64,000 bases of DNA from Neolewinella persica DSM 23188. Lineage in GTDB: Bacteria > Bacteroidota > Bacteroidia > Chitinophagales > Saprospiraceae. Below the pieces are notes generated by a model. The model saw only the letters and a program-made list of their open reading frames with translations. It did not search any database and had not been told where the DNA came from. The position numbers and the translations under genes are program-made. Of the stretch, positions 1-64,000 are shown piece after piece (position 1 is the stretch's first letter; every line of letters starts with the position of its first letter). The stretch covers positions 1 to 64,000 of the forward strand of contig NZ_KB890437.1 of NCBI RefSeq assembly GCF_000373105.1, given 5' to 3'.

Positions 1-321
1 AAAACCCAGTCGCTGAGCGTATCAACGGCATCTTGAAGACCGAGTTGTTACAGGACGGCTACCCTACTCATGAAGAAGCTCTCGAAGCCGTAGCGGAGGC
101 TATCCGCATCTATAATGAAGAACGGCCGCATCGCTCCGTCGACATGATGACGCCGCTACAAGCTCACAAAATGATGGGGCCGATGCCGAAACGGTGGCGG
201 AAAAATAGTCGGAGAGAAAAATCTTCTAAAAAGCGGCAGAAATCCCAACAGGATCTAAATGTTAAAAGTGTAGAGCTATTTTAGTGTATAACCCGGAATT
301 TTGCCGTGAAATAGCTCTACA
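1..321 (+). mobile_element. IS3-family insertion sequence, right-hand end
   Basis: The window opens inside the transposase gene of an IS3-family element. A likely right terminal repeat ends with CTCTACA near 321, the mirror image of the TGTAGAG start typical of many IS3 members. The left end lies outside the window, so completeness cannot be judged. The right boundary is inferred from the repeat alone; no target duplication can be checked. Confidence 0.7.
3..284 (+). CDS. IS3-family transposase (OrfB), C-terminal part
   Basis: This is the carboxy-terminal end of an IS3-type DDE transposase, the enzyme that cuts and joins the element's ends. The frame is open from the window edge and reads NPVAERINGILKTELL, then an IYNEERPHRS stretch and a TPLQAH motif. 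These are the classic end of the integrase core (rve_3), including the last catalytic glutamate region. The basic lysine/arginine-rich tail (about residues 65-85 of the visible part) is usual. The TTG at 33 is internal and not the true start. Stop at 282-284. Confidence 0.9.
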   Translation, partial: NPVAERINGILKTELLQDGYPTHEEALEAVAEAIRIYNEERPHRSVDMMTPLQAHKMMGPMPKRWRKNSRREKSSKKRQKSQQDLNVKSVELF

Positions 322-323
322 CT
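267..323. terminator. 15-bp perfect inverted repeat over the end of the IS3 transposase gene
   Basis: AGTGTAGAGCTATTT at 267-281 is repeated in perfect inverted form at 309-323, separated by 27 bases. The left arm overlaps the transposase stop codon and the right arm contains the presumed IS terminus. It could act as a terminator that insulates the element, or be a duplicated terminal repeat. Confidence 0.55.
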
Positions 324-452
324 ATTGTCACGACAACGGGCTGTTTTAGCCTTGTTTCTCACTTAGAAAGGAGATGATAAGAGCGACTTTAAATCAAACA
401 ACCAATGTTATTTAAGGACGGAAAATCGTATCTTGTGCTAAATTGTTTTAGC

Positions 453-554
453 ATGGCTAAGAAAGAAGAAGAGCTGATCGTAGAAGGCCGTAAGATCAAA
501 TTTGACAATGGCTATATGTCCCTCACTGACATAGCGTTGCTAAAGGTATGCTGA
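453..554 (+). pseudogene. KilA-N domain protein, N-terminal remnant
   Basis: An ATG at 453 opens a 33-codon frame reading MAKKEEELIVEGRKIKFDNG and then YMSLTDIALLK, before a TGA at 552-554. The YMSLTDIA block matches the start of KilA-N DNA-binding domains, as does the intact KilA-N gene at 55136-55993 (FVCLNDIAAL). The rest of the domain is missing, so the gene is broken. KilA-N proteins are common on phages and plasmids. Its position just beyond an IS3 end suggests damage during insertion or deletion. Confidence 0.6.
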
Positions 555-883
555 AGGGTAAAACTTACCCACATCGACTGGCTGTCCTATTTTTGGCGCA
601 AGACAAAAGTAACAGTAGCGCAGATCAACAAATTTTATCTTTAACTGGAGTACAGGGGGTGCACTTCAACCTGGCTGATCAGCGTACTGCGGGGGTGGAA
701 CATTTTAGTGACTACTGTAAACCAGGAATGCATGCTGGTATTTTGGTTTACTCAGCCCATAAAGATTTAGAGCCTATTGGCGTGTCTGCCTATCAGGAGA
801 TCCGACTCCTTAATGCACTTGATGAAAGTCTCCGCAAAGACAAAAGCTACTTGCCCCCCGAGTTACGTGGAAGGAACGATTAA
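548..883 (+). CDS. Hypothetical protein, possibly frameshifted
   Basis: A 111-residue frame of unrecognised function overlaps the KilA-N relic by a few bases. It has no signal peptide or membrane helix. Just past its stop, another frame continues to about 949 (VEGTINVNIHEEYFDEKLAI), reading like ordinary protein sequence. This suggests that a longer gene has suffered a frameshift near 860-885. It may therefore be a pseudogene, with the intact relative elsewhere. Confidence that this region was once coding is moderate; confidence in the present ends is low. Confidence 0.35.
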   Translation: MLKGKTYPHRLAVLFLAQDKSNSSADQQILSLTGVQGVHFNLADQRTAGVEHFSDYCKPGMHAGILVYSAHKDLEPIGVSAYQEIRLLNALDESLRKDKSYLPPELRGRND

Positions 884-1143
884 TGTCAATATTCATGAGG
901 AGTACTTTGATGAAAAGTTGGCGATATTGGTTGTTGCCTTAGAAAGGTAACGCCGGGTTTTTCAAGGGGTTACCGGTAGCCGTAAGCAATTTAGCTGGGT
1001 CCTTTTAGCGGCGGACGAAGGCGAGCATACGGTTGGTAGCCAGGGGGTGATTGATCATTTTTTGGCCGGAAATAATCTGTTTAGTGCTCAGTAGCGATGA
1101 AGATTGAAGGATTTTCGTTGCCGAATCAGCGAGGGGTTCCTTC

Positions 1144-1189
1144 TACCCTGCTCCTTTTAACTTATCTCTGCATCCCGCGTCCGCGCCCA
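1144..1189 (+). repeat. Dispersed GC-rich element, copy a
   Basis: The sequence starts CTACCCTGCT and ends CTGCATCCCGCGTCCGCGCC, matching the approximately 45-bp element found throughout the window (core TGCACCTGCGGCCGCGCC). It lies in the gene-poor stretch 884-1314, where I see no convincing gene. Confidence 0.55.
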
Positions 1190-1314
1190 AACTACTCAAG
1201 TGCCAAGTGGCGATAGTGAGGATTCCCCTTACGGTTGGAAAAAGTGGACGAGATAGATGTACAATTACTAAGCCGTTAAGCTGCTCGATGGTAAGATACC
1301 GCCCTACCCTGCCG

Positions 1315-1878
1315 CTAATCTGCCAAGCAAACGATATCCGCCCCAAAGGCGACCTTTTGCTGCTGCTGGAAGGCGTTCAGGAAATGATAGATTCGCTGGC
1401 AAGCGATGGCAGCGGCCAGGGCGTTGTGGGTACTGGGGAGTGCTTCGCCAAAAAGCTGGGGATAGATGGTGGAGAGCTGGGTATTGGCGGACGTTGCTGG
1501 TTGGCCGAGGTAGCGGAAGTAATCGGCGGAGAGCTGCTGGGTGCAGATAGCGGCGCGGGTCCCCCCATCGAAGCCGAATTGTGGTGGGGAAAGCATGGTA
1601 ACGATTTCCTGCCGGCCGGCACGCCGGGCTTCGGCGATGATGGTGGCAATGGCGAAAGCGGCGTGATGACTGACGATTAACTCTGCACGGGCCAACTGGG
1701 TGCTTAGTGTATCGAATGCCTGTCGGGTGTCAATTGCTTGGTGGGTGGCGGGAGGAAACAGGAGGTGGCAGTCTTGCCATTGGTCTGCAACGACCAGCCG
1801 CGAGCCGATCTGTACGAGGTGATCTTCTTCCGGGTTGCGACCAGTCGTCGCCACACCTAAAAATAGGAACGTACGCAT
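1315..1878 (-). CDS. DnaQ-fold (DEDDh exonuclease-like) protein lacking catalytic residues
   Basis: The 187-residue protein has the layout of a DnaQ/RNase T-type 3'-5' exonuclease. The first motif region reads FLGVATTG followed by LVQIGS, where active enzymes have DxETTG and xIEIG. Exo II reads SHHAAFAIA (usually HNAAFDxG) and Exo III reads THNALAAA (usually HxALxDA). All four metal-binding acids are replaced: Gly8 and Ala10 for Asp/Glu, Ala76 for Asp, Ala156 for Asp. His151 remains. The fold assignment rests on motif spacing. Loss of nuclease activity is inferred. It may be a binding or regulatory pseudo-enzyme. It stands alone on the minus strand. Confidence 0.6.
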   Translation of the reverse strand: MRTFLFLGVATTGRNPEEDHLVQIGSRLVVADQWQDCHLLFPPATHQAIDTRQAFDTLSTQLARAELIVSHHAAFAIATIIAEARRAGRQEIVTMLSPPQFGFDGGTRAAICTQQLSADYFRYLGQPATSANTQLSTIYPQLFGEALPSTHNALAAAIACQRIYHFLNAFQQQQKVAFGADIVCLAD

Positions 1879-1925
1879 ATGGTGTGGATAGAGAAGGTGT
1901 GTAAATCGGTTGCTGCGTGATGGGT

Positions 1926-2120
1926 TTACGCAGTCAGAATACTTAAGGCGGGCAGGGCGGAGGTAGTCTTTACAGCGCGATAATAACGGATCACGTTATG
2001 GTGAAAGCCGACGATGATTACGGCAGGAATCGGTCGATTATCCAGGAGGGCGTCTTGCACAACGGAGCGAAATAGCTTAGCGGGAAGTTGGTCCAGTAGA
2101 AGTTGCCGTTCAGTGGTCAT
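1926..2120 (-). CDS. Small hypothetical protein
   Basis: A 64-residue protein beginning MTTERQLLLDQLP. The reading frame is open 29 codons further upstream (to 2207), but that extension looks like untranslated sequence and the ATG at 2118-2120 gives a compact helical start. No known domain. The AVIIVGF block and preceding helix hint at a small soluble alpha/beta fold. It lies 47 bases upstream of the exonuclease-like gene on the same strand and may share its transcript. Confidence 0.4.
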   Translation of the reverse strand: MTTERQLLLDQLPAKLFRSVVQDALLDNRPIPAVIIVGFHHNVIRYYRAVKTTSALPALSILTA

Positions 2121-2297
2121 ACCCGAAAGATAACGGATATGGATGACTTTTGTATATACAGAAGTAAAAAAATGGACGTTAGCAGCCCTGAAAGGGAGGA
2201 AATTCACAAAAATAGTGTCACAACAGCTAAATAACTCTTTTTGCGGCGCGAGCAGATTAGGTGATTAGCTAACACAGAAGCATCTCCTTGTTGAGGA

Positions 2298-2498
2298 TCA
2301 GGAAGTTGGCCCATCTGGATTGTAGCGTTGCTGGAGGAGCTCAACAATGATGCTGGTGACGCTACGATCTTTTTCGGCGGCCTCTACGCGTAGTTTTTCT
2401 AGCAGCTTACTTGGTAAGCGCATGTTAACGGCGATACGATGGTCTTTGGTGGGCCGGCCAAGTTTCTTCTTGGAGCTAGTCTTATCTTCTTTAGACAT
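2298..2498 (-). CDS. Ribbon-helix-helix DNA-binding protein (CopG/Arc type)
   Basis: A 66-residue protein with a lysine-rich N-terminus, a GRPTKD hinge, then the short beta-strand IAVNMRLPSKL and two helices (LEKLRVEAAEKD and SVTSIIVELLQQRY). This is the ribbon-helix-helix layout: the strand pairs in a dimer and inserts in the DNA major groove. Such proteins are typical plasmid repressors, antitoxins or partition factors. No toxin gene is adjacent. A perfect palindrome about 180 bases upstream (2679-2700) is a possible operator. Confidence 0.75.
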   Translation of the reverse strand: MSKEDKTSSKKKLGRPTKDHRIAVNMRLPSKLLEKLRVEAAEKDRSVTSIIVELLQQRYNPDGPTS

Positions 2499-2678
2499 TG
2501 GGTGCTGTTAGTTATAAATTGTAGTGGGGTGGCACAAAAAGGGGACTAGCCTAAAAGCAACTTATAGGCTATAGAGCTAAAAAAAGGGGTGACAAAGTGA
2601 AATTTCAGTTAGTGTTATTATACCTCAAAAGTAAGAAATTAAACGGGGGGAAGGGTGGGATTGGTGTTAAATATTCCT

Positions 2679-2700
2679 ATACTTTGTGTAGACAAAGTAT
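2679..2700. promoter_or_regulatory. Palindrome, candidate operator
   Basis: ATACTTTG and CAAAGTAT form a perfect 8-bp inverted repeat around a 6-base centre. It sits in the gene-free stretch 2499-2932, upstream of the ribbon-helix-helix gene. A related half, ATACTTTGTGT, occurs at 59715-59725 in another gene-free stretch. Operator function is inference. Confidence 0.35.
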
Positions 2701-2865
2701 GCCATCAGTTACTCACCCTCCACGGTAAGGGTCACAAACATATCAAGACAGTCTTGTAGGTTATTCGTACAAAAAGTTGTATCTTCGGGACATCTATAAA
2801 GTTTTTCCCGCGCGGCGTTTCCTGATGGAGATGTCGCGCTTTTTGGTGGTGATAATGCTAAAATC

Positions 2866-2911
2866 AAAACCCGCGAATTAACTGCGCTGCTCCTTCGGGG
2901 TCGCGGGTTTT
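2866..2911 (-). terminator. Hairpin downstream of the antirestriction gene
   Basis: AAAACCCGCG and CGCGGGTTTT form a perfect 10-bp stem around a 26-base loop, 22 bases past the stop of the ArdC-like gene. In the direction of that gene the stem ends in a T run, as expected of an intrinsic terminator. Confidence 0.6.
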
Positions 2912-2932
2912 AAAACCCAGGCTCAGGGTCAT

Positions 2933-3871
2933 CTAGCCCGCTATGGTCACGGCTTCTACCCGTGGTTTGAGCAGAAAATCTACCGCCCGCTGCGCCGACG
3001 TAGCCGCCTGAAACAGGAACTTCTTATCCTTGCGCAGGTGCCCGAGGTACCCCTCCAGATAGGCGGCGGAGTTCTCCTGCAGCGGCTGGCTGTTGATGCC
3101 GGCGATTTGGCAAAGATAGGCGGCACCGAGCTCGGCGATGAGTTCTTCCAGGGCGTGGGGAGCGGAGCCCGCTTTACGTTCCTTGCCGGGCAGGGTGATA
3201 CCGGGGCGGTTGAGCCTTCCGGCGCTTCCGGTGGCGTGGATCATTTCGTGGAAGAGGGTCTTATAGTACGCTTCTGGCGAATGAAAGCGAGGAAGTGGGG
3301 GCATGTTGATGCGGTCCTTTTTGGGGACGTAGTGGGCGCTGTTAAGGTCTTCGTGTAGTACTTCGGGCATACCCTGGAAAGTGGCCACGAAGTCATCACA
3401 CCGCTGAATTGGCCTGCTGGGTTTATCGCTGATCTCCGGAATTTTAAAATCGATGCCGTCAATGTCGGCGACGTTGAACAGGTAAAACGAGCGGGGCATG
3501 GGGATGGTGTGGACGTCGTCGCCGGCGGCCTGCCGATCGGCGACGCGCTCGGGCTTGATGCTCTTCCCGTCGGCGTCCTTATATAAGGTCTTGAAAAAGT
3601 AGACCGGTTCTGCCTTGGCACCTTTCCGGACCTGTCCGCCCATCGCCTGGGCTTGTTTGTAGGTCATGTATAGCGGAATGTCGAAAGCCGGCAGGAAATT
3701 GAGCAGGAAAGCGTTGATGCCGGTATAGGTGTGGCCATTGCTGTAATTGCTGGCCAGTCCGTACTGGTTCCAGGCACGTTGCCAGGGGGCGACGCCGGAT
3801 TCGAGCAGGGCGATGAGTTTGTTGGTGACGACCTGATACAGGTCGGGCTTTACGCGGGTGGTACGTTGCAT
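2933..3871 (-). CDS. ArdC-like antirestriction protein (ssDNA-binding plus zincin metallopeptidase-like)
   Basis: A 312-residue member of the ArdC/DUF1738 family carried by plasmids and integrative elements to protect incoming single-stranded DNA from restriction. The N-terminal half carries the family's DNA-binding module (DLYQVVTNKLIALLESG, PW...W, a NSNGHTYTGIN-like block, then YMTYKQAQAMGGQVRKG). The C-terminal half has the zincin motif HEMIH near residue 225 and a downstream ELIAELGAAYLC helix that supplies the third zinc ligand. Length is typical of the family. Start ATG at 3869-3871. The hypothetical genes that follow upstream on the same strand are probably part of the same plasmid module. 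Confidence 0.85.
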   Translation of the reverse strand: MQRTTRVKPDLYQVVTNKLIALLESGVAPWQRAWNQYGLASNYSNGHTYTGINAFLLNFLPAFDIPLYMTYKQAQAMGGQVRKGAKAEPVYFFKTLYKDADGKSIKPERVADRQAAGDDVHTIPMPRSFYLFNVADIDGIDFKIPEISDKPSRPIQRCDDFVATFQGMPEVLHEDLNSAHYVPKKDRINMPPLPRFHSPEAYYKTLFHEMIHATGSAGRLNRPGITLPGKERKAGSAPHALEELIAELGAAYLCQIAGINSQPLQENSAAYLEGYLGHLRKDKKFLFQAATSAQRAVDFLLKPRVEAVTIAG

Positions 3872-4087
3872 GATAAAGAAGTAAAGGGTGAAGGAATAAG
3901 GGGCGCGGACGCTGGTGCAGTAGGAGGATTAAGGAGCAAGTTTTTGGCTCCCCTACCCTGCTGGTCATATCAATAAAGCGGGGAAAAGGCGGGGACGGGT
4001 CATGACCTACCCGCCCCCGCGGAACACATTTGCGACCTTATGTAAAGGCAGCACGCAGAATCATTATAAGAAAATTCTGGATGAGTA

Positions 4088-4534
4088 TTACAAGCAATCT
4101 CGCCGCTGTAAAACACCGGGTTCGCGAACGGCGGCGGAGCGGCTGAAAGTCGTGTTACGCATCAACTTTTCGGCTGTATAGGCATCTAGTTCGGTGAACC
4201 TGGTGCCGGTGATCAAGAGCGGGCCGGAAGGGCGAAGTTTCCAGCCGGGCAAGGTTGTACGGTGGGTGGCCTTCTCCCAATCCTGCGGTGTAGCGTAGAC
4301 CCGGTACCCGTTGACCTCCTGGAAGGTGGTGCTTTGGATCGGGAAGACGGACTTAATGCCGGTGGCGGTGGCGCGGATGAACGCGCGCTTCATGGTACCG
4401 GCAGCGGGATCGATGACCAGGACGGCGATGGTGGGGAACGGGCGGCGGGGGTAGGCCCGGCGATTCCCCCCGGCGGCCGTCCGCCAGGGGGAAATCTCGC
4501 CAAATAGGCTTAGCTGATTGCTATGCTGCTTCAC
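4088..4534 (-). CDS. Hypothetical plasmid protein
   Basis: A 148-residue protein of unknown function. It starts MKQHSNQLSLFGE and has a central beta-rich stretch (TIAVLVIDPAAG, GIKSVFPIQ) and no membrane helix. Its start overlaps the end of the next upstream gene by 14 bases, so the two are probably co-translated. GC-rich like the neighbouring antirestriction gene. Confidence 0.55.
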   Translation of the reverse strand: MKQHSNQLSLFGEISPWRTAAGGNRRAYPRRPFPTIAVLVIDPAAGTMKRAFIRATATGIKSVFPIQSTTFQEVNGYRVYATPQDWEKATHRTTLPGWKLRPSGPLLITGTRFTELDAYTAEKLMRNTTFSRSAAVREPGVLQRRDCL

Positions 4535-5129
4535 TCGTTTCTACTTGGGGCGCGTGATCGAATAAGGCGGGGTAACCATAGCCGGCCATCAGGCTGATGG
4601 TATCCGGATGGGTGATGGTATCCTCCCGGTAAATGGCGGGGAGCACGGCGCGGATTTCTTCGGACTTTTCCCGGGCGCCTTCAGGGAGTAGGTCGAAGAG
4701 GAAGTCGGCCACGTAATAGGGGCCGTGCTTGGGGTGGCTGCGGGGTAAGGGGCGGACGGTCAGTACGCAATCCCACAAACTCAGCCCCTCGTAAATGAGG
4801 TCGCGCATCATGGCCTTTTTGAGGCGGTCGACGCTGGACGAGTGGAAGGAAAGGACGCAAAGGTGGCCGGACTGGTTGAGGAAAAAGCATTCGAACCAGT
4901 CGCGGATTTCGGTGCCGAATAGCGCAGCCTTGAAGATGCGGAAGGCCAGCGGGATAAGGGAGAAGGTGCCGCCGTCTTTGGTGATGGCTTCCTGGTCTTC
5001 GTAGTTGAGGGTCCCGGATTTAGCGTTGAAACGGTAGTTGCGGGGAAGGCCCTTGTGGTAGGTGATGCGTTCAGGGAGGGCCTTAGCGAAGGATTCCGGA
5101 TTGGCGAGTGGGGGAAATTTAGTTGTCAT
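4521..5129 (-). CDS. Hypothetical plasmid protein
   Basis: A 202-residue soluble protein with no recognised domain. It contains a hydrophobic-aromatic middle (WFECFFLNQSGHLCVLSF) and an alpha-helical stretch SVDRLKKAMMRDLIYEGLSL, suggesting a single compact alpha/beta domain. It is followed directly (14-base overlap) by the 148-residue gene. The arrangement beside an ArdC-like gene is common for uncharacterised cargo of Bacteroidota conjugative elements, but I cannot assign a role. Confidence 0.6.
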   Translation of the reverse strand: MTTKFPPLANPESFAKALPERITYHKGLPRNYRFNAKSGTLNYEDQEAITKDGGTFSLIPLAFRIFKAALFGTEIRDWFECFFLNQSGHLCVLSFHSSSVDRLKKAMMRDLIYEGLSLWDCVLTVRPLPRSHPKHGPYYVADFLFDLLPEGAREKSEEIRAVLPAIYREDTITHPDTISLMAGYGYPALFDHAPQVETSEAA

Positions 5130-5247
5130 GGCAAGATTATTGTTTGGTGGATGTGCTCGCCCTATCCGCGCTGGGCAGAGGTTTAAGGGAAAGCGGTGAG
5201 GAAATGGTGAGGAGGAAGGCGGGCGAGGGCGAACCCCACCCGCTCAG

Positions 5248-5838
5248 TTATTGGTATTGCTTTGCGATGTCTTCGACCCACTGGATATCCTGGTCGGAAA
5301 CTTCGGGCTCCCCTACGAGGTCGGAGCCATCCATGTCCTGGCGCCAGCCGTGGTACTGGGGCGGGGTGCGACCGTTGCCGTAGACAAAATCAAGGTCTTC
5401 CTTTATTTCCCGGGAGGTGGCGTGGCTTTGATCGTCGCCTCCATAAATTTCGGCCTCGAGCCATTCGGTCAGGCGCTGCTCGAAATTGGTATTACACTGC
5501 TCGTCGGGGCAGTCGAAAAAATTGGGCATGAGCTCCAGGGCCAGCACCTCGCGCAGTTGCTCGGCGGTCGTGCCTTCGGGCGTCATGATGGTGATGAAAT
5601 ACTCGTTGGTATGTGCAATGACCGCAAAGCCCTGGGGGAGTACTTCGGGAAAGCCCAGCGGGGACGTGGTAAGGGCGGCGAAGATGCCGTTGTCGGCATC
5701 GGCGGGTAGGACCTCGGTGGCTTTGATGAAATCCGCCAAAACGACCTCGATGAGGAAGCGGCGGGGGGCCAGGCCGCGCCAGATGTCGAACCCGGGCAGA
5801 CGGGTGGCCGTCGCGAGTAGCGATGCTAAAGAAGACAT
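5248..5838 (-). CDS. Hypothetical acidic protein
   Basis: A 196-residue acidic protein. The first half looks globular (FDIWRGLAPRRFLIEVVLADF, then GFAVIAHTNEYFITIMTPEG). The tail is rich in Asp and Glu and ends DIQWVEDIAKQYQ. No signal peptide, membrane helix or recognised motif. It may be transcribed with the two genes that follow it at 5129-4088; the 118-base gap holds no obvious terminator. Confidence 0.5.
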   Translation of the reverse strand: MSSLASLLATATRLPGFDIWRGLAPRRFLIEVVLADFIKATEVLPADADNGIFAALTTSPLGFPEVLPQGFAVIAHTNEYFITIMTPEGTTAEQLREVLALELMPNFFDCPDEQCNTNFEQRLTEWLEAEIYGGDDQSHATSREIKEDLDFVYGNGRTPPQYHGWRQDMDGSDLVGEPEVSDQDIQWVEDIAKQYQ

Positions 5839-6517
5839 GAGTAAGTTTTTGAACTTTCGACTAAAATCGGCGTGCGGTAAAACCAGATAAAAACGAAAGT
5901 TGATCTATAAAATTTAATCCAAAATAAGGAGCTAAACTATTGGCTTTCAGCCCCTTACCGCCTTACTAAGATACGCATTTTTGTATATGCACGCAAGATT
6001 TAAAACAAATAATTTAAACTATTTATTACTTTGTTTTTCAACACTCTACCGGCAAAAACCAGCTTTCGATACCGGCTTTACCTGGCGTTTACTTCGCACG
6101 GCATCGGCTTGCTAGCACCTAAGTTTTAAGCAGGGCCCAAAGCTTCGCAGCCCAGAAAGCAAATCTCCCTAGCCTCAACTTTATGGCACCTGGATTTTAA
6201 GCAACGCTCAAAGCCAAGTAAGCCGAAAGGCAAGGCCCCCGGATGCCGACGCCCTGAAGCACCCTAAAGCCCAGAACGCGGAGCCCCGGACCCCGAAGGC
6301 CCGGACGCAGGGCGCGCCGCTGCCGCCCGGGACCACGGGCAGCCGAGCAAAGAGAAAAATCCGCGCATAATAATGGTCGCCCCGTTGTTTGCGGAGGATA
6401 GACCATGTTTCAGTTCAAGACGAGGCTTTCCCGGAGTGGACTAACATAGCGCCCAAGACAAGGGGCTACGATGCCCGGGAAGGGACGGCGGCCGCGACCA
6501 CGAGCCACCGGAGGGAG

Positions 6518-6570
6518 AAAAACCGCGCAAAAAAGCCAGCACACTTGACGGGCTTTTTTGCGCGGTTTTT
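6518..6570. terminator. Strong symmetrical hairpin
   Basis: A 20-base arm at 6518-6537 is perfectly complementary to 6551-6570, leaving a 13-base loop. The stem has a GC core with A-runs on one arm and T-runs on the other, so it can end transcription in both directions. No gene ends immediately beside it, so a structural or recombination role is also possible. Confidence 0.6.
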
Positions 6571-6695
6571 TGACTGGAGGTGGTGAAGGGGGCGTGGCTG
6601 CCGGCGCGCCCGGGCCCTGCGCCCTGTGAAGGGTGCCTTCTTCGGTATCAGTAGAAGTCCTCCGCTCTGACGTTCCGAAGGAAACTTGGTTTGAC

Positions 6696-6739
6696 CTCCC
6701 TTGCTCTTGCAACTTGGGTTGCACCTGCGGCCGCGCCCA
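6696..6739 (+). repeat. Dispersed GC-rich element, copy b
   Basis: Reads CCCTTGCTCTTGCAACTT, then TTGCACCTGCGGCCGCGCCC, with a NotI-type GCGGCCGC centre. It is among the copies closest to the consensus. Confidence 0.6.
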
Positions 6740-6950
6740 AAAGGTACTCCTCCTTTCCCTTCTCCGACGATTGCGGAATGAAAACTTGATCTCCGTGTGT
6801 GGTGAAACAGTACCTGTCATTTAGAGTTTCAGATTTTGCAGGCAAAAGTTGACGATTAGGCCTAATAGTCGGGCTTTTTGAGGTAGATAGCCTGCCCTGG
6901 TGAAACACTTTAGCTAATAGTGTACACTCAACACTCATAGTAAGTAAGCT

Positions 6951-7997
6951 CTACGGGCAATCTTTTTGACTACTAAGTAAACAATCCATACCAATAATTA
7001 TCAAGCTATCCCGCCACGGCTCAATCCCCTCTGTGAGATGAAGAGAATACGTTTTGCTAAGTTGTGAGACAGTGACAGTGGCGGCAGTAAGGTCCGCTCC
7101 CGAAAAATTAACTCCAGTAAGATCTGCTCCAGTGAAATCAGCAGCGGTAAGGTCTGCCCAAACAAATCTAGCACCATGAAGATTAGCCCCTCTAAAGTTC
7201 GCATAAATGAGATTCGCATGATTAAAATTAACTTCTCGAAGATCGGAATCGCGAAGATTGACAGCAACAAGGTCAGTTTTAACCAACTTAATACCTCCAA
7301 AAATACTGTCGCGTAAGCTAACACCCCCAAGTGCAGTAAAGCTAAAATTAGGGTTAGGCAATATAGGAAAGTCAACATTCATGGTAGTCAATGAAAGTAA
7401 TAACTCTCCTCTTTCTCTACTAAAAAGTATTGAATCCGTAATGTAGCTCTCACCTTCCGTATAAGGTGTTAATGCATTAGAGACTGCTAGGATTCTAAAA
7501 ATTAGTGGCTTTGGAATACTCCAAGTACTGTCAACATGTATACCATCTGCCTTTTTTGCTTCAAAGAGATCACCAATCAACGCGGAAACCATTTCTCCAT
7601 TTGTTGCTATGATTTGTTGCTGATTTTGGTTACTAAGCAAGATGTTTTGCTTTAGCATTTCTTGGTTCTGATCGATAAACAAGTGATTTTGCTCCCTCAG
7701 CTCCAAAAGAGTTGCTATACCAATTATCACACCGATAGCCCCACCTATTGAAGCTACAATAATAGCTCCAGCACGTCTTCGCCACAATACCGTGGCCACA
7801 GCGTATAAAGCTGACAGTGTACGCTCTCGGGCGACGGGGCTTTTATCGTCATTCTTTACCGCCAGATATAAATTCCTAATTGCTGGGACAAAACGGTGCT
7901 CTTGCTGAATCAAGTCATTACGAATTTTTGCCAGCTTTTCTTCAAGCTCTTTTCTGGTAAAAGGTGCTTCTTCAGATATTTTTCTATCGACAGGCAT
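6951..7997 (-). CDS. Membrane-anchored pentapeptide-repeat protein
   Basis: 348 residues. A cytoplasmic helical N-terminus (1-75) leads to one membrane helix with a glycine-rich core (about 77-98), then a glutamine/asparagine-rich probable coiled coil (100-135). The C-terminal half carries pentapeptide repeats of the A(D/N)LxxAxF type between about 245 and 310 (ANLIYANF, ADLTAADF, ADLTGVNF), which build a right-handed quadrilateral beta-helix. Such proteins often bind partners or mimic DNA, but membrane forms are mostly uncharacterised. It is divergent from the small membrane protein gene at 8155. Confidence 0.75.
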   Translation of the reverse strand: MPVDRKISEEAPFTRKELEEKLAKIRNDLIQQEHRFVPAIRNLYLAVKNDDKSPVARERTLSALYAVATVLWRRRAGAIIVASIGGAIGVIIGIATLLELREQNHLFIDQNQEMLKQNILLSNQNQQQIIATNGEMVSALIGDLFEAKKADGIHVDSTWSIPKPLIFRILAVSNALTPYTEGESYITDSILFSRERGELLLSLTTMNVDFPILPNPNFSFTALGGVSLRDSIFGGIKLVKTDLVAVNLRDSDLREVNFNHANLIYANFRGANLHGARFVWADLTAADFTGADLTGVNFSGADLTAATVTVSQLSKTYSLHLTEGIEPWRDSLIIIGMDCLLSSQKDCP

Positions 7998-8044
7998 GTT
8001 TTGTTTTAACTGTAAGATAATTACTTCTCAAAAACTCAATCCCT

Positions 8045-8073
8045 CGAAGGGTGGCCATCTGGCTGCCCCTTCG
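8045..8073. repeat. Hairpin H1 flanking the 8155 gene
   Basis: CGAAGGGTGGCC, ATCT, then GGCTGCCCCTTCG folds into a hairpin with one bulge. An almost identical hairpin lies at 8888-8917, so the two bracket the gene between them. Confidence 0.5.
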
Positions 8074-8154
8074 CTATTTCAGGAACATAATCACTCACTA
8101 AAAGTATTTTACAATTGAGGCTAGAACTACTATCTTTATGCAAAATCTGCACCC

Positions 8155-8796
8155 ATGCCTATTACCTCTCACGCTAAACAATTCTTTCTAAGCACTTACG
8201 CAAGACGAGTCACACTTGGAAGAAAAGATTTCTATATCGAGTGGACGCTCGATCATGTCACAGGAAAAGACAAACAAGGAATTATTGCCTTCGAAGGTTT
8301 AGATGTAGTAGGTGGTCAAAAAATATCTTTCGAATCCCTCCAAGCTAGGAATAAGGATGAACTTTTTACAGACAACTTAGAACCTGATTCTGAGCTGCGA
8401 GTTAGGTTCTACTCCGTGAAGGAACAGTCGAATTTTTTCAAGTATTTAAAGACAGGATTTGTGGCTGCAATAGGTGTTGCTGCTGGTACCTACTTTACAG
8501 TTCAAACAGCCGGTGCGAGTTTGGCAATTGTTGCAGCAGGACTGAAAGAAATGATAAGTGACCTCTTGAAGAAAGAAAAATCAAAAGATGACAAAGAAGT
8601 CGAACTAGGCTATGGAGCTATATCAGGAGAAGAATTGAGCCAGCCAGGGCTTCATGTGATTAAGATTATAGCACACGAAAAGATTTTTATAAAGCAGACT
8701 CAAGAATATGATCCAGTATCGAATAAAATGAAAATCACGAATCACTACCTCAAAGGCGGAATGCCAATGGCTGCTTTACAGATCGAAACGCAATAG
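8155..8796 (+). CDS. Hypothetical protein with a hydrophobic central segment
   Basis: 213 residues, no recognised family. A soluble beta-rich N-terminus (KDFYIEWTLDHVTGKD) precedes a glycine/alanine-rich hydrophobic stretch near residues 100-130 (FVAAIGVAAGTYFTVQTAG), then a charged segment with LLKKEKSKDDKE. The C-terminal part again looks beta-rich. The central stretch could be a membrane helix or a pore-forming hairpin. It is a single gene between two matching hairpins, so it may be a small mobile cargo unit. Function unknown. Confidence 0.55.
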   Translation: MPITSHAKQFFLSTYARRVTLGRKDFYIEWTLDHVTGKDKQGIIAFEGLDVVGGQKISFESLQARNKDELFTDNLEPDSELRVRFYSVKEQSNFFKYLKTGFVAAIGVAAGTYFTVQTAGASLAIVAAGLKEMISDLLKKEKSKDDKEVELGYGAISGEELSQPGLHVIKIIAHEKIFIKQTQEYDPVSNKMKITNHYLKGGMPMAALQIETQ

Positions 8797-8887
8797 AAGA
8801 ATCCACAGCTAAATTTGACTTTTCATAAATTGATCTATGTCAACCTACTAGAACACACTGATAGCATAGTGTTTCAACTTAAGACCG

Positions 8888-8917
8888 CGAAGGGGCAGCC
8901 ATCTGGCCGCCCCTTCG
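8888..8917. repeat. Hairpin H2 flanking the 8155 gene
   Basis: CGAAGGGGCAGCC, ATCT, then GGCCGCCCCTTCG: a 13-bp stem with a single A-C mismatch and the same ATCT loop and TTTC tail region as H1 at 8045. It could be the gene's terminator, but H1 lies upstream of the same gene, which a plain terminator does not explain. Confidence 0.5.
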
Positions 8918-8980
8918 TCATTTCCTTAATCTTGAGACGAAGACAGGTCACGCAGCCAGACTACCGCAGGCGGTCTTAGG

Positions 8981-9812
8981 GTGGTGGGTGGACATCGGCT
9001 TGTTTGGTCTGCCACTGTGAGTTCGCTACGCGGCTGCCTACGGCGGTGGCGGGGCGGCTTTGATTAAAGATAGCGCAAGAGCAGGAGGTTAAGACAGGCG
9101 GCAGCTGTTCGAAACAATGTCAGCGAAAAAGGAAGCCGCCCCGCCAAGTGTGGCATGCCGCTTTTTATCGAAGAACGATGTTTGAAGTTGTAGTCCAGGT
9201 AGCGCGGTTGACCGCCGCAGCTGGACGGACCAGCTGGAAGTATGGAAGCTGGGCCTGGCCAGCTGCGGTGAGCGACGGCGCGGGACATCCGGAGGAAACC
9301 GATTTCAGGGCTGAGTTCGGTAGCAACTTCGCCTTAATCGCCCGACATCGTTAGTGGGGAAATTACGTTCATTGATGGCGCCTTTATAATGGTCTGCCGC
9401 TCTTTGGCCGCCGGTTTTGCAACAGTTAGAGCCCCAGGTTTACAGTAACAAGCAATGTAAGCGGCGCGGTGGCCGGCAGGGGTGGCCGCGCTCGCGTTAG
9501 CGTAGTAGTGGTCGCGCCTGGCGTCCGCCGTGACGTGGAAGTTGGAGACTAGGTTTTCGGAAGATAAAAACCGGGGGGCAAAGTGGGGCAAGCCGCTTTG
9601 GTTCCGAAGAGCGACGATTGGGGTTGGGTCACCATGCAGCACGGTTCGACGCCGCCGGGTGGCCAGCCGGAGGGTTCCGGAGGCTGGACGGGCGGCGGTG
9701 GCGGATGGTGCGTGGGGTTCCGACTCAGAGGTTTGGGCTAGTCCCCTACCCTGCTTGTCTAACTTGCTCTGCATTACTTCGACAAGCTCAGCACATCGCC
9801 TGCGACCGCGCC
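8981..9812 (+). repeat. Long non-coding direct repeat R1 (left of the viperin cassette)
   Basis: This 832-bp GC-rich segment matches 12771-13623 in the same orientation. Both start GTGGTGGGTGG and share TTTGGTCTGCCACTG, GCCGCTTTTT, ATAATGGTCTGCCGCTCTTT and CAAAGTGGGGCAAGCCGCTT. Both end with a CCCTACCCTGCT block joined to a copy of the dispersed element. Similarity looks high but interrupted by small indels, and no frame stays open with protein-like content in both. The R1 copy of the terminal element carries an insertion including TTCGACAAGCTCAGCA. Many local inverted repeats suggest a structured RNA or recombination site; neither is proven. Confidence 0.8.
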
Positions 9813-9858
9813 TGATGTAGCTTTTGAAATAAATTGTGGTACAAATCACTTAGCGAAG

Positions 9859-9890
9859 TTGAATATTCCCCTCGTTTATGCTTAGTTTTG
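9859..9890 (+). promoter_or_regulatory. Candidate Bacteroidota promoter for the nuclease-viperin operon
   Basis: TAGTTTTG at 9883-9890 fits the Bacteroidota -7 consensus TAnnTTTG, with a TTG at 9859-9861 placed 21 bases upstream as the -33 element. It lies 51 bases before the first gene of the cassette and outside the R1 repeat. Prediction from consensus only. Confidence 0.4.
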
Positions 9891-9941
9891 TTGCTTACTA
9901 GTGCAGGCTCCTCGCTCCGCGACCCATTCTAAACCTGCATC

Positions 9942-11792
9942 ATGGACAAACAACTTACTTCCCAAATCACAAGCTTTCTTGAAGGCAGCAACTTTGATTT
10001 GGTCAAATTCCAAAGCCTTACCGACGTTCTCCATTCCGAGCACCTGCGTGAGCAGTTCCTCTACAAGATGTTCACCAGGCGAGAGCTAGTAGCCCCCTTA
10101 CTACAGGAAGGTTTGCTGTATGCCCTTACCCGAGATACGCCAGATTGGCCAGCGGCGAGCTTCGTCAAGTTGGTGCGACGTACACAATCGTTCTTGCGAG
10201 AGGAGTTTGCAGAAGAGCTGTCGCGCCTTCCTTTGCCAGAAAAATGGCGGAATCACCAACTTGGCTGGCGGAAGATTAGACAGCATGAAAACAAGTTATG
10301 GAAGGTCGTTGAAGACGCACTGATCCCCGTTAAGCAACTTGCTACCGAGATAGTACTGGCACAATTCACTTGTTGGCTGGAGGAACAGCGTTGGGATAAT
10401 CCTGAGGATAAAAATGTGCAGCACCTTGCCGGCGTGTACAGCTTTTTTGTTTCCTTGTATCTTGATCGAAAACTTAAACTAAATGCCCAAGTTTTAGAGG
10501 AGGAACTTCTGGCGGCGTTATCTAATAATTTATCTCAGGGCTGCAGCAACCTATTCGAAGCAATCTCGGCGCATCAGCGTTATTACGGAGGAAGGGCGAC
10601 CATTTACGCTTACGATGATAATTTTAGTCCGAACGAAGATGGCATCGATTTTGGATACTCAGATGAAAAGGTTTTACAGAAATGGCGTGATCAGGGCTTC
10701 CGGTACGAAGCAGTAAAAAGCCTTTACCGTGATGCGGGAGAGCAGTTGGCTGTCGGCTTGCGTATTAAACACCCTGGTCCACATGTAATTAGTGCCGCTG
10801 AATGCCAAGGGAGATTGTTCCTGGAGGACTGTTGCTTGGACGATATACATTATCATGGTAAGCAGGTCCATAGTTTTGCAGCTTTTCGCGAACTTCGGGC
10901 ATACGCAGAGAACGGAGAAAGTCGATACGAACTTCCTCTTGAAGAAGAGAGGAGCAAGTCAAAAACCTATAAGGAGGCGATCCTAAAGGTCGGGATGAAA
11001 GCAGCTGAACGCGGTATTTCTGTACTTCCTCTTACTTTCAGGACAAAAGACGAGCAAATTGAACTTTACTCTGGTGATGGGGGCCAGTTGTCTAAAGAAG
11101 AAGCAACCGTCATTACTGATATTTTCTCCTTTCGATCGCCCCAAAAGAAGGAATTTGATCGCTTTTTTACCAACTACGATGTCTGGTTAACGCCTTTCAT
11201 AGAAATAGAGGGGGTTCAGTTGTGTCCGACTATGTTCCTCGCCAAAAACGATTGGTTCTACGCTACCGCTCAGGTAGCGATGAATGGCTACCACCAAAGA
11301 GGTAATCGCGAGGCACTAAGAAATACAGCATTGGCGATGGAGGGGGTACTGAAGAGCTGTTTTTTAGAGAACAGTTCTTTCACCGCAAGTATTCCAGATC
11401 AGCAGTGGCTAGGTAATGAAAACGGAGATGTAGACATTTTGGTAAGTGATGGGGAAACAGATTTGCTGATTCAATTAAAGCGAACAAAGTTCCGTCCTAC
11501 GCTTAAAGAGGCCTACGATGAATCGATGCAATCAGACGCAAAAGCCAGCGATCAATTAACTAAGGCTCTGAGCTTCCTGCGGGAAGAAAACGAGGTCTAC
11601 TCTCTTCGGGGTAATCATGCTGCGTGGGTCGTTTCTACATCCTTTGAAGGTTTAGGGCTCCTCCAAAGTGGTATTCGTAAGGTCAATTACTACGAGCTTT
11701 TATGGAGTTTGCGGGACAATCGTTTTGACACCCTTCGTGAATTAATTGCCTTCGTAGAAAATGACGGTCTATTTCAAAAATATAAGCCATAA
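9942..11792 (+). CDS. PD-(D/E)XK-like nuclease-domain protein, viperin partner
   Basis: 616 residues. I do not recognise the long N-terminal part (1-450), which is helical and rich in Trp, Leu and Arg. Near the C-terminus, GDVDILVSDG followed by LLIQLKRTK gives Asp498 and Gln511-x-Lys513, the spacing of a PD-(D/E)XK endonuclease core with Gln in place of Glu. A helix rich in acidic residues just before (EGVLKSCFLEN) may supply the first acid. It ends 92 bases before the viperin gene and shares its direction. Linkage to viperin between long direct repeats argues for an antiviral role; substrate unknown. Confidence 0.55.
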   Translation: MDKQLTSQITSFLEGSNFDLVKFQSLTDVLHSEHLREQFLYKMFTRRELVAPLLQEGLLYALTRDTPDWPAASFVKLVRRTQSFLREEFAEELSRLPLPEKWRNHQLGWRKIRQHENKLWKVVEDALIPVKQLATEIVLAQFTCWLEEQRWDNPEDKNVQHLAGVYSFFVSLYLDRKLKLNAQVLEEELLAALSNNLSQGCSNLFEAISAHQRYYGGRATIYAYDDNFSPNEDGIDFGYSDEKVLQKWRDQGFRYEAVKSLYRDAGEQLAVGLRIKHPGPHVISAAECQGRLFLEDCCLDDIHYHGKQVHSFAAFRELRAYAENGESRYELPLEEERSKSKTYKEAILKVGMKAAERGISVLPLTFRTKDEQIELYSGDGGQLSKEEATVITDIFSFRSPQKKEFDRFFTNYDVWLTPFIEIEGVQLCPTMFLAKNDWFYATAQVAMNGYHQRGNREALRNTALAMEGVLKSCFLENSSFTASIPDQQWLGNENGDVDILVSDGETDLLIQLKRTKFRPTLKEAYDESMQSDAKASDQLTKALSFLREENEVYSLRGNHAAWVVSTSFEGLGLLQSGIRKVNYYELLWSLRDNRFDTLRELIAFVENDGLFQKYKP

Positions 11793-11835
11793 AAATGCGA
11801 TAATCTTACCGGTAAAACAGGTGGTTGGTAGCTCA

Positions 11836-11884
11836 TGGATTGCTCCCCCTTTCTTTCACGAAAGGCTCATCAACAAGCAATCCA
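11836..11884 (+). promoter_or_regulatory. Nested hairpin directly before the viperin start codon
   Basis: TGGATTGCT at 11836-11844 pairs perfectly with AGCAATCCA at 11876-11884, ending exactly at the ATG. Inside it CCTTTC (11848-11853) pairs with GAAAGG (11860-11865). Such a structure could control translation of the downstream gene or RNA processing. It also makes the TTG start at 11825 unlikely. Confidence 0.45.
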
Positions 11885-12745
11885 ATGACAACGCCTTCTT
11901 TTATTCCGAGTGTAAATTTTCACCTCATCAAGCCCTGTAACATGGGCTGCAAATACTGTTTCGCACGTTTCAACGACGTAGCGAGTAAAAGCCTTACCCG
12001 TGGTGGCCTGCCGAAGGAGGATGCACTGGCCGTCGTATCCGCATTAGCTGATTTCGGTTTCGAAAAGATCACCTTTGCGGGTGGTGAGCCGACGCTGTAT
12101 CCCTGGCTGACCGACGTCATCGAGTTGGCCAAAAACAAGGGTATGACCACCATGCTGGTGACCAATGGCAGTCGGCTCAATGAAGCTTTCTATCTTCGTC
12201 ATGCCGGCCTCCTGGACTGGATAACGGTAAGTATCGATAGCTTATCCGTCGGGACGAACCTGGCCATAGGCCGGGCTAAGCACGGCAACCAGGTGTTTGC
12301 CAGGGAGGACTACGAAGTGATAGCGGCCATGATCCATGATTACAGCTACCGGCTGAAGATCAATACAGTGGTTAGTCGCTACAACCACGAGGAAGACATG
12401 AATGATTTCATCGCTCACGCCAAGCCAGAGCGCTGGAAAGTCTTTCAAGCACTGCCGATCGTTGGAGAGAACGATGAGTATCTGGAGGAGTTCGAGATTA
12501 CGGCAGAAGAGTTTCAGCAATTCCTGGGCCGTCACGGTAGTCAGGCCAAGCTGGTCAAGGAGAACAATGATGAAATGAGAGGGTCTTACGCGATGGTGGA
12601 CCCGAAGGGTTGCTTTTTCACGAACGTGAACGGCCAGCTGGAGGCGAGTAGTCCTATTCTGACCGTTGGGTGCGATGCTGCTCTGCGGGAGATGAATTAT
12701 GACCTAACCAAGTTTCATGATCGTGGAGGGCGGTATGACTGGTGA
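11885..12745 (+). CDS. Prokaryotic viperin (radical SAM, antiviral nucleotide synthase)
   Basis: 286 residues from the ATG at 11885. The radical SAM cluster motif CNMGCKYC (Cys18, Cys22, Cys25) follows SVNFHLIKP, and the SAM-binding [12 protein letters not shown] block is present. Other stretches fit viperins rather than MoaA-type enzymes: [40 protein letters not shown], the [15 protein letters not shown] segment and the RGGRYDW end. Known viperins convert CTP, GTP or UTP to 3'-deoxy-3',4'-didehydro chain terminators that block phage transcription. Which nucleotide is used here cannot be read from sequence. No kinase gene is adjacent; the partner is the nuclease-like gene upstream. Confidence 0.9.
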
Positions 12746-12770
12746 GTATTTGCGGGGACACTCTCTTTGG

Positions 12771-13623
12771 GTGGTGGGTGGGCTTTGGTTGTACTTGGTC
12801 TGCCACTGTTAGCGGGTTGGCTTTGTTTGAGGGTGGAGGCGTTGTTTCCAGTTCGAAACGAAGTAAAGCAGCTCGGTTTTTTGTGCGTCCGCCGGGGAGT
12901 GCGCAGCCCCCGGTGGACGCGCGAAAAACTATGCTGCGGATAGTGGAGGCAAAAGCTAACGGTTAGGGAAGCCGCTCCGCCAAGTGTGGCTTGCCGCTTT
13001 TTCGAAGAACAGGGTTCAAAGTGGTAGCACGGTTGACCGCTGCGGGTGGACGGACCAACTAGAAGTATGGAAACTGGGCCTGGCCATGCTTAGCGGGCGA
13101 CGGTGCGAGGCATTCGGAGAAGAGCATTGTTCAGGAGGTGCTACCTCAAGCCCCATCGCCAGACATTGCTTGAGGGGAAAGCAGATCTTTAATGGCGCTT
13201 TAATAATGGTCTGCCGCTCTTTGAACGCCGGTTTTGCTTGCAGCTCGAGACCAGGTTAATTGCAAGGAACAATGTGAGCGGCGCGGTGGACGGCAGGGGT
13301 GGCCACGCGAGCCTTAGCGAAGTGGTGGCCGCGCCTGGCGTCCGCCGTGACGCGGAAGATGGATATAAGGTTTTCGGAATAGGAGAACCGGTGGGCAAAG
13401 TGGGGCAAGCCGCTTTGGTTCCGAAGAGCGGTGTTTGGGGTGGGTCAACATGCAGCACGGTTCGCCGCCGCCGGGCGGCCAGCCGGAGGATTCCGGAGGC
13501 TGGACGGGCGGGGGCGGATGGTGGACGGGCGGGGGCGGATGGTGCGTGGGGTCTGGTCTTCAGGTTAAAGTAGTAGGACCCTACCCTGCTTTTTCAACAT
13601 TCACTGCATACAGCGGCCGCGCC
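12771..13623 (+). repeat. Long non-coding direct repeat R2 (right of the viperin cassette)
   Basis: Direct repeat of R1 (8981-9812), 853 bp. It contains strong local inverted repeats, for example GCGTCCGCCGGGG with CCCCCGGTGGACGC near 12885-12920. Around 13280-13350, GGTGGACG can pair with CGTCCGCC. A short tandem duplication TGGACGGGCGGGGGCGGATGG occurs near 13500-13540. It ends with CTACCCTGCT and a copy of the dispersed element (13604-13624). I see no gene in it. Confidence 0.8.
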
Positions 13624-13706
13624 AAGAAAACAAGTTTACAGGTTATTCAGCTAAGAATATTTAACCTATTTTACCCTACCATTTACTCCAGATCCAGAAA
13701 TTCTAC

Positions 13707-15809
13707 ATGCTTCGTATTCTATTATTCTTGCCAAGTCTGCTGATTAGTGTAGCGACTGCCGCGCAGATAACTATAACTTACCAATCTTCAGCTGAAGACT
13801 TCCCAAATCCGGAGCGCGGATTTTATCGTTATACTGAAACGCGATCAGGTAACTATAGCCCGTTAGTAGTAGGTGAACTACAAAGCTACCGAAACCCATA
13901 CACCCCTGGAGGAGCGAGTTATTCGGTAGTCAGCACGTTGGCCTTTCGATACTTTTTCCTGGAAGACTTCAAGGCCGGACCGATTAGTCAAAACTATCTT
14001 AATGAGGTCGCAGCTGATTTTGCAGCAGCGCGTGCTGCCGGGGTAAAGCTGATCCCAAGATTCGCCTATACGGACGAAGTAAATGGTAGTGGATGCCTAA
14101 GCTTTATTTGCCCACCTTATGGAGATGCACCCAAGGCTATTATACTACAGCACATAAATCAGCTTGGGCCCATCCTAGCGGGTAACAAGGATGTTATCGC
14201 TGCTATCCAGATGGGATTTATAGGGGTATGGGGCGAGAATTACTATACGGACTATTTTGGCGATGCATCGCCAGAAGGAAATAGTCAACTATTTGACGCG
14301 GATTGGGAAGACAGGAACGATGTGCTGGAAGCTCTTCTTGCAGCAGTTCCCGCAGAGCGAATGGTTCAAGTGAGGTATCCTCAGTTAAAGCAACGCCTTG
14401 TCTATGGTATCAATGCCCCAACCAACTCCCTTCCCCTCACAGTAAGTGAAAGCTATTCGGGATCCGATAAGGCACGTTTGGGCTTCCATAATGACTGCTT
14501 GCTCGCTAGCGCTGATGACTTTGGCACTTATGCTAATTATGGAAACAGTAGTAGTGGCGCAAATTCCGATACCGCAAACTTAAAGCCCTATTTTGCTGAG
14601 GACAGTCGTTTCGTGGTAGTGGGTGGTGAAACGTGTTCGGATGGATACAACCCCCAGAATAACTGTAGCAGCACCAACAGCCAAGCATTTGGCGACTCCG
14701 AACTACGCAGACTTCATTACTCCTATCTAAACTCGGATTACAATCAAGCCGTCAACAACGACTGGCAATCCGGTGGCTGTATGGATGCCATAAAACGATC
14801 ATTGGGCTATCGCTTTAACTTGACACAAGGAAACTATCCAGTCTCAGTTACTGCCGGATCAACGCTACCGGTCACCATAAGTTTGCAAAATGCAGGTTAT
14901 GCCGCGCCCTTCAATGAACGTAAAGTGGAGTTAATTCTACGTGAAACGACAAGTGGCGAAATATGGCGAGCAGAGCTAGCAGAAGATCCTAGAAGGTGGC
15001 AACCTGAATCGGGAACGGTTGTAGTAAGCGCTAGCCCATGCCTACCGGCCTCCATACCTATTGGCAACTATGAATTGATGCTTCACCTACCTGACCCTAT
15101 GCCTACACTGTACGGGCGAGCAGATTATAGCATCCGACTTGGTAGTTTACTGCCAGGAGGAATAGATGGCTGGGAACCCACGACAGGGTTTAACCGATTG
15201 GGTCAAGAAATTACCATTACAGGAGTAAGTGGCAACTGTGGGGGGGGTATTTCTTTCGTCCCCGACAATCAGTCCTTACCTTTAGAACTACTCACCTTTA
15301 CGGGTCAGGCAAGAGATAAGGCTATACACCTTAAGTGGGTCACACAGTTAGAAACTGACTTAGAGTTTCACGAAATTCTTCGTAGTGAAGATGGAGTGAA
15401 TTTCTCTTTACTGGCACGAAAAAACGCATCAAATTCAGGCAATAGCACGACAAGCTACAGTTTTACCGACCGCTCCGATCTAGCTAACGATTGGTACTAT
15501 TACAGGCTCCGTTCAGTAGACTTCGACGGGTCTATTCATTATTCTTCCATTATTAGAGTGACGGTTGAAGATGGTGGAAAACAAGATTTGATTCTATCGC
15601 CGAATCCTTCTTCCGAGCGAATACGTTTAATGTGGGTAGGAGGAAAGCCTGAAGGCGCCTCTATCCAAGTTTTTGATATACTTGGCCAACTCTTGTTTTC
15701 AGGACCGCTCACTAACGAAATTGATCTACGCCCGACAATTCGAGGAAACTGTGTTTTAGTAGTGAATACTGCAAGTGCTCGATGGATCAAAAGGATAGTG
15801 ATAAGATAG
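13707..15809 (+). CDS. Secreted DUF4874/DUF4832-type protein with type IX sorting domain
   Basis: 700 residues. A signal peptide (about 1-18, ending ATAAQ) is followed by a domain beginning NPERGFYRYTETRSG, the hallmark start of DUF4874 proteins (to about residue 190). A DUF4832-like part follows (IGVWGENYYTDY, MVQVRYPQLKQRL). Middle beta-sandwich regions carry PLELLTFTGQARDKAIHLKW, a linker frequent in Bacteroidota secreted proteins. The last 75 residues (LILSPNPSSERIRL, IRLMW, KRIVIR) form a type-A T9SS C-terminal sorting domain. Probably an extracellular or surface glycoside-binding or hydrolase-like protein; activity unproven. Confidence 0.8.
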   Translation: MLRILLFLPSLLISVATAAQITITYQSSAEDFPNPERGFYRYTETRSGNYSPLVVGELQSYRNPYTPGGASYSVVSTLAFRYFFLEDFKAGPISQNYLNEVAADFAAARAAGVKLIPRFAYTDEVNGSGCLSFICPPYGDAPKAIILQHINQLGPILAGNKDVIAAIQMGFIGVWGENYYTDYFGDASPEGNSQLFDADWEDRNDVLEALLAAVPAERMVQVRYPQLKQRLVYGINAPTNSLPLTVSESYSGSDKARLGFHNDCLLASADDFGTYANYGNSSSGANSDTANLKPYFAEDSRFVVVGGETCSDGYNPQNNCSSTNSQAFGDSELRRLHYSYLNSDYNQAVNNDWQSGGCMDAIKRSLGYRFNLTQGNYPVSVTAGSTLPVTISLQNAGYAAPFNERKVELILRETTSGEIWRAELAEDPRRWQPESGTVVVSASPCLPASIPIGNYELMLHLPDPMPTLYGRADYSIRLGSLLPGGIDGWEPTTGFNRLGQEITITGVSGNCGGGISFVPDNQSLPLELLTFTGQARDKAIHLKWVTQLETDLEFHEILRSEDGVNFSLLARKNASNSGNSTTSYSFTDRSDLANDWYYYRLRSVDFDGSIHYSSIIRVTVEDGGKQDLILSPNPSSERIRLMWVGGKPEGASIQVFDILGQLLFSGPLTNEIDLRPTIRGNCVLVVNTASARWIKRIVIR

Positions 15810-16039
15810 TACATGTGGTCGATTTCCGGTAGAAGGTCACACAATGTTTTTGCGTTATGAAATACATCAAAAGCATGGCGCGAACGCAGGATGCAAGGAA
15901 GGCTTAAAAAGTAATGTCTACACATTAAAATTACTCCTTCAATCTTCATTAAATTAGTTCTGCCTTACTCTTTCTTTGCTTTAGTTTCGAGAAAGTGAAT
16001 TGCTATAACTGAAGTATTACACCCTCCGATTTTACACCC

Positions 16040-19000
16040 ATGTTAAAAACACCCATACTTTTATCCTTTATATTACTCGCCTTGGTTTCTATAACTGGAA
16101 TCGGCTGGACTACTAATTCGGTTACCCGTCTAAGTAAACAGCAAATGAGTTGTGATCCTATTAGAGATTCTCTGGCACTACTAGAGATTTATGACTCTAC
16201 TGGAGGTAGCAACTGGGGCAGGTCTGATGGATGGCGGAATGACCCTACCATTCGTATGGAATCTTGGTTTGGGGTTAAAACCAATCCTGATGGATGTGTT
16301 TGTATACTTGACTTAGACAATGACAGTATACCGAATTTCGCTAATAATGAGTCGCCCGGTGGGAACAACCTAACGGGTTCACTCCCTAACGCTATAGGTA
16401 GATTACAGCAACTCGACTCACTTTTCCTAACGGACAACTATTATCTAAGAGGCACCTTACCTGACTCTTTTTATTTTCTCACGAACCTAAAGAGAGTATA
16501 CATAGATGTGACAGCAATGGACGAGCCATTGAGCCCCGAGTTAGTCAACATGAACAATTTACGTGTGCTAATCGGCGACTTTAACGATTGGACCTTCAGC
16601 GATGTCATCCCTGCTGCGGCTGGTTTACAGGCTATTATTGATCGGGGAGGTCTTTATAATTTATGTCCCCAAGATTCTCCCATCGAGGAACAATTCGTTG
16701 AACTTACTGAAGGGGAAGATTTCTTACTTCGTCTGGGGGTAGATACATCTTCTGGAAACCGTTATGAATGGACAAAAGATAGCGTAACATGGAATACCTA
16801 CTTTGACAACGACACCTTTAACTTGCCCCAGGTTACCTTTGAGGATGCCGGGGTTTACGAAGTCATAATATATAATGATGCAGTACCTGGCATGTGTATG
16901 AGGATTGCACCTATAACGGTTGAAGTTATCCTGGTTGACTGCCCCGGTGGGTCGACCACTTTTGTTACTTCTAACTCAGATTCAGGACCTGGGAGCTTAC
17001 GGGAGGCAATTAATTGCGCTAATGAAGACACCTTGTTAGACACCATCATTATTTCCGTCCAAGGTACTCTTAGCGTTACTTCTGCTCTACCGCCAATTAC
17101 AGACGACAACATAACTATTATTGGCTCTGATGAAGAAGGCTCGTCCTTCACAATTACGGGAGCACTACTCTCAGGAGAAGAAGATGGCATACAAATCATT
17201 GGTGCCGACGATGTTTATTTACAGAACTTACGGATTGAGAGGTTTGGCAATAGTGGTATTCTAGTTGAGAACAGTCAGCGTGTAAGCTTAACCGGAAATA
17301 CGGTGACTCTTAATGGATTCACCAATAACTCCGGTGACGGTATTTTTTTAAAAAGCGGTAGTAATTCAGCCCGAATCACAAACAACATACTATCGTTCAA
17401 TGCAGAAGATGGTCTTGACATAAACGATGGCTCCTCGTTTATCATCGAAGGAAATATATCATTCAACAATGGCCGTTCAGGGATCTGCCTATATAACACA
17501 ACGGACGGGACCGTTGAGCAAAACACTTTGGGGAATCAATCCATGAGTAGTATGGTTCAGACTACTGGTTTACTTATCGATAGCTTTTGTACCCAACTCA
17601 CGATCCGACGAAATCACATCGGGACAAATGATTTGGGAGAAGACCAGGGGAACTCAATGAACGGTATTCGCCTTCGGGGTTCCTCCAACCAACTGGAGAT
17701 AAGTGAAAATGATATCGCCTTCAATCAATCCCGAGGTATTTCCATGGCCGCTACAATCAGCCGATGCTACATGTCCTCCAATAGTTTTTACTGCCAACCC
17801 GACGAGATCATTAGGCTGGCCACCGGGGCAAATGGAGGTATTCTTCCACCGATCATTGCAAGTTCCTCAACGACCACGCAAGTTGAAGGTACCGTGACCG
17901 CTGGTGCTACAGCAATAGAACTTTATGCCGTCGACCATTCCCGTTGCGGTGACGGAGGTCTTCCGTGCCAAGGAACAAATTTACTTGGAACTTCAGCAGT
18001 CCAAGCAGGAGAGACAGCCTGGAATTTTTCCGTTGCTCCGGAGTTGCCGGCGGGTACGCAGGTTATCGTACTTGCCCATATGGGTGATGCGACTAGTGCC
18101 TTTTCAAACTGTGTTCAAGTTGAGCCTCCTTGCGCAGAGGCCCGTGCTATGTCCCCTACCACACTTAGACAATGTGAAAATACTAGCACGACTATCAACC
18201 TCAGAGGTAAAGACAGTGAAGTAATAGGTAGCTTGTCAGGATACTCGGTCGTATGGTTACGGGATACAATTAATGATGTATCCATTAATAACCCCGAAAC
18301 TTACGACTTCTCCGAAGGAGTCGAAGTATATGCAAGAGTGGTCAGCGATATTTGCACCTCTCAGGCAGTAGTTCTCTTAGTTCAGATATCTCCTCTTCCT
18401 ACACTTAGCTGCATCTACAACGATAACCGAAGAGAACTGGATATAAGCTATTCAGGTACGCCTCCGTTGAGATTAGGCATCAACAGAGATGGTGTATCTA
18501 TTACAACTATTACGAATATGGCTGGCAATCAAAGCCTGGGGGGAACTAACGTCAATGAGTTCATCATAAGCCTTGAAGATGGTAATGGATGCACGGTTAT
18601 GTGCAATTTTGTTGTTCCACGTTGTGATGATCTGATCCAAAACGGAAACGAAACAGGCATAGATTGTGGAGGCTCATCTTGCAGTCCTTGTGCAGGAGAT
18701 GATGAATGTGATCACCCTGATTACGCTGCCTTGATGGCTCTTTATCGGTCGACTAGAGGTTTAGGATGGAATTTTAACGGAACAAATGACATCCCCTCTT
18801 CTACGTCAGCCGGATGGGGTAAAGACTGCTTGCCTTGTGAATGGTACGGTATTACATGCGACTCTACTGAGCGTGTTACCAGATTAGACCTAGATGGTGT
18901 TGCAGATGGTAATTTTTCTTCTATGCCCGCTGATGGAAATAACCTAGTGGGGTTGATCCCCGACTCGATCGGTCTCCTTAGTGAGTTGGTTTTTCTTAAT

Positions 19001-20545
19001 CTCAGCTACAACTTAGAACTTAGAGGGTCAGAGATCCCCCAAGGCATAGGTGATTTAGGTCAACTGACCCGGCTTTATTTAATTAACAACAACCTCACGG
19101 GTTCATTGCCACCATCTCTCGGGCAACTAAGTCGGATCGAGACCATATCGATAGTTAACAATTCATTACTTGACGGCCCGTTACCTGTCACATTGGGCAA
19201 TTTGACCAGGCTACAAATCTTAAATTTAAGTAACAACAACCTTACCGATACTATACCGATTTCCTTTGGTTCACTACGCGCTCTCAGTTACCTGAACCTA
19301 AACGGCAATCAAATCGAGGGTAAAATACCCCGCCAATTGGGAGAACTTCCTTTATTAAGCATTCTGTTCATGTCGGATAATAAACTGAATGGAGAAATTC
19401 CTGAAACTCTGGCAAACCTTCCAATAGGTGAACTGAGTATGCACACTAATAACTTAAGTGGCTGTATTCCTGAATCTTTTCAAAACCGTTGTGGTGAAAA
19501 CATTAGGATGTATAATAATCCTCTTTTACCGTACGAGGGGAACTTTGTTGCGTGGTGTAATAGCGGGGGAATATCTGTTGGTGCTAATTGTGATGATGGC
19601 GCTATTACAGCTGAGATGGACCGTATAAATGATGACTGTACCTGCGGTTGTTTTCGAAACTCACTGCCCGTAGAAGCATCTAGCGCCAACATCTGTAATC
19701 AGGATTCCATTCTTTTCGGCGAAGAATTCGTTTATGAAGCAGGAATATACAGTGACACCTTACAAGCCCTGGAAGGGTGTGACTCTCTGATTCGGCAATT
19801 GACGCTGTTTAATGAAGACAGGCCTGTAAGGGTTATAAACGCAGTCGTTTGTACGGGATCTTCTTATCTGTTTAACGGAGAGTTACTCACTCCACCAGAC
19901 AGCTCTGAATGGATCCGGCCCGCCCCCTTTGGAGGTTGTGATAGTTTAATTATTTTACATCTTAGCGCCACGGAAGAAGGGGTCTTTTTGGTAGTAGACG
20001 ACGAAAAGTCTCTTTTACGTACGGACGAAGAGGTACTAATAGATGTATTGGTTAATGACCTTTTTGATGGCCCTGTGGAGATCGAAGTAGACCAGCCGTC
20101 TTCTGGAGAAGTAGTCGTAATTGGGAACGAAATATTTTATTATCCTGACGGAAGAACGATAGGCGACTACGTATTCACCTATCGTTTATGCCCCACTGCC
20201 TGTAACGGACCTTGCCTTGAAGGGCGAGTTATTCTACAAATCACTGCTGATTGTTTCCTGGAACTTCAAGAGAATAGTGTAAACGTGTTTACGCCGAATG
20301 GAGATGGCCATAACGACTTTTTCGACCCTAAGGAGCGTTTATCGGTAGATTGTCGTAACGACATAGAGTTTAGTGAGATTCGCATTTACAACAGCTCGGG
20401 TCACCTGATTTTCAAGTCATCAACTTTTTCGAGATGGGACGGACGAAGGGGGAATGGGAATCTAGTATCTTCCGGCACCTATCAGTACCGAGTAACAACC
20501 AGCAACGGTAAGGTCCTTACCGGCGCGATAGAAGTTAGCCGCTGA
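16040..20545 (+). CDS. Giant surface protein: leucine-rich repeats, beta-helix, gliding-motility C-terminal domain
   Basis: 1501 residues with a signal peptide (1-25). Order: a short plant-type leucine-rich block (about 30-145, NNLTGSLPNAIGRLQQL), an Ig/PKD-like region (225-300), a right-handed parallel beta-helix (about 310-570, repeats of the N-x-I-x-x-N type), and further beta domains. A second leucine-rich array follows (about 890-1150, NNLTGSLPPSLGQLSRI), then cysteine-containing linkers. The end is a type-B T9SS domain from about 1414 (NVFTPNGDGHNDFFDP, IYNSSGHLIF, WDGRRGNG). Such proteins are surface adhesins. It follows the other secreted gene with a 230-base gap holding no clear gene. 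Confidence 0.85.
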   Translation: MLKTPILLSFILLALVSITGIGWTTNSVTRLSKQQMSCDPIRDSLALLEIYDSTGGSNWGRSDGWRNDPTIRMESWFGVKTNPDGCVCILDLDNDSIPNFANNESPGGNNLTGSLPNAIGRLQQLDSLFLTDNYYLRGTLPDSFYFLTNLKRVYIDVTAMDEPLSPELVNMNNLRVLIGDFNDWTFSDVIPAAAGLQAIIDRGGLYNLCPQDSPIEEQFVELTEGEDFLLRLGVDTSSGNRYEWTKDSVTWNTYFDNDTFNLPQVTFEDAGVYEVIIYNDAVPGMCMRIAPITVEVILVDCPGGSTTFVTSNSDSGPGSLREAINCANEDTLLDTIIISVQGTLSVTSALPPITDDNITIIGSDEEGSSFTITGALLSGEEDGIQIIGADDVYLQNLRIERFGNSGILVENSQRVSLTGNTVTLNGFTNNSGDGIFLKSGSNSARITNNILSFNAEDGLDINDGSSFIIEGNISFNNGRSGICLYNTTDGTVEQNTLGNQSMSSMVQTTGLLIDSFCTQLTIRRNHIGTNDLGEDQGNSMNGIRLRGSSNQLEISENDIAFNQSRGISMAATISRCYMSSNSFYCQPDEIIRLATGANGGILPPIIASSSTTTQVEGTVTAGATAIELYAVDHSRCGDGGLPCQGTNLLGTSAVQAGETAWNFSVAPELPAGTQVIVLAHMGDATSAFSNCVQVEPPCAEARAMSPTTLRQCENTSTTINLRGKDSEVIGSLSGYSVVWLRDTINDVSINNPETYDFSEGVEVYARVVSDICTSQAVVLLVQISPLPTLSCIYNDNRRELDISYSGTPPLRLGINRDGVSITTITNMAGNQSLGGTNVNEFIISLEDGNGCTVMCNFVVPRCDDLIQNGNETGIDCGGSSCSPCAGDDECDHPDYAALMALYRSTRGLGWNFNGTNDIPSSTSAGWGKDCLPCEWYGITCDSTERVTRLDLDGVADGNFSSMPADGNNLVGLIPDSIGLLSELVFLNLSYNLELRGSEIPQGIGDLGQLTRLYLINNNLTGSLPPSLGQLSRIETISIVNNSLLDGPLPVTLGNLTRLQILNLSNNNLTDTIPISFGSLRALSYLNLNGNQIEGKIPRQLGELPLLSILFMSDNKLNGEIPETLANLPIGELSMHTNNLSGCIPESFQNRCGENIRMYNNPLLPYEGNFVAWCNSGGISVGANCDDGAITAEMDRINDDCTCGCFRNSLPVEASSANICNQDSILFGEEFVYEAGIYSDTLQALEGCDSLIRQLTLFNEDRPVRVINAVVCTGSSYLFNGELLTPPDSSEWIRPAPFGGCDSLIILHLSATEEGVFLVVDDEKSLLRTDEEVLIDVLVNDLFDGPVEIEVDQPSSGEVVVIGNEIFYYPDGRTIGDYVFTYRLCPTACNGPCLEGRVILQITADCFLELQENSVNVFTPNGDGHNDFFDPKERLSVDCRNDIEFSEIRIYNSSGHLIFKSSTFSRWDGRRGNGNLVSSGTYQYRVTTSNGKVLTGAIEVSR

Positions 20546-20570
20546 GGGGTAGATCTTCTTCTGTACCAAA

Positions 20571-21692
20571 TCACCCGTCTGGCCTTTTCTTACTAAGCCG
20601 ATTTTTTCTTTTCTGATACTTTGGAGAATTATAACCACTGTCTCCTGGAATAGATTGCATTAAATTTGGGTTACCGTGACCATCATCAGAAAAGAACGGA
20701 ATACCTAATGGACTAATAATAACTAGGTGATAAGTATCCCCAAACTGCAAACCGTTATCCAAATAATCTTTTTCATAAGCAAACCCGAATTGAGAAGGAG
20801 AGGAAACCGTAAAAGATTTTTTTTGATTGGCCTTAAGGAAGAATCCAGAAATTCTAAAACGAAAATACTCTTTGCCGTACCAGCCGCCGCTGATAGATGT
20901 CCCTACAGCCCCCGTATATTTCCTATCTGGCTTCAAGCTATGAACTACCCTTAAGGAAGAATTAAGCGATACTGGTACATTTGCAGAAGGAACAAAAATA
21001 CCACGAGGTCTGGATACATGGGTGTAACGTGTCCAAATGCTTACGTCAATACTCAGAACATCCGAAAAGCGACGACCAATGCCTCCCAAGCCATAAAAAT
21101 GGTAAGTCTCTTCACTATACCTAGTATCAGAATTAGCACTAGCTGAAGCGCCAAAATATCTGATAATATTATTTTCATTATGAAATCCAAACACCCCGGC
21201 AGACAATCCGAGGCTAGCGGAGCTACTTGATAGAAATTGATTCGGATCGTTTGGCTGTCCATATCTTAGATCACCAATCCGCGTATCGTTCCATCCTGCA
21301 TGAAATGATCCACCGAAGCTTATGGCTTTGCGGTCATCCTTTTTATAGTCTTTTCCATCTACTTGTCCAATTGCAAGTGTAAGTTGGTGACGATCATGTA
21401 CGTGTAATCTTTCACTTTCTAGGGTTAGAGCGTAGTGCCAAGTATCTGACCGATCCTGGTATCTGATGCCCGCGTGTCGACTGAACTGTTGACCACCTAA
21501 GTAACGTCCTTGCCAGTTAATATTCACCAGTTGGTAAAATTTGTACAATGGGAGGTCCATGTAAACCCCATTAAGACTAGCTGGATTAATAGTAACAAAA
21601 TCCTCTCTAGCTAACACGTACTCGTGAGATAGTTGTCCCTGCAACATCGAAGATGCTAAAAAACCAATAATAACAGCAGTGACATATCGCAT
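20571..21692 (-). CDS. PorP/SprF-like outer-membrane beta-barrel protein
   Basis: 373 residues from the ATG at 21690-21692, which begins a clear signal peptide (MRYVTAVIIGFLASSMLQG). The upstream-extended frame to 21932 only shadows the neighbouring caspase gene. INPASLNG near the start and the following repeated beta-strands (HAGIRYQDRSDTWHYAL, GVFGFHNENNIIRYFGAS) match the PorP/SprF family, whose members often pair with individual secreted proteins. It begins 10 bases after the stop of the caspase-FGE gene, so the two are probably one operon and the barrel may display or anchor its partner. Confidence 0.7.
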   Translation of the reverse strand: MRYVTAVIIGFLASSMLQGQLSHEYVLAREDFVTINPASLNGVYMDLPLYKFYQLVNINWQGRYLGGQQFSRHAGIRYQDRSDTWHYALTLESERLHVHDRHQLTLAIGQVDGKDYKKDDRKAISFGGSFHAGWNDTRIGDLRYGQPNDPNQFLSSSSASLGLSAGVFGFHNENNIIRYFGASASANSDTRYSEETYHFYGLGGIGRRFSDVLSIDVSIWTRYTHVSRPRGIFVPSANVPVSLNSSLRVVHSLKPDRKYTGAVGTSISGGWYGKEYFRFRISGFFLKANQKKSFTVSSPSQFGFAYEKDYLDNGLQFGDTYHLVIISPLGIPFFSDDGHGNPNLMQSIPGDSGYNSPKYQKRKNRLSKKRPDG

Positions 21693-21702
21693 AAATATAT
21701 GA

Positions 21703-23520
21703 TTAATTTTTATTACGAGCAATTCGAAAACCGATTCTTCCTGACCTATACAAGGGGTGATTTGCTTTTTCAGCCTCTTTCTGATATAAGTGTAAATCTT
21801 GTTCGGACCAATCGCCTCCCAGATGAACACGACAATAGCCTGATTGACCAGTAACTCGTGCCCCGTAAAAATTCGGCTCTTCTTTCGAGTCGCATAAATC
21901 CGTGTCGACAACCTGATCCCAGCACCACTCACTTACATTACCTAACATATCCGCCATACCATAGCCATTAGCAAAAAAACTGCCAACCGGCGCGAGCGCA
22001 GGAAAAGTATCTTGATCAGACATTTGATTAATAAACTTATTACGACTAGTTCTATCATTCGCCCCCCCCCACATACCATTTTTTTCAGGCCCGTCCGCTA
22101 GCAGTTTCCATTCGTCTATGGTAGGTAAACGGTATCCATTAGCCTTCCGGCTCCAAATAATTTTTTTGTCGGTAATGGTGTATACAGGAGTAAGTGAATC
22201 TAATTCACTACGCCAATTACAGTAGGCAATCGCATCATACCAAGATATGTGCACAACAGGATAATCATACTGTAAAGGCTGTAGTAATTTTCCATAGGAA
22301 TCATGCCGCCAATTTACATTTTCAGTCCAGACAAGTTCATCATCACCTTCACAATAGCATTGGCTACCAGAGGAACCTTCCTCCCCTGCATAAGTCTGAT
22401 AACCTGATGAATCGATGAACAACTTAAACTCTTTGACAGTAACCTCAGTACTGGACATATAAAATATATTTGATTGGTTTGGCTTATCTCCTTTGCGCTC
22501 ACAAGACACCATTTGCCCCGAAATGGCATATCTTCCAGTATCATCTCCGTTAAGAATCGTCAAAGCGTACTCGTAATGCAAACATTTTCCATAAAGCTCG
22601 ATGTGTTCATTGGCCTTTAAGGCCGTCCTTTCCAGCTGCACTCCAGCCCAATGGGTACTATCGGCGACCTGCGAAGGGGTAGTTATTAGCTCACATGCAT
22701 TTTTGTGTATAAATACGAATTTCCCTGAACTCGTATGCCCCGTAAAATCGCCGTCTATAGGGCTAGAAGACGTAACAGAATTTATATATTCCCGCAAGTC
22801 ATCGTCAGTAACAACAAACTTCTTTTCCTTAGGATAGTCTTTTAAGCATTGTAACCATCGCTTGAGAAATTCGGACTGAATAGGAACCCGTTCAGTTTTG
22901 TTACCCGACGAGAAGAATAGCCTACTCACATGTCGTAGAGAGCTTCGCTTAATGTCATTACAGTCTGCGTCCTTTTCCCAAGGCGTAGCACTAGGCTTCC
23001 CCATGGTACGTTTGCCAAAGGATCCGGAGTGACAAGCATCAAAAGCAACCAGCAAGTGCCCGGCCTTGTTATCGCTAAGGTATTCTCTCAATTTAGCATA
23101 ACTAAGCCAGCCGTCACCGTAGTCCCATTTGGATTGGCCGTCGGAAGGAATCAAGTACCCGTTATCACTTTCAGGTTTGTAATACCCATGACCGGTAAAG
23201 AAAAACAGCACTTGGTCTTTATCGCTAAAATTCCGGCTATTAATTTCGGCAAGATTATTTTTTAATTCCGCAAGCTTAAGGTCGTTAAAGACTTCTACTT
23301 GGAAGTTATAGTTATCGCTTAATTCAGACTTTAGATCGATGATCGCAGTTTTAGTTTCATTCAAGTCCGTCCAACCATTGCTATAATCAGCGGTACAGAA
23401 TATGAAGGCGTAATCCTTACCAGATTTCGAGGTATTCATGTTCCCAGGTACTTGACTTACTCCCAGCGTAAAAACACACAAGAGCAAAAGAGTGGAGAGT
23501 ACTGAGAGTCGTAGAAGCAT
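21703..23520 (-). CDS. Secreted caspase-like (C14) protease with FGE/SUMF domain
   Basis: 605 residues with a signal peptide (about 1-22). The caspase fold spans roughly 35-275: KDYAFIF first strand, catalytic His111 in FFTGHGYY, catalytic Cys163 in AFDACHSGSFGK. A helical linker with WAGVQLERTALKANEHIELY leads to a formylglycine-generating-enzyme/sulfatase-modifying-factor fold (about 335-600: YCNWRSEL, GYRLPTIDEW, LGNVSEWCWD, GFRIARN). In the many bacterial proteins that carry it, this fold is often a binding module rather than an enzyme. Paralogue of 23632-25470 and 47083-48918. Likely periplasmic. Confidence 0.85.
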   Translation of the reverse strand: MLLRLSVLSTLLLLCVFTLGVSQVPGNMNTSKSGKDYAFIFCTADYSNGWTDLNETKTAIIDLKSELSDNYNFQVEVFNDLKLAELKNNLAEINSRNFSDKDQVLFFFTGHGYYKPESDNGYLIPSDGQSKWDYGDGWLSYAKLREYLSDNKAGHLLVAFDACHSGSFGKRTMGKPSATPWEKDADCNDIKRSSLRHVSRLFFSSGNKTERVPIQSEFLKRWLQCLKDYPKEKKFVVTDDDLREYINSVTSSSPIDGDFTGHTSSGKFVFIHKNACELITTPSQVADSTHWAGVQLERTALKANEHIELYGKCLHYEYALTILNGDDTGRYAISGQMVSCERKGDKPNQSNIFYMSSTEVTVKEFKLFIDSSGYQTYAGEEGSSGSQCYCEGDDELVWTENVNWRHDSYGKLLQPLQYDYPVVHISWYDAIAYCNWRSELDSLTPVYTITDKKIIWSRKANGYRLPTIDEWKLLADGPEKNGMWGGANDRTSRNKFINQMSDQDTFPALAPVGSFFANGYGMADMLGNVSEWCWDQVVDTDLCDSKEEPNFYGARVTGQSGYCRVHLGGDWSEQDLHLYQKEAEKANHPLYRSGRIGFRIARNKN

Positions 23521-23631
23521 TATATCAAAATTGGAGGAGAAAAAGAAAAAAACCTACAGCCGGAACAGGTTAACCCCCTGCGGGGCCTTAACTTATATCC
23601 GTTCTTAGTGGAACCGTTAAATACAACCTAA

Positions 23632-25470
23632 TTATTCGAGAGGAGAGCGCGCAAGGCGAAAACTAACGGCCCTGCTGCGGTACCCTGGCCTGTTCTTACC
23701 GCGATAACCTGTGCGGCATATTACCGGAGCGTCAATCCAAGAACCGCCGCGCAAAAGGCGTTCCGATCCGCTGGAAGGACCCGTTGGGTTACTACTCCCA
23801 ATTGATTCATCATAATAGTTTTCGCCGTACCAATCAAGGCACCATTCCCAAACATTACCGGAGAGCTCATGGATGCCCAGTAAATTAGGGTTATTCAAAC
23901 TACCCACTTCTACTGTTTTCTCCCGATAGAGCCCGGTTTCGGAGTACCTCTTTTTATAGTTTGTGCTGGCGTTGTAGTTAAATTGCGTAGGTCGGATGGT
24001 TGAGTTACCATTACCAAAGCGGGCTTTACTATGACCATTGGTATAAGAAGCAGCAAATTCCCACTCTGCTTCTGTTGGTAAGCGAAATCCATTGGCGCTT
24101 AGGTTAACAGAAATACCTTCATTTTCCTTCAGTTCCATACCGTATTTTGACGCTACCCAAGCATTATGTCTTTGCGCATCTACCAAACGGTATACAGGGG
24201 TGAAGCCCTGTTGACTACTTAACCAGTTGCAGTAACTGATCGCATCGAACCAAGAAACAGCTACGACCGGTTGCTGGCCTCTCCCCCAACTATCATTAAC
24301 TCTTTTCTTTCCAGTAGCGTTTGTGAAACGATCATACTCTGCAAATGTCACTTCATAGCGCCCCATTTGGAAAGGTGAGACCGTAACGGCGTGGACGGGT
24401 TTTTCATCATCTTTCCCTTCATCGAAAGTATCACCCATTTTGAAGGCTCCGCCGGGAACGGATACCATGCCTCGCGGTACGACTATATCAGAAGCTGGAG
24501 GCCTTGTCACCCAGCCACCCAACATTTTCAACGCGTCCTGATAATGTAGACAATTCTTATAAATCGTGATGTGCTCATTCGCTAAATTAGCTGTCATTTC
24601 CCTCTTCACCCTTGCCCAGTGGGCATTATCGGCAACCTGTGACTCGTCTACTATTGATACGCAAGCATCCTTATGAATGAATACAAAGTCCCCTCTATTC
24701 TCATGCCCAATGAACGTTCCGTCCTCCGGCGTAGAGTAAACAACTTTTTTATCAACGTATTCTTTTAAAATATCTTTATTCACCACAAAATCTCCTTTTA
24801 ATGGGCTCTCCTGAAGGCACTCTAGCCACCTGCCCAAAAATTCTGATTGTGCTGCCGTTCGTTCTTCTTTGTTTCCAGAGGAAAAATACAGTCTGCTTTT
24901 ATACTTTAAGGAACGCCGGCTAATGGTTTCACAGTCGGCGGTCTTTTCCCAAGGAAGCGATTCCGGCCCACCCCTGGTGCTTTTACCGAAGGAGCCGGAG
25001 TAGCATGCATCCAAGCCAACCAAGATATGTTTTGCCTTGTTTGCACTAAGATAGTCCCGTAGATCATCGTAACTGAGCCAACCCGTAGTGAAGTTCCATT
25101 TAGCGGGGCCGTCGGTCGGGATTAGATATCCTCGGTCACTACCTGCCCGGTAATTGCCATGGCTAGAAAAATAAAATAATACTTGGTCATTTGGCCCAAA
25201 AGGGCGACTATTAATTTCTTTCAGCTGAGCCTCTAGTTGAGCCAAGTCCAAGTTCCCATAGCGTTTTACCATGAAGTTATAATTATCTTCAAGCTCCTTA
25301 GCCAACGCTTTGGTTTCTGCATCAGTATCAGGAAGAGGGCTCAACCCCTCAGAGAATTTAGTATTGTAAAATATGAAAGCATAGTCCTGACTAGCTTTTT
25401 GGGCGCTAACGCAGGTGCTAAAAAAGGTTAGAAGTAGCAAAGTACGGACGCAAATTCGCATAGTGTTCAT
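23632..25470 (-). CDS. Secreted caspase-like (C14) protease with FGE/SUMF domain
   Basis: 612 residues, a close paralogue of the preceding gene and 111 bases upstream of it on the same strand. Signal peptide 1-23. Catalytic His104 (FSSHGNY) and Cys156 (LDACYSGSFGK) are present. A shared linker (WARVKREMTANLANEHITIY) precedes the FGE-type domain starting near 350 (GMVSVPGGAFKMGD, MGRYEVTFAEYDRF, NGFRLPTEAEWEFAASY, ELSGNVWEWCLDWYGENYYD). The FGE part is more complete and canonical than in 21703-23520, so this is probably the less diverged copy. Divergent from the 25564 gene across a 93-base gap. Confidence 0.87.
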   Translation of the reverse strand: MNTMRICVRTLLLLTFFSTCVSAQKASQDYAFIFYNTKFSEGLSPLPDTDAETKALAKELEDNYNFMVKRYGNLDLAQLEAQLKEINSRPFGPNDQVLFYFSSHGNYRAGSDRGYLIPTDGPAKWNFTTGWLSYDDLRDYLSANKAKHILVGLDACYSGSFGKSTRGGPESLPWEKTADCETISRRSLKYKSRLYFSSGNKEERTAAQSEFLGRWLECLQESPLKGDFVVNKDILKEYVDKKVVYSTPEDGTFIGHENRGDFVFIHKDACVSIVDESQVADNAHWARVKREMTANLANEHITIYKNCLHYQDALKMLGGWVTRPPASDIVVPRGMVSVPGGAFKMGDTFDEGKDDEKPVHAVTVSPFQMGRYEVTFAEYDRFTNATGKKRVNDSWGRGQQPVVAVSWFDAISYCNWLSSQQGFTPVYRLVDAQRHNAWVASKYGMELKENEGISVNLSANGFRLPTEAEWEFAASYTNGHSKARFGNGNSTIRPTQFNYNASTNYKKRYSETGLYREKTVEVGSLNNPNLLGIHELSGNVWEWCLDWYGENYYDESIGSSNPTGPSSGSERLLRGGSWIDAPVICRTGYRGKNRPGYRSRAVSFRLARSPLE

Positions 25471-25563
25471 AATTTATAGCCTTCGTTAAATGGAATAGCC
25501 ACAACATAGTTTCTAAAACACAATATATAACTTACATTTATCCCCATATAACCTAAACAAGCT

Positions 25564-26556
25564 ATGCATCGCTACACCTTGCTTTTTGTGTTCCTATTAT
25601 TATCTGGACTAATGATCAACGCACAGGGCACTTTGAAAAAGGACCTGCCCTTTCTCCAAAAAAAAGCACATCTTTATCAGCGTTGGCTCGACAGTAAAAA
25701 TTTAGGATCACTACTCCAAGTAGATAGTATCCATCTTGCCAAAAACGACTTACAGTTAGAACTCTTTCTTAAATTAACCGAACCTGACCCCGACCGGGCT
25801 GCGGGAACCTGGAGGAGTTTACAAAATAGTTTTCAGCCTAGTCCAGGTGCTGAAACACTAGAAGCCAGTCTTTTCAACACATTTGTTCGTTTTACAGAGG
25901 TATCCCCAGACTCCGCCAACATACAAGTGTACATTCCGAAAGGCCACACTTACAACTCCTGCTTTTACGTGTGGATTTGGGAGGAAAATGGTTTGCTAAA
26001 ATTGATAGATAAAATCGATAACTGTAAATCACAGACTATTAACGTCGAAGTTCCCATTCAAAACTTTAGCACCTCTTCTACGCTGACCAATACCCGGATC
26101 AATGGTAAGGCTGTTGCCACAGATATATTCCGAGCAGTGCAAGACTTCGCTCGCGAAAAATACGAAGTCAAAAAAGAAAATTGCGAGGGCCGCCACCCAA
26201 AGGTACTTGCTCCTGAAGAACAAACAGATTACTATCTAGAATTCTATGTCGAAGACCTTTGCCGAGAAGTACTCATCGATGAAAAACAATCATTATGGTG
26301 CGATATCGTCGAAAGTTGGTGGGGGCCATGCAACGATATGCGCCGTGAGCGCCTCGAGTTTAAGATCAATCTTAACCAGGGTGCGCAGAGCTTTAACCTC
26401 AATATTGTGATCACCGGAAAATTTGGCTCTGGTAACTACCGCCCACGCACCGGCTGGATGGATATGGATCCAGATTTCGAAGAAGCCTTTCTGAAGCCTT
26501 ATGCTAAAGAGTTTCAGAAGCAGCTAAAACAATACTTTCTATCGATAAAACCTTAG
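25564..26556 (+). CDS. Secreted protein of an unrecognised island family (copy 1)
   Basis: 330 residues with a signal peptide (1-20, ending INAQG). I do not recognise the family, but it recurs at 30824-31792, inside 35571-39731 and as a relic at 46040-46206. Shared landmarks: YQRWLDSKNLGSLLQVD near the N-terminus, GTWRSLQNSF, an aromatic block around residue 120, paired cysteines (NCEG, DLCREVLID), and a C-terminal GKFGSGNY, then MDMDPDFEEAF, then LKPYAKEFQKQLKQYF. It heads a same-strand series with the EAD11-like membrane protein and the caspase-hydrolase. Its constant linkage to caspase and CHAT genes suggests a periplasmic sensor, inhibitor or substrate. Confidence 0.7.
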   Translation: MHRYTLLFVFLLLSGLMINAQGTLKKDLPFLQKKAHLYQRWLDSKNLGSLLQVDSIHLAKNDLQLELFLKLTEPDPDRAAGTWRSLQNSFQPSPGAETLEASLFNTFVRFTEVSPDSANIQVYIPKGHTYNSCFYVWIWEENGLLKLIDKIDNCKSQTINVEVPIQNFSTSSTLTNTRINGKAVATDIFRAVQDFAREKYEVKKENCEGRHPKVLAPEEQTDYYLEFYVEDLCREVLIDEKQSLWCDIVESWWGPCNDMRRERLEFKINLNQGAQSFNLNIVITGKFGSGNYRPRTGWMDMDPDFEEAFLKPYAKEFQKQLKQYFLSIKP

Positions 26557-26623
26557 GAGGTCCTCTTCTTTTTATAATCTTCGACTCTTCACCAGCAATC
26601 AGGATACAAAAAGCTCTTTCGGT

Positions 26624-27325
26624 ATGAACCACACTAAAGCTGACATCCGGAAAAACCTACAAGAAGGCCGAATGCGTACCGCACTTAATCAAGCCCTCGC
26701 TTACGCCGAGTACTGTAACCTTTCAGATGTCGTCAACGGTCTTACTACCCAAGCTGCCAAATTAGCCCTGCACGAAGATAATGCTATCAGTGGTTTGTTA
26801 GATTACACCACGGTCTCTCATTCTCAAGCACAATTAACTCATAACCTACTTGCCTGGACTGACCGACTCCCCGATGTCCCTAAACGGGCAAAAGGCAAAC
26901 GTAAACCGCTGCAGCTGCGCACTTTTAAAAATTTAATACTCTACCTCATTTGCTTTGCTAAAATAATTGTATTGGTCTGTCTTACCTACCTTCATTCATC
27001 TGGAAACTTCAATCAGTCAGAGTTGAAAGCAACGATTTCAGTTCTCCTACCAACTTTAGCCGTTTATGTATCCGTCATACTTTCTGACTCTCTGCGTAAG
27101 GAAAAATCGACGAGCCTTGACGCAAGTTATGTGAATGGTCCCCTTATCACTCTTTCCTTCGGGTTATTTCCCGTTTATATGCTATTTCTGATATTCTTGC
27201 TCAACGGAAAAGGACAAGAACGGTGGAACTTCAATGAAATGATAGTCTACCTAGCGTTAGTCGAAAGTGTTATTGGAGTTTACATTGCTTGGATAATTAA
27301 GGCTCATTTCAAGAATAATCAATGA
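26624..27325 (+). CDS. EAD11-like adaptor with four membrane helices (copy 1)
   Basis: 233 residues. Residues 5-85 (IRKNLQEGRMRTALNQALAY, then LLAWTDRLPD) have the helical pattern of effector-associated domain 11, a homotypic adaptor that recruits effectors in bacterial conflict systems. Four hydrophobic helices follow (about 105-128, 137-157, 172-192, 203-225), with short loops. The 45333-46040 gene is a paralogue with the same layout. It follows the secreted-family gene by 67 bases and precedes the caspase-hydrolase by 98. It may anchor cytoplasmic EAD11 partners, or the helices may form the membrane-attacking part. Confidence 0.7.
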   Translation: MNHTKADIRKNLQEGRMRTALNQALAYAEYCNLSDVVNGLTTQAAKLALHEDNAISGLLDYTTVSHSQAQLTHNLLAWTDRLPDVPKRAKGKRKPLQLRTFKNLILYLICFAKIIVLVCLTYLHSSGNFNQSELKATISVLLPTLAVYVSVILSDSLRKEKSTSLDASYVNGPLITLSFGLFPVYMLFLIFLLNGKGQERWNFNEMIVYLALVESVIGVYIAWIIKAHFKNNQ

Positions 27326-27423
27326 TTAATTTTATAGAAAGGCAGCAAGAAATAATATGGCGACAACTTTTTAATTTTTAAAGTTAAGTACTCCTTTCTT
27401 GTCTGAAAAAAATCTGTTCATCT

Positions 27424-30400
27424 ATGACCTTATTCGCCTTCCTTGTCTCCGTATCTGACTATCCTCCAGGAATAAGCTCTTTACCTGGTTGTAGGCATGA
27501 CCTTAAAAACATGCAAGACTTTCTTGGAGAATACTCTCGGATAAACAGTGTAAAAATGGCCCCTTTCGTGCTGAAGGATGAAAACGCGACCCGAAAGAAA
27601 GTCATTGAAGGGTTTAAACATTTCAAGAAAGCCAAAGCCGACGACATCTGCCTGTTTTACTACACCGGCCACGGTGCCCAAATGGTAGCTCCGCCGGAAT
27701 TTTGGCGGGATGAGCCCAGCCGAATGTGCCAGACGTTGGTATTGCACGATAGTCGGTTGCCGGGAGGCAGGGACTTAGTAGATAAAGAAATCAGCTATCT
27801 GCTGGCTACCCACGCCAAGGATGCGGGGCAACTATTGATGATTGCCGACAGCTGCCATTCAGGTACTATTTCGCGGTTGGCAACGGCGACACCTAGGACG
27901 ACCGCCGCAGCGGTAGGCATGCGATATGATGAACTGGAAGGATCGGAACATTACCTCAAAGATGGAGCATATCGTATTCCACTACACCGCGACCATATTA
28001 CCTTATCGGCGTGCCTAGCACAGCAGGTGGCGATAGAGATGCCCATCGGCGGCGTACCTCGCGGCTTGTTTACCTATTACCTGATCGAGACGATGAATGG
28101 CAGCCGGCTATCGGAGTTGAGTTATGCGGAACTGATGGACCGAGTACGGGTACGGGTAAAAAATCACTACCAAAATCAGGATGTCCATGCGATGGCAACA
28201 GGTGATAGTGACCTTGACCAACTATTCTTGGGTGGGAAGCTAAAGCGGGACCGCGCTTATTTACTACACCGTGGTAAAGATGACAAGTGGTTTTTCAACC
28301 AAGGTGCTGTGCAAGGGATTACAGTTGGTATGAGCGGGAAAGTACTTGTTGGCAAAGAAGAAAAGGTATTTACCGTTGACCAAGTACTTGCTGGCCGGGC
28401 TACGATTAAAAAAGTCGACTGGATGTTGCCAGGCGCAACGGATTACCCGGTCGTGGAGATGGATAAAGAAGAACCTCAACTAGCGGTTTTCTTCTCACCA
28501 TCCCTTGACGATTATACCCTAGGTAATTTGCTTGAAGAAATCAAAGAAGTCGGGTTTCAGTTAGAGGTCGTGACAAACAAACAGCAGGCAAAGTACCATG
28601 TCACCGTACTTAAAAATTATGGCCTCAGCCTAGTGCTCCCCGAAGAAGAACGACCGCTCTTTAGTAGCGAAACGGCTGACACCGTTGGCTGGGAGGAACG
28701 TTTTATCAATCGCCTTGCAAAGGTTGCTCGTTACGAGGCAACGCTGAGCCTGGCTCCTACGGAGCAGGTCCTCCCATTGGCTCAGGCCGTGGACGTAAGC
28801 TTTGAACAGGTTTATTTCAATAGTTCCGGAGAGGAAGTTAAGGCCGTTACGATGCAGACAGATGGATCGGCAGTCTTTGAGTACACAGAAATCATCCACG
28901 GCGAACAGCTCCCGCCTCGATTGCGGCTACGGGTAGCAATAAAAAGCGGTTACAGAGGATCGCTGTACGTTGGTGCACTCTTAATGGATGAGTCATTTGG
29001 CGTTTCAGCTAACTACATGGCTGTTAAAGAGATCACTTTTAGTGATCCATCTCATACAATTTCCTTGAGTGGTGAAAAAACCGACGGCACCAAGTACTAC
29101 TATGACTACCTCCCCATTGCCATCGACCAGACCCTGCGGGAATGGGGCTTGACGGAGATTCAGAATTATTTTAAAGTAATTGTGTCGGAGACCACTTTTG
29201 ATATGGCTGGACACGTACAGGAGCCATTGGATGCCCAACGCAAATTTGACCCGATGCAAGGCCGAAAGGTGGTTATGCCCGGGCCAACAGCGCAGCGACG
29301 GGACCGCTGGGCAAGCCTCAACATTCCCTTTCGTGTACGTCAGACGGTAGTAATACCTAGTCTTGGCGCTGCGGGGGATTCAGTAACCATCGTTTCCGCA
29401 CCTTCAGGTTTCAGCTGTGAAATGATGCGATTACATTCCTCGCTCTCCATAACCCGAACATTGCATCCTGCGGCCGCGCCCACTTGCCCTACTGAGGGTT
29501 ATGGACTCGAACCTGCCAGCATTTACCAGAGTCGGGGCACTGCGCCTCCCGTAGATGTGCTGGAGTTGGAAAACGTGACACATGCTTCCGCCGTTAGTGA
29601 CATGCACCCACTAGAGATTAAGGCAGAAAAACTAGCTAATGACGGGTGCCTTGCACTGGCCTACGACAAAGCAGCTGGTCGCTACTATCCCGTTGGGTAC
29701 CCCGACGCTGAACGCGGTATGATCATCATCCGGCAACTGCCCGAGCCCGAAGTTTCTCCAAGGAGTGACTCCATGATCAACGAAAAGAGTTTATCCGGGT
29801 CCGTGAAACTCTTCTTCCGTAAAGTAGTTGGAGATTACCTCCCGGGAGTCACAGCAACGGTCAACCAGCTACGCACGGTTCAGATAACGGAAGATTTGAG
29901 GGTTGTGTACGAAGACAAGGCACCCTCTGAAATAGTCGAAGATGTCACCAATTGCACAAAACCTATCGCCCTGTTCATCCACGGAATTATTGGCGACACC
30001 AGTCTTGCCCCTTCCATATTGGGTAGGGCCAAGCAGGCTAGTGACCAGCCAATACAAAATCTTTACGGCCTAGTACTGACCTATGACTACGAGAACCTGA
30101 ATACAGAATTAACTAAAACCGCAGAAGACCTTCAGGAGCAACTGCAAAAGGTCGGATTAAAACCTGGTCACGGAAAAACGCTGCACGTCTATGCACATAG
30201 CATGGGCGGGTTGGTGAGTCGTTATTTCATTGAGATGCTACGCGGCCATGAGGTAGTCAGTCACCTTGTACAATTTGGTACGCCAAACGGTGGTAGTCCT
30301 TATGGCAACGTTGCCCAATGGATCACCCCATTGTTAACTTATGGTCTTGGCGCTGGTGCGGCCTACCATCCGTTGTTTAAACCGTTGCTAGGTCTACGTT

Positions 30401-30780
30401 GGCTAGCCCCAAAACTATTGATCACGCTCCAGCAGATGAAAACCGGCTCAATTTTTCTGAAAGATTTAACGGAAAAGGGCGATCGCAGAGACGTCCGGTA
30501 CATTGTTATTAACGGTGACATCCGGTTGATCCCGGAAACGGGGGAATCAGACGCGGCATTCCTGGCCCGCGTTTTCGGAAATTTTGGCTGGCGAGAGGCG
30601 GTTGACCTGGTGTTTTTTCGGGAGCCGACCGACATAGCCGTTTCAGTGAACAGCCAACGGGAGATTCCTCTTCTAACCAGTGTAGCGCCGCCTGTAGGTT
30701 GTGATCACTTGAGCTACTTTACCAACCCCGCCTCCATTGCTGGGTTGGAAGGATATTTATCCGATATTTTTCCTGAGTAA
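27424..30780 (+). CDS. Metacaspase-like protease fused to an alpha/beta hydrolase
   Basis: 1118 residues with no signal peptide, so cytoplasmic. The caspase fold fills about 1-275: AFLVSVSDYPPGISSLPGCRHDLKNM, His83 in YTGHGAQ, Cys144 in ADSCHSGT. A long middle part (about 275-830) has strand-rich, unrecognised domains. The C-terminus is a lipase-like alpha/beta hydrolase: oxyanion-type LFIHGIIGD (His853), nucleophile Ser926 in AHSMGG, and FGTPNGG downstream. A copy of the dispersed element (29461-29482) is translated here as LHPAAAPT in the linker. Last of three same-strand genes. The pairing suggests a protease switch controlling a membrane- or ester-cleaving toxin. Confidence 0.8.
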   Translation: MTLFAFLVSVSDYPPGISSLPGCRHDLKNMQDFLGEYSRINSVKMAPFVLKDENATRKKVIEGFKHFKKAKADDICLFYYTGHGAQMVAPPEFWRDEPSRMCQTLVLHDSRLPGGRDLVDKEISYLLATHAKDAGQLLMIADSCHSGTISRLATATPRTTAAAVGMRYDELEGSEHYLKDGAYRIPLHRDHITLSACLAQQVAIEMPIGGVPRGLFTYYLIETMNGSRLSELSYAELMDRVRVRVKNHYQNQDVHAMATGDSDLDQLFLGGKLKRDRAYLLHRGKDDKWFFNQGAVQGITVGMSGKVLVGKEEKVFTVDQVLAGRATIKKVDWMLPGATDYPVVEMDKEEPQLAVFFSPSLDDYTLGNLLEEIKEVGFQLEVVTNKQQAKYHVTVLKNYGLSLVLPEEERPLFSSETADTVGWEERFINRLAKVARYEATLSLAPTEQVLPLAQAVDVSFEQVYFNSSGEEVKAVTMQTDGSAVFEYTEIIHGEQLPPRLRLRVAIKSGYRGSLYVGALLMDESFGVSANYMAVKEITFSDPSHTISLSGEKTDGTKYYYDYLPIAIDQTLREWGLTEIQNYFKVIVSETTFDMAGHVQEPLDAQRKFDPMQGRKVVMPGPTAQRRDRWASLNIPFRVRQTVVIPSLGAAGDSVTIVSAPSGFSCEMMRLHSSLSITRTLHPAAAPTCPTEGYGLEPASIYQSRGTAPPVDVLELENVTHASAVSDMHPLEIKAEKLANDGCLALAYDKAAGRYYPVGYPDAERGMIIIRQLPEPEVSPRSDSMINEKSLSGSVKLFFRKVVGDYLPGVTATVNQLRTVQITEDLRVVYEDKAPSEIVEDVTNCTKPIALFIHGIIGDTSLAPSILGRAKQASDQPIQNLYGLVLTYDYENLNTELTKTAEDLQEQLQKVGLKPGHGKTLHVYAHSMGGLVSRYFIEMLRGHEVVSHLVQFGTPNGGSPYGNVAQWITPLLTYGLGAGAAYHPLFKPLLGLRWLAPKLLITLQQMKTGSIFLKDLTEKGDRRDVRYIVINGDIRLIPETGESDAAFLARVFGNFGWREAVDLVFFREPTDIAVSVNSQREIPLLTSVAPPVGCDHLSYFTNPASIAGLEGYLSDIFPE
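29461..29482 (+). repeat. Dispersed GC-rich element, copy e (inside the caspase-hydrolase gene)
   Basis: TTGCATCCTGCGGCCGCGCC plus CA, in the sense orientation and in frame, encoding LHPAAAPT. It is preceded by CCGAACA, which resembles the AACATT upstream of other copies. The gene remains open through it. Confidence 0.55.
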
Positions 30781-30823
30781 TCGACCATTCGACGGCATAG
30801 TTAATGATGAGTATTACCCTTCT

Positions 30824-31792
30824 TTAATTTGAGAGCAAGTGTTTTTTTAATGACGTAGTAAAAAAGTCTGCGTAGATTTCAAGGTATTCATCAAAGTCAA
30901 CTTCCATATCGTGGTATCCTCCACGTTTTACTTCTTCGAAAAGACCAGAGCCATACTTTCCTTCAATCTCACAATACAAGCGAAACCCATCCTCTGTTTT
31001 CTGTTCTATGATGGTAAACGTCAGCATTTCTCGTTTGATCCAATTGCAATCATATCCAAGCCTTTTCAAGACTTTACAGGCTAATGGGTTGGCTTCATCC
31101 GTTAGCACCTCTTTGCATAGATTTTGCACCTCAAACCTGAGGACATGATCTTTTTGTAACACCTTGAATCTAGCTTCTCTTGATCCGCAGTTGCTACTAC
31201 CATATTTTTGTTCTGCATATTTAATGATGTTTTCGTAAGTGGTCCCCCTAGATTTTTCCAGATTTATTTCAGCTACAGCGTTACCCCTAAGCTTGCCTAA
31301 CTCTGCATTTGATACTACTACATTTCTAATTTTAGTTCTGCAGTTTATTTCTTTGGCCACGACGTCTCCTCCTTCAAAATAGACTTTCCTGACGAAACAA
31401 GGCTCCATTCCCCATTCGTAAGTATCATTCACCCACACCTTCATGTCCTCCTGTGGGATACTAAACAAATGGCAAGCACGATAAAACAGCTTCTCCTCCA
31501 AAGAGAGGGCTGATTTACTATCAAAAGCAACTTTAAGCTGTTTCCAGTTAGCAACTACTTTATCATAATTTTCCTCTCGAAAACCTAATTTTAGGTATAG
31601 CCTTTCACCATTTACCTTTATCTCTTTAACAATTAAAACCCTCCCTAACCCTACATGGTCCAGCCAGCGTTGATAAATTTCTCCTTGCGTCTCAAAGTAC
31701 TCTTGATCTTCAGTTAGTTGAGCGTTCCCAATATTGAGACAAAAGAAAATAATGGCGAGCAAAAGCGGATAGGGCCTACTTCCAGGGCTCAT
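30824..31792 (-). CDS. Secreted protein of the unrecognised island family (copy 2)
   Basis: 322 residues from the ATG at 31790-31792, which gives a clean signal peptide (MSPGSRPYPLLLAIIFFCLN). The longer frame to 31855 would overlap the CHAT gene. Same family as 25564-26556: IYQRWLDHVGLGRVLIVKEI, VVANWKQLKVAFD, PCFVRKVYFEGG, conserved Cys pairs, and the C-terminal GKYGSGLF, RGGYHDMEVDF, YADFFTTSLKKHL. It begins 10 bases after the stop of the CHAT gene, so the two are one operon. This is independent support for a functional tie between the family and caspase-clan proteases. Confidence 0.7.
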   Translation of the reverse strand: MSPGSRPYPLLLAIIFFCLNIGNAQLTEDQEYFETQGEIYQRWLDHVGLGRVLIVKEIKVNGERLYLKLGFREENYDKVVANWKQLKVAFDSKSALSLEEKLFYRACHLFSIPQEDMKVWVNDTYEWGMEPCFVRKVYFEGGDVVAKEINCRTKIRNVVVSNAELGKLRGNAVAEINLEKSRGTTYENIIKYAEQKYGSSNCGSREARFKVLQKDHVLRFEVQNLCKEVLTDEANPLACKVLKRLGYDCNWIKREMLTFTIIEQKTEDGFRLYCEIEGKYGSGLFEEVKRGGYHDMEVDFDEYLEIYADFFTTSLKKHLLSN

Positions 31793-31802
31793 AATTATTG
31801 AT

Positions 31803-33803
31803 TTATTGTAGTAATTGAAATGCCGACCAGTGATAAGGGGAACTATACTCTTCACTATCCATGAGTTCTAATTGAGTGTCGCGAAAAGCGATCTCAATTG
31901 AAACACCTTTAAGCCAGCGCTTATAAAACGTAGTCATAAAGTACTTTGCGGCATCATCCCTGACCGGCCATAAGGCGACAATCAAATTTTTAACTCCTGC
32001 AAGCTTTAGTCCCCTTTGAATACCAAAGATGCCTTCCCTAAGCGCAGATGCTCCCTTACCTGAGTTACAAGCTGATAAAACAACTAACTTAGTTTCAGTT
32101 AGGTCTTGTTGTGCAATCTCAACAGACGTCCATTGACCATCATGATCCATTCTATTTCGAAAGTACATATATCCATACCCAGACAGGATTACGCCAGAAT
32201 TCTTCAAGGTAATATCTGGCAAGTCCTGCCCTTGCTCATCCTTAATTATTTCACTATATCCATGGGTAGCTACGTGGATAACAGGAGGCGAGGCCTCCGT
32301 ATGGCCAAGTAAACGAAAGTAATCTTCCGATGCCTCGTCCTCAGTGATTGAAGCATGTGAAATATTAAGTACTTCGAGCAGGCCTGCAACAGCATTTATC
32401 TCATTAAGTGTTTCTGGTAATGAAGCATAGCTTTCTACCTCTTCTCTTACTGTTGTTTTTGGTGTATCCATGACTAAGTCGCAGGGCGAAGCGAGGGGAT
32501 CTTCAGGAACCTTTGCTGGCAACTCATAATCAATACCACCCGCCAACAGCCAGCATCCCTCTTGAGGCGCCATTGTTGGGAGGTACTTTTCGGGAACATC
32601 TCTGGTAGAACCAACCTGCACGATATTATATTTCTTCACCAACGGGGTGTTGTTCTCGTCTACCAATGCGGCAAAAGCAACACGCCCCATTACACCGGTA
32701 GGCGAAAGGTATAGCTTGTTATGACTACTTCCCAATACCTGACTAACTGGTGCCCAACAGAAGTCATACAATCTAGCAGCCCAGGATTGGTCTCCCAATG
32801 GGCCACCTCGTAGGTAAAATTTTGCTGCATTTTGATCATCAAGTTTGCGGACTAATGACTCCAGCTCAAGAGCTTTTCCTAAGTAAATCTTTTTAGGCTC
32901 ACTAGCTTCTCTTGTTAGCAGTACCGCGTAGTAGTGATAAACGCTATCCCATACACCATCCTTCAACCGCACTTTAAGGTATTCAATAGCGGCTTCCCTC
33001 GGGCCTAGTCTTCCTTGCACATCCTCCCATGATATGTTTTTTACAGCTGCCTGCTTTTGGATACTACTACCTATCATAAATTGAAAGTGCTCAACTGCTT
33101 CATTCGCTGTATTTTGAAAAGCCTCAATCTGATCTAAAGCATCACCTGTAGGAATTTCTACTGGTGATTTTTCCGGCGTTCCATCGAACGAGTTCAGTTC
33201 AACATTATATATAGAGAGGTCTTCCATCCGGGCCAAACGCCGTTTTCTTACATCCATCTCATCTGTAGTTACACGATCAATTTCCAACTCACTCAATTTC
33301 TCACGTAGCGCATAGTTATAAAAACTACTAGCACTAGATTTAAGGTTAGTGGAAGTTGCGGTTAGAATACTTGTAGCCCCAGACAAGAAGCTATTTCCTA
33401 CTGGCCTCAGTTCCTTTTCATCGCGTAGAACCTCTCTTTCTGCCTTTTCATGAGCTCTCACGCGCATTACACTATCGGCAACTTCCTGTCCGTATGCCTC
33501 AGCAAGCGTTTGCGGATACATTCTAGTCGCTATGACCTTTATTCCACCCATAGTTTCCATAATTGACGTCCCCTTATTTTCGGACAACTTAACCTTAGTT
33601 CCCACTTTAAAAAACTCCATTTTCTTTGTTACTTTCCACATTTCGTTACTTTCCAGCATGATCATGCCTGCGGAAGCTGGCCCTACAAACATCTTTACAC
33701 TGGTTTCATAAGGTAAATCTCTCGGCGCTTGAGCTAGTAGCGAAGTATTTAGGCCACTAACGATGAACAGCATGAAAATTGTTACGTAGTGAAAATTATG
33801 CAT
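31803..33803 (-). CDS. Secreted CHAT-domain protease
   Basis: 666 residues with an N-terminal signal peptide (about 1-24, ending LLAQA). The CHAT (caspase HetF-associated with TPRs) domain fills about 285-666, with the conserved AAIEYLKVRLKDGV entry, KLYLSPTGVMGRVAFAAL, catalytic His514 in IHVATHGY and Cys579 in VLSACNSGKG, then SLWPVRD-like ALWPVRDDAA and FYKRWLKG. The usual TPR array is absent. Residues 25-280 are instead a beta-rich start and a helical region that I do not recognise. Predicted location is the periplasm. It is divergent from the cytoplasmic CHAT gene across a 166-base region holding a perfect palindrome. Confidence 0.85.
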   Translation of the reverse strand: MHNFHYVTIFMLFIVSGLNTSLLAQAPRDLPYETSVKMFVGPASAGMIMLESNEMWKVTKKMEFFKVGTKVKLSENKGTSIMETMGGIKVIATRMYPQTLAEAYGQEVADSVMRVRAHEKAEREVLRDEKELRPVGNSFLSGATSILTATSTNLKSSASSFYNYALREKLSELEIDRVTTDEMDVRKRRLARMEDLSIYNVELNSFDGTPEKSPVEIPTGDALDQIEAFQNTANEAVEHFQFMIGSSIQKQAAVKNISWEDVQGRLGPREAAIEYLKVRLKDGVWDSVYHYYAVLLTREASEPKKIYLGKALELESLVRKLDDQNAAKFYLRGGPLGDQSWAARLYDFCWAPVSQVLGSSHNKLYLSPTGVMGRVAFAALVDENNTPLVKKYNIVQVGSTRDVPEKYLPTMAPQEGCWLLAGGIDYELPAKVPEDPLASPCDLVMDTPKTTVREEVESYASLPETLNEINAVAGLLEVLNISHASITEDEASEDYFRLLGHTEASPPVIHVATHGYSEIIKDEQGQDLPDITLKNSGVILSGYGYMYFRNRMDHDGQWTSVEIAQQDLTETKLVVLSACNSGKGASALREGIFGIQRGLKLAGVKNLIVALWPVRDDAAKYFMTTFYKRWLKGVSIEIAFRDTQLELMDSEEYSSPYHWSAFQLLQ

Positions 33804-33843
33804 CGATAGAAGTTTTAGTTACTGAGGCTAAAGCTAATCAATT

Positions 33844-33859
33844 CATGAAAATTTTCATG
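33844..33859. promoter_or_regulatory. Perfect 16-bp palindrome between divergent CHAT genes
   Basis: CATGAAAATTTTCATG lies between the two divergent CHAT genes, 41 bases from one start and 110 from the other. Its position suits an operator that controls both. No regulator gene for it is identified. Confidence 0.45.
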
Positions 33860-33969
33860 CATACTTGACAAAAACAGCATGAGACTTTCAACACTAAATT
33901 AAAATAGTTTTCTTGCAAAACATCTTACTTGTCATATGACTAGCTTCCACTCTGATTCATCAATTGAAC

Positions 33970-34893
33970 ATGCTCCCTAATTATAGATCTCTTACGGATC
34001 TCCTGGCAGAAGGACATCCAAACGTAATCGTACACGCACTAGGTCTTCATTCTACAGCTCAAACTGACGATCGTTTCCAGCGGCTATTGGCCGCGCTAAA
34101 GATCAGTACTGCTGAACACGTGAAGCGGCTGAATCGGCCTCACCAAAACAGCCAGGAACTGGAACGCGAGCGCTACGCGTTACTGGACCGCTTAAAGATG
34201 TTCGTAGAATTGTTCAACCTGGATGGCTTTGCGGTGGAGGAAAAAGCACTCCCCCACCCCACTGTGCAGATGAAGGAAAAGCCTGTGAGGGTACCATTGG
34301 TTCTTTTCCTTGGTTCTAACCCCGAAGCAATGGGCCGTTTACAACTTGATTCAGAATACGTGAAGGTAACCCAACAACTACAAAACAAACAGGAGGTGTT
34401 TCAGCTGCGAATAAGTCCGGCGGTTACCAGAGAGACTTTTGAAGGTAGCTTGGCTGAGCAACAGCCAGCCATCATTCATTTTTCCGGACATGGGCTTGGT
34501 GAAGCAACAGGCTTTCGTAAAGCAGGTCTCGTTTTTGAGCATCCGGTTAATCGAAACAAAGGAGACATTATTTCTGCCAAAGCCCTCGCCAAAATAATCA
34601 AGACGTATAAAGAAGCTTTTACCATCCGACTAGTAGTGCTAAATGCCTGTGAGAGTACAGACCACGCGCGAGAAATCTCCTGTTCTGGACTTTATGCTAT
34701 CGGCATGACCCAGGAAGTACTAGATCGGCGAGCCATCGTTTTTGCGGCGGGGTTTTATCGGGGGCTGTCGGTCATGCCGGATAATATCCCCTTTGCTTTT
34801 CGGGCCGCGTTGGATTCCTTTGGTATTGCGGATGTACAGGGTGGAGAAGCTGTTCCTAAGTTATTCTTGAATGGGGCCGAGGTGACCGTTTAA
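33970..34893 (+). CDS. EAD11-like plus CHAT protease, cytoplasmic
   Basis: 307 residues from the ATG at 33970; the TTG two codons earlier is less likely. The first 85 residues (LTDLLAEGHPNVIVHALGL ... RLKMFVELF) fit an EAD11-type helical adaptor. The CHAT domain follows from about 108 (VPLVLFLGSNPE): catalytic His174 in IIHFSGHGLG and Cys227 in VVLNACES. The domain is short and lacks signal peptide and TPRs, which is typical of the minimal CHAT effectors of EAD networks. It ends exactly where the convergent adaptor gene ends (adjacent stop codons at 34891-34896). Confidence 0.8.
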   Translation: MLPNYRSLTDLLAEGHPNVIVHALGLHSTAQTDDRFQRLLAALKISTAEHVKRLNRPHQNSQELERERYALLDRLKMFVELFNLDGFAVEEKALPHPTVQMKEKPVRVPLVLFLGSNPEAMGRLQLDSEYVKVTQQLQNKQEVFQLRISPAVTRETFEGSLAEQQPAIIHFSGHGLGEATGFRKAGLVFEHPVNRNKGDIISAKALAKIIKTYKEAFTIRLVVLNACESTDHAREISCSGLYAIGMTQEVLDRRAIVFAAGFYRGLSVMPDNIPFAFRAALDSFGIADVQGGEAVPKLFLNGAEVTV

Positions 34894-35328
34894 TTAGCCC
34901 AACCCTTTCAGTTGTTCTTTTAGGTCACCAATTTCCTTGTCCAGGCTGAATTGTACGTTTGGATCGACAGCCTTTACTCGGGCTTCTTGTAGAAAGCTTA
35001 ATTTTTCTCTGATTATTTGCCGAAGAGGGTCGTCCATATCCGCCTTTTCAGAAATTGACGGCGAATCCTGTGTTGGTGGTGCGGCGACCTCCAAGTCGGC
35101 GGGGGTGATCTGGTCCACCAGGGCGAACGCCCGGTCGACGACTTCCTTACTACGGGCAGAATTTGTATTTCCCTGAATATAGGCTTCGGCATAACGATTC
35201 CAGTCTGCCTGAAGCGTACGGAAGGAACGGTTGAGCGAGGATGTGGGGTGCACTGTTTCTGACCACTCCGTGAAGAAAGCAGGGAGACGGTTTTGTGTAA
35301 GAAGATCGGAAAGTTTCTTGAGGGGCAC
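34894..35328 (-). CDS. Two-domain adaptor: EAD11-like plus iSTAND-type helical domain
   Basis: 144 residues without catalytic domain. Residues 1-78 (LKKLSDLLTQNRLPAFFTEW ... ALVDQI) have the EAD11-like helical pattern of the CHAT protein next door and of the membrane proteins at 26624 and 45333. After a Pro/Ser-rich linker, residues 100-144 (IREKLSFLQEARVKAVDPNV, then QFSLDKEI) match the N-terminus of the iSTAND-like protein at 40713-41798 (MQEKHAFLRTSRIKASDPLM, QFKLDKDL). If both halves bind homotypically, this protein would connect CHAT or membrane partners with the MoxR/iSTAND operon. Bridging is inference. Confidence 0.65.
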   Translation of the reverse strand: MPLKKLSDLLTQNRLPAFFTEWSETVHPTSSLNRSFRTLQADWNRYAEAYIQGNTNSARSKEVVDRAFALVDQITPADLEVAAPPTQDSPSISEKADMDDPLRQIIREKLSFLQEARVKAVDPNVQFSLDKEIGDLKEQLKGLG

Positions 35329-35570
35329 CGTAGATGATTTTTATTACAAAAAAACTGGAGGTAAGTAGACTGATAAGATATTTGTATCTAATTCGGCACA
35401 ATGTTAGTTCATTTTAGACAAGTGGACGTAAGTGCAACGTAAAGTTGACGAAGTCAAAATATATTACTTATTAAAGGATATTTGACTCCACATCGGAGGT
35501 GATTTTTACTCTGGTTAATAATTTCACCCACCTTATCTATATCGAACGACAGATTAGGTAAAAGCCAAAG

Positions 35571-38500
35571 TCATTTTGTCTTAACAAAAACAAACTGATT
35601 ACCAGTTTCATGCCGCCCAAAATACTCCTTGACAGGTTGTGGTCTGACCGATGAAAAATCAGAAAACAGCTGGTTTACTGTTAAAAACCGATTTTCAAGT
35701 GTTGTACTTTTTAGTGATTCCATAATCCTCACTAGCATAGGAGACTTATCTGGAACGGGCTCATTACTTGAAGCAGCAATGTACACCCGCGTAAGGTTTT
35801 CATCATTATTAACCTCATCAATTGATAAATCACTTCGCTTATCTCCTAGATTCAATCCTGCATAATCAGCATCTATAATCAGTAGTATTTTGTTGCAGGA
35901 TATTTGATCAACTATCTTCACTAAGTCTAGAATATTAATTCCCGTAAGGGTACCTACCCCTTTAAAATCAGCGAGTGCGATGCCCGCAGAATTCTTGTTC
36001 CTATTTCGATAGCCATGACCACTAAAATAGATCAGAAGTTGATCGTTCTTTTTAAAGTTACGCCGCTTAAATTCCTCGAGTTGCGCTAACAACTCGGTTC
36101 TAGTTGGATTCTCTACACTATTAACATAGAAAGAGTAAGAATTTTCTAGTTCCTGAGCTAGATTTCTTGTATCCTTTACAGGATTTGCTAAATTTGGCAT
36201 CGTCGTGTATTCACTTACACCGACGAGCAACGCGTAGTTATTCCCTACAGTAATTTCTTCTGCGACGTCTCCGGGGCGATTAGAACGCTTAATTTCAATC
36301 GACTTCTGGAAGACATTTCGTAATGAATCTAGTACTTCTGCCTTGACTTGGATAGGCGATATAGGATTTGATTCTTGAATTTTTACTTCTGAATTTTCGT
36401 AGTAGATAGTTCGAGAGAATAGCGGCTGCTTTCTAAGATCGTAGGTATTGTATAGTTGTACATTAAGTAGATCTTTCCTGACTCTCATGTATCTGCTGGT
36501 TTGCTCTAATAAGGTATTTTCAACATCCTCCTTGAGTTTTGTTTCGTAGTATTCATTTAAGATACGCCAACTAGCTACTTGCAAAGCTAAATCGTTTGTA
36601 ATAAACTCCAAGTAAACTGATAACCCCTTCTCCTCTACATCTAACTCTCTTACTCGTAATATTTTGCCGATTCCTGTTGTGCTCAACCATTGTTGCAACG
36701 CTAGAGTCTGCATCTCGAAAGTATCTTTATACACTCTTAGATCACTTACTTCAGGCAGATATAGTATCTCTCTCGTAGCCAGGGGGGGGACTTCAGTCGC
36801 TACTCTTTCGTTGTCCTCTGTTCTGGAAGGAAGGAAGGATTCTGCTTGGTCAGTTCTAATTACCCTTTCATCAACTACACTGTCTACATCTATAGTGCTG
36901 TTTTCTTCATTGGTAATCTGCTCTGAATCCTCTGCTAACGTGCTATCAATTTCACTTCCTGATTGTTCTTCAGAACGTATAGCCCCAATTGGCGTACAGG
37001 TTTCAAGAATTAGTGCTTTTTTTCCTGAAACTATCATAAGTTCCGAAGCAGTTTGGAAAAAGTTACAGACCCCTTGGCTTTCTCTTTTTAACTGAAGACC
37101 TCGATTCCAAAGGAGAGCGCCTATATTTTTTCGGTGCGTGACATCAAGACTATCCTGAGCTTCCCAGTCAAGAAACTCTTGTAGTTTAATTGCTCCTTGG
37201 TTAAGTGCAGCGTTTCCATCGCTCGTTTTTGGAACGGGAGACAGATCCAAAATGGTCAAGGTATCAAGATCCTCAATTCTAGTTGCGCGACCGATCCGAT
37301 CTTGCCAGCGGTATTCCGCTAAAGTCAGACTGTCCGTTTTACTACATATTTGGATATTTAGGATTGTATCGGGACGGCCTAAACCCTCATAGACTACTGG
37401 CCATATAGTACTATCACATCGCTCATTACTTTGCTTATCTGGTTGCCACCACCACCCCACCAACATCACTAGTATGAACAATGGTAAAGCCCAAAGCAGC
37501 TGCCAAGTTTCGGGTTTTAAGCCTAACGCCCGATAGCCTTCGGGATAAAGGCGCTTATTCCAGCTTTGCGGCAGGGACAGGGGCAGGGTCCCGGCAGGTG
37601 GTTCATGGTTGAGGAAGCGAGCGACCGTAATATCAGGATCATTCCCCGTAGCAATGTCGCGAGCTAATTTTTTAGATAAGTTCTTCCGCTTGTCGGGATC
37701 ATCGAAGGCTAGCAGCCATTCATTCTGCAAGTGGAAGAAGTCTAGCTCGCGCTTGGCAACGGAGCCCTCGGGAGGTGGAGCGTTTTGCTCCAATGCCGCG
37801 AGGAGAGCAAGGCGCAATTTACGGTGGAGACCAGGGGCGGTTTGCTCCAACCAGCGAATGAGTTCATCCCGGGCGGTGACAGGAATTGTTCCTCCGGTGA
37901 ACCACGGCAAACGGGAAAGGGACAAAATATTACGGCTGGAGAGGAGGTTTTCGTTAGTGAATTCGCCGACTTTATGGCCAAAGAAGAGCGAAAGATCCCA
38001 ATGTAGCGTTGGGTAGAGGGCGCAGGCGGCGATCCACTGAGTTTGCGCTAGTGAGAAGTGATCCAGCAGGGAGCCGATGAGCGAGTTAGAAAAGAGGATC
38101 GGTTCCCGCTCGGCATCGTCAATTAATGCGCGGTAATCGACGGGGTCTTCGGGAGAGTGACCGTCGTTGGTTCGTTCAGCGAGAAGACGTAGACCCTGCA
38201 TACTAGCAGGAAGGACAGCAAAGAACTGGGAGAGTCGGCGCTCTTCGATACCCCATTCGTTGGGTGGACGGGTAGTAAGAAGGCTGCGGTTGGCCCAGAG
38301 AGAGAACTGGTCGTTGGCCCATTTGGTGAGTTTACCAGAGGCCGGATTAAGGAGGCGATCTCCTGATCCAACGAGGAGGAGACGACTGTTGGGAAAGCGG
38401 CGCTGAAGGTTTATCAGCGAGGTGGATCGACCGCGATTATCCTGAAAAAGAAGGCGAGGGTCACCGTCAAAGAAGTACCGTTCTATATAGACCTCCTCTG

Positions 38501-39731
38501 CGGCTAACTGCCGGTAAAGCTGGTCGAAGAGTCGGGCATGGTGATTGTTGTTGGCGCCACGGTCGATGAGCAGCAAATATTCGGCAGGGCGAGTGGCCAA
38601 TCGGTAATGAAAGGACGGTAGTCCGCCCTGGTTGATGGTTTGTTTGATGGTCTTACCAAGGTCGAGTTCCCGGTGATCGTCTTCGCGGCGGCGGCGAAGT
38701 TGGCGAAGAAGGGCGGGGTAATTTTCACCCCAATCGATGCCAGCACGGAATTCGGGGAGTTCGATGGGCCAAAAGTGGGGAGCTCCGTCAAACTGTTCAC
38801 GCTGGGCGACTAGACGAATATTCTTACGCCGTTGGTTGCGCAGGTAGAAGTAAAATACGCCTAGCAAAATTAGATAGCCGAATAATATGAGTGGCCACCA
38901 GGCGAAATAAAGGAAATCGGCATATCCTAAGCTTTGAGATTCGGGGACCGCCAGATCTAGCAAGGTACGAGGATGGGGTAAAGGGTCGAAGGAAGTATAG
39001 TCTGGGGTATCCTTACGTTGAACTACAGGTAGCACTGGTGCCCGAGCCGTATCTTGCTTTTGCTCTACTACTACCCGGAAGTTAATGTGTGTAAAACGCT
39101 TATTTGTGCCTTCAAGACGAACGATAAAAGCATCTTCTTGCTTAATGGTATCGAAGTTAGCTTCATAGTAGAGTCTAAGACCAGCCGTATCAACCCTACC
39201 TATTTTTGGGGCATCAACGGTACCGTAGGCAGGCAGGCCAAAAGTCAGTACTCTACCAATAGTAGCTAAAGAATCGACATTAGAAATAAAATTACGCTTG
39301 CCAGCCGTGACAATAATGGTTCTTTCCGTTGTCGGAAACTCCTGAGCGGGCCAAATAAAATAGGCGACTAGAGGTAAGAATAAGACTAACAACAGGCCAG
39401 CAAAGCGTTGGAGTAGTTTATGGCGATCGCGTCGGTTCGCCCTCGTGAACTCGTCTTCCTTTTTTTCGACAGGCTTCTCGGTTGCATCTGCTTGTTCACA
39501 AGCGTTATGAAATATTCTCCTGAAGCGTTCCTGTCCGTTGGCGTCCATAGCGAAGAGAGCAACAAGGCTATCCCCGAGTACGGATTCAGACGTAGTGGAA
39601 GGAAGGCGATCGAGGAGTTCCTGCACAGCCTGGTACTGCTCAACGCCGATGGGATACCCTTCGGCCCGAAGAGCCGTGAGGAAAGCCGCCGTGATCTGGC
39701 GGCTACGGGTATGCCCAGAGAGTGAGGTCAC
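35571..39731 (-). CDS. vWA-like membrane protein with periplasmic island-family domain and pseudo-caspase
   Basis: 1386 residues. The N-terminus (1-80, ITAAFLTALRAEGYPIGVEQ) resembles the start of CoxE-like vWA proteins that work with MoxR ATPases. Membrane helix about 108-127, periplasmic beta domain (138-225), second helix (272-297), and a cytoplasmic vWA-like part (about 375-700) with YLLLIDRGANN where a DxSxS metal site would be. A third helix (745-762) puts the rest in the periplasm. There it carries the unrecognised island-family domain (about 990-1145) and a caspase fold (1163-1386) with His1239 (FSGHGYR) but Asp1289 replacing the Cys (IDADYAG). It is probably a non-cleaving sensor or scaffold. 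Last gene of a three-gene operon. Confidence 0.75.
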   Translation of the reverse strand: MTSLSGHTRSRQITAAFLTALRAEGYPIGVEQYQAVQELLDRLPSTTSESVLGDSLVALFAMDANGQERFRRIFHNACEQADATEKPVEKKEDEFTRANRRDRHKLLQRFAGLLLVLFLPLVAYFIWPAQEFPTTERTIIVTAGKRNFISNVDSLATIGRVLTFGLPAYGTVDAPKIGRVDTAGLRLYYEANFDTIKQEDAFIVRLEGTNKRFTHINFRVVVEQKQDTARAPVLPVVQRKDTPDYTSFDPLPHPRTLLDLAVPESQSLGYADFLYFAWWPLILFGYLILLGVFYFYLRNQRRKNIRLVAQREQFDGAPHFWPIELPEFRAGIDWGENYPALLRQLRRRREDDHRELDLGKTIKQTINQGGLPSFHYRLATRPAEYLLLIDRGANNNHHARLFDQLYRQLAAEEVYIERYFFDGDPRLLFQDNRGRSTSLINLQRRFPNSRLLLVGSGDRLLNPASGKLTKWANDQFSLWANRSLLTTRPPNEWGIEERRLSQFFAVLPASMQGLRLLAERTNDGHSPEDPVDYRALIDDAEREPILFSNSLIGSLLDHFSLAQTQWIAACALYPTLHWDLSLFFGHKVGEFTNENLLSSRNILSLSRLPWFTGGTIPVTARDELIRWLEQTAPGLHRKLRLALLAALEQNAPPPEGSVAKRELDFFHLQNEWLLAFDDPDKRKNLSKKLARDIATGNDPDITVARFLNHEPPAGTLPLSLPQSWNKRLYPEGYRALGLKPETWQLLWALPLFILVMLVGWWWQPDKQSNERCDSTIWPVVYEGLGRPDTILNIQICSKTDSLTLAEYRWQDRIGRATRIEDLDTLTILDLSPVPKTSDGNAALNQGAIKLQEFLDWEAQDSLDVTHRKNIGALLWNRGLQLKRESQGVCNFFQTASELMIVSGKKALILETCTPIGAIRSEEQSGSEIDSTLAEDSEQITNEENSTIDVDSVVDERVIRTDQAESFLPSRTEDNERVATEVPPLATREILYLPEVSDLRVYKDTFEMQTLALQQWLSTTGIGKILRVRELDVEEKGLSVYLEFITNDLALQVASWRILNEYYETKLKEDVENTLLEQTSRYMRVRKDLLNVQLYNTYDLRKQPLFSRTIYYENSEVKIQESNPISPIQVKAEVLDSLRNVFQKSIEIKRSNRPGDVAEEITVGNNYALLVGVSEYTTMPNLANPVKDTRNLAQELENSYSFYVNSVENPTRTELLAQLEEFKRRNFKKNDQLLIYFSGHGYRNRNKNSAGIALADFKGVGTLTGINILDLVKIVDQISCNKILLIIDADYAGLNLGDKRSDLSIDEVNNDENLTRVYIAASSNEPVPDKSPMLVRIMESLKSTTLENRFLTVNQLFSDFSSVRPQPVKEYFGRHETGNQFVFVKTK

Positions 39732-39734
39732 ATG

Positions 39735-40691
39735 CTAGTTGTTGAGGAGGAGTTGTCCGTCATTGAGTAGCCGTTGGAGAAGGTCAAGATCTTCTCGATT
39801 TTTGGCGAGTACAGAGAAAGAAGTTGCTAATTTTCTGGCTTCATCCTCCTGCAACTCACGACTAAGTGCCGCAGCGGGAAAATCCATACGGTTCAGAAGA
39901 TCAACCCAGTGGATAAGCTCGGCAGTAGCGGGTTTTTTACGAAGTTGTTTGGTTTTTCGACCGGTACGAAGTTCTGTGAAAAATCGGGTAAAAAAGCCGA
40001 GGTCAGCCGTGGAATAGCCGTCGGTTTTAGATTGCAGTATTCGCAATAAGGTCTCCTCATTTGGGAAATCGATATGGAAGAAAGTAACGCGCCGCAAAAA
40101 AGGTTCAGGAAGATTTTTCTCCGAATTAGATGTCATGATAACAAATGGCCGCGTAGCCGATCCTGCTTTGAAGGTAGCACCGGTTTCGGGCACCTCGAAG
40201 CGGAGATTTTCGAGTGCATATAGAACGTCGTTGGGTAAGTCACGCGGGGCTTTATCAATTTCATCGATAAGGACGACGTAGCGTTGTTTGCTATCCTGGA
40301 TGGCCTTACCAAGAGCTTCGTACTTTATGAAGCGCTTGGCGATGTCGGCAGCGCTTAGGGTTTCCTTACTCGTTTGGCTATGCTGAAAGTGGCCAAGGGC
40401 ATCGTAGCGGTAGAAGAGGTCACGAGCAGAGCTGGTTGTCTGCGCTGTGAAGACGAGGGGTACGGGGAGGCCGAAGGCGTGAGCAACGTGGAACGCGAGC
40501 TGAGTTTTACCCGTACCCGGCTCCCCGGTGAGCAGCAATGGCTGACCGAGATTGATCGCAACGTTAACTGCATTGACGAGACCGGGATCCGGAAGATAGA
40601 AAGCGGGGTTGTTGAGCTTCGGATTAAGGTTGATAGAGGGAAATTCCTGGGGTTCACCCTCACGCTCGTAGAAAGAAAATTTTTCGGCCAT
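39735..40691 (-). CDS. MoxR-type AAA+ ATPase
   Basis: 318 residues. Walker A GEPGTGKT (56-63), Walker B YVVLIDE (138-144), sensor-1 TSN (187-189) and an arginine-finger pair FLRR (198-201) show an intact AAA+ ATPase of the MoxR group. A helical lid follows. MoxR ATPases remodel vWA-domain partners. The vWA-like gene begins only 3 bases after this stop and the iSTAND-like gene ends 21 bases upstream, so the three form one operon. Such MoxR-vWA-third-protein sets are known as ternary conflict systems; here the third partner appears to be the iSTAND-like protein. Confidence 0.88.
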   Translation of the reverse strand: MAEKFSFYEREGEPQEFPSINLNPKLNNPAFYLPDPGLVNAVNVAINLGQPLLLTGEPGTGKTQLAFHVAHAFGLPVPLVFTAQTTSSARDLFYRYDALGHFQHSQTSKETLSAADIAKRFIKYEALGKAIQDSKQRYVVLIDEIDKAPRDLPNDVLYALENLRFEVPETGATFKAGSATRPFVIMTSNSEKNLPEPFLRRVTFFHIDFPNEETLLRILQSKTDGYSTADLGFFTRFFTELRTGRKTKQLRKKPATAELIHWVDLLNRMDFPAAALSRELQEDEARKLATSFSVLAKNREDLDLLQRLLNDGQLLLNN

Positions 40692-40712
40692 TGTGATAGT
40701 AGTATAAAATGT

Positions 40713-41798
40713 TTAGCGGGTGAGGTACCGGTAAATTTCGTGTTGGGCTAAGTCGATGTGGGTCATGTCAATAGTTCCATCCCGGTTGTAGCGGGCGTGA
40801 TGCTCCGGTGAAAGGCCCTCAATTACAATTTCGGTTAATTTCTGACGATTGAGGAGATTTTCTACACCAACACGTTTAAACCATTTTTCCAGATCGGTAG
40901 CAGGTACCGGCTTCAAGCGATTGATGTGTTTAACGATTTCGAACTCTTCTTCTAAAGCATCGAATATATTAAGGCGCTCCTTTACCTCAGAGGAGACGCC
41001 CGAGTCGTGATGTACGTTCTCGGCGTAGTGAATAAAGTTCAGCAGAAACTTAGGTCCTCCGGTAGCTAATTGCTGGAACTGTTGGATGATCCAGCGGTAA
41101 TACTTAGGGATAAAATCCTTCCAGTCCTCCTCCATGGTTTCAAAGGCTAGAAAGACAAAGTCAAACTCATAATTACTTTCCTCTCCAGCAAGAAAAGAAC
41201 GAATATCTTGGTCACCTTTGAGCTCAAATTCTTCCGCGATATACGACTCAAAAGCTTTTTGTGATTTACGAAAGGTCTTTCTAATTGGTAGGGGTCTTCG
41301 TGCCAACCATTTATCTTGCAGAAAGCATTTTATTACACCTAGGTCTTCATCACTAATACATTCTCTTAGAAGTCGGTCAGTAAAGCGATGAGGCATTTGC
41401 GTATCACAGGCCGTGATGAGATAAACCTGGTATTGATGTTCTGATTCTTCTTCGTCCAAAAGAAAACTACTCCAAAAAGTATCAACTGGTTTTTTTCGGT
41501 CACAATTTACACGATGTAATCGACCAATCTCGGTAGTCGGGTTAACCTCAAGTTCACTAAAATAGTCCCGTAGTTTACCTGCAGTCGGAAACGACTCGAG
41601 ACCTGAGGCACGGGCTGATGTGAAGCGTAAATCAGGGTGCTCTTTCAGCAGCGCGTCCATCTCTTCCTTTAACTCGCTCAAATCTTTATCAAGCTTGAAT
41701 TGCATCAACGGATCACTTGCCTTAATACGGCTGGTTCGAAGAAAGGCGTGCTTCTCCTGCATAAGTTTGAGCAGACTGGTGGGTGTATGGGTGGCCAT
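40713..41798 (-). CDS. iSTAND-like protein with N-terminal helical adaptor
   Basis: 361 residues and no signal peptide. Residues 5-50 (LLKLMQEKHAFLRTSRIKAS, then DPLMQFKLDKDL) match the second domain of the adaptor at 34894. The central part (about 85-290) starts IGRLHRVNCDRKKPVDTFW and continues QVYLITACDTQMPHRFTDRL. This fits the inactive-STAND (iSTAND) group, P-loop-like modules that lack Walker motifs and follow effector-associated domains. Indeed no Walker A is visible. The C-terminus (LEKWFKRVGVENLL ... IDLAQHEIYRYL) is a helical tail. First gene of the MoxR operon, so probably its signal-receiving component. Confidence 0.65.
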   Translation of the reverse strand: MATHTPTSLLKLMQEKHAFLRTSRIKASDPLMQFKLDKDLSELKEEMDALLKEHPDLRFTSARASGLESFPTAGKLRDYFSELEVNPTTEIGRLHRVNCDRKKPVDTFWSSFLLDEEESEHQYQVYLITACDTQMPHRFTDRLLRECISDEDLGVIKCFLQDKWLARRPLPIRKTFRKSQKAFESYIAEEFELKGDQDIRSFLAGEESNYEFDFVFLAFETMEEDWKDFIPKYYRWIIQQFQQLATGGPKFLLNFIHYAENVHHDSGVSSEVKERLNIFDALEEEFEIVKHINRLKPVPATDLEKWFKRVGVENLLNRQKLTEIVIEGLSPEHHARYNRDGTIDMTHIDLAQHEIYRYLTR

Positions 41799-41931
41799 TT
41801 AGTCCGTGGGTGAATTGTAAATATAAGGAACGTAGCCTTTCAGGCTAGATAGATTAGGACTAGCAACCCCAAAAACATTATCATCAGAAGCAAGTGCTCC
41901 TTCTAAAGAGCTACTAATATTTTCCAGGTTA

Positions 41932-42091
41932 GAGCGTGTCTAATTTTAACTTTTGAGCCGATTGCTGACGAATTTTGTTCTGGGCAAGGAACAAAGAGGG
42001 AAGCTAGCCGTAGCTAGCTGACCGATGAAGTGACGAAGCACAGGACGAAATTTGGCGCAAGTAGGCCAAAGTGTTAAATTTAGACACGCTC
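41932..42091. mobile_element. MITE with 3-bp target duplication
   Basis: A 160-bp element with inverted ends GAGCGTGTCTAA and TTAGACACGCTC (20-bp near-perfect arms, 41931-41950 and 42073-42092). It is flanked by a TTA duplication at 41929-41931 and 42092-42094. Most of its length is an imperfect palindrome, with related arms on both sides of a GCTAGC centre. A TNA-type 3-bp duplication suggests mobilisation by an IS5-group transposase not present in the window. It lies in the gene-free stretch 41799-42377. Confidence 0.75.
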
Positions 42092-42544
42092 TTAGCTGCA
42101 CAAGTGATTAACAAGAGTAGATAGTTAAATATCGCGCACTTCCCCTTACTCCGTAGGGATTATGCGTTACTCGAAGCCTTCCCGAGCGCTTGTTGCAGCT
42201 TAATGCATAGCTTAAAGTGTTTCTCATCAATAATGATGTTACAGGGATTAGTAAATACTGCTCTGTATTGGCCATCTTCCAAGAGAAGCATGAGCCTACT
42301 ACAGATTTAATAGTTGTTCTATTGGTTATATACACTCATGAGGGCCCCTGTAAATATTTATAAGGAGTCTTTATCATAGGGTGTGTAATCTGATATGAGA
42401 TCTGTCCGCCTTTTTCTACACCTTAAAAAGCGTGCCCACCCTTCGTAGTTTTGAGGTGTGAAACAAAAAAGCTCTTCCGCGGGGAGTGTTCAATAACCTG
42501 TGTCTAGGTTAGATAATAGTAAAGCGAAGCTTTACAGCCCGCAG

Positions 42545-42607
42545 GGCGCGCAGCGTCCCCGGCTCCTTCCGGCCTACGGCCTCCAGGAGCCGGGGACGCT
42601 GCGCGCC
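42545..42607 (-). terminator. Very strong hairpin after the IS256 transposase gene
   Basis: Two 23-base arms (42545-42567 and 42585-42607) are perfectly complementary, and the loop holds a further GGCC-TAC-GGCC hairpin. It starts 6 bases past the transposase stop. It probably ends the transposase transcript and may protect the element from outside transcription. Confidence 0.7.
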
Positions 42608-42613
42608 GCCCAC

Positions 42614-43849
42614 CTAGCGTCTTAGGTACTTGGTATATTCTTCTCCGTATTCCTCCATCAGCTCCCGTTGGACGGCTGCGAAGTTACGGACCGTCTTTGC
42701 CCAAGCTGTCTTAGTCGCTTGGAGCGTCAGGTAGACTTGGATCATTAATGACTTAGTCGACGGCCAACTGCCTTTGGTCTTAGTCGCTTTGCGTAAATGA
42801 CGGTTTACATTTTCTAGCGCGTTGGTGGTGTAAATTAGCCGGCGCATTTCTGGTCCGAAGTTCATGAAAACCATCAACTCTGTCCAGTCTTTTCGCCACA
42901 AGCGAACTACATGAGGGTACTTCTGCCATTTCTCTTCAAAGGCCTTAAGGGCTTCTACCGCCCCGTCCTCATCAATAGCCGTGTATACCGTCCGTAGGTC
43001 TTTACAGACTTTACGACGATCCTTAAAATCTACGCCGACTACGGAGTTACGCACCTTGTGGACAATGCAGCGCTGGAAGCGACTAGCTGGAAAATAGGTG
43101 CCTACTGCGTCGACTAAGCCTGGCAGGCCGTCAGCAACAAAGACTTTAATATCCTCCGCTCCGCGCTCCTTAAGATCGGCCAGGAGCACTGACCACTGGG
43201 AGGTGCTCTCTGCGCCACGTCCAGTATGCATGCTCAAAATGTCTCGATGACCATCAACATCCACACCATAGAAAAGGTAGGTCGCTACGCTGGTAGACTT
43301 ACCTTCAAGTCGAATGTTAAAGTGAATGGCGTCCATGAAAACGGCCACATAACAAGGTTGAAGAGCGCGTTTCTGCCAAGCCTGAACATCGTCCCAAACC
43401 TCGTTGACAATGCCCGTAATCGAAGCAGGGCTGATAACATGGCCAAACATTTCATGTAGGTGGTTCGAGATGTCTTGGTACGAGTTGCCGCGAGCATATA
43501 AGGATAGGATCTGCTGGCTCATATTCGGTGCCAAATCGTGCTGCCACTTGCCGACGATTGCTGAGTCATAGGTGCCTGTTCGATCTCGAGAGGGCTCAAT
43601 TTTAGTCGGGCCGAAGTCGGTATTAATTGATTTGTTCGCCTTACCCTTACGCTTGTTCGGCCGAGCATCCAAGCGTTCTGCTTCTAACTTTAGGTGCTCC
43701 CCAAGTTCAGCGGACATCGATTTCTCGATCACATGCTTTATCAACTCGGTGAGTACGCCCTCAGTGCCACTAAGGGGTTTGCCTGACATGAGCCCAGCGA
43801 TAATGTCGGACTCGAAGTCCGCGAATACTTTGTCTTTTTTACTTGCCAT
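42614..43849 (-). CDS. IS256-family transposase
   Basis: 411 residues, full length for the family. DDE-type signature blocks of the Mutator-like/IS256 group are present: VAVFMDAIHFNIR (first Asp), KVFVADGLPGLVDAV (second Asp), RFQRCIVHKVRN, and IYTTNALENVNRHLRKATK (Glu helix). No frameshift or internal stop, so it is probably active. Start ATG at 43847-43849. Confidence 0.92.
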   Translation of the reverse strand: MASKKDKVFADFESDIIAGLMSGKPLSGTEGVLTELIKHVIEKSMSAELGEHLKLEAERLDARPNKRKGKANKSINTDFGPTKIEPSRDRTGTYDSAIVGKWQHDLAPNMSQQILSLYARGNSYQDISNHLHEMFGHVISPASITGIVNEVWDDVQAWQKRALQPCYVAVFMDAIHFNIRLEGKSTSVATYLFYGVDVDGHRDILSMHTGRGAESTSQWSVLLADLKERGAEDIKVFVADGLPGLVDAVGTYFPASRFQRCIVHKVRNSVVGVDFKDRRKVCKDLRTVYTAIDEDGAVEALKAFEEKWQKYPHVVRLWRKDWTELMVFMNFGPEMRRLIYTTNALENVNRHLRKATKTKGSWPSTKSLMIQVYLTLQATKTAWAKTVRNFAAVQRELMEEYGEEYTKYLRR

Positions 43850-43896
43850 GATTCAATATCTGTGTTTTATGGCAGACACACATTTTTGAACACCCT

Positions 43897-45180
43897 CCTT
43901 CCGCGTGGGCACAACTCAAAGCTACAACACGTCGACTACATGACACGTCAAAAAAACGTACTCGTCGTCGGCGTAAGCTCCAAGACCAGCTTCGTTACCG
44001 TGACCAACTCATTACTCGGCTCCGGGCGGAGAACACCGAATTACGGGCACGCCTTGATCCAACCCCAGTGTTTAATTGCACTTACCCAGCCCAGATGATG
44101 ACCTTAGCGGTTTTCATTGTAATCAACGGCGGATCACTACGGTGTGCTGCGGCTACGGCTGGCTTTTTTGCAGAACTAATGGGATGGCCCTTCAAAGCAC
44201 CTGCTTTCAAAACCGTCAGCAACTGGGTAGAACGTTGCGGACTTCACGCTTTACAACTCACCAAATCGCTCCAGGGAGAATACGTTGCCATTATTGATGC
44301 CAGCATCCAGAACGGCAAGGAACAGCTAATGCTTTTGCTAGGCGTTGAAGCCGAGCGCGCCGCCCGCCTGGATCGCCCGCTGCGCGTGGCCGACATGAAG
44401 GTGCTCGGCATGGAAGTCCAGTCATCATGGAATGGTGATGAGGTGGCTGCATTTATCAGCCGCTCGATGGCCGAGCGTCCCGGTATCAGTTTACGATATG
44501 TCATCTGTGATCGGGGCTCCAATTTATTGGCTGCGCTAAGTAAGCTGGCTCTACCAGTAGTCAGTGACTGTAGCCATGTGATGATGAACATGGTCAAGAA
44601 ACTGTTCAAGGATGATGCGGCGCTAAGCAAGCTTAAGGCTAGCGTCGGCTTGCTACGCCAACAATTAACAATGACGGACAATGCCTTCGCTTTACCGGCT
44701 ACGCTGCGGGACAAGGACCGCTTCGGACGGATCTTCTTCTTGGTGAAATGGATGGAGCGAATTGATGACTACGGTACGGCACTCAACTCTGAACTGCGCG
44801 CTCGCTTGAATGCCGGACGCAACCGTTGGTTAGATTTACGGCTACGTCAGGTACAGCGACTCATGGTAATTACAGCCACTCGACTTAAATGCGAAGGGCT
44901 TAGTCAAGCCAGCCGTGATGGATGGATAAACGATGTGCTTGCCTACCTTCAAACGCAGCCACGACTAACCCAGCAAGCAAGAAGCTTTATCACCGGCATA
45001 ATGAATTATTTTAACGACCATGCCGACTTTTACGCTAACTGGGTCCGGATACAGTGCTGTTCGGATATCATTGAGAGCATCTTCGGACGTTACAAGAACA
45101 AGGGCGGCATGAAAGCCATCTCCGCTGACGTGTTATCCATTGCCATGTACAACCGCAAGATATCCGTCGACTTCGTATAG
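43897..45180 (+). pseudogene. DDE transposase-like gene truncated at its 5' end by IS256
   Basis: The frame is open from the IS256 boundary, without a sensible start codon, and reads RRRRKLQDQLRYRDQLITRL then AENTELRARLDP as a basic coiled N-terminal region before FNCTYPAQMMTLAVF. The catalytic-like residues are IIDASIQ, VICDRGSN, SDCSH and SDIIESIFGRYKN, the pattern of a DDE transposase of a family I cannot name. The missing N-terminus is not found left of IS256. The body from 44068 is uninterrupted, so a shorter protein could still be made from an internal start. Confidence 0.65.
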
Positions 45181-45332
45181 CAAGCCATAGGCCAAGTCAC
45201 CGGGCCGCAACTCGACGAGTGGCGGTGTCAAAACGTGTGCCACAACCGTTATGGAATCCGAAAACGCATGGAACGAGAGCTTAGAGAAAGCGCCGGAGGC
45301 TAATGAAATCAGATTAGACACCCTAGTCTTTA

Positions 45333-46040
45333 TCACCCCCGAAACAAGCCATAAACAACCTTTCCCAAATAAGCCCCGAGCCCACTTTCCACCAGCGCTA
45401 AAGATGCCGTGAATTGAGTAAAGGTAATGTTGCCAGGACCCCGGATATTAAGTAAAAGTAGTAGTGCTAGAGTATAGAGCATACAAAGCAAGTAAGTCAA
45501 TCGAGCAAAGCTCTTATTTACTCGGGCATCACCTGGCAGTAGGATGCTCCTATGATGGGTAGCATCCTGAATCATCAACGTGAGGTGAGCAGAAAAAAGT
45601 GGAACCAAGATACCCAGGCTGGCGATGAATTGATCATTACTAAAGCTTCCTGTACTCCATAGGATCGCGGCGAAGGTGATCACTGTACCCTTTCCGATTA
45701 ATAGGAACCAGAACAACCGTTTTTTCAGCGTGTCTTCAGCTACACCCTCAGGTTTGGCCTCGGCGGCAGACAGTGCCGCAGCATCGGGTAGTTGATCGAT
45801 GAGCGTGAGCAGGTTCAAGCTGAGCTCGTTACGCTTGCGGGCCAGGGCTGCCGGGTCGGTTGCTCCCGCAATCTGTTGTTCCTGGTAGCTGGTGAGTTGG
45901 CCAGAGTGGTTCAACACCAAGGTACGATAGTCGCCGTAGGCGTCACTAGCGGTAGCGCTCCGGAGTTTTTTACTGGAGGCTTCTAGGCGGTTGGCAGCGA
46001 CCAGGCGTCGGAGTTCATTTTTGAAATCTTCCTGTTCCAT
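45333..46040 (-). CDS. EAD11-like adaptor with four membrane helices (copy 2)
   Basis: 235 residues, a paralogue of 26624-27325. N-terminal helical domain (FKNELRRLVAANRLEASSKK ... LLTLIDQLPD, about 5-85), then four hydrophobic helices (about 108-128, 138-157, 175-197, 208-228). Matching positions include SxGxFxxxxxxASL before helix 2 and the GPGNITFTQF / NFNEM segment and the LALVES motif in the last helix. Its ATG overlaps the stop of the truncated island-family gene (TAATG), showing former translational coupling. Confidence 0.7.
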   Translation of the reverse strand: MEQEDFKNELRRLVAANRLEASSKKLRSATASDAYGDYRTLVLNHSGQLTSYQEQQIAGATDPAALARKRNELSLNLLTLIDQLPDAAALSAAEAKPEGVAEDTLKKRLFWFLLIGKGTVITFAAILWSTGSFSNDQFIASLGILVPLFSAHLTLMIQDATHHRSILLPGDARVNKSFARLTYLLCMLYTLALLLLLNIRGPGNITFTQFTASLALVESGLGAYLGKVVYGLFRG

Positions 46041-46206
46041 TATTTACAGTTTCGAAGGATTCTCGTAAGTTCAACTGTGAAAGTTTCGATGTACTTTTTG
46101 ATTGTATAATCGTAATCCAGTTCCATGCTGAGATAACCTCCTCGTTGGACGTTGGCATAAAGGCCAGAGCCTACCTTCCCGTCAATATCCCCAGTGATAA
46201 TTATTC
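46040..46206 (-). pseudogene. Island-family secreted protein, C-terminal relic (copy 4)
   Basis: About 55 codons remain, reading GKVGSGLYANVQRGGYLSME, then LDYDYTIKKYIETFTVELTR to the stop. This is the conserved C-terminal block of the family at 25564 and 30824. The IS1-type element at 46207-47026 cuts it off, and nothing of the N-terminus survives on the other side (only 56 bases before the next gene's stop). The gene order family protein then EAD11-membrane protein equals that at 25564-27325, so this is a damaged duplicate cassette. Confidence 0.7.
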
Positions 46207-47026
46207 GGCGGTGTATCAAAAGTAAAGTTAGATGATGTTTAGTCACGAAAAGCAGTCGGGCAGAATTGCTGTTTTCGAAGTGACTAAACAAAAAAAACAT
46301 GCTCATCTGCCCGCGCTGCCAGAGTGGCAATGTAATCCTAAATGGGAGGATTCACAATGGCAAACAGAATCATAAGTGTAAAGACTGCAGCCGGCAGTTT
46401 GTATTGAACAACAAGCACATCATTCGTGAAGAGATCAGGATGCTAATTGGCAATGCTTTGCTGGAGAGAAACAGCCTTAGAGCAATCTGTCGCATTTTCG
46501 GCGTCAATCTCACCTGGTTGCAGGGATTTACTCATTCGCTTTGGGAACAGCTTCCGGATGATCTCGGCTTGAGTAAAAAGATGATCAAGAAAATCAAGAA
46601 GATGCAAGTCTTTGGTTTACAAGCAGATGAGATGTGGTCATTTGTGGGCAGAAAGGCTTACAAAAGATAGATTTGGATTGTCTTCAACCCCATCTATAGA
46701 GTGGTAGTAGCCTATCACATTGGGGATCGATCAGATAAATCGGCCCGAGCACTGTACGAGAAGATTCTTGCCCTGTTAAGTCTTGCCGCTTCGAGACCGA
46801 CGATTGGGACAGCTACAAGAAAATATTTGATGAAGACAAGCATCGTATTGGTAAAGCTTATACGTACTTCATCGACGTGCTTAATGCAACCATCAGGGCT
46901 CGGTGTAGCCGATTGGTACGAAAGGCGCTTTCATTCTCCAAAGAAGAGAAGTGGCACAACCTGGCAATTGGATATCTCTTGTGGCAATTGAATCTCACCC
47001 GCCAACCTTACTTTTGATACACCGCC
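46207..47026 (+). mobile_element. IS1-type insertion sequence, decayed
   Basis: Inverted ends GGCGGTGTATCAAAAGTAA (from 46207) and TTACTTTTGATACACCGCC (to 47026) bound an 820-bp element. Its single transposase gene is broken, so it is no longer autonomous. No clear target duplication was found. It disrupts the island-family gene copy 4. Confidence 0.8.
46299..47017 (+). pseudogene. IS1-family transposase, broken
   Basis: The N-terminal half carries the IS1-type zinc-binding start (CPRCQSGNV, then CKDCSRQF) and a helix-turn-helix region, followed by VFGLQADEMWSFVGRK with the first catalytic Asp. A TAG at 46668-46670 interrupts, the frame resumes with VVVAYHIGDRS, then shifts near 46790. The C-terminal part (DWDSYKKIF, FIDVLNATIRARCSRLVRKA, LLWQLNLTRQPYF) is in a third frame. 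At least one stop and one frameshift, so the transposase is inactive. Confidence 0.8.
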
Positions 47027-47082
47027 CAATATCGAATCTCTAATTTAGAATCGATTTAACCGGTGCTTCGGCTCGTCGCTAA

Positions 47083-48918
47083 CTACCTATTACTGCGAGC
47101 AACACGGAAGCCAACATTAACTAAGTCCATCGTTGGCTCTAGTGTGGAACGTTGAGCTGTACGGCATATATTCCAAGGATAGTCCCAATTTATGCCACGA
47201 ATTATCCGACTAGTTCCAGTATCGGGACCTGTAGGGTTATTGGTAGCTGATTCTAGATAATAATCCTTTGAATACCAATCCCAACACCATTCTCCTAAGT
47301 TACCAGCCATACCAGAAAGACCAAAAAGACCTTGCGGAAATTTCCCTTCTGGTGAAGCTCTGCCATAAATGTCGATATACTTGATCATAAAAACTTCCCC
47401 GTATTCGTATTTTCCAGTTTTGTAATCGTATAAATATTTATATTCATTTCCCCATGCGTACAAGTAGTCCTTCCCACCGCTACGTGCCGCGTACTCCCAC
47501 TCGGCCTCCGTTGGTAAGCGATATCCATTAGCCAGCCAATCGGCCACAACCTGATTATCTACTAACTTATAAACTTTTTCCAAACCCGACACTTGACTTA
47601 ACCAATTACAGTACTGTATAGCATCGTTCCAGCTAATGTTTATTACAGGGTAAACTATTTCGCTTTCTTTTAATACCTCGAGAGTTTTGTAGCCTAATAG
47701 TTTATGCGGGTAAATTCTCCTCCGCTTATTCTTTACATTTTTTCGCCCTCTCTTAATTCGCTCCTCATCAATAACGTATTGTGTAGCCTCAATAAATTCT
47801 CCAAATTGCGTTACAGAGACTTCTGTACGGGCCAAGTAGAAATCCGAAAGTGTAACCATATGCACCGGTTTTTCGTCATCTTTCTCAATATCATCTTCTA
47901 TCGTATCCCCCATCTGGAAAGTACCACCAGGAATGAATACCATAAATTCTGGTACCTTCATGGTACCTGTGGGTAGATTCGGTTCGGAACCTAGTTTTTG
48001 CAATGCAGCTTGGGCCTGCTTAAGATAGTACCCATTAGGGAAATTGGCAATGTAATGCTGATAAGCAGCTAAGTTGTTTTGCCGCTCGGCAGATTCCCAA
48101 GTTTTTTCTTCTATCGAGCGAGACGGCGTGACCAGCGTTTTTCGAAAAAAGAGGAAACTGGAAGCTGGCTGATCGCTCCCAAACGCTCCACCCCTAGGTG
48201 TCGGGGTTGCTAGATTAAGGTAATTCCCTAACAAGTCATCGTAGGTGAGGTAGCCTATTTGAGATCGGTGGCTTCGCAGGGCCAGGAGAAATTTTCGGGA
48301 CAAATTAGAGTTATCTGGTGTTACGTCACCCTGGGTACTTGAAGTAATAAATAGGCGCGCACGGTAGGCTTCGTGGTTTAGGAGTAGTTCCCCGTCTGTC
48401 ATATCTGTTCCTGGTCGCATAAATAAGCGATCGTCCTTATCGAATTCAGGGTCAAAATTTCCAGCGTGGCAGGCGTCAACGGTTACCAAAATATGCTGGC
48501 AGTTGAATTTGTCGATAATATAGCGGAGATAGTTATAGTCCAAGCCGGTGCGGTGCAACATATTAGGGTTTACGTCACTGGGCATAAAGTAGCCCTGCCT
48601 CCCTTGCTTAGCACCGTGTCCAGTAAAGAAGATGAGGAGTTGGCCTTTTGGGTCGAAGGATCCGTTGGCAAAATTTGCTCTGTATTCGGTTAGTTTTTGC
48701 TCGATGGCGTTCAAACTAGGGTTTTCGATGACTTCAGTTTTAAAGTCGTATTGCTCGCTTAATTCTTGCGCTATATTCTTAGCATTCTGGATCGGATTGC
48801 GCAAATCTGTCAGACTTTGGTAGGTGTTGACGGCAAAGAATAGTGCGTAGTCTTTAGCAGAGAGGGTAGAGACTGCGAGAACAGTAATACATAGTAGAAG
48901 TAAGCGGAATATCGTCAT
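47083..48918 (-). CDS. Secreted caspase-like (C14) protease with FGE/SUMF domain (copy 3)
   Basis: 611 residues with a signal peptide (1-20, ending TLSAK). Catalytic His101 (FFTGHGAK) and Cys150 (VDACHAGNF) are intact. The linker (about 270-315, ENTWESAERQNN-like helix and FPNGYYLKQAQAALQKLG) resembles one TPR-like unit. The FGE-type domain starts near 325 (PEFMVFIPGGTFQMGD) and ends LGEWCWDWYSKDYY ... GFRVARSNR. It differs from copies 1 and 2 in linker and in the caspase loop, so it is an older duplicate. It probably once headed an operon with the truncated family protein and EAD11-membrane gene downstream. Confidence 0.87.
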   Translation of the reverse strand: MTIFRLLLLCITVLAVSTLSAKDYALFFAVNTYQSLTDLRNPIQNAKNIAQELSEQYDFKTEVIENPSLNAIEQKLTEYRANFANGSFDPKGQLLIFFTGHGAKQGRQGYFMPSDVNPNMLHRTGLDYNYLRYIIDKFNCQHILVTVDACHAGNFDPEFDKDDRLFMRPGTDMTDGELLLNHEAYRARLFITSSTQGDVTPDNSNLSRKFLLALRSHRSQIGYLTYDDLLGNYLNLATPTPRGGAFGSDQPASSFLFFRKTLVTPSRSIEEKTWESAERQNNLAAYQHYIANFPNGYYLKQAQAALQKLGSEPNLPTGTMKVPEFMVFIPGGTFQMGDTIEDDIEKDDEKPVHMVTLSDFYLARTEVSVTQFGEFIEATQYVIDEERIKRGRKNVKNKRRRIYPHKLLGYKTLEVLKESEIVYPVINISWNDAIQYCNWLSQVSGLEKVYKLVDNQVVADWLANGYRLPTEAEWEYAARSGGKDYLYAWGNEYKYLYDYKTGKYEYGEVFMIKYIDIYGRASPEGKFPQGLFGLSGMAGNLGEWCWDWYSKDYYLESATNNPTGPDTGTSRIIRGINWDYPWNICRTAQRSTLEPTMDLVNVGFRVARSNR

Positions 48919-49105
48919 TGGTGGAGTATTCTAAAGGCTAAAATAAGGATAAATATAGAATGAGTTGGTCTTTATCTAACACCTTGAGCTACTCACAAAA
49001 ATGGATATTATCTTCTGATTAGGCTACTTAATTAGTTTTCATCACAGGCCATAAGTTTTACGAACAGTGAGCCCTTCAAAGTTTTATATAACCGTCTAGT
49101 GCTGT

Positions 49106-49310
49106 TTAAGCACCAGAGCGGAGGAGGTATTCCTCTAGTTCTCGATAAATCTCATCTTTGGAAGGGGTGCGAATAATCACCGCCTGGAAGCCGCAAACCT
49201 CGTGAAGTTCACGGGCCTTTTTTTTGGTGCTAGTGATCGGGTTGGAAAGGATTCTGAAACGAGTGTGGTTGAAGTAGTCATCTACTGCGAAATAGGGTAT
49301 AGTCTTTGCC
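49106..49310 (-). pseudogene. Caspase N-terminal relic
   Basis: On the minus strand the sequence reads GKDYTLF, then after a lost base FAVDDYFNHTRFRILSNPIT and CGFQAVIIRTPSKDEIYREL, ending in a TAA at 49106-49108. This aligns with the first 70 residues of the caspase of 47083-48918 (KDYALFFAVNTY ... LRNPIQNAKNIAQEL ... YDFKTEVIENPSL). One base is missing in a T run near 49293. The gene is truncated before the catalytic His. Confidence 0.65.
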
Positions 49311-49576
49311 TACTCCCTCCGTTATTGACTGGATGCTTTCCGATAAAGGCTAATCCCAACAGGCTTAAACGGTAATCATCAGATAGGCTGTACGTATTGT
49401 GCAGATTATTGATCCAGAGGTGAAAAATAATGGGTGTACCGTTAAGTTACATTTGTGGTAGCAAGCCCTTACTGCTTAAAAGTGCTTGGGGACTGGTGCA
49501 AGCCTTCTCATTAAATCTTTCTTACACAAATGGTGCGTCTTCTCATTCATATCTTCTATTTCACATTCTGAACAAG

Positions 49577-49849
49577 TTAATAATTTCTATCCACCCGAAA
49601 GCCTAAATCATTACTCCTTTCGTTTGGCGATCGAATCCCGCGATAAGTGGTACGGCAGTACATCGGAAGATTTGGCCGCCCTCCTCCGCGAATTAATCGA
49701 CCAGTACCAGTTGATGCACCTTTTGGGCTGATAACTCTACCCGGCTTATAGGGCTCAAAAAGATCCCAGCACCATTCATTCACATTACCCGTCATATCAG
49801 ATAAGCCGTAGCCACCCTGCTGAAACCTTCCAACCGGAGCAGTATAAAT
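49577..49849 (-). pseudogene. FGE/SUMF C-terminal relic
   Basis: Reads APVGRFQQGGYGLSDMTGNV, NEWCWDLFEP, GRLIRGGG, YCRTTYRG and GFRVDRN, the last quarter of a caspase-FGE protein such as 47083-48918. No caspase part is attached. It lies upstream of the N-terminal caspase relic, so the two pieces come from two neighbouring genes of a former tandem array rather than from one gene. Confidence 0.7.
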
Positions 49850-49984
49850 AGCTATAAGAATTTCATTCGTTTAATTTGTTAAAGTTTTTCGTTCACTCGA
49901 AAAAAGGTAATTGATTGGCTTGCGTTTATCCTTATTTGATTAGTCAAAGTGTTCTTGAGAACCAGGCTGGCTCATTTTTTTGCT

Positions 49985-50019
49985 TTCCTACCCCATCTCT
50001 GCACCTGCGGCCGCTCCGA
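49985..50019 (+). repeat. Dispersed GC-rich element, copy f
   Basis: TTCCTACCCCA, then CTCTGCACCTGCGGCCGCTCCGA. It is the copy just past the RepB gene end. The stretch 48919-50083 otherwise holds only the two protease relics. Confidence 0.55.
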
Positions 50020-50083
50020 CTTAAACTCCGCCTAGTGATCGGGGAAAACTTAAAAGCTTAATTAAAACCACTCCCCTACCCCA

Positions 50084-51457
50084 CTACTTCAACCGGCTAA
50101 TAGCACTCCGCACCTTAGACACCTCCTTCTTCAAATCCGCCACCCCGGCAAACTGCTCCGGAAAGCGTTCCTGGACGATCAGCTTGAAGATGGCGCGGAA
50201 AGCGGGATTGGCCATGTTCTCGGCGTTGGTGAGGTCTGCCTTGTAACTGGAGCCCCGGCGCTTCTTGGCGGTCTCGAAGGCGTTCTCCTTGGCATCGGGG
50301 TGTTTTTCGAAAACGGCGCGGCAGGCCTCGTCGGTTTTTTCGCGGAGGGTTTCGTTGAGGCGGGTTTCCAAAGCTCTCATTTCTTCCCGCTTGGCGGCAC
50401 GTTCCTCGGCTTTCTTTTTGGCGGCCTTTTCTTCCTGGAGTTTCTTACCCGCAGTATCGACCAGGTCGGAGGTAGAAACCATCTTCTGGAGGTAGCCGCC
50501 CACGTTCTTGATCTTATCGCCGGCCTTTAGCTTGTTGAGGGTATAGGTGATGCCCTGTTGGATTTGAGCTGGCGGATACTGCTGCACCCACTTACGGACG
50601 GTGGAAGCCACCACCCACTCCCCTACTTGCTGCAGGAAGCTGTTGACAAGCCGGTCCTCGTCGTTGGGATCAATGAAGGGAAGTTCGGGGGTGACGTCTT
50701 CCAGCTCGATGACTTCGTTCTTGTTCACCATAAAGGTGATGGCGGTGATCTTACGGCCCGACTTTACCGGCTCAAAGTCGAAGCGGATATCGGTATTATT
50801 GTTGATGTGCTTCTGGGCCTTGTTGAGGATCTTCTGCTTGAAGCTGCCAAATAAGGGATAGAGATCTTTTATCTCCTTAACACCGCTTTCGTCAAAGGTA
50901 ATTTCAGCGGCGCCGATCATTTCCTTCAATTCCTGGAAATCGATGGTTTTCTTCTTCCTGAACTCGAAGCTTTTCAGAATTTCATACATCCGGAAAGCGT
51001 AGGAGTTGGGAAGGCGGAGGATGTACTTAAGGTCGTAGGAGGTGTACTCCTTCAACTCCAAGAGGTAGGGTTTAAGTTCTGCGGCGAACTTGACCTTGAT
51101 GAAAGCGTCAGGCTTACCTTTGATCTTCTTCTTGGTAACCGTCAGGATGCTGGTGTTTACTTCGTAGACGTCTCCGTTCTCGGTCGTTTCCGGAAAGGTG
51201 ATGGAGCGGGTACGAAGGGAATCAGCGGCTTCGCGGATGTAGCGGTAAGCAGACTTATCGGTGTAGAGCTGAAAATCGTCAATAATGTCGCGGGGGTAGA
51301 TGTGGTATTCCTTATTGTCCTCATCGCTGTGATCGATCATCATGATCATCTTGATGAAGATGCGCGTCTCCCACATCGTGAGTTTGTACCTGGCATCGAC
51401 CAGCAGGTTAGACTTTTGAATTCGACTGTTTGAGGCTCTCTTGAGATGTTCCGGCAT
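50084..51457 (-). CDS. Plasmid replication initiator, Rep_3/RepB family
   Basis: 457 residues. The first two-thirds have the paired winged-helix layout of Rep_3 initiators: KSNLLVDARYKLTMWETRIF at the start, SAYRYIREAADSLRTRSI, VNTSILTVTKKK, then SYDLKYILRLPNSYAFRMYE and ILKSFEF. Such proteins bind iterons as monomers to melt the origin and, as dimers, repress themselves. The C-terminal 120 residues are a long charged helix (QEEKAAKKKAEERAAKREEM), an extension beyond the usual length of about 300. The gene is read away from the iteron array that lies just upstream. Confidence 0.88.
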   Translation of the reverse strand: MPEHLKRASNSRIQKSNLLVDARYKLTMWETRIFIKMIMMIDHSDEDNKEYHIYPRDIIDDFQLYTDKSAYRYIREAADSLRTRSITFPETTENGDVYEVNTSILTVTKKKIKGKPDAFIKVKFAAELKPYLLELKEYTSYDLKYILRLPNSYAFRMYEILKSFEFRKKKTIDFQELKEMIGAAEITFDESGVKEIKDLYPLFGSFKQKILNKAQKHINNNTDIRFDFEPVKSGRKITAITFMVNKNEVIELEDVTPELPFIDPNDEDRLVNSFLQQVGEWVVASTVRKWVQQYPPAQIQQGITYTLNKLKAGDKIKNVGGYLQKMVSTSDLVDTAGKKLQEEKAAKKKAEERAAKREEMRALETRLNETLREKTDEACRAVFEKHPDAKENAFETAKKRRGSSYKADLTNAENMANPAFRAIFKLIVQERFPEQFAGVADLKKEVSKVRSAISRLK

Positions 51458-51698
51458 AACGGTTATGTTTACAGGGCGGTGAATGAAAAGCTTCCGAAGT
51501 TACACCGCTCCTAACTATACCCAAAGTTAAAGGTAGGTATAGTAAGGGCGACTTATCCTGATTTTAGAGAGTAATTTGCCTTCAAGGGTGAACTATATCC
51601 GATTCCTACCTTACTATACCCAAATCCTACCGTTTTAGGGTAAAAGTGATGTGTCCTCCAATTCTAGCGCGGCTATAATGGGTTCTGAGGCGGCTCAA

Positions 51699-52720
51699 AC
51701 CCGCCTAATGGTACAGTTGACCCGCACGATGGTATAAGACACCCGCTTAATGGTATAGCAAACCCGCACGATGGTATAGAATACCCGCCTATCGGTATAG
51801 TTAGGCTTTTATTGTATTGATAATCAGATAGTTGTAAGGCCTTAACCATAACCTTGTAAACTTTGAAAAATAAACAACAGTCGGGCTATCACCCGCCTAA
51901 TGGTATAGTTTGCTGTTTTTCTTAAACGACTCTATCGTTAAGAAGAGGATGTCTATTTCGGGCGACCCGGTAGATGGTATACTTGAATTTGAATTAGGGG
52001 CTTCTTGGCGTTTTTGACCCGGTAGATGGTATAATTTAGCGGTTTGAGGTCGCTTCCTCTCCTACACTACCCGGCAAATGGTATAGCTGAGCCAGCGGAC
52101 TGAACTCCGTACCCGGTCAATGGTATAGTTGTGGTTATCCCCCTGATTCACCCGCTTAATGGTATAGTTCTCTCGCCGAGGTAGTTTTGCCCATCAATTG
52201 AGTACTTCTGGCTACTTATTACCCGGTAGATGGTATACTTTGGCATTGGCCTCTCTCCTACCCTACCCGGTAAATGGTATAACTCTACACCTAGGCTTGC
52301 TTTTAGGGCTAAGTCAGTGCTTCCTCTCTCGTGACCCGGTAGATGGTATAGTTTGTGAGGTTTAACATAGCTGATCAGCTAGTGTTTCAGGCGGAGAATA
52401 ATCCGTTGTACCGCTACCCGGTAGATGGTATACTTTGGCATTGGCCTCTCTCCTACCCTACCCGGTAAATGGTATAACTCTACACCTAGGCTTGCTTTTA
52501 GGGCTAAGTCAGTGCTTCCTCTCTCGTGACCCGGTAGATGGTATAGTTTGTGAGGTTTAACATAGCTGATCAGCTAGTGTTTCAGGCGGAGAATAATCCG
52601 TTGTACCGCTACCCGGTAAATGGTATAGTTAGGCGTATTGCCAAAAGAAAAGGGTGGAGCGAATTACTCGCCCCTACCCTATTCAACTGATTTGTACTGG
52701 ACCCGTATTCGGGTATAGTT
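51699..52720. repeat. Iteron array (probable replication origin and copy control)
   Basis: At least 18 copies of a 17-18-bp motif of the form ACCCG(G/C)(T/A/C)nAATGGTATAG, all in the same orientation. They start near 51701, 51721, 51741, 51762, 51783, 51890, 51966, 52016, 52070, 52111, 52150, 52221, 52265, 52333, 52416, 52460, 52528 and 52611, plus a diverged one near 52700. Spacing is irregular (about 20 to 110 bp). Left copies favour ACCCGC and right copies ACCCGG, suggesting two sub-arrays. Position upstream of RepB marks the origin; the AT-rich melting region is not identified. Confidence 0.85.
52221..52610. repeat. Perfect 195-bp tandem duplication inside the iteron array
   Basis: 52221-52415 is repeated without any difference that I can find as 52416-52610. 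Each unit holds three iterons. Lack of divergence means a recent event; extra iterons would be expected to lower copy number. Confidence 0.85.
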
Positions 52721-53137
52721 TCATTCTTTGATGGACTCTTCGATGATCCGCAGCATGTGGGCTTTGATGGTGTCTCCGTTTTTGAGGGTGTGCATCTTTA
52801 GTTGCAGGTGGAGGGACTTTGGCACGTCGAAGGTCATGCGCATGAACGGCTCTTTCTCTTCAGGAGCGGCTTGCTTTGGTTCTGCTTTCTTGGTCTTGGT
52901 GGCTGGCTGCTTAGCTGCTTTGGACTTGGCTGCTGGTTTAGGGCTACTTCGCTTCCTGGAAGGCTTTGTAGTGGGCGCGGCCGCAGGTGCAGAGGCGGTT
53001 GGAGGGGGCGGTGGATTATCGGAGACCTTGCGTACGACGGCCGCTTCTTGTTCTTCGTTGGTGACCACTTCTCTTCGCAGGGACGGGCGACCTACTTTCT
53101 GGCGGTTGGCGAGGAGATCTTTCTTTGATTTTGCCAT
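52721..53137 (-). CDS. Ribbon-helix-helix partition or copy-control protein
   Basis: 138 residues from the ATG at 53135-53137; the open frame to 53224 is an unlikely extension. A GRPSLRREVV start, a long flexible Ala/Pro/Lys-rich stretch, and a C-terminal strand-helix-helix (FMRMTFDVPKSLHLQLKMHT, TIKAHMLRIIEESI) of ribbon-helix-helix type. It follows ParA on the same strand and ends at the iteron array, which is the place of a ParB-like centromere-binding partner in type Ib partition. The linker includes a copy of the dispersed element, translated as ASAPAAAPT (minus-strand 52972-52994). Confidence 0.75.
   Translation of the reverse strand: MAKSKKDLLANRQKVGRPSLRREVVTNEEQEAAVVRKVSDNPPPPPTASAPAAAPTTKPSRKRSSPKPAAKSKAAKQPATKTKKAEPKQAAPEEKEPFMRMTFDVPKSLHLQLKMHTLKNGDTIKAHMLRIIEESIKE
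52972..52994 (-). repeat. Dispersed GC-rich element, copy g (inside the partition partner gene)
   Basis: On the minus strand it reads CTCTGCACCTGCGGCCGCGC then CCA, a near-perfect consensus. It is translated in the same frame as copies e and i and supplies part of the flexible linker. Confidence 0.65.
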
Positions 53138-53248
53138 GATGTTTTTCTTTCTCCCCGGATTTCTCTTCCTGCTCCGCAGTTCGCTGCATCCGGGGTTAAA
53201 ACGGTTTGACTCCTCCAGAGTCAAATGTTGGGTTAAGTTAATAAGTTT

Positions 53249-53929
53249 TTAAGCTTGCTTTAGGGCAATCGCGAGAATCTCATCGATCAGGGCTTCGATT
53301 TCAGCTTTGGCCTTCTGGTCTCCCAGCTCTATGACTCCGTAGCCGACGGAGTTGGCTTCACCGTAGGCTACCCGGTTGTGCATGATGGTCTTGAACATGC
53401 CCACTTCGTAGTGTTTGCTGAGCTCCTTGATGTCCTTGATGCCTTCGGAGTGGAGGGTGATGCCATTGCGGAATCCGTTGGCGAGGAGGTGAGCTTCAAT
53501 CTTTCCGCCGCCTTCCTCCTTGGCTTCTTTGATCTCCTGGAAGCGGGCTAGTAGCTTCTCGGTCACCTTGATGTCGGAGCCGCCGGTGGTGTTGAGCGGG
53601 ATGAAGAGATAGTGGCTGATGTACATGGCTTTGACGGCCACGGGAGACAAGGTCGGGGGGCAGTCTATAATAAGGACGTCGTACTGGCCATCAGCGTACT
53701 GCTTTTTGACCTGGGAACTGAAGGACTTAGGGTTGGTCAGCTGGATGCAGGTAATTTGTGGCTCGATTTCGTTCTCGTGCCGCATCTCCGCCCAGTCCAT
53801 GGTGGCGGCGGTTACGTCGGCGTCAACGATGCAGACTTTGTAGTCGCGGTGCGCCAGCGCGACCGCCAGGTTTTGGGTGAGGGTGCTTTTGCCGACACCG
53901 CCTTTATAGTTTACGGAAGAAATAATCAT
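53249..53929 (-). CDS. parA: ParA-family partition ATPase
   Basis: 226 residues with the deviant Walker A KGGVGKST (residues 9-16), Walker A' IVDADVTAATMDW and Walker B VLIIDCPPTLS. Lack of an N-terminal DNA-binding domain puts it in the small type Ib group. It moves plasmid copies apart by patterning on the nucleoid with a centromere-binding partner, here probably the ribbon-helix-helix protein 111 bases downstream. The ACTTAA-rich repeats just upstream are the likely centromere and promoter region. Confidence 0.92.
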   Translation of the reverse strand: MIISSVNYKGGVGKSTLTQNLAVALAHRDYKVCIVDADVTAATMDWAEMRHENEIEPQITCIQLTNPKSFSSQVKKQYADGQYDVLIIDCPPTLSPVAVKAMYISHYLFIPLNTTGGSDIKVTEKLLARFQEIKEAKEEGGGKIEAHLLANGFRNGITLHSEGIKDIKELSKHYEVGMFKTIMHNRVAYGEANSVGYGVIELGDQKAKAEIEALIDEILAIALKQA

Positions 53930-53959
53930 GCTTGGGTGATTTGTGGGAAGACCACGTTT

Positions 53960-54250
53960 GAGAATAACTTAATTAAGATTAGACTTAAAAACTTATTACT
54001 GCTAAAACTTAATTACGCTTTTGCTTAAAAACTTACTCTAAGTGGTTCTCTCTGGAAGCAAAAGTAAGTCTTTAAGTTTAACCGGCAAAACTTAGATAAG
54101 ATAAATCTTACTTAAGTTTATTCTTAAGTAAGAATAAACTTAAAGACTTATAAACTTAAATTTGTTTACTGGCGGCGTGTGACTTAAATAAGTTTTTAAG
54201 ACTTAGTGGGTGTTGCCGCCGTTACAAACTTAAACAAGTTTAATCTTACG
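53960..54250. repeat. ACTTAA/TTAAGT-rich region, candidate centromere (parS)
   Basis: About 290 bp of AT-rich sequence upstream of parA, made of many irregular copies of ACTTAA and its complement TTAAGT, often as AACTTAA-A or pairs such as CTTAAGTTTATTCTTAAG (near 54112-54130). Repeat-dense regions next to parA in type Ib systems bind the partner protein and serve as centromere. The exact binding unit is not certain. Confidence 0.6.
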
Positions 54251-54584
54251 CTTTGTGAGGATCTGTGAATTTTTAGGAGGGAACCCCTCTATGCGATTCT
54301 GATTATTGTGGCTTAAAAGCCAATTACCTTTTAGACGGCCTCTGGTTTGCGCAGAAGGGATTAAGCAAGGTGATTTGCCATGGAGAGGGGAGAAAGTCCT
54401 TCAGGGGGCTCCTGTGAGGCTTAAAAAGGGCTGGAAAGATGAATTTAATTACGGGTATGAGAGTTGCAGCCTGCGTATAGACTTAAAAACTTATTTAAGT
54501 TTTGTCACTGTGATTACTTTGTTGGTTGATTATTTAGTTAATGGTGCTTAAATGAGCATAGTCACATGAAGTTCGCTAAGGAGG
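54251..54584. other. Gene-poor stretch
   Basis: No convincing gene. An 81-codon frame (54306-54551) has no recognisable features and overlaps the edge of the ACTTAA repeats, so it is not called. A few further ACTTAA units occur near 54480-54500. Confidence 0.4.
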
Positions 54585-55085
54585 CTATGCAGGCAATCCA
54601 TGCTCACCCAGATACTGTTCAAGTTTTGCTTCTGGTTCGTTGGTTGCAGTTAGTTTGAAGGTTGTAATCGTGATTTCGTTGGCTAGTTTTGTAGTTGTTT
54701 GTACGGGATAGAGGTCACTGAATACGGCAACAATTGCGGAGAGTCGGGAGCTATTGCTCAGTAGTTGGAATTGGCCGTAGGTGAAAAGTAGCGTGACGTG
54801 ATGACCTATGGGGTGGGGTGGGGTGAAGGAAAACTCTTCGGTGGTACGCTTCCGGAGCGTCCATTCGTAGCCGAGTTCGCGGCGGACAGCATCGATGATA
54901 TGAAGCCGGAGCAGGTGTTGGTACCGTTCGTTGGCGACGATGGCCAGGCGAGCCCAGTTGGGTACTCCCTTGGATATATTAGAGCCGGTATCACTGCGGC
55001 CGGTGATGTTGTCTATGTCTTTCCAAGACCAGGCCATAGTCTTGCGAAGCACGTTGAAACGTTGACGGATGGTAAGAGCGGGCAC
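54585..55085 (-). CDS. Hypothetical plasmid protein, possible HTH start
   Basis: 166 residues. The first 50 (TIRQRFNVLRKTMAWSWKDI, DNITGRSDTGSNISKGVPNW) have the helix pattern of a small helix-turn-helix domain with a recognition-like turn. The rest is strand-rich (HVTLLFTYGQFQLL, EITITTFKLTA) without a known match. It follows the KilA-N gene by 50 bases on the same strand and is probably co-transcribed with it. Function unknown. Confidence 0.5.
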   Translation of the reverse strand: MPALTIRQRFNVLRKTMAWSWKDIDNITGRSDTGSNISKGVPNWARLAIVANERYQHLLRLHIIDAVRRELGYEWTLRKRTTEEFSFTPPHPIGHHVTLLFTYGQFQLLSNSSRLSAIVAVFSDLYPVQTTTKLANEITITTFKLTATNEPEAKLEQYLGEHGLPA

Positions 55086-55135
55086 GGTTTTTTACATTCT
55101 AAGTGGCTAGGAAAAGGAAACTACTATAATGACTA

Positions 55136-55993
55136 CTACTGAAAGTCAAACCGGCCCCAACCTCTTTTGTGTTGGGAGAGGGTTAGGAGATCTTGTTTGT
55201 CCGGGGTTTTGCAATAGTGGTTGATGAGGTCTTGGGCGCGGTTGGTTAGTCGGTCGAGGCGTTCTTCGGAGTTATAGCCCTGTTGCTGGAGCTCCTGGCT
55301 GAGAACCAGGAGGCTGGAGACGGTTTTCAACTCTTCCGGGGTGGCGAAATCGCGCATAGAGACTTTTGGGTCCGGCTGGCTGAAGCGGGTGCGCCATTCG
55401 CGGGCGGTCATGCCCCACATAGCTAGGTTAACGATATCCGCTTCTACTGAGGCGATATGCCGTTCAACGAGAACGTCGGCTTCAGGAGGGAGGGCGGAGA
55501 CGGCACCGGAGGTTGGAAGGATGTGGTTTTCGGCTGCTAGTTCGCGGGCGAAGCGCTTATGGGTAGCGTGTAGACCGTACAAACTCTTTTGCATGGCGAG
55601 GTAGCCGCGAAGGGTTTGCAGGTAGAAACGCGGATCGAGCCAGTTGGCGAAATGGATGGCCCACTCGATGGCGGCGTAGGTTCCGCCGGTACGTCCTTTT
55701 TTAGAGTAGATGCCGATGCATCCCAAATCGGAAAGTTGCGCGACGGATACGCGGAAAGCCCCAGTACCGGCGCGACCCTTGAAGAGGGTGAATTGATGGG
55801 CGTCAAAGTTGGGGTTGGTGGATCGCTCCCATTCTTCGATGAACGCCAAGGTGGTGATGTTGCGAAGCCAGTTTGGGATGTGAGTGCGGGGATCACCTTG
55901 TAATGCGGCAATGTCGTTTAGGCAAACGAAATCGGTGGTGCGGTCGTATTTGATGTTTGTATCCGCTACGCGTAAGACTTCCTTTTTAGACAT
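55136..55993 (-). CDS. KilA-N domain DNA-binding protein
   Basis: 285 residues. KilA-N domain over about 5-125: ADTNIKYDRTTDFVCLNDIA, then IPNWLRNITTLAFIEEWERS, ending GGTYAAIEWAIHFANWLDPR. This domain binds DNA in phage and plasmid antirepressor-like proteins. The C-terminal half is helical (EADIVNLAMWGMTAREWRTR and RLTNRAQDLINHY), a fusion seen in Bacteroidota KilA-N proteins. The relic at 453-554 is a second, broken member of the family. Close to the partition genes, so possibly a plasmid regulator. Confidence 0.8.
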   Translation of the reverse strand: MSKKEVLRVADTNIKYDRTTDFVCLNDIAALQGDPRTHIPNWLRNITTLAFIEEWERSTNPNFDAHQFTLFKGRAGTGAFRVSVAQLSDLGCIGIYSKKGRTGGTYAAIEWAIHFANWLDPRFYLQTLRGYLAMQKSLYGLHATHKRFARELAAENHILPTSGAVSALPPEADVLVERHIASVEADIVNLAMWGMTAREWRTRFSQPDPKVSMRDFATPEELKTVSSLLVLSQELQQQGYNSEERLDRLTNRAQDLINHYCKTPDKQDLLTLSQHKRGWGRFDFQ

Positions 55994-56096
55994 CTGTGTT
56001 TATTTCTAGTAAATATACGGCTTTTTAGCTTAAATGATGTCAAATTTGACATCATTTAAGCTTTGATTTTCCGAAGCGCGCATTGTCCAAAAAGGG

Positions 56097-57476
56097 TTAT
56101 TCGACCTCAAAAGCTACAAATGTTGCAATGCCGGTTAGTTCAAGGGTAGGGGAGCGGCTTGCCTGGTATTTCAACTGTGCGGCGGCTACCTTCTCCTCAT
56201 ACTTGATCCGGTCAGCAGCCTGAAGCTCCGCGATCTGGGTCTCAAGTTCGCTAATCTTAGCCGCTACCTCATTTACTACCGCTGGCTTTTTGTAGAGTTT
56301 GGCTAGCTGGTCAACGGCGCGTTGTTCTTCGTAGAGGTCGGTGGTTTCGTCGCGGATGGTTTCGAGGGTTCGGATGCGGAGGGCCAGGTTGCGGGCCTCG
56401 GCTTCCTCGTTCTGGTGTTGGGTGTGTAATTGCTTGATCCGGGCTTCGAGGGACCGGATGCGGGGGTTGGTGTGGTATTTGACGGTGGCGGTGATGACTT
56501 CATCGGGTAATTCGAAGACAGATAGATGCTCGACTAGTTCCAAGTCAAGTGCTCTGCTGTTAATTTTCTCTTGGCTTGTGGCTGTTTCATAGTTGGCCGT
56601 GAACGGTTCGTTGGCGGATAATTGAATGTGGTAGAGGATGTCTGAATTGACGATCCGGTCGAGACTGTCAGCAGAGATGGCGACGAAGCTTCTCCGCACG
56701 AGCTCGAATTTTCGTCCGGTGTGAACGGGGATAACTTCGAGAATGGTGCGGGTACTATTTGGGCTTGCGTCAAGGAACTCCCAGCCAGTGCCGGGGTTCC
56801 AAAGATCGGCTGAGGTGCCGGTACATTCGATGACAAGACCTGAGCCGGTTAACTCGGTAGTTGCTTCCCGATAGCGGTAATTGACCTGGAGGACATCATC
56901 GGCCTTTTCAAACTCTGACTGAAGGTGGGTCATGGTACCAAAGAGTCTGTTATAGGAGGTCCAGAAGCCGTCGGCCATGAGTGGTTGCAGAAAGATACCG
57001 GAGATGATGAAGAACCCGAAAACGGCGATTTCGGAGCGGGGGTTGTTGGACCTCAACCTCAGCTTAGGATCGGAGGGAATTACACAGGGTGCTTTGTTGT
57101 AAGGGTAAAAGAGCGGGACTCCCTGAACGGTCATCATATCAAAGATGATGTGTGAGCTGTACGCGAGGAGAAAGACGGTAGGGTAGGGGGCCTCGCTTCC
57201 AAGAACATTGCATGCACCTGCGACCGCGCCATATCCTAATAGCATGAATAGTAAGCTGTGGGAGATGGTCCGGTGGCCGAAACGTCGATTGATGGCTTTC
57301 GAGATTGGTTTGAAGGTTCGGCCCCAAATGGAGGAGGGAACGTCAATATCGGCGAAGGTTGCGGCCAGGACTGTCATGATGATGAGTCCGGGATGGTTGA
57401 GGATGTTGACGCCTGCGAAGGCACCGAAGACTCCGGTGAAGACTATGCCGCCGGCTATGTGGTTTGGTAGGGTCAT
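56097..57476 (-). CDS. YdjM-like membrane metal-dependent hydrolase with coiled-coil extension
   Basis: 459 residues. The first 130 match the YdjM/LexA-regulated inner-membrane hydrolase family: NHIAGG (His6), FADIDVPSSIWGR (Asp43, Asp45), RFGHRTISHSL (His68, His73) and SSHIIFDMMTVQG (His109, Asp113), with several membrane helices. Another helix lies near 150-165. The rest is unusual: a periplasm- or cytoplasm-facing beta region (about 190-320) and a long coiled coil (about 335-440, RSLEARIKQLHTQHQNEEAE). Family members are usually 170-350 residues. A copy of the dispersed element lies antisense at 57207-57231 (coding GAVAGAC within a helix). Confidence 0.75.
   Translation of the reverse strand: MTLPNHIAGGIVFTGVFGAFAGVNILNHPGLIIMTVLAATFADIDVPSSIWGRTFKPISKAINRRFGHRTISHSLLFMLLGYGAVAGACNVLGSEAPYPTVFLLAYSSHIIFDMMTVQGVPLFYPYNKAPCVIPSDPKLRLRSNNPRSEIAVFGFFIISGIFLQPLMADGFWTSYNRLFGTMTHLQSEFEKADDVLQVNYRYREATTELTGSGLVIECTGTSADLWNPGTGWEFLDASPNSTRTILEVIPVHTGRKFELVRRSFVAISADSLDRIVNSDILYHIQLSANEPFTANYETATSQEKINSRALDLELVEHLSVFELPDEVITATVKYHTNPRIRSLEARIKQLHTQHQNEEAEARNLALRIRTLETIRDETTDLYEEQRAVDQLAKLYKKPAVVNEVAAKISELETQIAELQAADRIKYEEKVAAAQLKYQASRSPTLELTGIATFVAFEVE
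57207..57231 (+). repeat. Dispersed GC-rich element, copy h (antisense within the YdjM-like gene)
   Basis: ATTGCATGCACCTGCGACCG then CGCCA. It is the only gene copy in antisense. The preceding AAGAACATT resembles the leader of copies d and e. It falls in a membrane helix rather than a linker. Confidence 0.5.
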
Positions 57477-57480
57477 GGGA

Positions 57481-57592
57481 TAGACGCGCTGCGCGCTTTT
57501 AGAAGTTAGACGGCCTGCGGCCTTTTAGGAAATAGACGGGCTTCGCCCTTGTAGAAGGTAGACGCTCACTGCATTCGCTGGTAGAGCTGCCG
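57481..57592. repeat. Tandem 26-bp hairpin units
   Basis: Three units of exactly 26 bp begin TAGACG at 57481, 57507 and 57533, and a longer, diverged fourth at 57559. Each has the form TAGAC, a 10-11-base hairpin, TTTTAGAAGT. The hairpin arms change together: GCGC/GCGC, GGCC/GGCC, GGGC/GCCC, with TGC or TTC loops. The last ends AGAGCTGCCGC, as does a related pair at 63791-63851. Paired changes point to selection on the hairpin itself. Confidence 0.65.
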
Positions 57593-57845
57593 CGCGGGGG
57601 TGCTCACTTCGTTCGTGGCTGCCGCGTGTTGGAGGGGTTGTTGGGGGCGGGGACGCGGGATGCAGGGGGGAGTTGGAAGGGCAGTGAATCCCCACCCCCG
57701 GCCCCTGCCCCAAAGGGGAGGGGTGACCTTCTGATTATGTTTTTGGGCAATGTCATTGATCCTGGCAGGTAATAATGGCTTAATGTTGGAGGTGTTGTAC
57801 TGCTGCCGCATGTTAGAAGTATTGTAGGGTTGGGGAGAAGATTGA

Positions 57846-57863
57846 ACCCGGCAAATGGTATAG
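57846..57863 (+). repeat. Solitary iteron
   Basis: ACCCGGCAAATGGTATAG is a perfect member of the origin iteron family but lies 5 kb away, 53 bases past the stop of the recombinase-ATPase gene. RepB could bind here and bring the two sites together. The stretch 57477-57916 otherwise holds only the hairpin units and no gene. Confidence 0.7.
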
Positions 57864-57916
57864 TTTCTGAGGCAAGTAGAATCACTTGCATTTTCAGCCT
57901 GAAGGCAGAAGAATAC

Positions 57917-59518
57917 TTAGACGTATTTGCGAGTGCCGAAGCGAAGGATGGAGCGGGCGAAGAGGGCGAAGACCAGGAAGGCGCCACCGATTAGTCGGAA
58001 GGCACCGGCATCGGTGCCCATTTCGCCGCCTACGTAGCGAAGGATCATCAATGAACTGAGGGCGATGATGATGGGGAGGCTCATGTCGACTTCCTTCAGG
58101 GCAGTGGTGTGCGTGACCTTTTGAATCATTTCGGTAGAGACGTAAGGCTCCCGGCGGAAACGCTCGATCAGCTCCAGGATGAACTTTGGGTTGCCATTGG
58201 TGGCGCGCCAGACATGGCCCTTGTACATTTCCCAGTCTTCGATGCGATCGGTGAAGTCCTGACTGCCGCGGGTGATGAGTTCTACCGCTTCGTTTCGGGA
58301 AAGGCCTTGAATTTCGATTTTGTCGAAATTGGAGAGGAATGACATCTGGTTCATCTTGATCTTACGGGCGGCGATGATCATGTGAAAGTGACCGTTGAGC
58401 TTCTCCAGGGTAGAGATTCCCATTGGGGTGATGCGGGTGGCATCATCAATCAGGATAGTATACTCGTGCTTGGTAGTGGTTCTGATCAGAAGCTCACAAA
58501 GTTGCTTGATGGATTCCTTAGTGATGATCTTTTCTACGTCGGTATCGGTGCCGTACAGGAGGTCTTTGATTTTGTCCTTATCGCCTTCAAACAGGGTCAA
58601 TACCATTCCAGCCAGGGTTCCTTTGATGGCGGTCATATCATCAATGCGGAGAACTTTACCGAGGCGGCCGTTATCGGTCAGGTTGGTAGTTAGGTGGGTT
58701 TTGCCCATGCCTTGTTCACCAGTGATTAGGAGGTTGACCTTCTTTCCTGCCAGGTCTACAATCTTTGCGATCTCGTCCTTCCTGCCGATGTGAACTTGCA
58801 AGCCGCCAACCATAACGGGCATAATGTCTACCCGGCGGCGGGGTGTGAGTTTCCGGTACATCTTTGCCCACCATCCCTTTTGATCGATGGAAGAGATGGC
58901 AGCTTCTTTCGAGTTCCTGGAGGCGTGGATGTAGATTTCGGTAGTGGCGGTCTTGTCGTGGCCAGCCAGCTCCTTGATGGTGAAAGCGTCGTTGCCTTGC
59001 TGCGCGAGTTTGGTGCAAAAAGTGTGGCGGAGAACGTGAGGGTGGGTATTGCCGGTCAGGTTTTTCAGTACGCGCCAGATTACTTTCCTCCCGGCGTGGC
59101 CAGCCGGGGAAATCTTTGAGGGGAATAGGTACGCTTCTGGATCGCGGGATTTGACGTAGGCCCAATAATCGGCCAGGGCATCGAGGAGCCGCTGGGTCAT
59201 GGGTATCTCGCGGTAGACATTCTTGCCCCGTTTCTTCAGGGATTTAACGTTGATGATCTTTTTGGCCGGCTGAATCTGGTAAAGCTTCATGGAGCAGGCC
59301 TCGGTAACCCGGCATCCGGCATCGAGCATTAGGAGAATAAGGAGCCGGTACTTGGCGAGGTACTTGCCGGACATCTTGGTTTCGAGACTCTGGAGCAGGG
59401 CCTTTTCTTCCTTGGGGCTAAGGAACTTCATCTTGCCCACTGACTGGAGCTGTAACATGGAAAACTGGGTTACGCGTGCGCCCCGTGCATCGAGCGGCAA
59501 ACTAAATTCGAAATACAT
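57917..59518 (-). CDS. Tyrosine recombinase fused to a P-loop ATPase and membrane helices
   Basis: 533 residues. The catalytic domain of a tyrosine recombinase fills about 32-205: Arg70 (GCRVTE), Lys in KSLKKRG, His161 and Arg164 (HVLRHTF), His187 (GHDKT) and nucleophile Tyr196 (EIYIHAS). The usual N-terminal core-binding domain is missing; only about 30 residues precede. From 240 an AAA/STAND-like ATPase follows: IGRKDEI, Walker A GEQGMGKT (267-274), Walker B TILIDD (354-359), sensor-like IIAARK. Two membrane helices end the protein (about 480-497 and 508-523). The ATP-binding part resembles TniB/ExeA helpers. Possibly a membrane-tethered plasmid dimer resolvase or a regulatory derivative. 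Confidence 0.8.
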   Translation of the reverse strand: MYFEFSLPLDARGARVTQFSMLQLQSVGKMKFLSPKEEKALLQSLETKMSGKYLAKYRLLILLMLDAGCRVTEACSMKLYQIQPAKKIINVKSLKKRGKNVYREIPMTQRLLDALADYWAYVKSRDPEAYLFPSKISPAGHAGRKVIWRVLKNLTGNTHPHVLRHTFCTKLAQQGNDAFTIKELAGHDKTATTEIYIHASRNSKEAAISSIDQKGWWAKMYRKLTPRRRVDIMPVMVGGLQVHIGRKDEIAKIVDLAGKKVNLLITGEQGMGKTHLTTNLTDNGRLGKVLRIDDMTAIKGTLAGMVLTLFEGDKDKIKDLLYGTDTDVEKIITKESIKQLCELLIRTTTKHEYTILIDDATRITPMGISTLEKLNGHFHMIIAARKIKMNQMSFLSNFDKIEIQGLSRNEAVELITRGSQDFTDRIEDWEMYKGHVWRATNGNPKFILELIERFRREPYVSTEMIQKVTHTTALKEVDMSLPIIIALSSLMILRYVGGEMGTDAGAFRLIGGAFLVFALFARSILRFGTRKYV

Positions 59519-60069
59519 GTTTAAACAAATGGGCTGCTGAGCAACTTTTTTTGAAAAAACTTTTCAAAGCATCGGGGGGTGTGGGGGGAGACATTATAGG
59601 CTTAATGTCCCCTCACCGAAATGGCGTAAAGGGGACACTAATATACGAGCAAAATTTTGATAATTTGAAATTTTGCAACAAAGGCACGTAATTGCTGGTG
59701 TAATTGCAACGTAGATACTTTGTGTTGACGTTATAGAATCCCCTCCCCAACCGTGCACTGCGCGGCTGCCGGCGACGGTCCCACGGGGGAGGGAGTCATT
59801 GAAAACGCTCAGCGTTTTTGGAAAAAAGAAGGCCAGCTACTACGCTGGCGATATGGCTTAGGTGTAAATCGGACCGGGTGGTAGTCGTGCATGGCTGCTG
59901 CCCGGATTTGCATCGAAGCAAATGACCAAAAGAAGAGTAAGTTTCCAGCTTCAAGAGACGGGGAGCTACACATTCTTAAAGCCCTCAGGGCTTTCTCGGG
60001 CTACAAGCCCTCGCCCATTGCACCTACACATCTCGATTTACACCGGCGAGTCATCAAAAACTCATCGAG
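59519..60069. other. Gene-poor stretch
   Basis: No convincing gene. It contains AT-rich sequence (59640-59700), ATACTTTGTGT at 59715 (matching half of the palindrome at 2679), a GC-rich inverted repeat around 59745-59795 (CCCCTCCC with GGGGGAGGG), and a small hairpin AAAACGC-TCA-GCGTTTT at 59802-59818 that may be a terminator. The lipoprotein promoter should lie in the last 200 bases; no clear consensus was found. Confidence 0.4.
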
Positions 60070-61536
60070 ATGAGACTATTAACACTGCTGGCCACTACGG
60101 TGCTGCTGGCCGCTTGCGTTCACGATACGGACGACTACAACCTATTCGTGGCCGAGAGCGGTGCCAGCCTGACCTATTATTTAGGAGGCGAAAAGAGTGA
60201 AGGAAAAGATGACCCTTGGAACACAATCAACAAGGGGTTCGGACAAGAAGCCACCTACACCGGCAAAACCATCCACGACGATCCCTGGAACACCATCAGC
60301 GAAAAATTCGGTGCTGAATCCGTTCACACCGGTAAGAACGGCCATGACGATCCTTGGACTCAAATTTGTACTCTATTCGCAAAGAGTGGCGGCGAGTCGG
60401 AGGATCCTTGGGAGAGGATTCAAGAAAATTTTGCCACCGAATCCATTCACGTCAGTAAGTCGGAGGAGGATCCTTGGAATCGGATACAGCAATTGTTTCC
60501 CCCGGAATCGGTGCATACGGGTAAGAACAACGCTCGTTACTTCCTGGGCTTTGAGAAGTCTGTGGCGGTATTCGTGTCCTTTAATTACGAGGTGTCACAA
60601 GCGGACCGGGCGCGGGTGGTTGAGATTCGGGGGAATGCTCTCAAGCTGGAGTTTGCCGACGGAGCCGAGCAGTACGTGATCGACGCGCCGGTCGGCTGGA
60701 CTGAGGGCGTGCAGTTGGAGACAGACTTCCTGGAGGCAACCAGTAAAAAAGACCGGCCGTTTCTTGGCGTTCGGGTTTGGCGAACGGTGGAAGGGGGGAG
60801 CTGGGCGCCGGTTGCCGGGAACTTGGCTTCTGAGACACCCGCTACCTGGCCACGGGAGCATTTCGCCTCGGGGGCAAGTCTACTGGTTGAACTTGGAGCC
60901 GGCCAGAAATCGGAGGACGATCCCTGGAACAGAATTAGCGAGCTTCTCGCTAAGAAAGATGGTGAGCACGATGATCCCTGGGACAGGATTAATGATAATT
61001 TTTCGATAGAGAGGGTACACACGAAGAATAACGACGACCCGTGGGACACCATTACCGATAAATTTGGATTAGACACAGTTCACCAGGGAGCTGGGAAAGC
61101 GCATGATGACCCGTGGGATACGATTGGTAAGAGTTTTTCCCTTGAGTCAGTCCATACCGGGAAGGGGAAGGTTGCAAGCTTCATGGGGAAGTCGGTAGTT
61201 GAGATGTTGTTCGTCAGTATCGGGGGTGAGAAAGGGGGAGAAGATGATCCTTGGAATCGTATTCATGATCTCTTTCTGGATGAGAGAAGCGGGGGAGTGC
61301 TGCTCAAGCTGGCTGAGGTCCGGGGTAAGGTTGGCCGATTTTACTTCGTGTCAACCTCCGACGGTGAATCTCTGGATGGACAGTCGGTTTTTGCGGTGGG
61401 AGTGCCGTCGGATTGGGAGCCAGGTTTAGTGCTGCGGGGAGAGGCTTATTTGCTCGAATCGAAAAAGGTGTTGCCACTCATGGGGGCGGTAGTTTGGGAG
61501 GTAGACCGTAACTTGTCTGTACCTAAAGCAAATTAA
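60070..61536 (+). CDS. Lipoprotein with ten DPW repeats
   Basis: 488 residues. A lipobox LLAAC puts the lipidated Cys at residue 16. The mature protein is mostly a repeat of about 23 residues: (D/E)DPW(N/D)xI, a short helix ending in Phe or Leu, then ESVHTGK. Ten copies: five before residue 155, four between about 280 and 365, and one near 392. Two beta-type domains of about 115 residues interrupt the array (about 160-280 and 400-488). They look related to each other (QYVIDAPVGWTEGVQLETDF and FAVGVPSDWEPGLVLRGEAY). I know no such family. The next gene starts 1 base later and ends in the same motif. Confidence 0.7.
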   Translation: MRLLTLLATTVLLAACVHDTDDYNLFVAESGASLTYYLGGEKSEGKDDPWNTINKGFGQEATYTGKTIHDDPWNTISEKFGAESVHTGKNGHDDPWTQICTLFAKSGGESEDPWERIQENFATESIHVSKSEEDPWNRIQQLFPPESVHTGKNNARYFLGFEKSVAVFVSFNYEVSQADRARVVEIRGNALKLEFADGAEQYVIDAPVGWTEGVQLETDFLEATSKKDRPFLGVRVWRTVEGGSWAPVAGNLASETPATWPREHFASGASLLVELGAGQKSEDDPWNRISELLAKKDGEHDDPWDRINDNFSIERVHTKNNDDPWDTITDKFGLDTVHQGAGKAHDDPWDTIGKSFSLESVHTGKGKVASFMGKSVVEMLFVSIGGEKGGEDDPWNRIHDLFLDERSGGVLLKLAEVRGKVGRFYFVSTSDGESLDGQSVFAVGVPSDWEPGLVLRGEAYLLESKKVLPLMGAVVWEVDRNLSVPKAN

Positions 61537-61537
61537 C

Positions 61538-61831
61538 ATGACTAAGAAAACATACCGTAGGCTGGTGGTTGGCTACCTCCAGTGGTCGATTATCGGTTTG
61601 ATCATCGCGTTGTTCGTTGCCTTCATTTCCTCGGATCCTCGGTCCGTGGTCTACGGGGTGCCAGCGGCTGGATCCGCAGCATCCGGGGACCTTGCTCTTC
61701 CAACCTCCACTGCACCTGCGTCCGCGCCCATCAAGCCCCCTGAAGCCGTGGCTCCGGATACAATCAACGGAGAGCTGGTGTGGCCCGATCCTTGGGACAA
61801 AATCACTGATACTAACCGGCCGTTTTACTAG
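61538..61831 (+). CDS. Small single-pass membrane protein ending in a DPW motif
   Basis: 97 residues: basic start, one membrane helix (about 12-30, LQWSIIGLIIALFVAFIS), an Ala/Pro/Ser-rich linker, and a C-terminal DPWDKITDTN that matches the repeat of the lipoprotein encoded 1 base upstream. Type II topology would place the motif in the periplasm, where the lipoprotein also lies. The linker includes a copy of the dispersed element, translated as STAPASAPI. The two proteins probably form a pair or bind the same third partner. Confidence 0.65.
   Translation: MTKKTYRRLVVGYLQWSIIGLIIALFVAFISSDPRSVVYGVPAAGSAASGDLALPTSTAPASAPIKPPEAVAPDTINGELVWPDPWDKITDTNRPFY
61689..61730 (+). repeat. Dispersed GC-rich element, copy i (inside the small DPW membrane gene)
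   Basis: CCTTGCTCTTCCAACCTCCA followed by CTGCACCTGCGTCCGCGCCC. The leader resembles copy b closely (CCTTGCTCTTGCAACTT). It is in the same translated frame as copies e and g. Confidence 0.6.
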
Positions 61832-61985
61832 GTCAAGCGAACGATTTTACGTACATTATGGACGTTATCAGTAAGTTAGAGATGAGGGGTCAGGGCCGAT
61901 GGGTTTTGACCCCTTCTCTGTGTCTTGGAAACAGCAAAATCTAGATCACTTTCGAAATTTTGTAGTAAGTACAGGATTTAATTTT

Positions 61986-63395
61986 TTAGCCAATAGGGGT
62001 AGGTGTAAGTTTCTTGTAATTTAGGAAAGAGGTGATGCCAAGAAGTCCTGCAAGACCAATGCTTGCTGTGCCTGCCGTAAGTCCAAGAGATTTGTCAATA
62101 GAACCTAGCTGAGTCAGTATGAACGTGAGTACTCCTACAGCTCCAGTCACAAAAGAGATGCCTTTATTCAGTATCGGACGTGAGACGACACCCATAAAGA
62201 GATCGACAACTTCTATTTCAATGCTTTCAGAGAAGGCTTCAACATCCTTATTTCCATCGGCTATAGACACAGTAATGTTTATCCTCTGCATACCTTCCTT
62301 GGCTGACGCCTCAGGAGTGAGAAGGAATTTAGTGGTTAGTAAGTCTTTGTCTAGTAGTAAATATGCACCCTTGGCTTTATCGACTTTTATATTTGTACCA
62401 GAAATTTGCACGAGCACTTTGGAGCCCCAAGTTATCTGAGCAGAGAAGCTAAAATTAGTTGTAGTGTTTACTTTCTCCTCTATAGACTTTAGGTAAAGTT
62501 CCTTAAAGCGCTTACGATAAAAAGTAAGTTCTATAAGGCTAGAGACTCCTTTACTGAATTTTCTTGGGGTGAGAATTGATAGAGTGGTGTTCTCCTTTAG
62601 AGAATCAGGACTAGTGAAATTAGCCAACCCGGGCTCTTGCCTCTTCTTCCCTCTCTTATCCTTAGGTTCCCATTCTATAGGGTGCTTCTCGTTCTTAAAC
62701 TGAATTTCACTTGCTCCTACACTGGAAATTATGCTACCTAAGATTGAATTTTCATTCTTAACTTGTGTTTCTTCTATGTTGTCAGGTTCATCAAGATAAG
62801 TGTCATCTGGATGCTCACTATACCCGATTTTACTAGATATTTTGTGAAGTGAAAGTTCATCAAAGCGGTTAGTCTTTTCGGTTAAAGTTTCTTGTATCAG
62901 TGAAGAGAGGTAAGATTCAATGTCTTCGATCAAACTAGCATAAGAGTTGACACCATCTTTGTTGATCTCAATACCGTGAAAGCGTATGTAGTCAGCAGAA
63001 GGAACTCCGGCTTCTAATATCGCATGGCGAATATCCTTTTGGGTAGGTTTCTTCTTTGTGTATAAGTAAAGTACTGTGTGAGCGTCTGAAGAAATGTTCT
63101 CATTAATAAAGGACTGTTGTATTAGACCAATTGAGGTAAGAAGTTCTCGAACATGGACTATCCAATCTTCATAGTTCTTTGCGTCGTCTTCGGGCAGACT
63201 AATAGTGCCACCAGTAACAGGATGTCTATATTCTGATGATCTAATCCAATGAAGGTTGACCCATACTTTAGACTTTTCAATTAGAGAGAGGGTCTCTCTG
63301 TACTCCGATAAATCATTAATTTCAAATAGGGTATCGTCCTGCGCTCCTAAGCGAGAACCGCTGTCGTCTATCAATATGCTAACAAATCTGAACAT
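61986..63395 (-). CDS. Unknown protein with two C-terminal membrane helices
   Basis: 469 residues from the ATG at 63393-63395 (MFRFVSILIDDSGSRLGAQD); 18 upstream codons are open but look untranslated. The N-terminal 180 residues appear as an alpha/beta domain (VWVNLHWIRSS, HTVLYLYTKKKPTQKDIRHA). A charged linker with KDKRGKKRQEP leads to a beta-sandwich-like part (about 280-400, TNFSFSAQITWGSKVLVQIS). Two hydrophobic helices (about 415-435 and 440-460) anchor the C-terminus. I do not recognise the family. The layout (soluble sensor-like front, membrane end) fits several known defence effectors, but that is speculation. Confidence 0.6.
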   Translation of the reverse strand: MFRFVSILIDDSGSRLGAQDDTLFEINDLSEYRETLSLIEKSKVWVNLHWIRSSEYRHPVTGGTISLPEDDAKNYEDWIVHVRELLTSIGLIQQSFINENISSDAHTVLYLYTKKKPTQKDIRHAILEAGVPSADYIRFHGIEINKDGVNSYASLIEDIESYLSSLIQETLTEKTNRFDELSLHKISSKIGYSEHPDDTYLDEPDNIEETQVKNENSILGSIISSVGASEIQFKNEKHPIEWEPKDKRGKKRQEPGLANFTSPDSLKENTTLSILTPRKFSKGVSSLIELTFYRKRFKELYLKSIEEKVNTTTNFSFSAQITWGSKVLVQISGTNIKVDKAKGAYLLLDKDLLTTKFLLTPEASAKEGMQRINITVSIADGNKDVEAFSESIEIEVVDLFMGVVSRPILNKGISFVTGAVGVLTFILTQLGSIDKSLGLTAGTASIGLAGLLGITSFLNYKKLTPTPIG

Positions 63396-63894
63396 TGTAA
63401 AAAAATTTAATAAGAGACGCGAAAGTAGTTGGTCACCAAAGATATGCATGAAATATTAAGATTGATTCCTACCACCCCCTAAGAGCGTAGCTAATCATTG
63501 ACTTTCTCCGGTAATTGGTAAACTTAGTTCTTACCGGTTGCTAGTACCGGCTTTTTTGGGTCCATGTTTTCTTTGCATCTCTCGTTATAGTCGTATTAAC
63601 AAAAGGTATGGATAAGTTTAGACAACAGGATCCTAAAACTAATTTTCGCTCACCTAAGGAGAGGTTAACCCTAGATAAAAGAGAGGTGACTAAAAAGAGA
63701 AGGACCGCACCCAATCGGATTGGGGCGGCCCTTCGAAATGCTCCGTTGTTCCCAACACCCTTGGGCGGAGCTAAGCGGCTTAGCCGCTTTTAGACGGCCT
63801 TCGGCCTTTTTAGAAGTTAGACGGTCGCTGCGCTCCCTTTTAGAGCTGCCGCACACCGGAGGCAATACATTCTCGGGGCACAGCCCGCTCGCCC
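63396..63894. other. Gene-poor stretch with hairpin repeats
   Basis: No supported gene. AAGCGG-CTTAG-CCGCTT at about 63771-63788 is followed by two units related to the 26-bp hairpin repeat of 57481-57592 (TAGACGGCCTTCGGCC at 63791 and TAGACGGTCGCTGCGCTC at 63818) and the same AGAGCTGCCGC ending. A GC-rich inverted repeat lies near 63700-63735. A 61-codon frame at 63608 is lysine/arginine-rich and runs into these repeats, so it is not called. Confidence 0.45.
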
Positions 63895-64000
63895 CTAGTT
63901 TTTGTAGGCGGGAATGATAGATTCGGTAAGGGCGCAACAGCGGCGGAATTCGGCTGCGAGGGTGACGGAGTTGACGATGAGAACGGAGGGTTTGACCTGA
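63895..64000 (-). CDS. C-terminal fragment of an unknown gene running off the window
   Basis: On the minus strand the frame from the window edge reads VKPSVLIVNSVTLAAEFRRC, CALTESIIPAYKN and stops at 63895-63897. It is ordinary protein-like sequence, but only 35 codons are visible, too few to assign a family. Confidence 0.5.
   Translation of the reverse strand, partial: QVKPSVLIVNSVTLAAEFRRCCALTESIIPAYKN

Follow-up and report, generated by a model that had tools for sequence, protein, structure and literature searches.

FAM genes and their neighbours in Neolewinella persica

The 64,000 nucleotides of Neolewinella persica DSM 23188 DNA analysed here (positions 1 to 64,000 of contig NZ_KB890437.1, below called the window) contain four sequences that belong to a previously unnamed family of secreted proteins of free-living Bacteroidota, whose genes mostly adjoin one for a four-helix membrane protein. 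We use the working names FAM for the secreted family and 4TM for its membrane partner, and the genes concerned are listed in Table 1.

Table 1. FAM sequences and associated genes in the window
Feature	Positions	Strand	Evidence
Second secreted caspase-FGE	21703..23520	-	Pfam, DACH
Secreted caspase-FGE, divergent from copy 1, 93 bp apart	23632..25470	-	Pfam C14 + FGE-sulfatase, signal-like start, DACY
FAM copy 1, two-domain, secreted, 330 aa	25564..26556	+	Profile E 3.2e-96, homology to copy 2
EAD11-4TM partner of copy 1, 233 aa, EAD11 then four membrane helices	26624..27325	+	EAD11 E 2.2e-9, 4TM match
Caspase (C14) without signal-like start, C-terminal hydrolase-like DUF7379, 1118 aa	27424..30780	+	Pfam
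FAM copy 2, secreted, 322 aa, no 4TM beside it	30824..31792	-	Homology to copy 1, profile
Secreted CHAT protease, directly upstream of copy 2, same strand	31803..33803	-	CHAT E 2e-48, signal-like start
CHAT protein without signal-like start, 309 aa	33964..34893	+	Pfam CHAT E 4.8e-13
Fusion: 1386-aa membrane protein, C-terminal FAM N-domain + pseudo-caspase	35571..39731	-	C14 E 5e-15, hydropathy
Pseudo-caspase domain of fusion, residues 1163-1383	35583..36245	-	Cys -> Asp in DADYAG
FAM N-terminal domain within fusion	36294..36752	-	E 2e-30; model positions 23-178 of 324
MoxR-like AAA ATPase adjoining fusion gene ("MoxR-like" is our reading of the AAA_5 match)	39735..40691	-	Pfam AAA_5 E 1.2e-13
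Mutator-family transposase, separating fusion cluster from relic cluster	42614..43849	-	Pfam Transposase_mut E 4.2e-90
EAD11-4TM gene after relic, 235 aa	45333..46040	-	EAD11 E 5.6e-8, 4TM E 2.9e-43
Relic, final codons of a FAM gene	46040..46206	-	76% identity over 54 residues to C-terminus of G015 copy
Secreted caspase-FGE upstream of relic	47083..48918	-	Pfam, DACH

An earlier reading of this DNA from its letters alone (the sequence-only reading) had proposed a four-copy family, and such a family does exist: its two full copies, both of which have signal-like starts, are homologous from end to end (30% identity, E 6e-38), and the fused domain and the relic are caught by one profile. Chance is excluded because the relic (recovered at 46046-46204, E 1.2e-14) and the fused domain match the profile made from their relatives, and a short chance motif was rejected as the origin of the FAM likeness by the profile E-values. 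The C-terminal motifs GKxGSGxY/F and MxxDF/DY...Y are found in copy 1, copy 2 and the relic, as had been claimed, but the N-terminal motif (Y/L)QxWLxxxG(L/I)Gx(L/I)LxV that was ascribed to all four is less general: the relic is reduced to the final 56 codons, counting the stop, and therefore cannot carry it, and its first glycine is not common to all because copy 1 reads YQRWLDSKNLGSLLQV there. The domain that was reported within 35571-39731 is a genuine FAM match, but it covers just the N-terminal half of the family.

Two domains, N and C, are predicted for FAM, and the AlphaFold2 model of copy 2 has a pLDDT of 87.6. No Pfam family matches copies 1 and 2 at E 0.1, known Pfam or NCBIfam families were rejected for FAM and for the 4TM part (none lies over its curated cut-off), and phage, plasmid or viral-contig relatives were rejected because those searches gave no match. 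The C-domain may have a helix-grip fold like that of the BamC N-domain and of SRPBCC/Bet v 1 proteins, for which the best Foldseek E value was 0.0077; such fold likeness shows no function, and there is no SRPBCC/BamC-like sequence match for FAM (no PDB sequence at E 1, no Pfam at E 0.1).

Pfam agrees with the caspase and CHAT neighbours and the two EAD11-membrane genes named in the sequence-only reading. The structure model of the EAD11-4TM partner of copy 1 (pLDDT 88.7) shows four EAD helices as well as four long ones. The 1118-aa caspase has a DSCH motif and its caspase domain starts at residue 4; by eye, its start is like that of a 1140-aa C14 gene which, at another place in the genome, adjoins an EAD11-CHAT gene.

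The fusion protein has hydrophobic stretches at residues 110-128, 279-297 and 742-760, which would place the fused FAM domain in the periplasm, as had been suggested, provided that the N-terminus is cytosolic. Its caspase domain keeps the GHG of the catalytic residues and has Asp at the catalytic Cys position (DADYAG, vs DAC or DSC in the window's other caspases), and it is therefore a pseudo-caspase. The fusion, which carries the FAM N-domain alone, without C-domain or 4TM, would fit physical contact with the caspase side. It was seen in one genome among 398, and recurrent FAM-caspase fusion was rejected, as no other of the matches listed spans both domains. The fused N-domain is 49% identical across 132 residues to the FAM copy of genome G015, and this copy is also the closest to the relic (76%) among the copies compared; the order of genes at the G015 locus is caspase-FGE, FAM, EAD11-4TM. 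Fused N-domain and relic may be the two halves of one ancestral gene. By eye, the EAD11-4TM gene after the relic is much like the one (L120:10682-11389) that adjoins the intact G015 copy.

FAM is paired with 4TM

The commonest partner of FAM, which the sequence-only reading noted merely as an "EAD11-membrane gene", is the 4TM protein. Of the 67 full-length copies (the 6 of 73 shorter than 200 aa are not counted), 56 have a 4TM gene as their direct neighbour on the same strand, at most 200 bp downstream: 21/21 in the genus-g40 clade and 35/46 elsewhere. The two genes are coupled, often by a 4-base overlap. Among the 398 genomes of the taxonomic family, in searches that scored the best 5 or 10 candidates per genome, FAM was found in 48, 4TM in 47 and both in 45 (hypergeometric P 3e-53, a value that counts related genomes as independent). 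Conversely, 58 of 62 4TM places adjoin a FAM match by hand count (two pieces at G183:C32 taken as one); the others are in G005, G041:C46, G162:C184 and G424, of which the G424 match spans just 24 positions and G041 has its FAM gene on a different contig. Genomes G018, G185 and G208 have FAM only. The pair is also present in a genome of another family, on an 8.9-kb contig without caspase or EAD11. Stand-alone 4TM and EAD11-4TM proteins are homologous (hhalign probability 99.2), and no Pfam family matches 4TM over its curated cut-off. At L074, L097 and L105 neither 4TM nor caspase lies within 5 kb of FAM.

Caspase, CHAT and EAD11 genes near FAM

Is the association with caspase and CHAT genes in the window a local accident? 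The loci for neighbour counts were picked solely by homology to FAM, and caspase, CHAT, EAD11 and FGE neighbours were found with profiles seeded by the window's own genes, which may have passed over remote CHAT genes. Of the 46 full-length copies that do not belong to the main genus-g40 clade, 29 have a caspase within 5 kb and 32 a caspase or CHAT gene (26/43 and 29/43 without the window's own three copies). The comparison with expectation uses 42 of these copies because four lie in genomes without a caspase count: a caspase is within 5 kb of 29 of the 42 (0.73 expected) and EAD11 within 5 kb of 33 (1.29 expected). The 21 full-length copies of the genus-g40 clade have no caspase, CHAT or EAD11 gene within 5 kb. 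The proposed tie thus goes beyond local accident outside that clade but does not define the family; the circumstance named beforehand as counting against it, a family mostly away from caspase and CHAT genes, holds for one clade, that of these 21 copies, and fails in the rest. The link to caspases is thus genuine in a single branch of FAM only, where 4TM usually carries EAD11; in the midpoint-rooted tree the separation of the caspase-linked copies from the others is weakly supported (77/82).

A Pfam tally of neighbours covered genes within two places of FAM (three for the g40 clade), not counting the FAM and 4TM genes themselves or frames that were very long or shorter than 100 aa; 101 of 105 genes were scanned, the others being one at L077, two at L088 and one at L106. 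Of the neighbouring caspases (fusion excluded), 53/59 have a signal-like start and 54/59 keep the His and Cys motifs; among control caspases, which are the 20 best-scoring C14 places rather than a random draw, 12/23 have a signal-like start. In the window genome EAD11 scores above the curated cut-off at 18 places and more weakly at another; it occurs there on proteins that also carry iSTAND (L166), CHAT (L158) and SIR2_2 (L153).

Distance correlations of the two FAM halves

Caspase distances correlate with those of the FAM N-half at 0.65 and the C-half at 0.53, and 4TM distances at 0.69 and 0.85, respectively (n=20 for both). The combined N/C difference was zero or less in none of up to 2000 bootstraps and the single comparisons failed in 0.75% and 0.05% of them; the order was kept in every leave-one-out and at five split points. 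These 20 loci have a common ancestry, and bootstrapping taxa does not remove kinship. The FAM halves were not separated by EAD11 distances (N 0.77, C 0.80), though EAD11 and 4TM share a protein. Positive charges favour a cytosolic position for the EAD11 of EAD11-4TM; membrane topology here is a charge and hydropathy estimate, in which one outer loop has a mean Lys+Arg of 1.3, scarcely below the 1.7 of the C-terminus.

A possible envelope receptor

Its pairing with a membrane adaptor makes FAM more likely to be a sensor or switch than a free inhibitor. We give about an even chance to a two-gene envelope receptor, in which FAM would be the periplasmic half, a sensor, and 4TM the inner-membrane half, an adaptor through which signals from the envelope or from proteases would reach EAD11 effectors in the cytosol. 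The FAM C-domain would dock on 4TM and the N-domain would meet the secreted caspase; a periplasmic change, either ligand binding or caspase action on FAM, would be relayed via 4TM, whose EAD11, on the predicted cytosolic side, would then recruit cytosolic effectors that bear EAD11. The FAM-4TM core of the caspase-free clade would signal without the caspase and EAD11 parts. In favour of such a receptor, FAM and 4TM genes are coupled and co-occur, the N-half tracks the caspase and the C-half tracks 4TM, and it is the N-domain alone that is fused to the pseudo-caspase. A caspase or CHAT gene is moreover the neighbour or fusion partner of eight of the 11 copies that have no 4TM gene just behind them. 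Against it are the 21 full-length copies with no caspase or EAD11 nearby, the restriction of the fusion to a single genome of the 398 (among the matches listed) and to a form without C-domain or 4TM, and the absence of 4TM beside copy 2 of the window. Since most of the caspases are secreted and EAD11 is predicted to be cytosolic, the two may belong to separate pathways.

A fuller version of the receptor, which we consider rather unlikely, is a bacterial counterpart of death receptors. Secreted caspases, many with lectin-like FGE tails, would act on or bind a two-domain FAM switch that is linked through 4TM to the death-domain-like EAD11, which would gather EAD11-CHAT and EAD11-SIR2 proteins, and the core would be re-used with CHAT or with no protease elsewhere.

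It is unlikely that FAM is instead a periplasmic brake on a killer 4TM, membrane-disrupting or ion-conducting, which caspases would free by cleaving FAM and EAD11 would assemble from the cytosolic side. Bacterial gasdermins are released by cleavage by caspase-like proteases, and the present loci likewise encode a caspase-like protease with a protein that possibly acts on membranes, except that the proteases here are mostly secreted. No Pfam family was found for FAM, and none over the cut-off for 4TM; gasdermins are absent from the list of structure matches, although such a fold may be present.

As the sequence-only reading proposed, the main role of FAM may also be to serve the secreted caspases and CHAT proteases as substrate or inhibitor, with 4TM as just a membrane anchor. 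Of the 11 copies that lack a 4TM gene immediately after them, eight even so have a caspase or CHAT gene as neighbour or fusion partner, caspase distances are tracked better by the N-half than by the C-half, and both FAM and most neighbouring caspases are predicted to be secreted. We nevertheless regard it as quite unlikely, given that every full-length copy of the caspase-free clade is paired with 4TM and that the C-half correlation with 4TM exceeds that of the N-half with the caspase. Clustering in defence islands only, with FAM-4TM an independent envelope module that landed among caspase and EAD genes, could draw on genomes with up to 24 C14 and 42 EAD11 places and on caspases that lie on either side of FAM in both orientations, but it is distinctly improbable in view of the excess of nearby caspases over expectation, their largely secreted kind, the fusion of EAD11 to 4TM itself and the correlation of FAM and caspase distances (0.60, n=20, Mantel P 0.0002).

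Relation to known systems

The proposed receptor resembles the described EAD-coupled conflict systems, including the MoxR-vWA ternary system (Kaur et al. 2020, PMC7159879; 2021, PMC8195603), in having a small adaptor on both the core and the effectors of one genome and in its peptidase effectors, and the MoxR-like gene adjoins the window's fused copy. One EAD does occur on several proteins of the window genome, with one copy on a core (iSTAND) and others on effectors (CHAT, SIR2_2), and homotypic EAD binding would recruit the effectors. Unlike in the systems of those accounts, EAD11 here sits on a membrane protein of four helices whose partner is the secreted, two-domain FAM, and most adjacent caspases are secreted; the passages on those systems describe no FAM-4TM-like pair. 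In the EACC1-caspase two-gene system (PMC7159879, as described there) a caspase gene is likewise coupled to a conserved partner gene, whereas no Pfam family matches FAM or 4TM above its curated cut-off and the caspase partner in the present loci is a secreted protein. The two FAM copies have no EACC1 match in Pfam at E 0.1, a set that may lack an EACC1 model. Zorya, as outlined in PMC11890865, also combines an inner-membrane complex that has a periplasmic part with a separate effector module, but uses a motor and a nickase rather than caspase and EAD11, and the likeness is one of described layout. Prokaryotic C14-FGE metacaspases made up 33 of 671 sequences in one survey and are present in Haliscomenobacter (PMC3501461); many FAM neighbours have the same architecture, and a secreted partner or EAD is unmentioned in the available text of that survey. 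No description of the FAM-4TM pair was found in a search of open-licence literature.

Bacterial caspase and EAD systems have been treated mainly as intracellular responses, as far as the two EAD-system accounts go (PMC7159879, PMC8195603). If the receptor proposal is true, a dedicated receptor would connect proteases of the caspase clan, located beyond the inner membrane, with death effectors in the cytosol, and the use of secreted caspases in these Saprospiria would become testable. The two unnamed families, FAM and 4TM, gain a defined partner and a domain-level hypothesis.

A secreted family and its membrane partner

The sequence-only reading had proposed a family of secreted proteins with four members in the window (here called FAM), and this is borne out: the two full copies, starting at 25564 and 30824, are homologous and align over their whole length with 30% identity, and a profile built from relatives in the databases (A1) matches four places in the window's genome: besides these copies, it picks up the domain within the 1386-aa gene at E 2e-30 and the relic at E 1.2e-14. 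The N-terminal motif claimed for the relic is absent, because only the last codons are retained there, and the 25564 copy lacks one glycine of the motif as given. FAM is a real, unnamed family, with no significant family in Pfam, NCBIfam or PADLOC and no PDB sequence match at E 1. A search of 5.8 billion sequences gave 40 FAM proteins at E 0.01, the query included, and the profile search found 43; searches of phage, plasmid and viral collections found no FAM. Within the host's taxonomic family 48 of the 398 genomes carry it, as do 8 of 248 from a wider sample of the order, one of the 8 lying outside that family; since few candidates were scored per genome in both searches, FAM copy numbers are lower bounds. 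Named records bearing FAM are mostly Saprospiria, e.g. Phaeodactylibacter xiamenensis, a group to which the window's genome is therefore assumed to belong.

Flanks of up to about 10 kb per side of the FAM matches were fetched, and 73 copies, the window's four among them, were inspected. The gene directly downstream usually encodes a four-helix membrane protein (4TM). In the window, as at most loci linked to caspases, 4TM carries an N-terminal EAD11 adaptor (EAD11-4TM), and in the main clade of genus g40 it stands alone, at 161-179 aa; at one locus (L093) the order is reversed, 4TM then EAD11. By hhalign these forms are homologues, with a probability of 99.2 over 137 columns. When FAM copies of 200 aa or more are counted, 4TM follows on the same strand within 200 bp in 21/21 g40-clade copies and 35/46 others, and FAM/4TM overlaps of 4 bases are common. 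In the reverse search 47 of the 398 genomes proved to have 4TM, and FAM is present in 45 of them; by hand count a FAM match adjoins 58 of the 62 4TM places. Over 30 EAD11-4TM pairs, the distances of FAM and of the 4TM domain show a correlation of 0.79. In the single case of FAM outside the host's family, the next gene is again a stand-alone 4TM, and the contig has neither caspase nor EAD11. We conclude that the secreted FAM protein and 4TM are the core unit.

A glutamate in the fourth helix (E214 of the EAD11-4TM starting at 26624) is invariant in 25/25 sequences of alignment A3 and 29/29 of a wider 4TM alignment; a proline and a glycine are invariant in the 4TM alignment too. V-ATPase ring subunits appear in the weak structural list. 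At locus L134, a gene of 351 aa overlaps a 4TM gene by 4 bases; its product, with a hydrophobic stretch and a cysteine at the N-terminus, weakly resembles the FAM C-terminus and may be a remote relative.

Association with caspases and CHAT proteins

Full-length FAM copies outside the main g40 clade have a caspase within 5 kb in 29/46 cases, CHAT in 5/46 and either in 32/46. A caspase was seen near FAM in 29 of 42 cases versus 0.73 expected from per-genome caspase numbers, and EAD11 in 33 of 42 versus 1.29 expected; both counts take in the three copies of the window as well as related copies that are not independent of each other. Among 101 neighbours the Pfam tally gives Peptidase_C14 30, FGE-sulfatase 20, Fib_succ_major 7 and CHAT 3; at the level of this tally across neighbours, Fib_succ_major may replace FGE in some caspases. 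The claimed caspase tie is real in one FAM branch. In the g40 clade a tally of 84 neighbours yields other families instead, e.g. GATase_5 (11) and YicC-like_C (8). The tree of 65 FAM copies has a 25-row clade (support 100/97) with a stand-alone 4TM or none and no effector, and a CHAT clade of 3 rows (100/98); the other 37 rows form a group in which most have EAD11-4TM and caspases, and the split that sets it off is weakly supported (77/82).

Setting and history in the window

The window takes up the first 64 kb of a contig 96.6 kb long, which belongs to a 7.08-Mb genome and may be a plasmid or an integrated element. The caspase-FGE gene, relic and EAD11-4TM stand in the same order as in an intact locus (L120) of the congeneric genome G015. 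Among the copies compared, the one in G015 is the nearest to the fused N-domain too, and a transposase lies between the fusion and relic clusters. The relic and the fused N-domain could possibly derive from the split of one ancestral gene. Two genes flanking the MoxR-like and fusion genes have a common stretch (IKASDP..QFKLDK / VKAVDPNVQFSLDK) and are perhaps a further adaptor pair.

Coordinates of features in the window and in fetched loci
Feature	Position	Strand	Remark
FAM copy	25564-26556	+	
EAD11-4TM	26624-27325		
Caspase	27424-30780		After EAD11-4TM
FAM copy	30824-31792	-	
Gene with common stretch	34894-35328		
Fusion protein	35571-39731	-	1386 aa; FAM N-domain (36294-36752) and pseudo-caspase
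Gene with common stretch	40713-41798		
EAD11-4TM	45333-46040		
FAM relic	46040-46206		
Rep3-type plasmid replication initiator	50084-51457		Pfam Rep3_N
Phage-integrase-family protein	57917-59518		Weak AAA_16 match
351-aa gene overlapping 4TM gene	L134:8176-9653		
Secreted-like and membrane-EAD11 genes	L171:2484-5875		
EAD11-CHAT gene and caspase	L174:6641-11028		

Compartments and EAD11 partners

By crude hydropathy and pattern rules, a signal-like start is present in 62/65 FAM copies and 53/59 neighbouring caspases, and 54/59 of the latter keep their His and Cys motifs (fusion protein left out, fragments kept). At the best-scoring 20 caspase places, taken as a control, 12/23 caspase frames have such a start, and the stretches fetched around these places contain no FAM, 4TM or EAD11. 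Counting Lys+Arg around the 4TM helices (25 rows) gives means of 3.2 ahead of helix 1, 3.7 for the inner loop, 0.4 and 1.3 for the outer loops and 1.7 for the C-terminus, charges that favour a cytosolic EAD11.

EAD11 scores over the cut-off at 18 places in the window's genome. Proteins that bear it include EAD11-CHAT, SIR2_2-EAD11, EAD11-iSTAND and EAD11-TPR, as well as an EAD11-LRR protein slightly under the Pfam cut-off. At L174, an EAD11-CHAT gene adjoins a caspase of 1140 aa that, judged by eye, begins similarly to the caspase at 27424. At L171, a different membrane protein (243 aa, C-terminal EAD11) lies between 409- and 436-aa proteins with signal-like starts, a secreted plus membrane-EAD11 layout similar to FAM/EAD11-4TM.

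Under the EAD principle of Kaur et al. (PMC7159879, PMC8195603), an adaptor common to several proteins is expected to bring effectors to a core component; read in this way, FAM-4TM-EAD11 would be an input from the envelope. The best-supported explanation, to which we give roughly an even chance, is that FAM acts as a periplasmic sensor and 4TM as a membrane adaptor that would signal to cytosolic EAD11 effectors.
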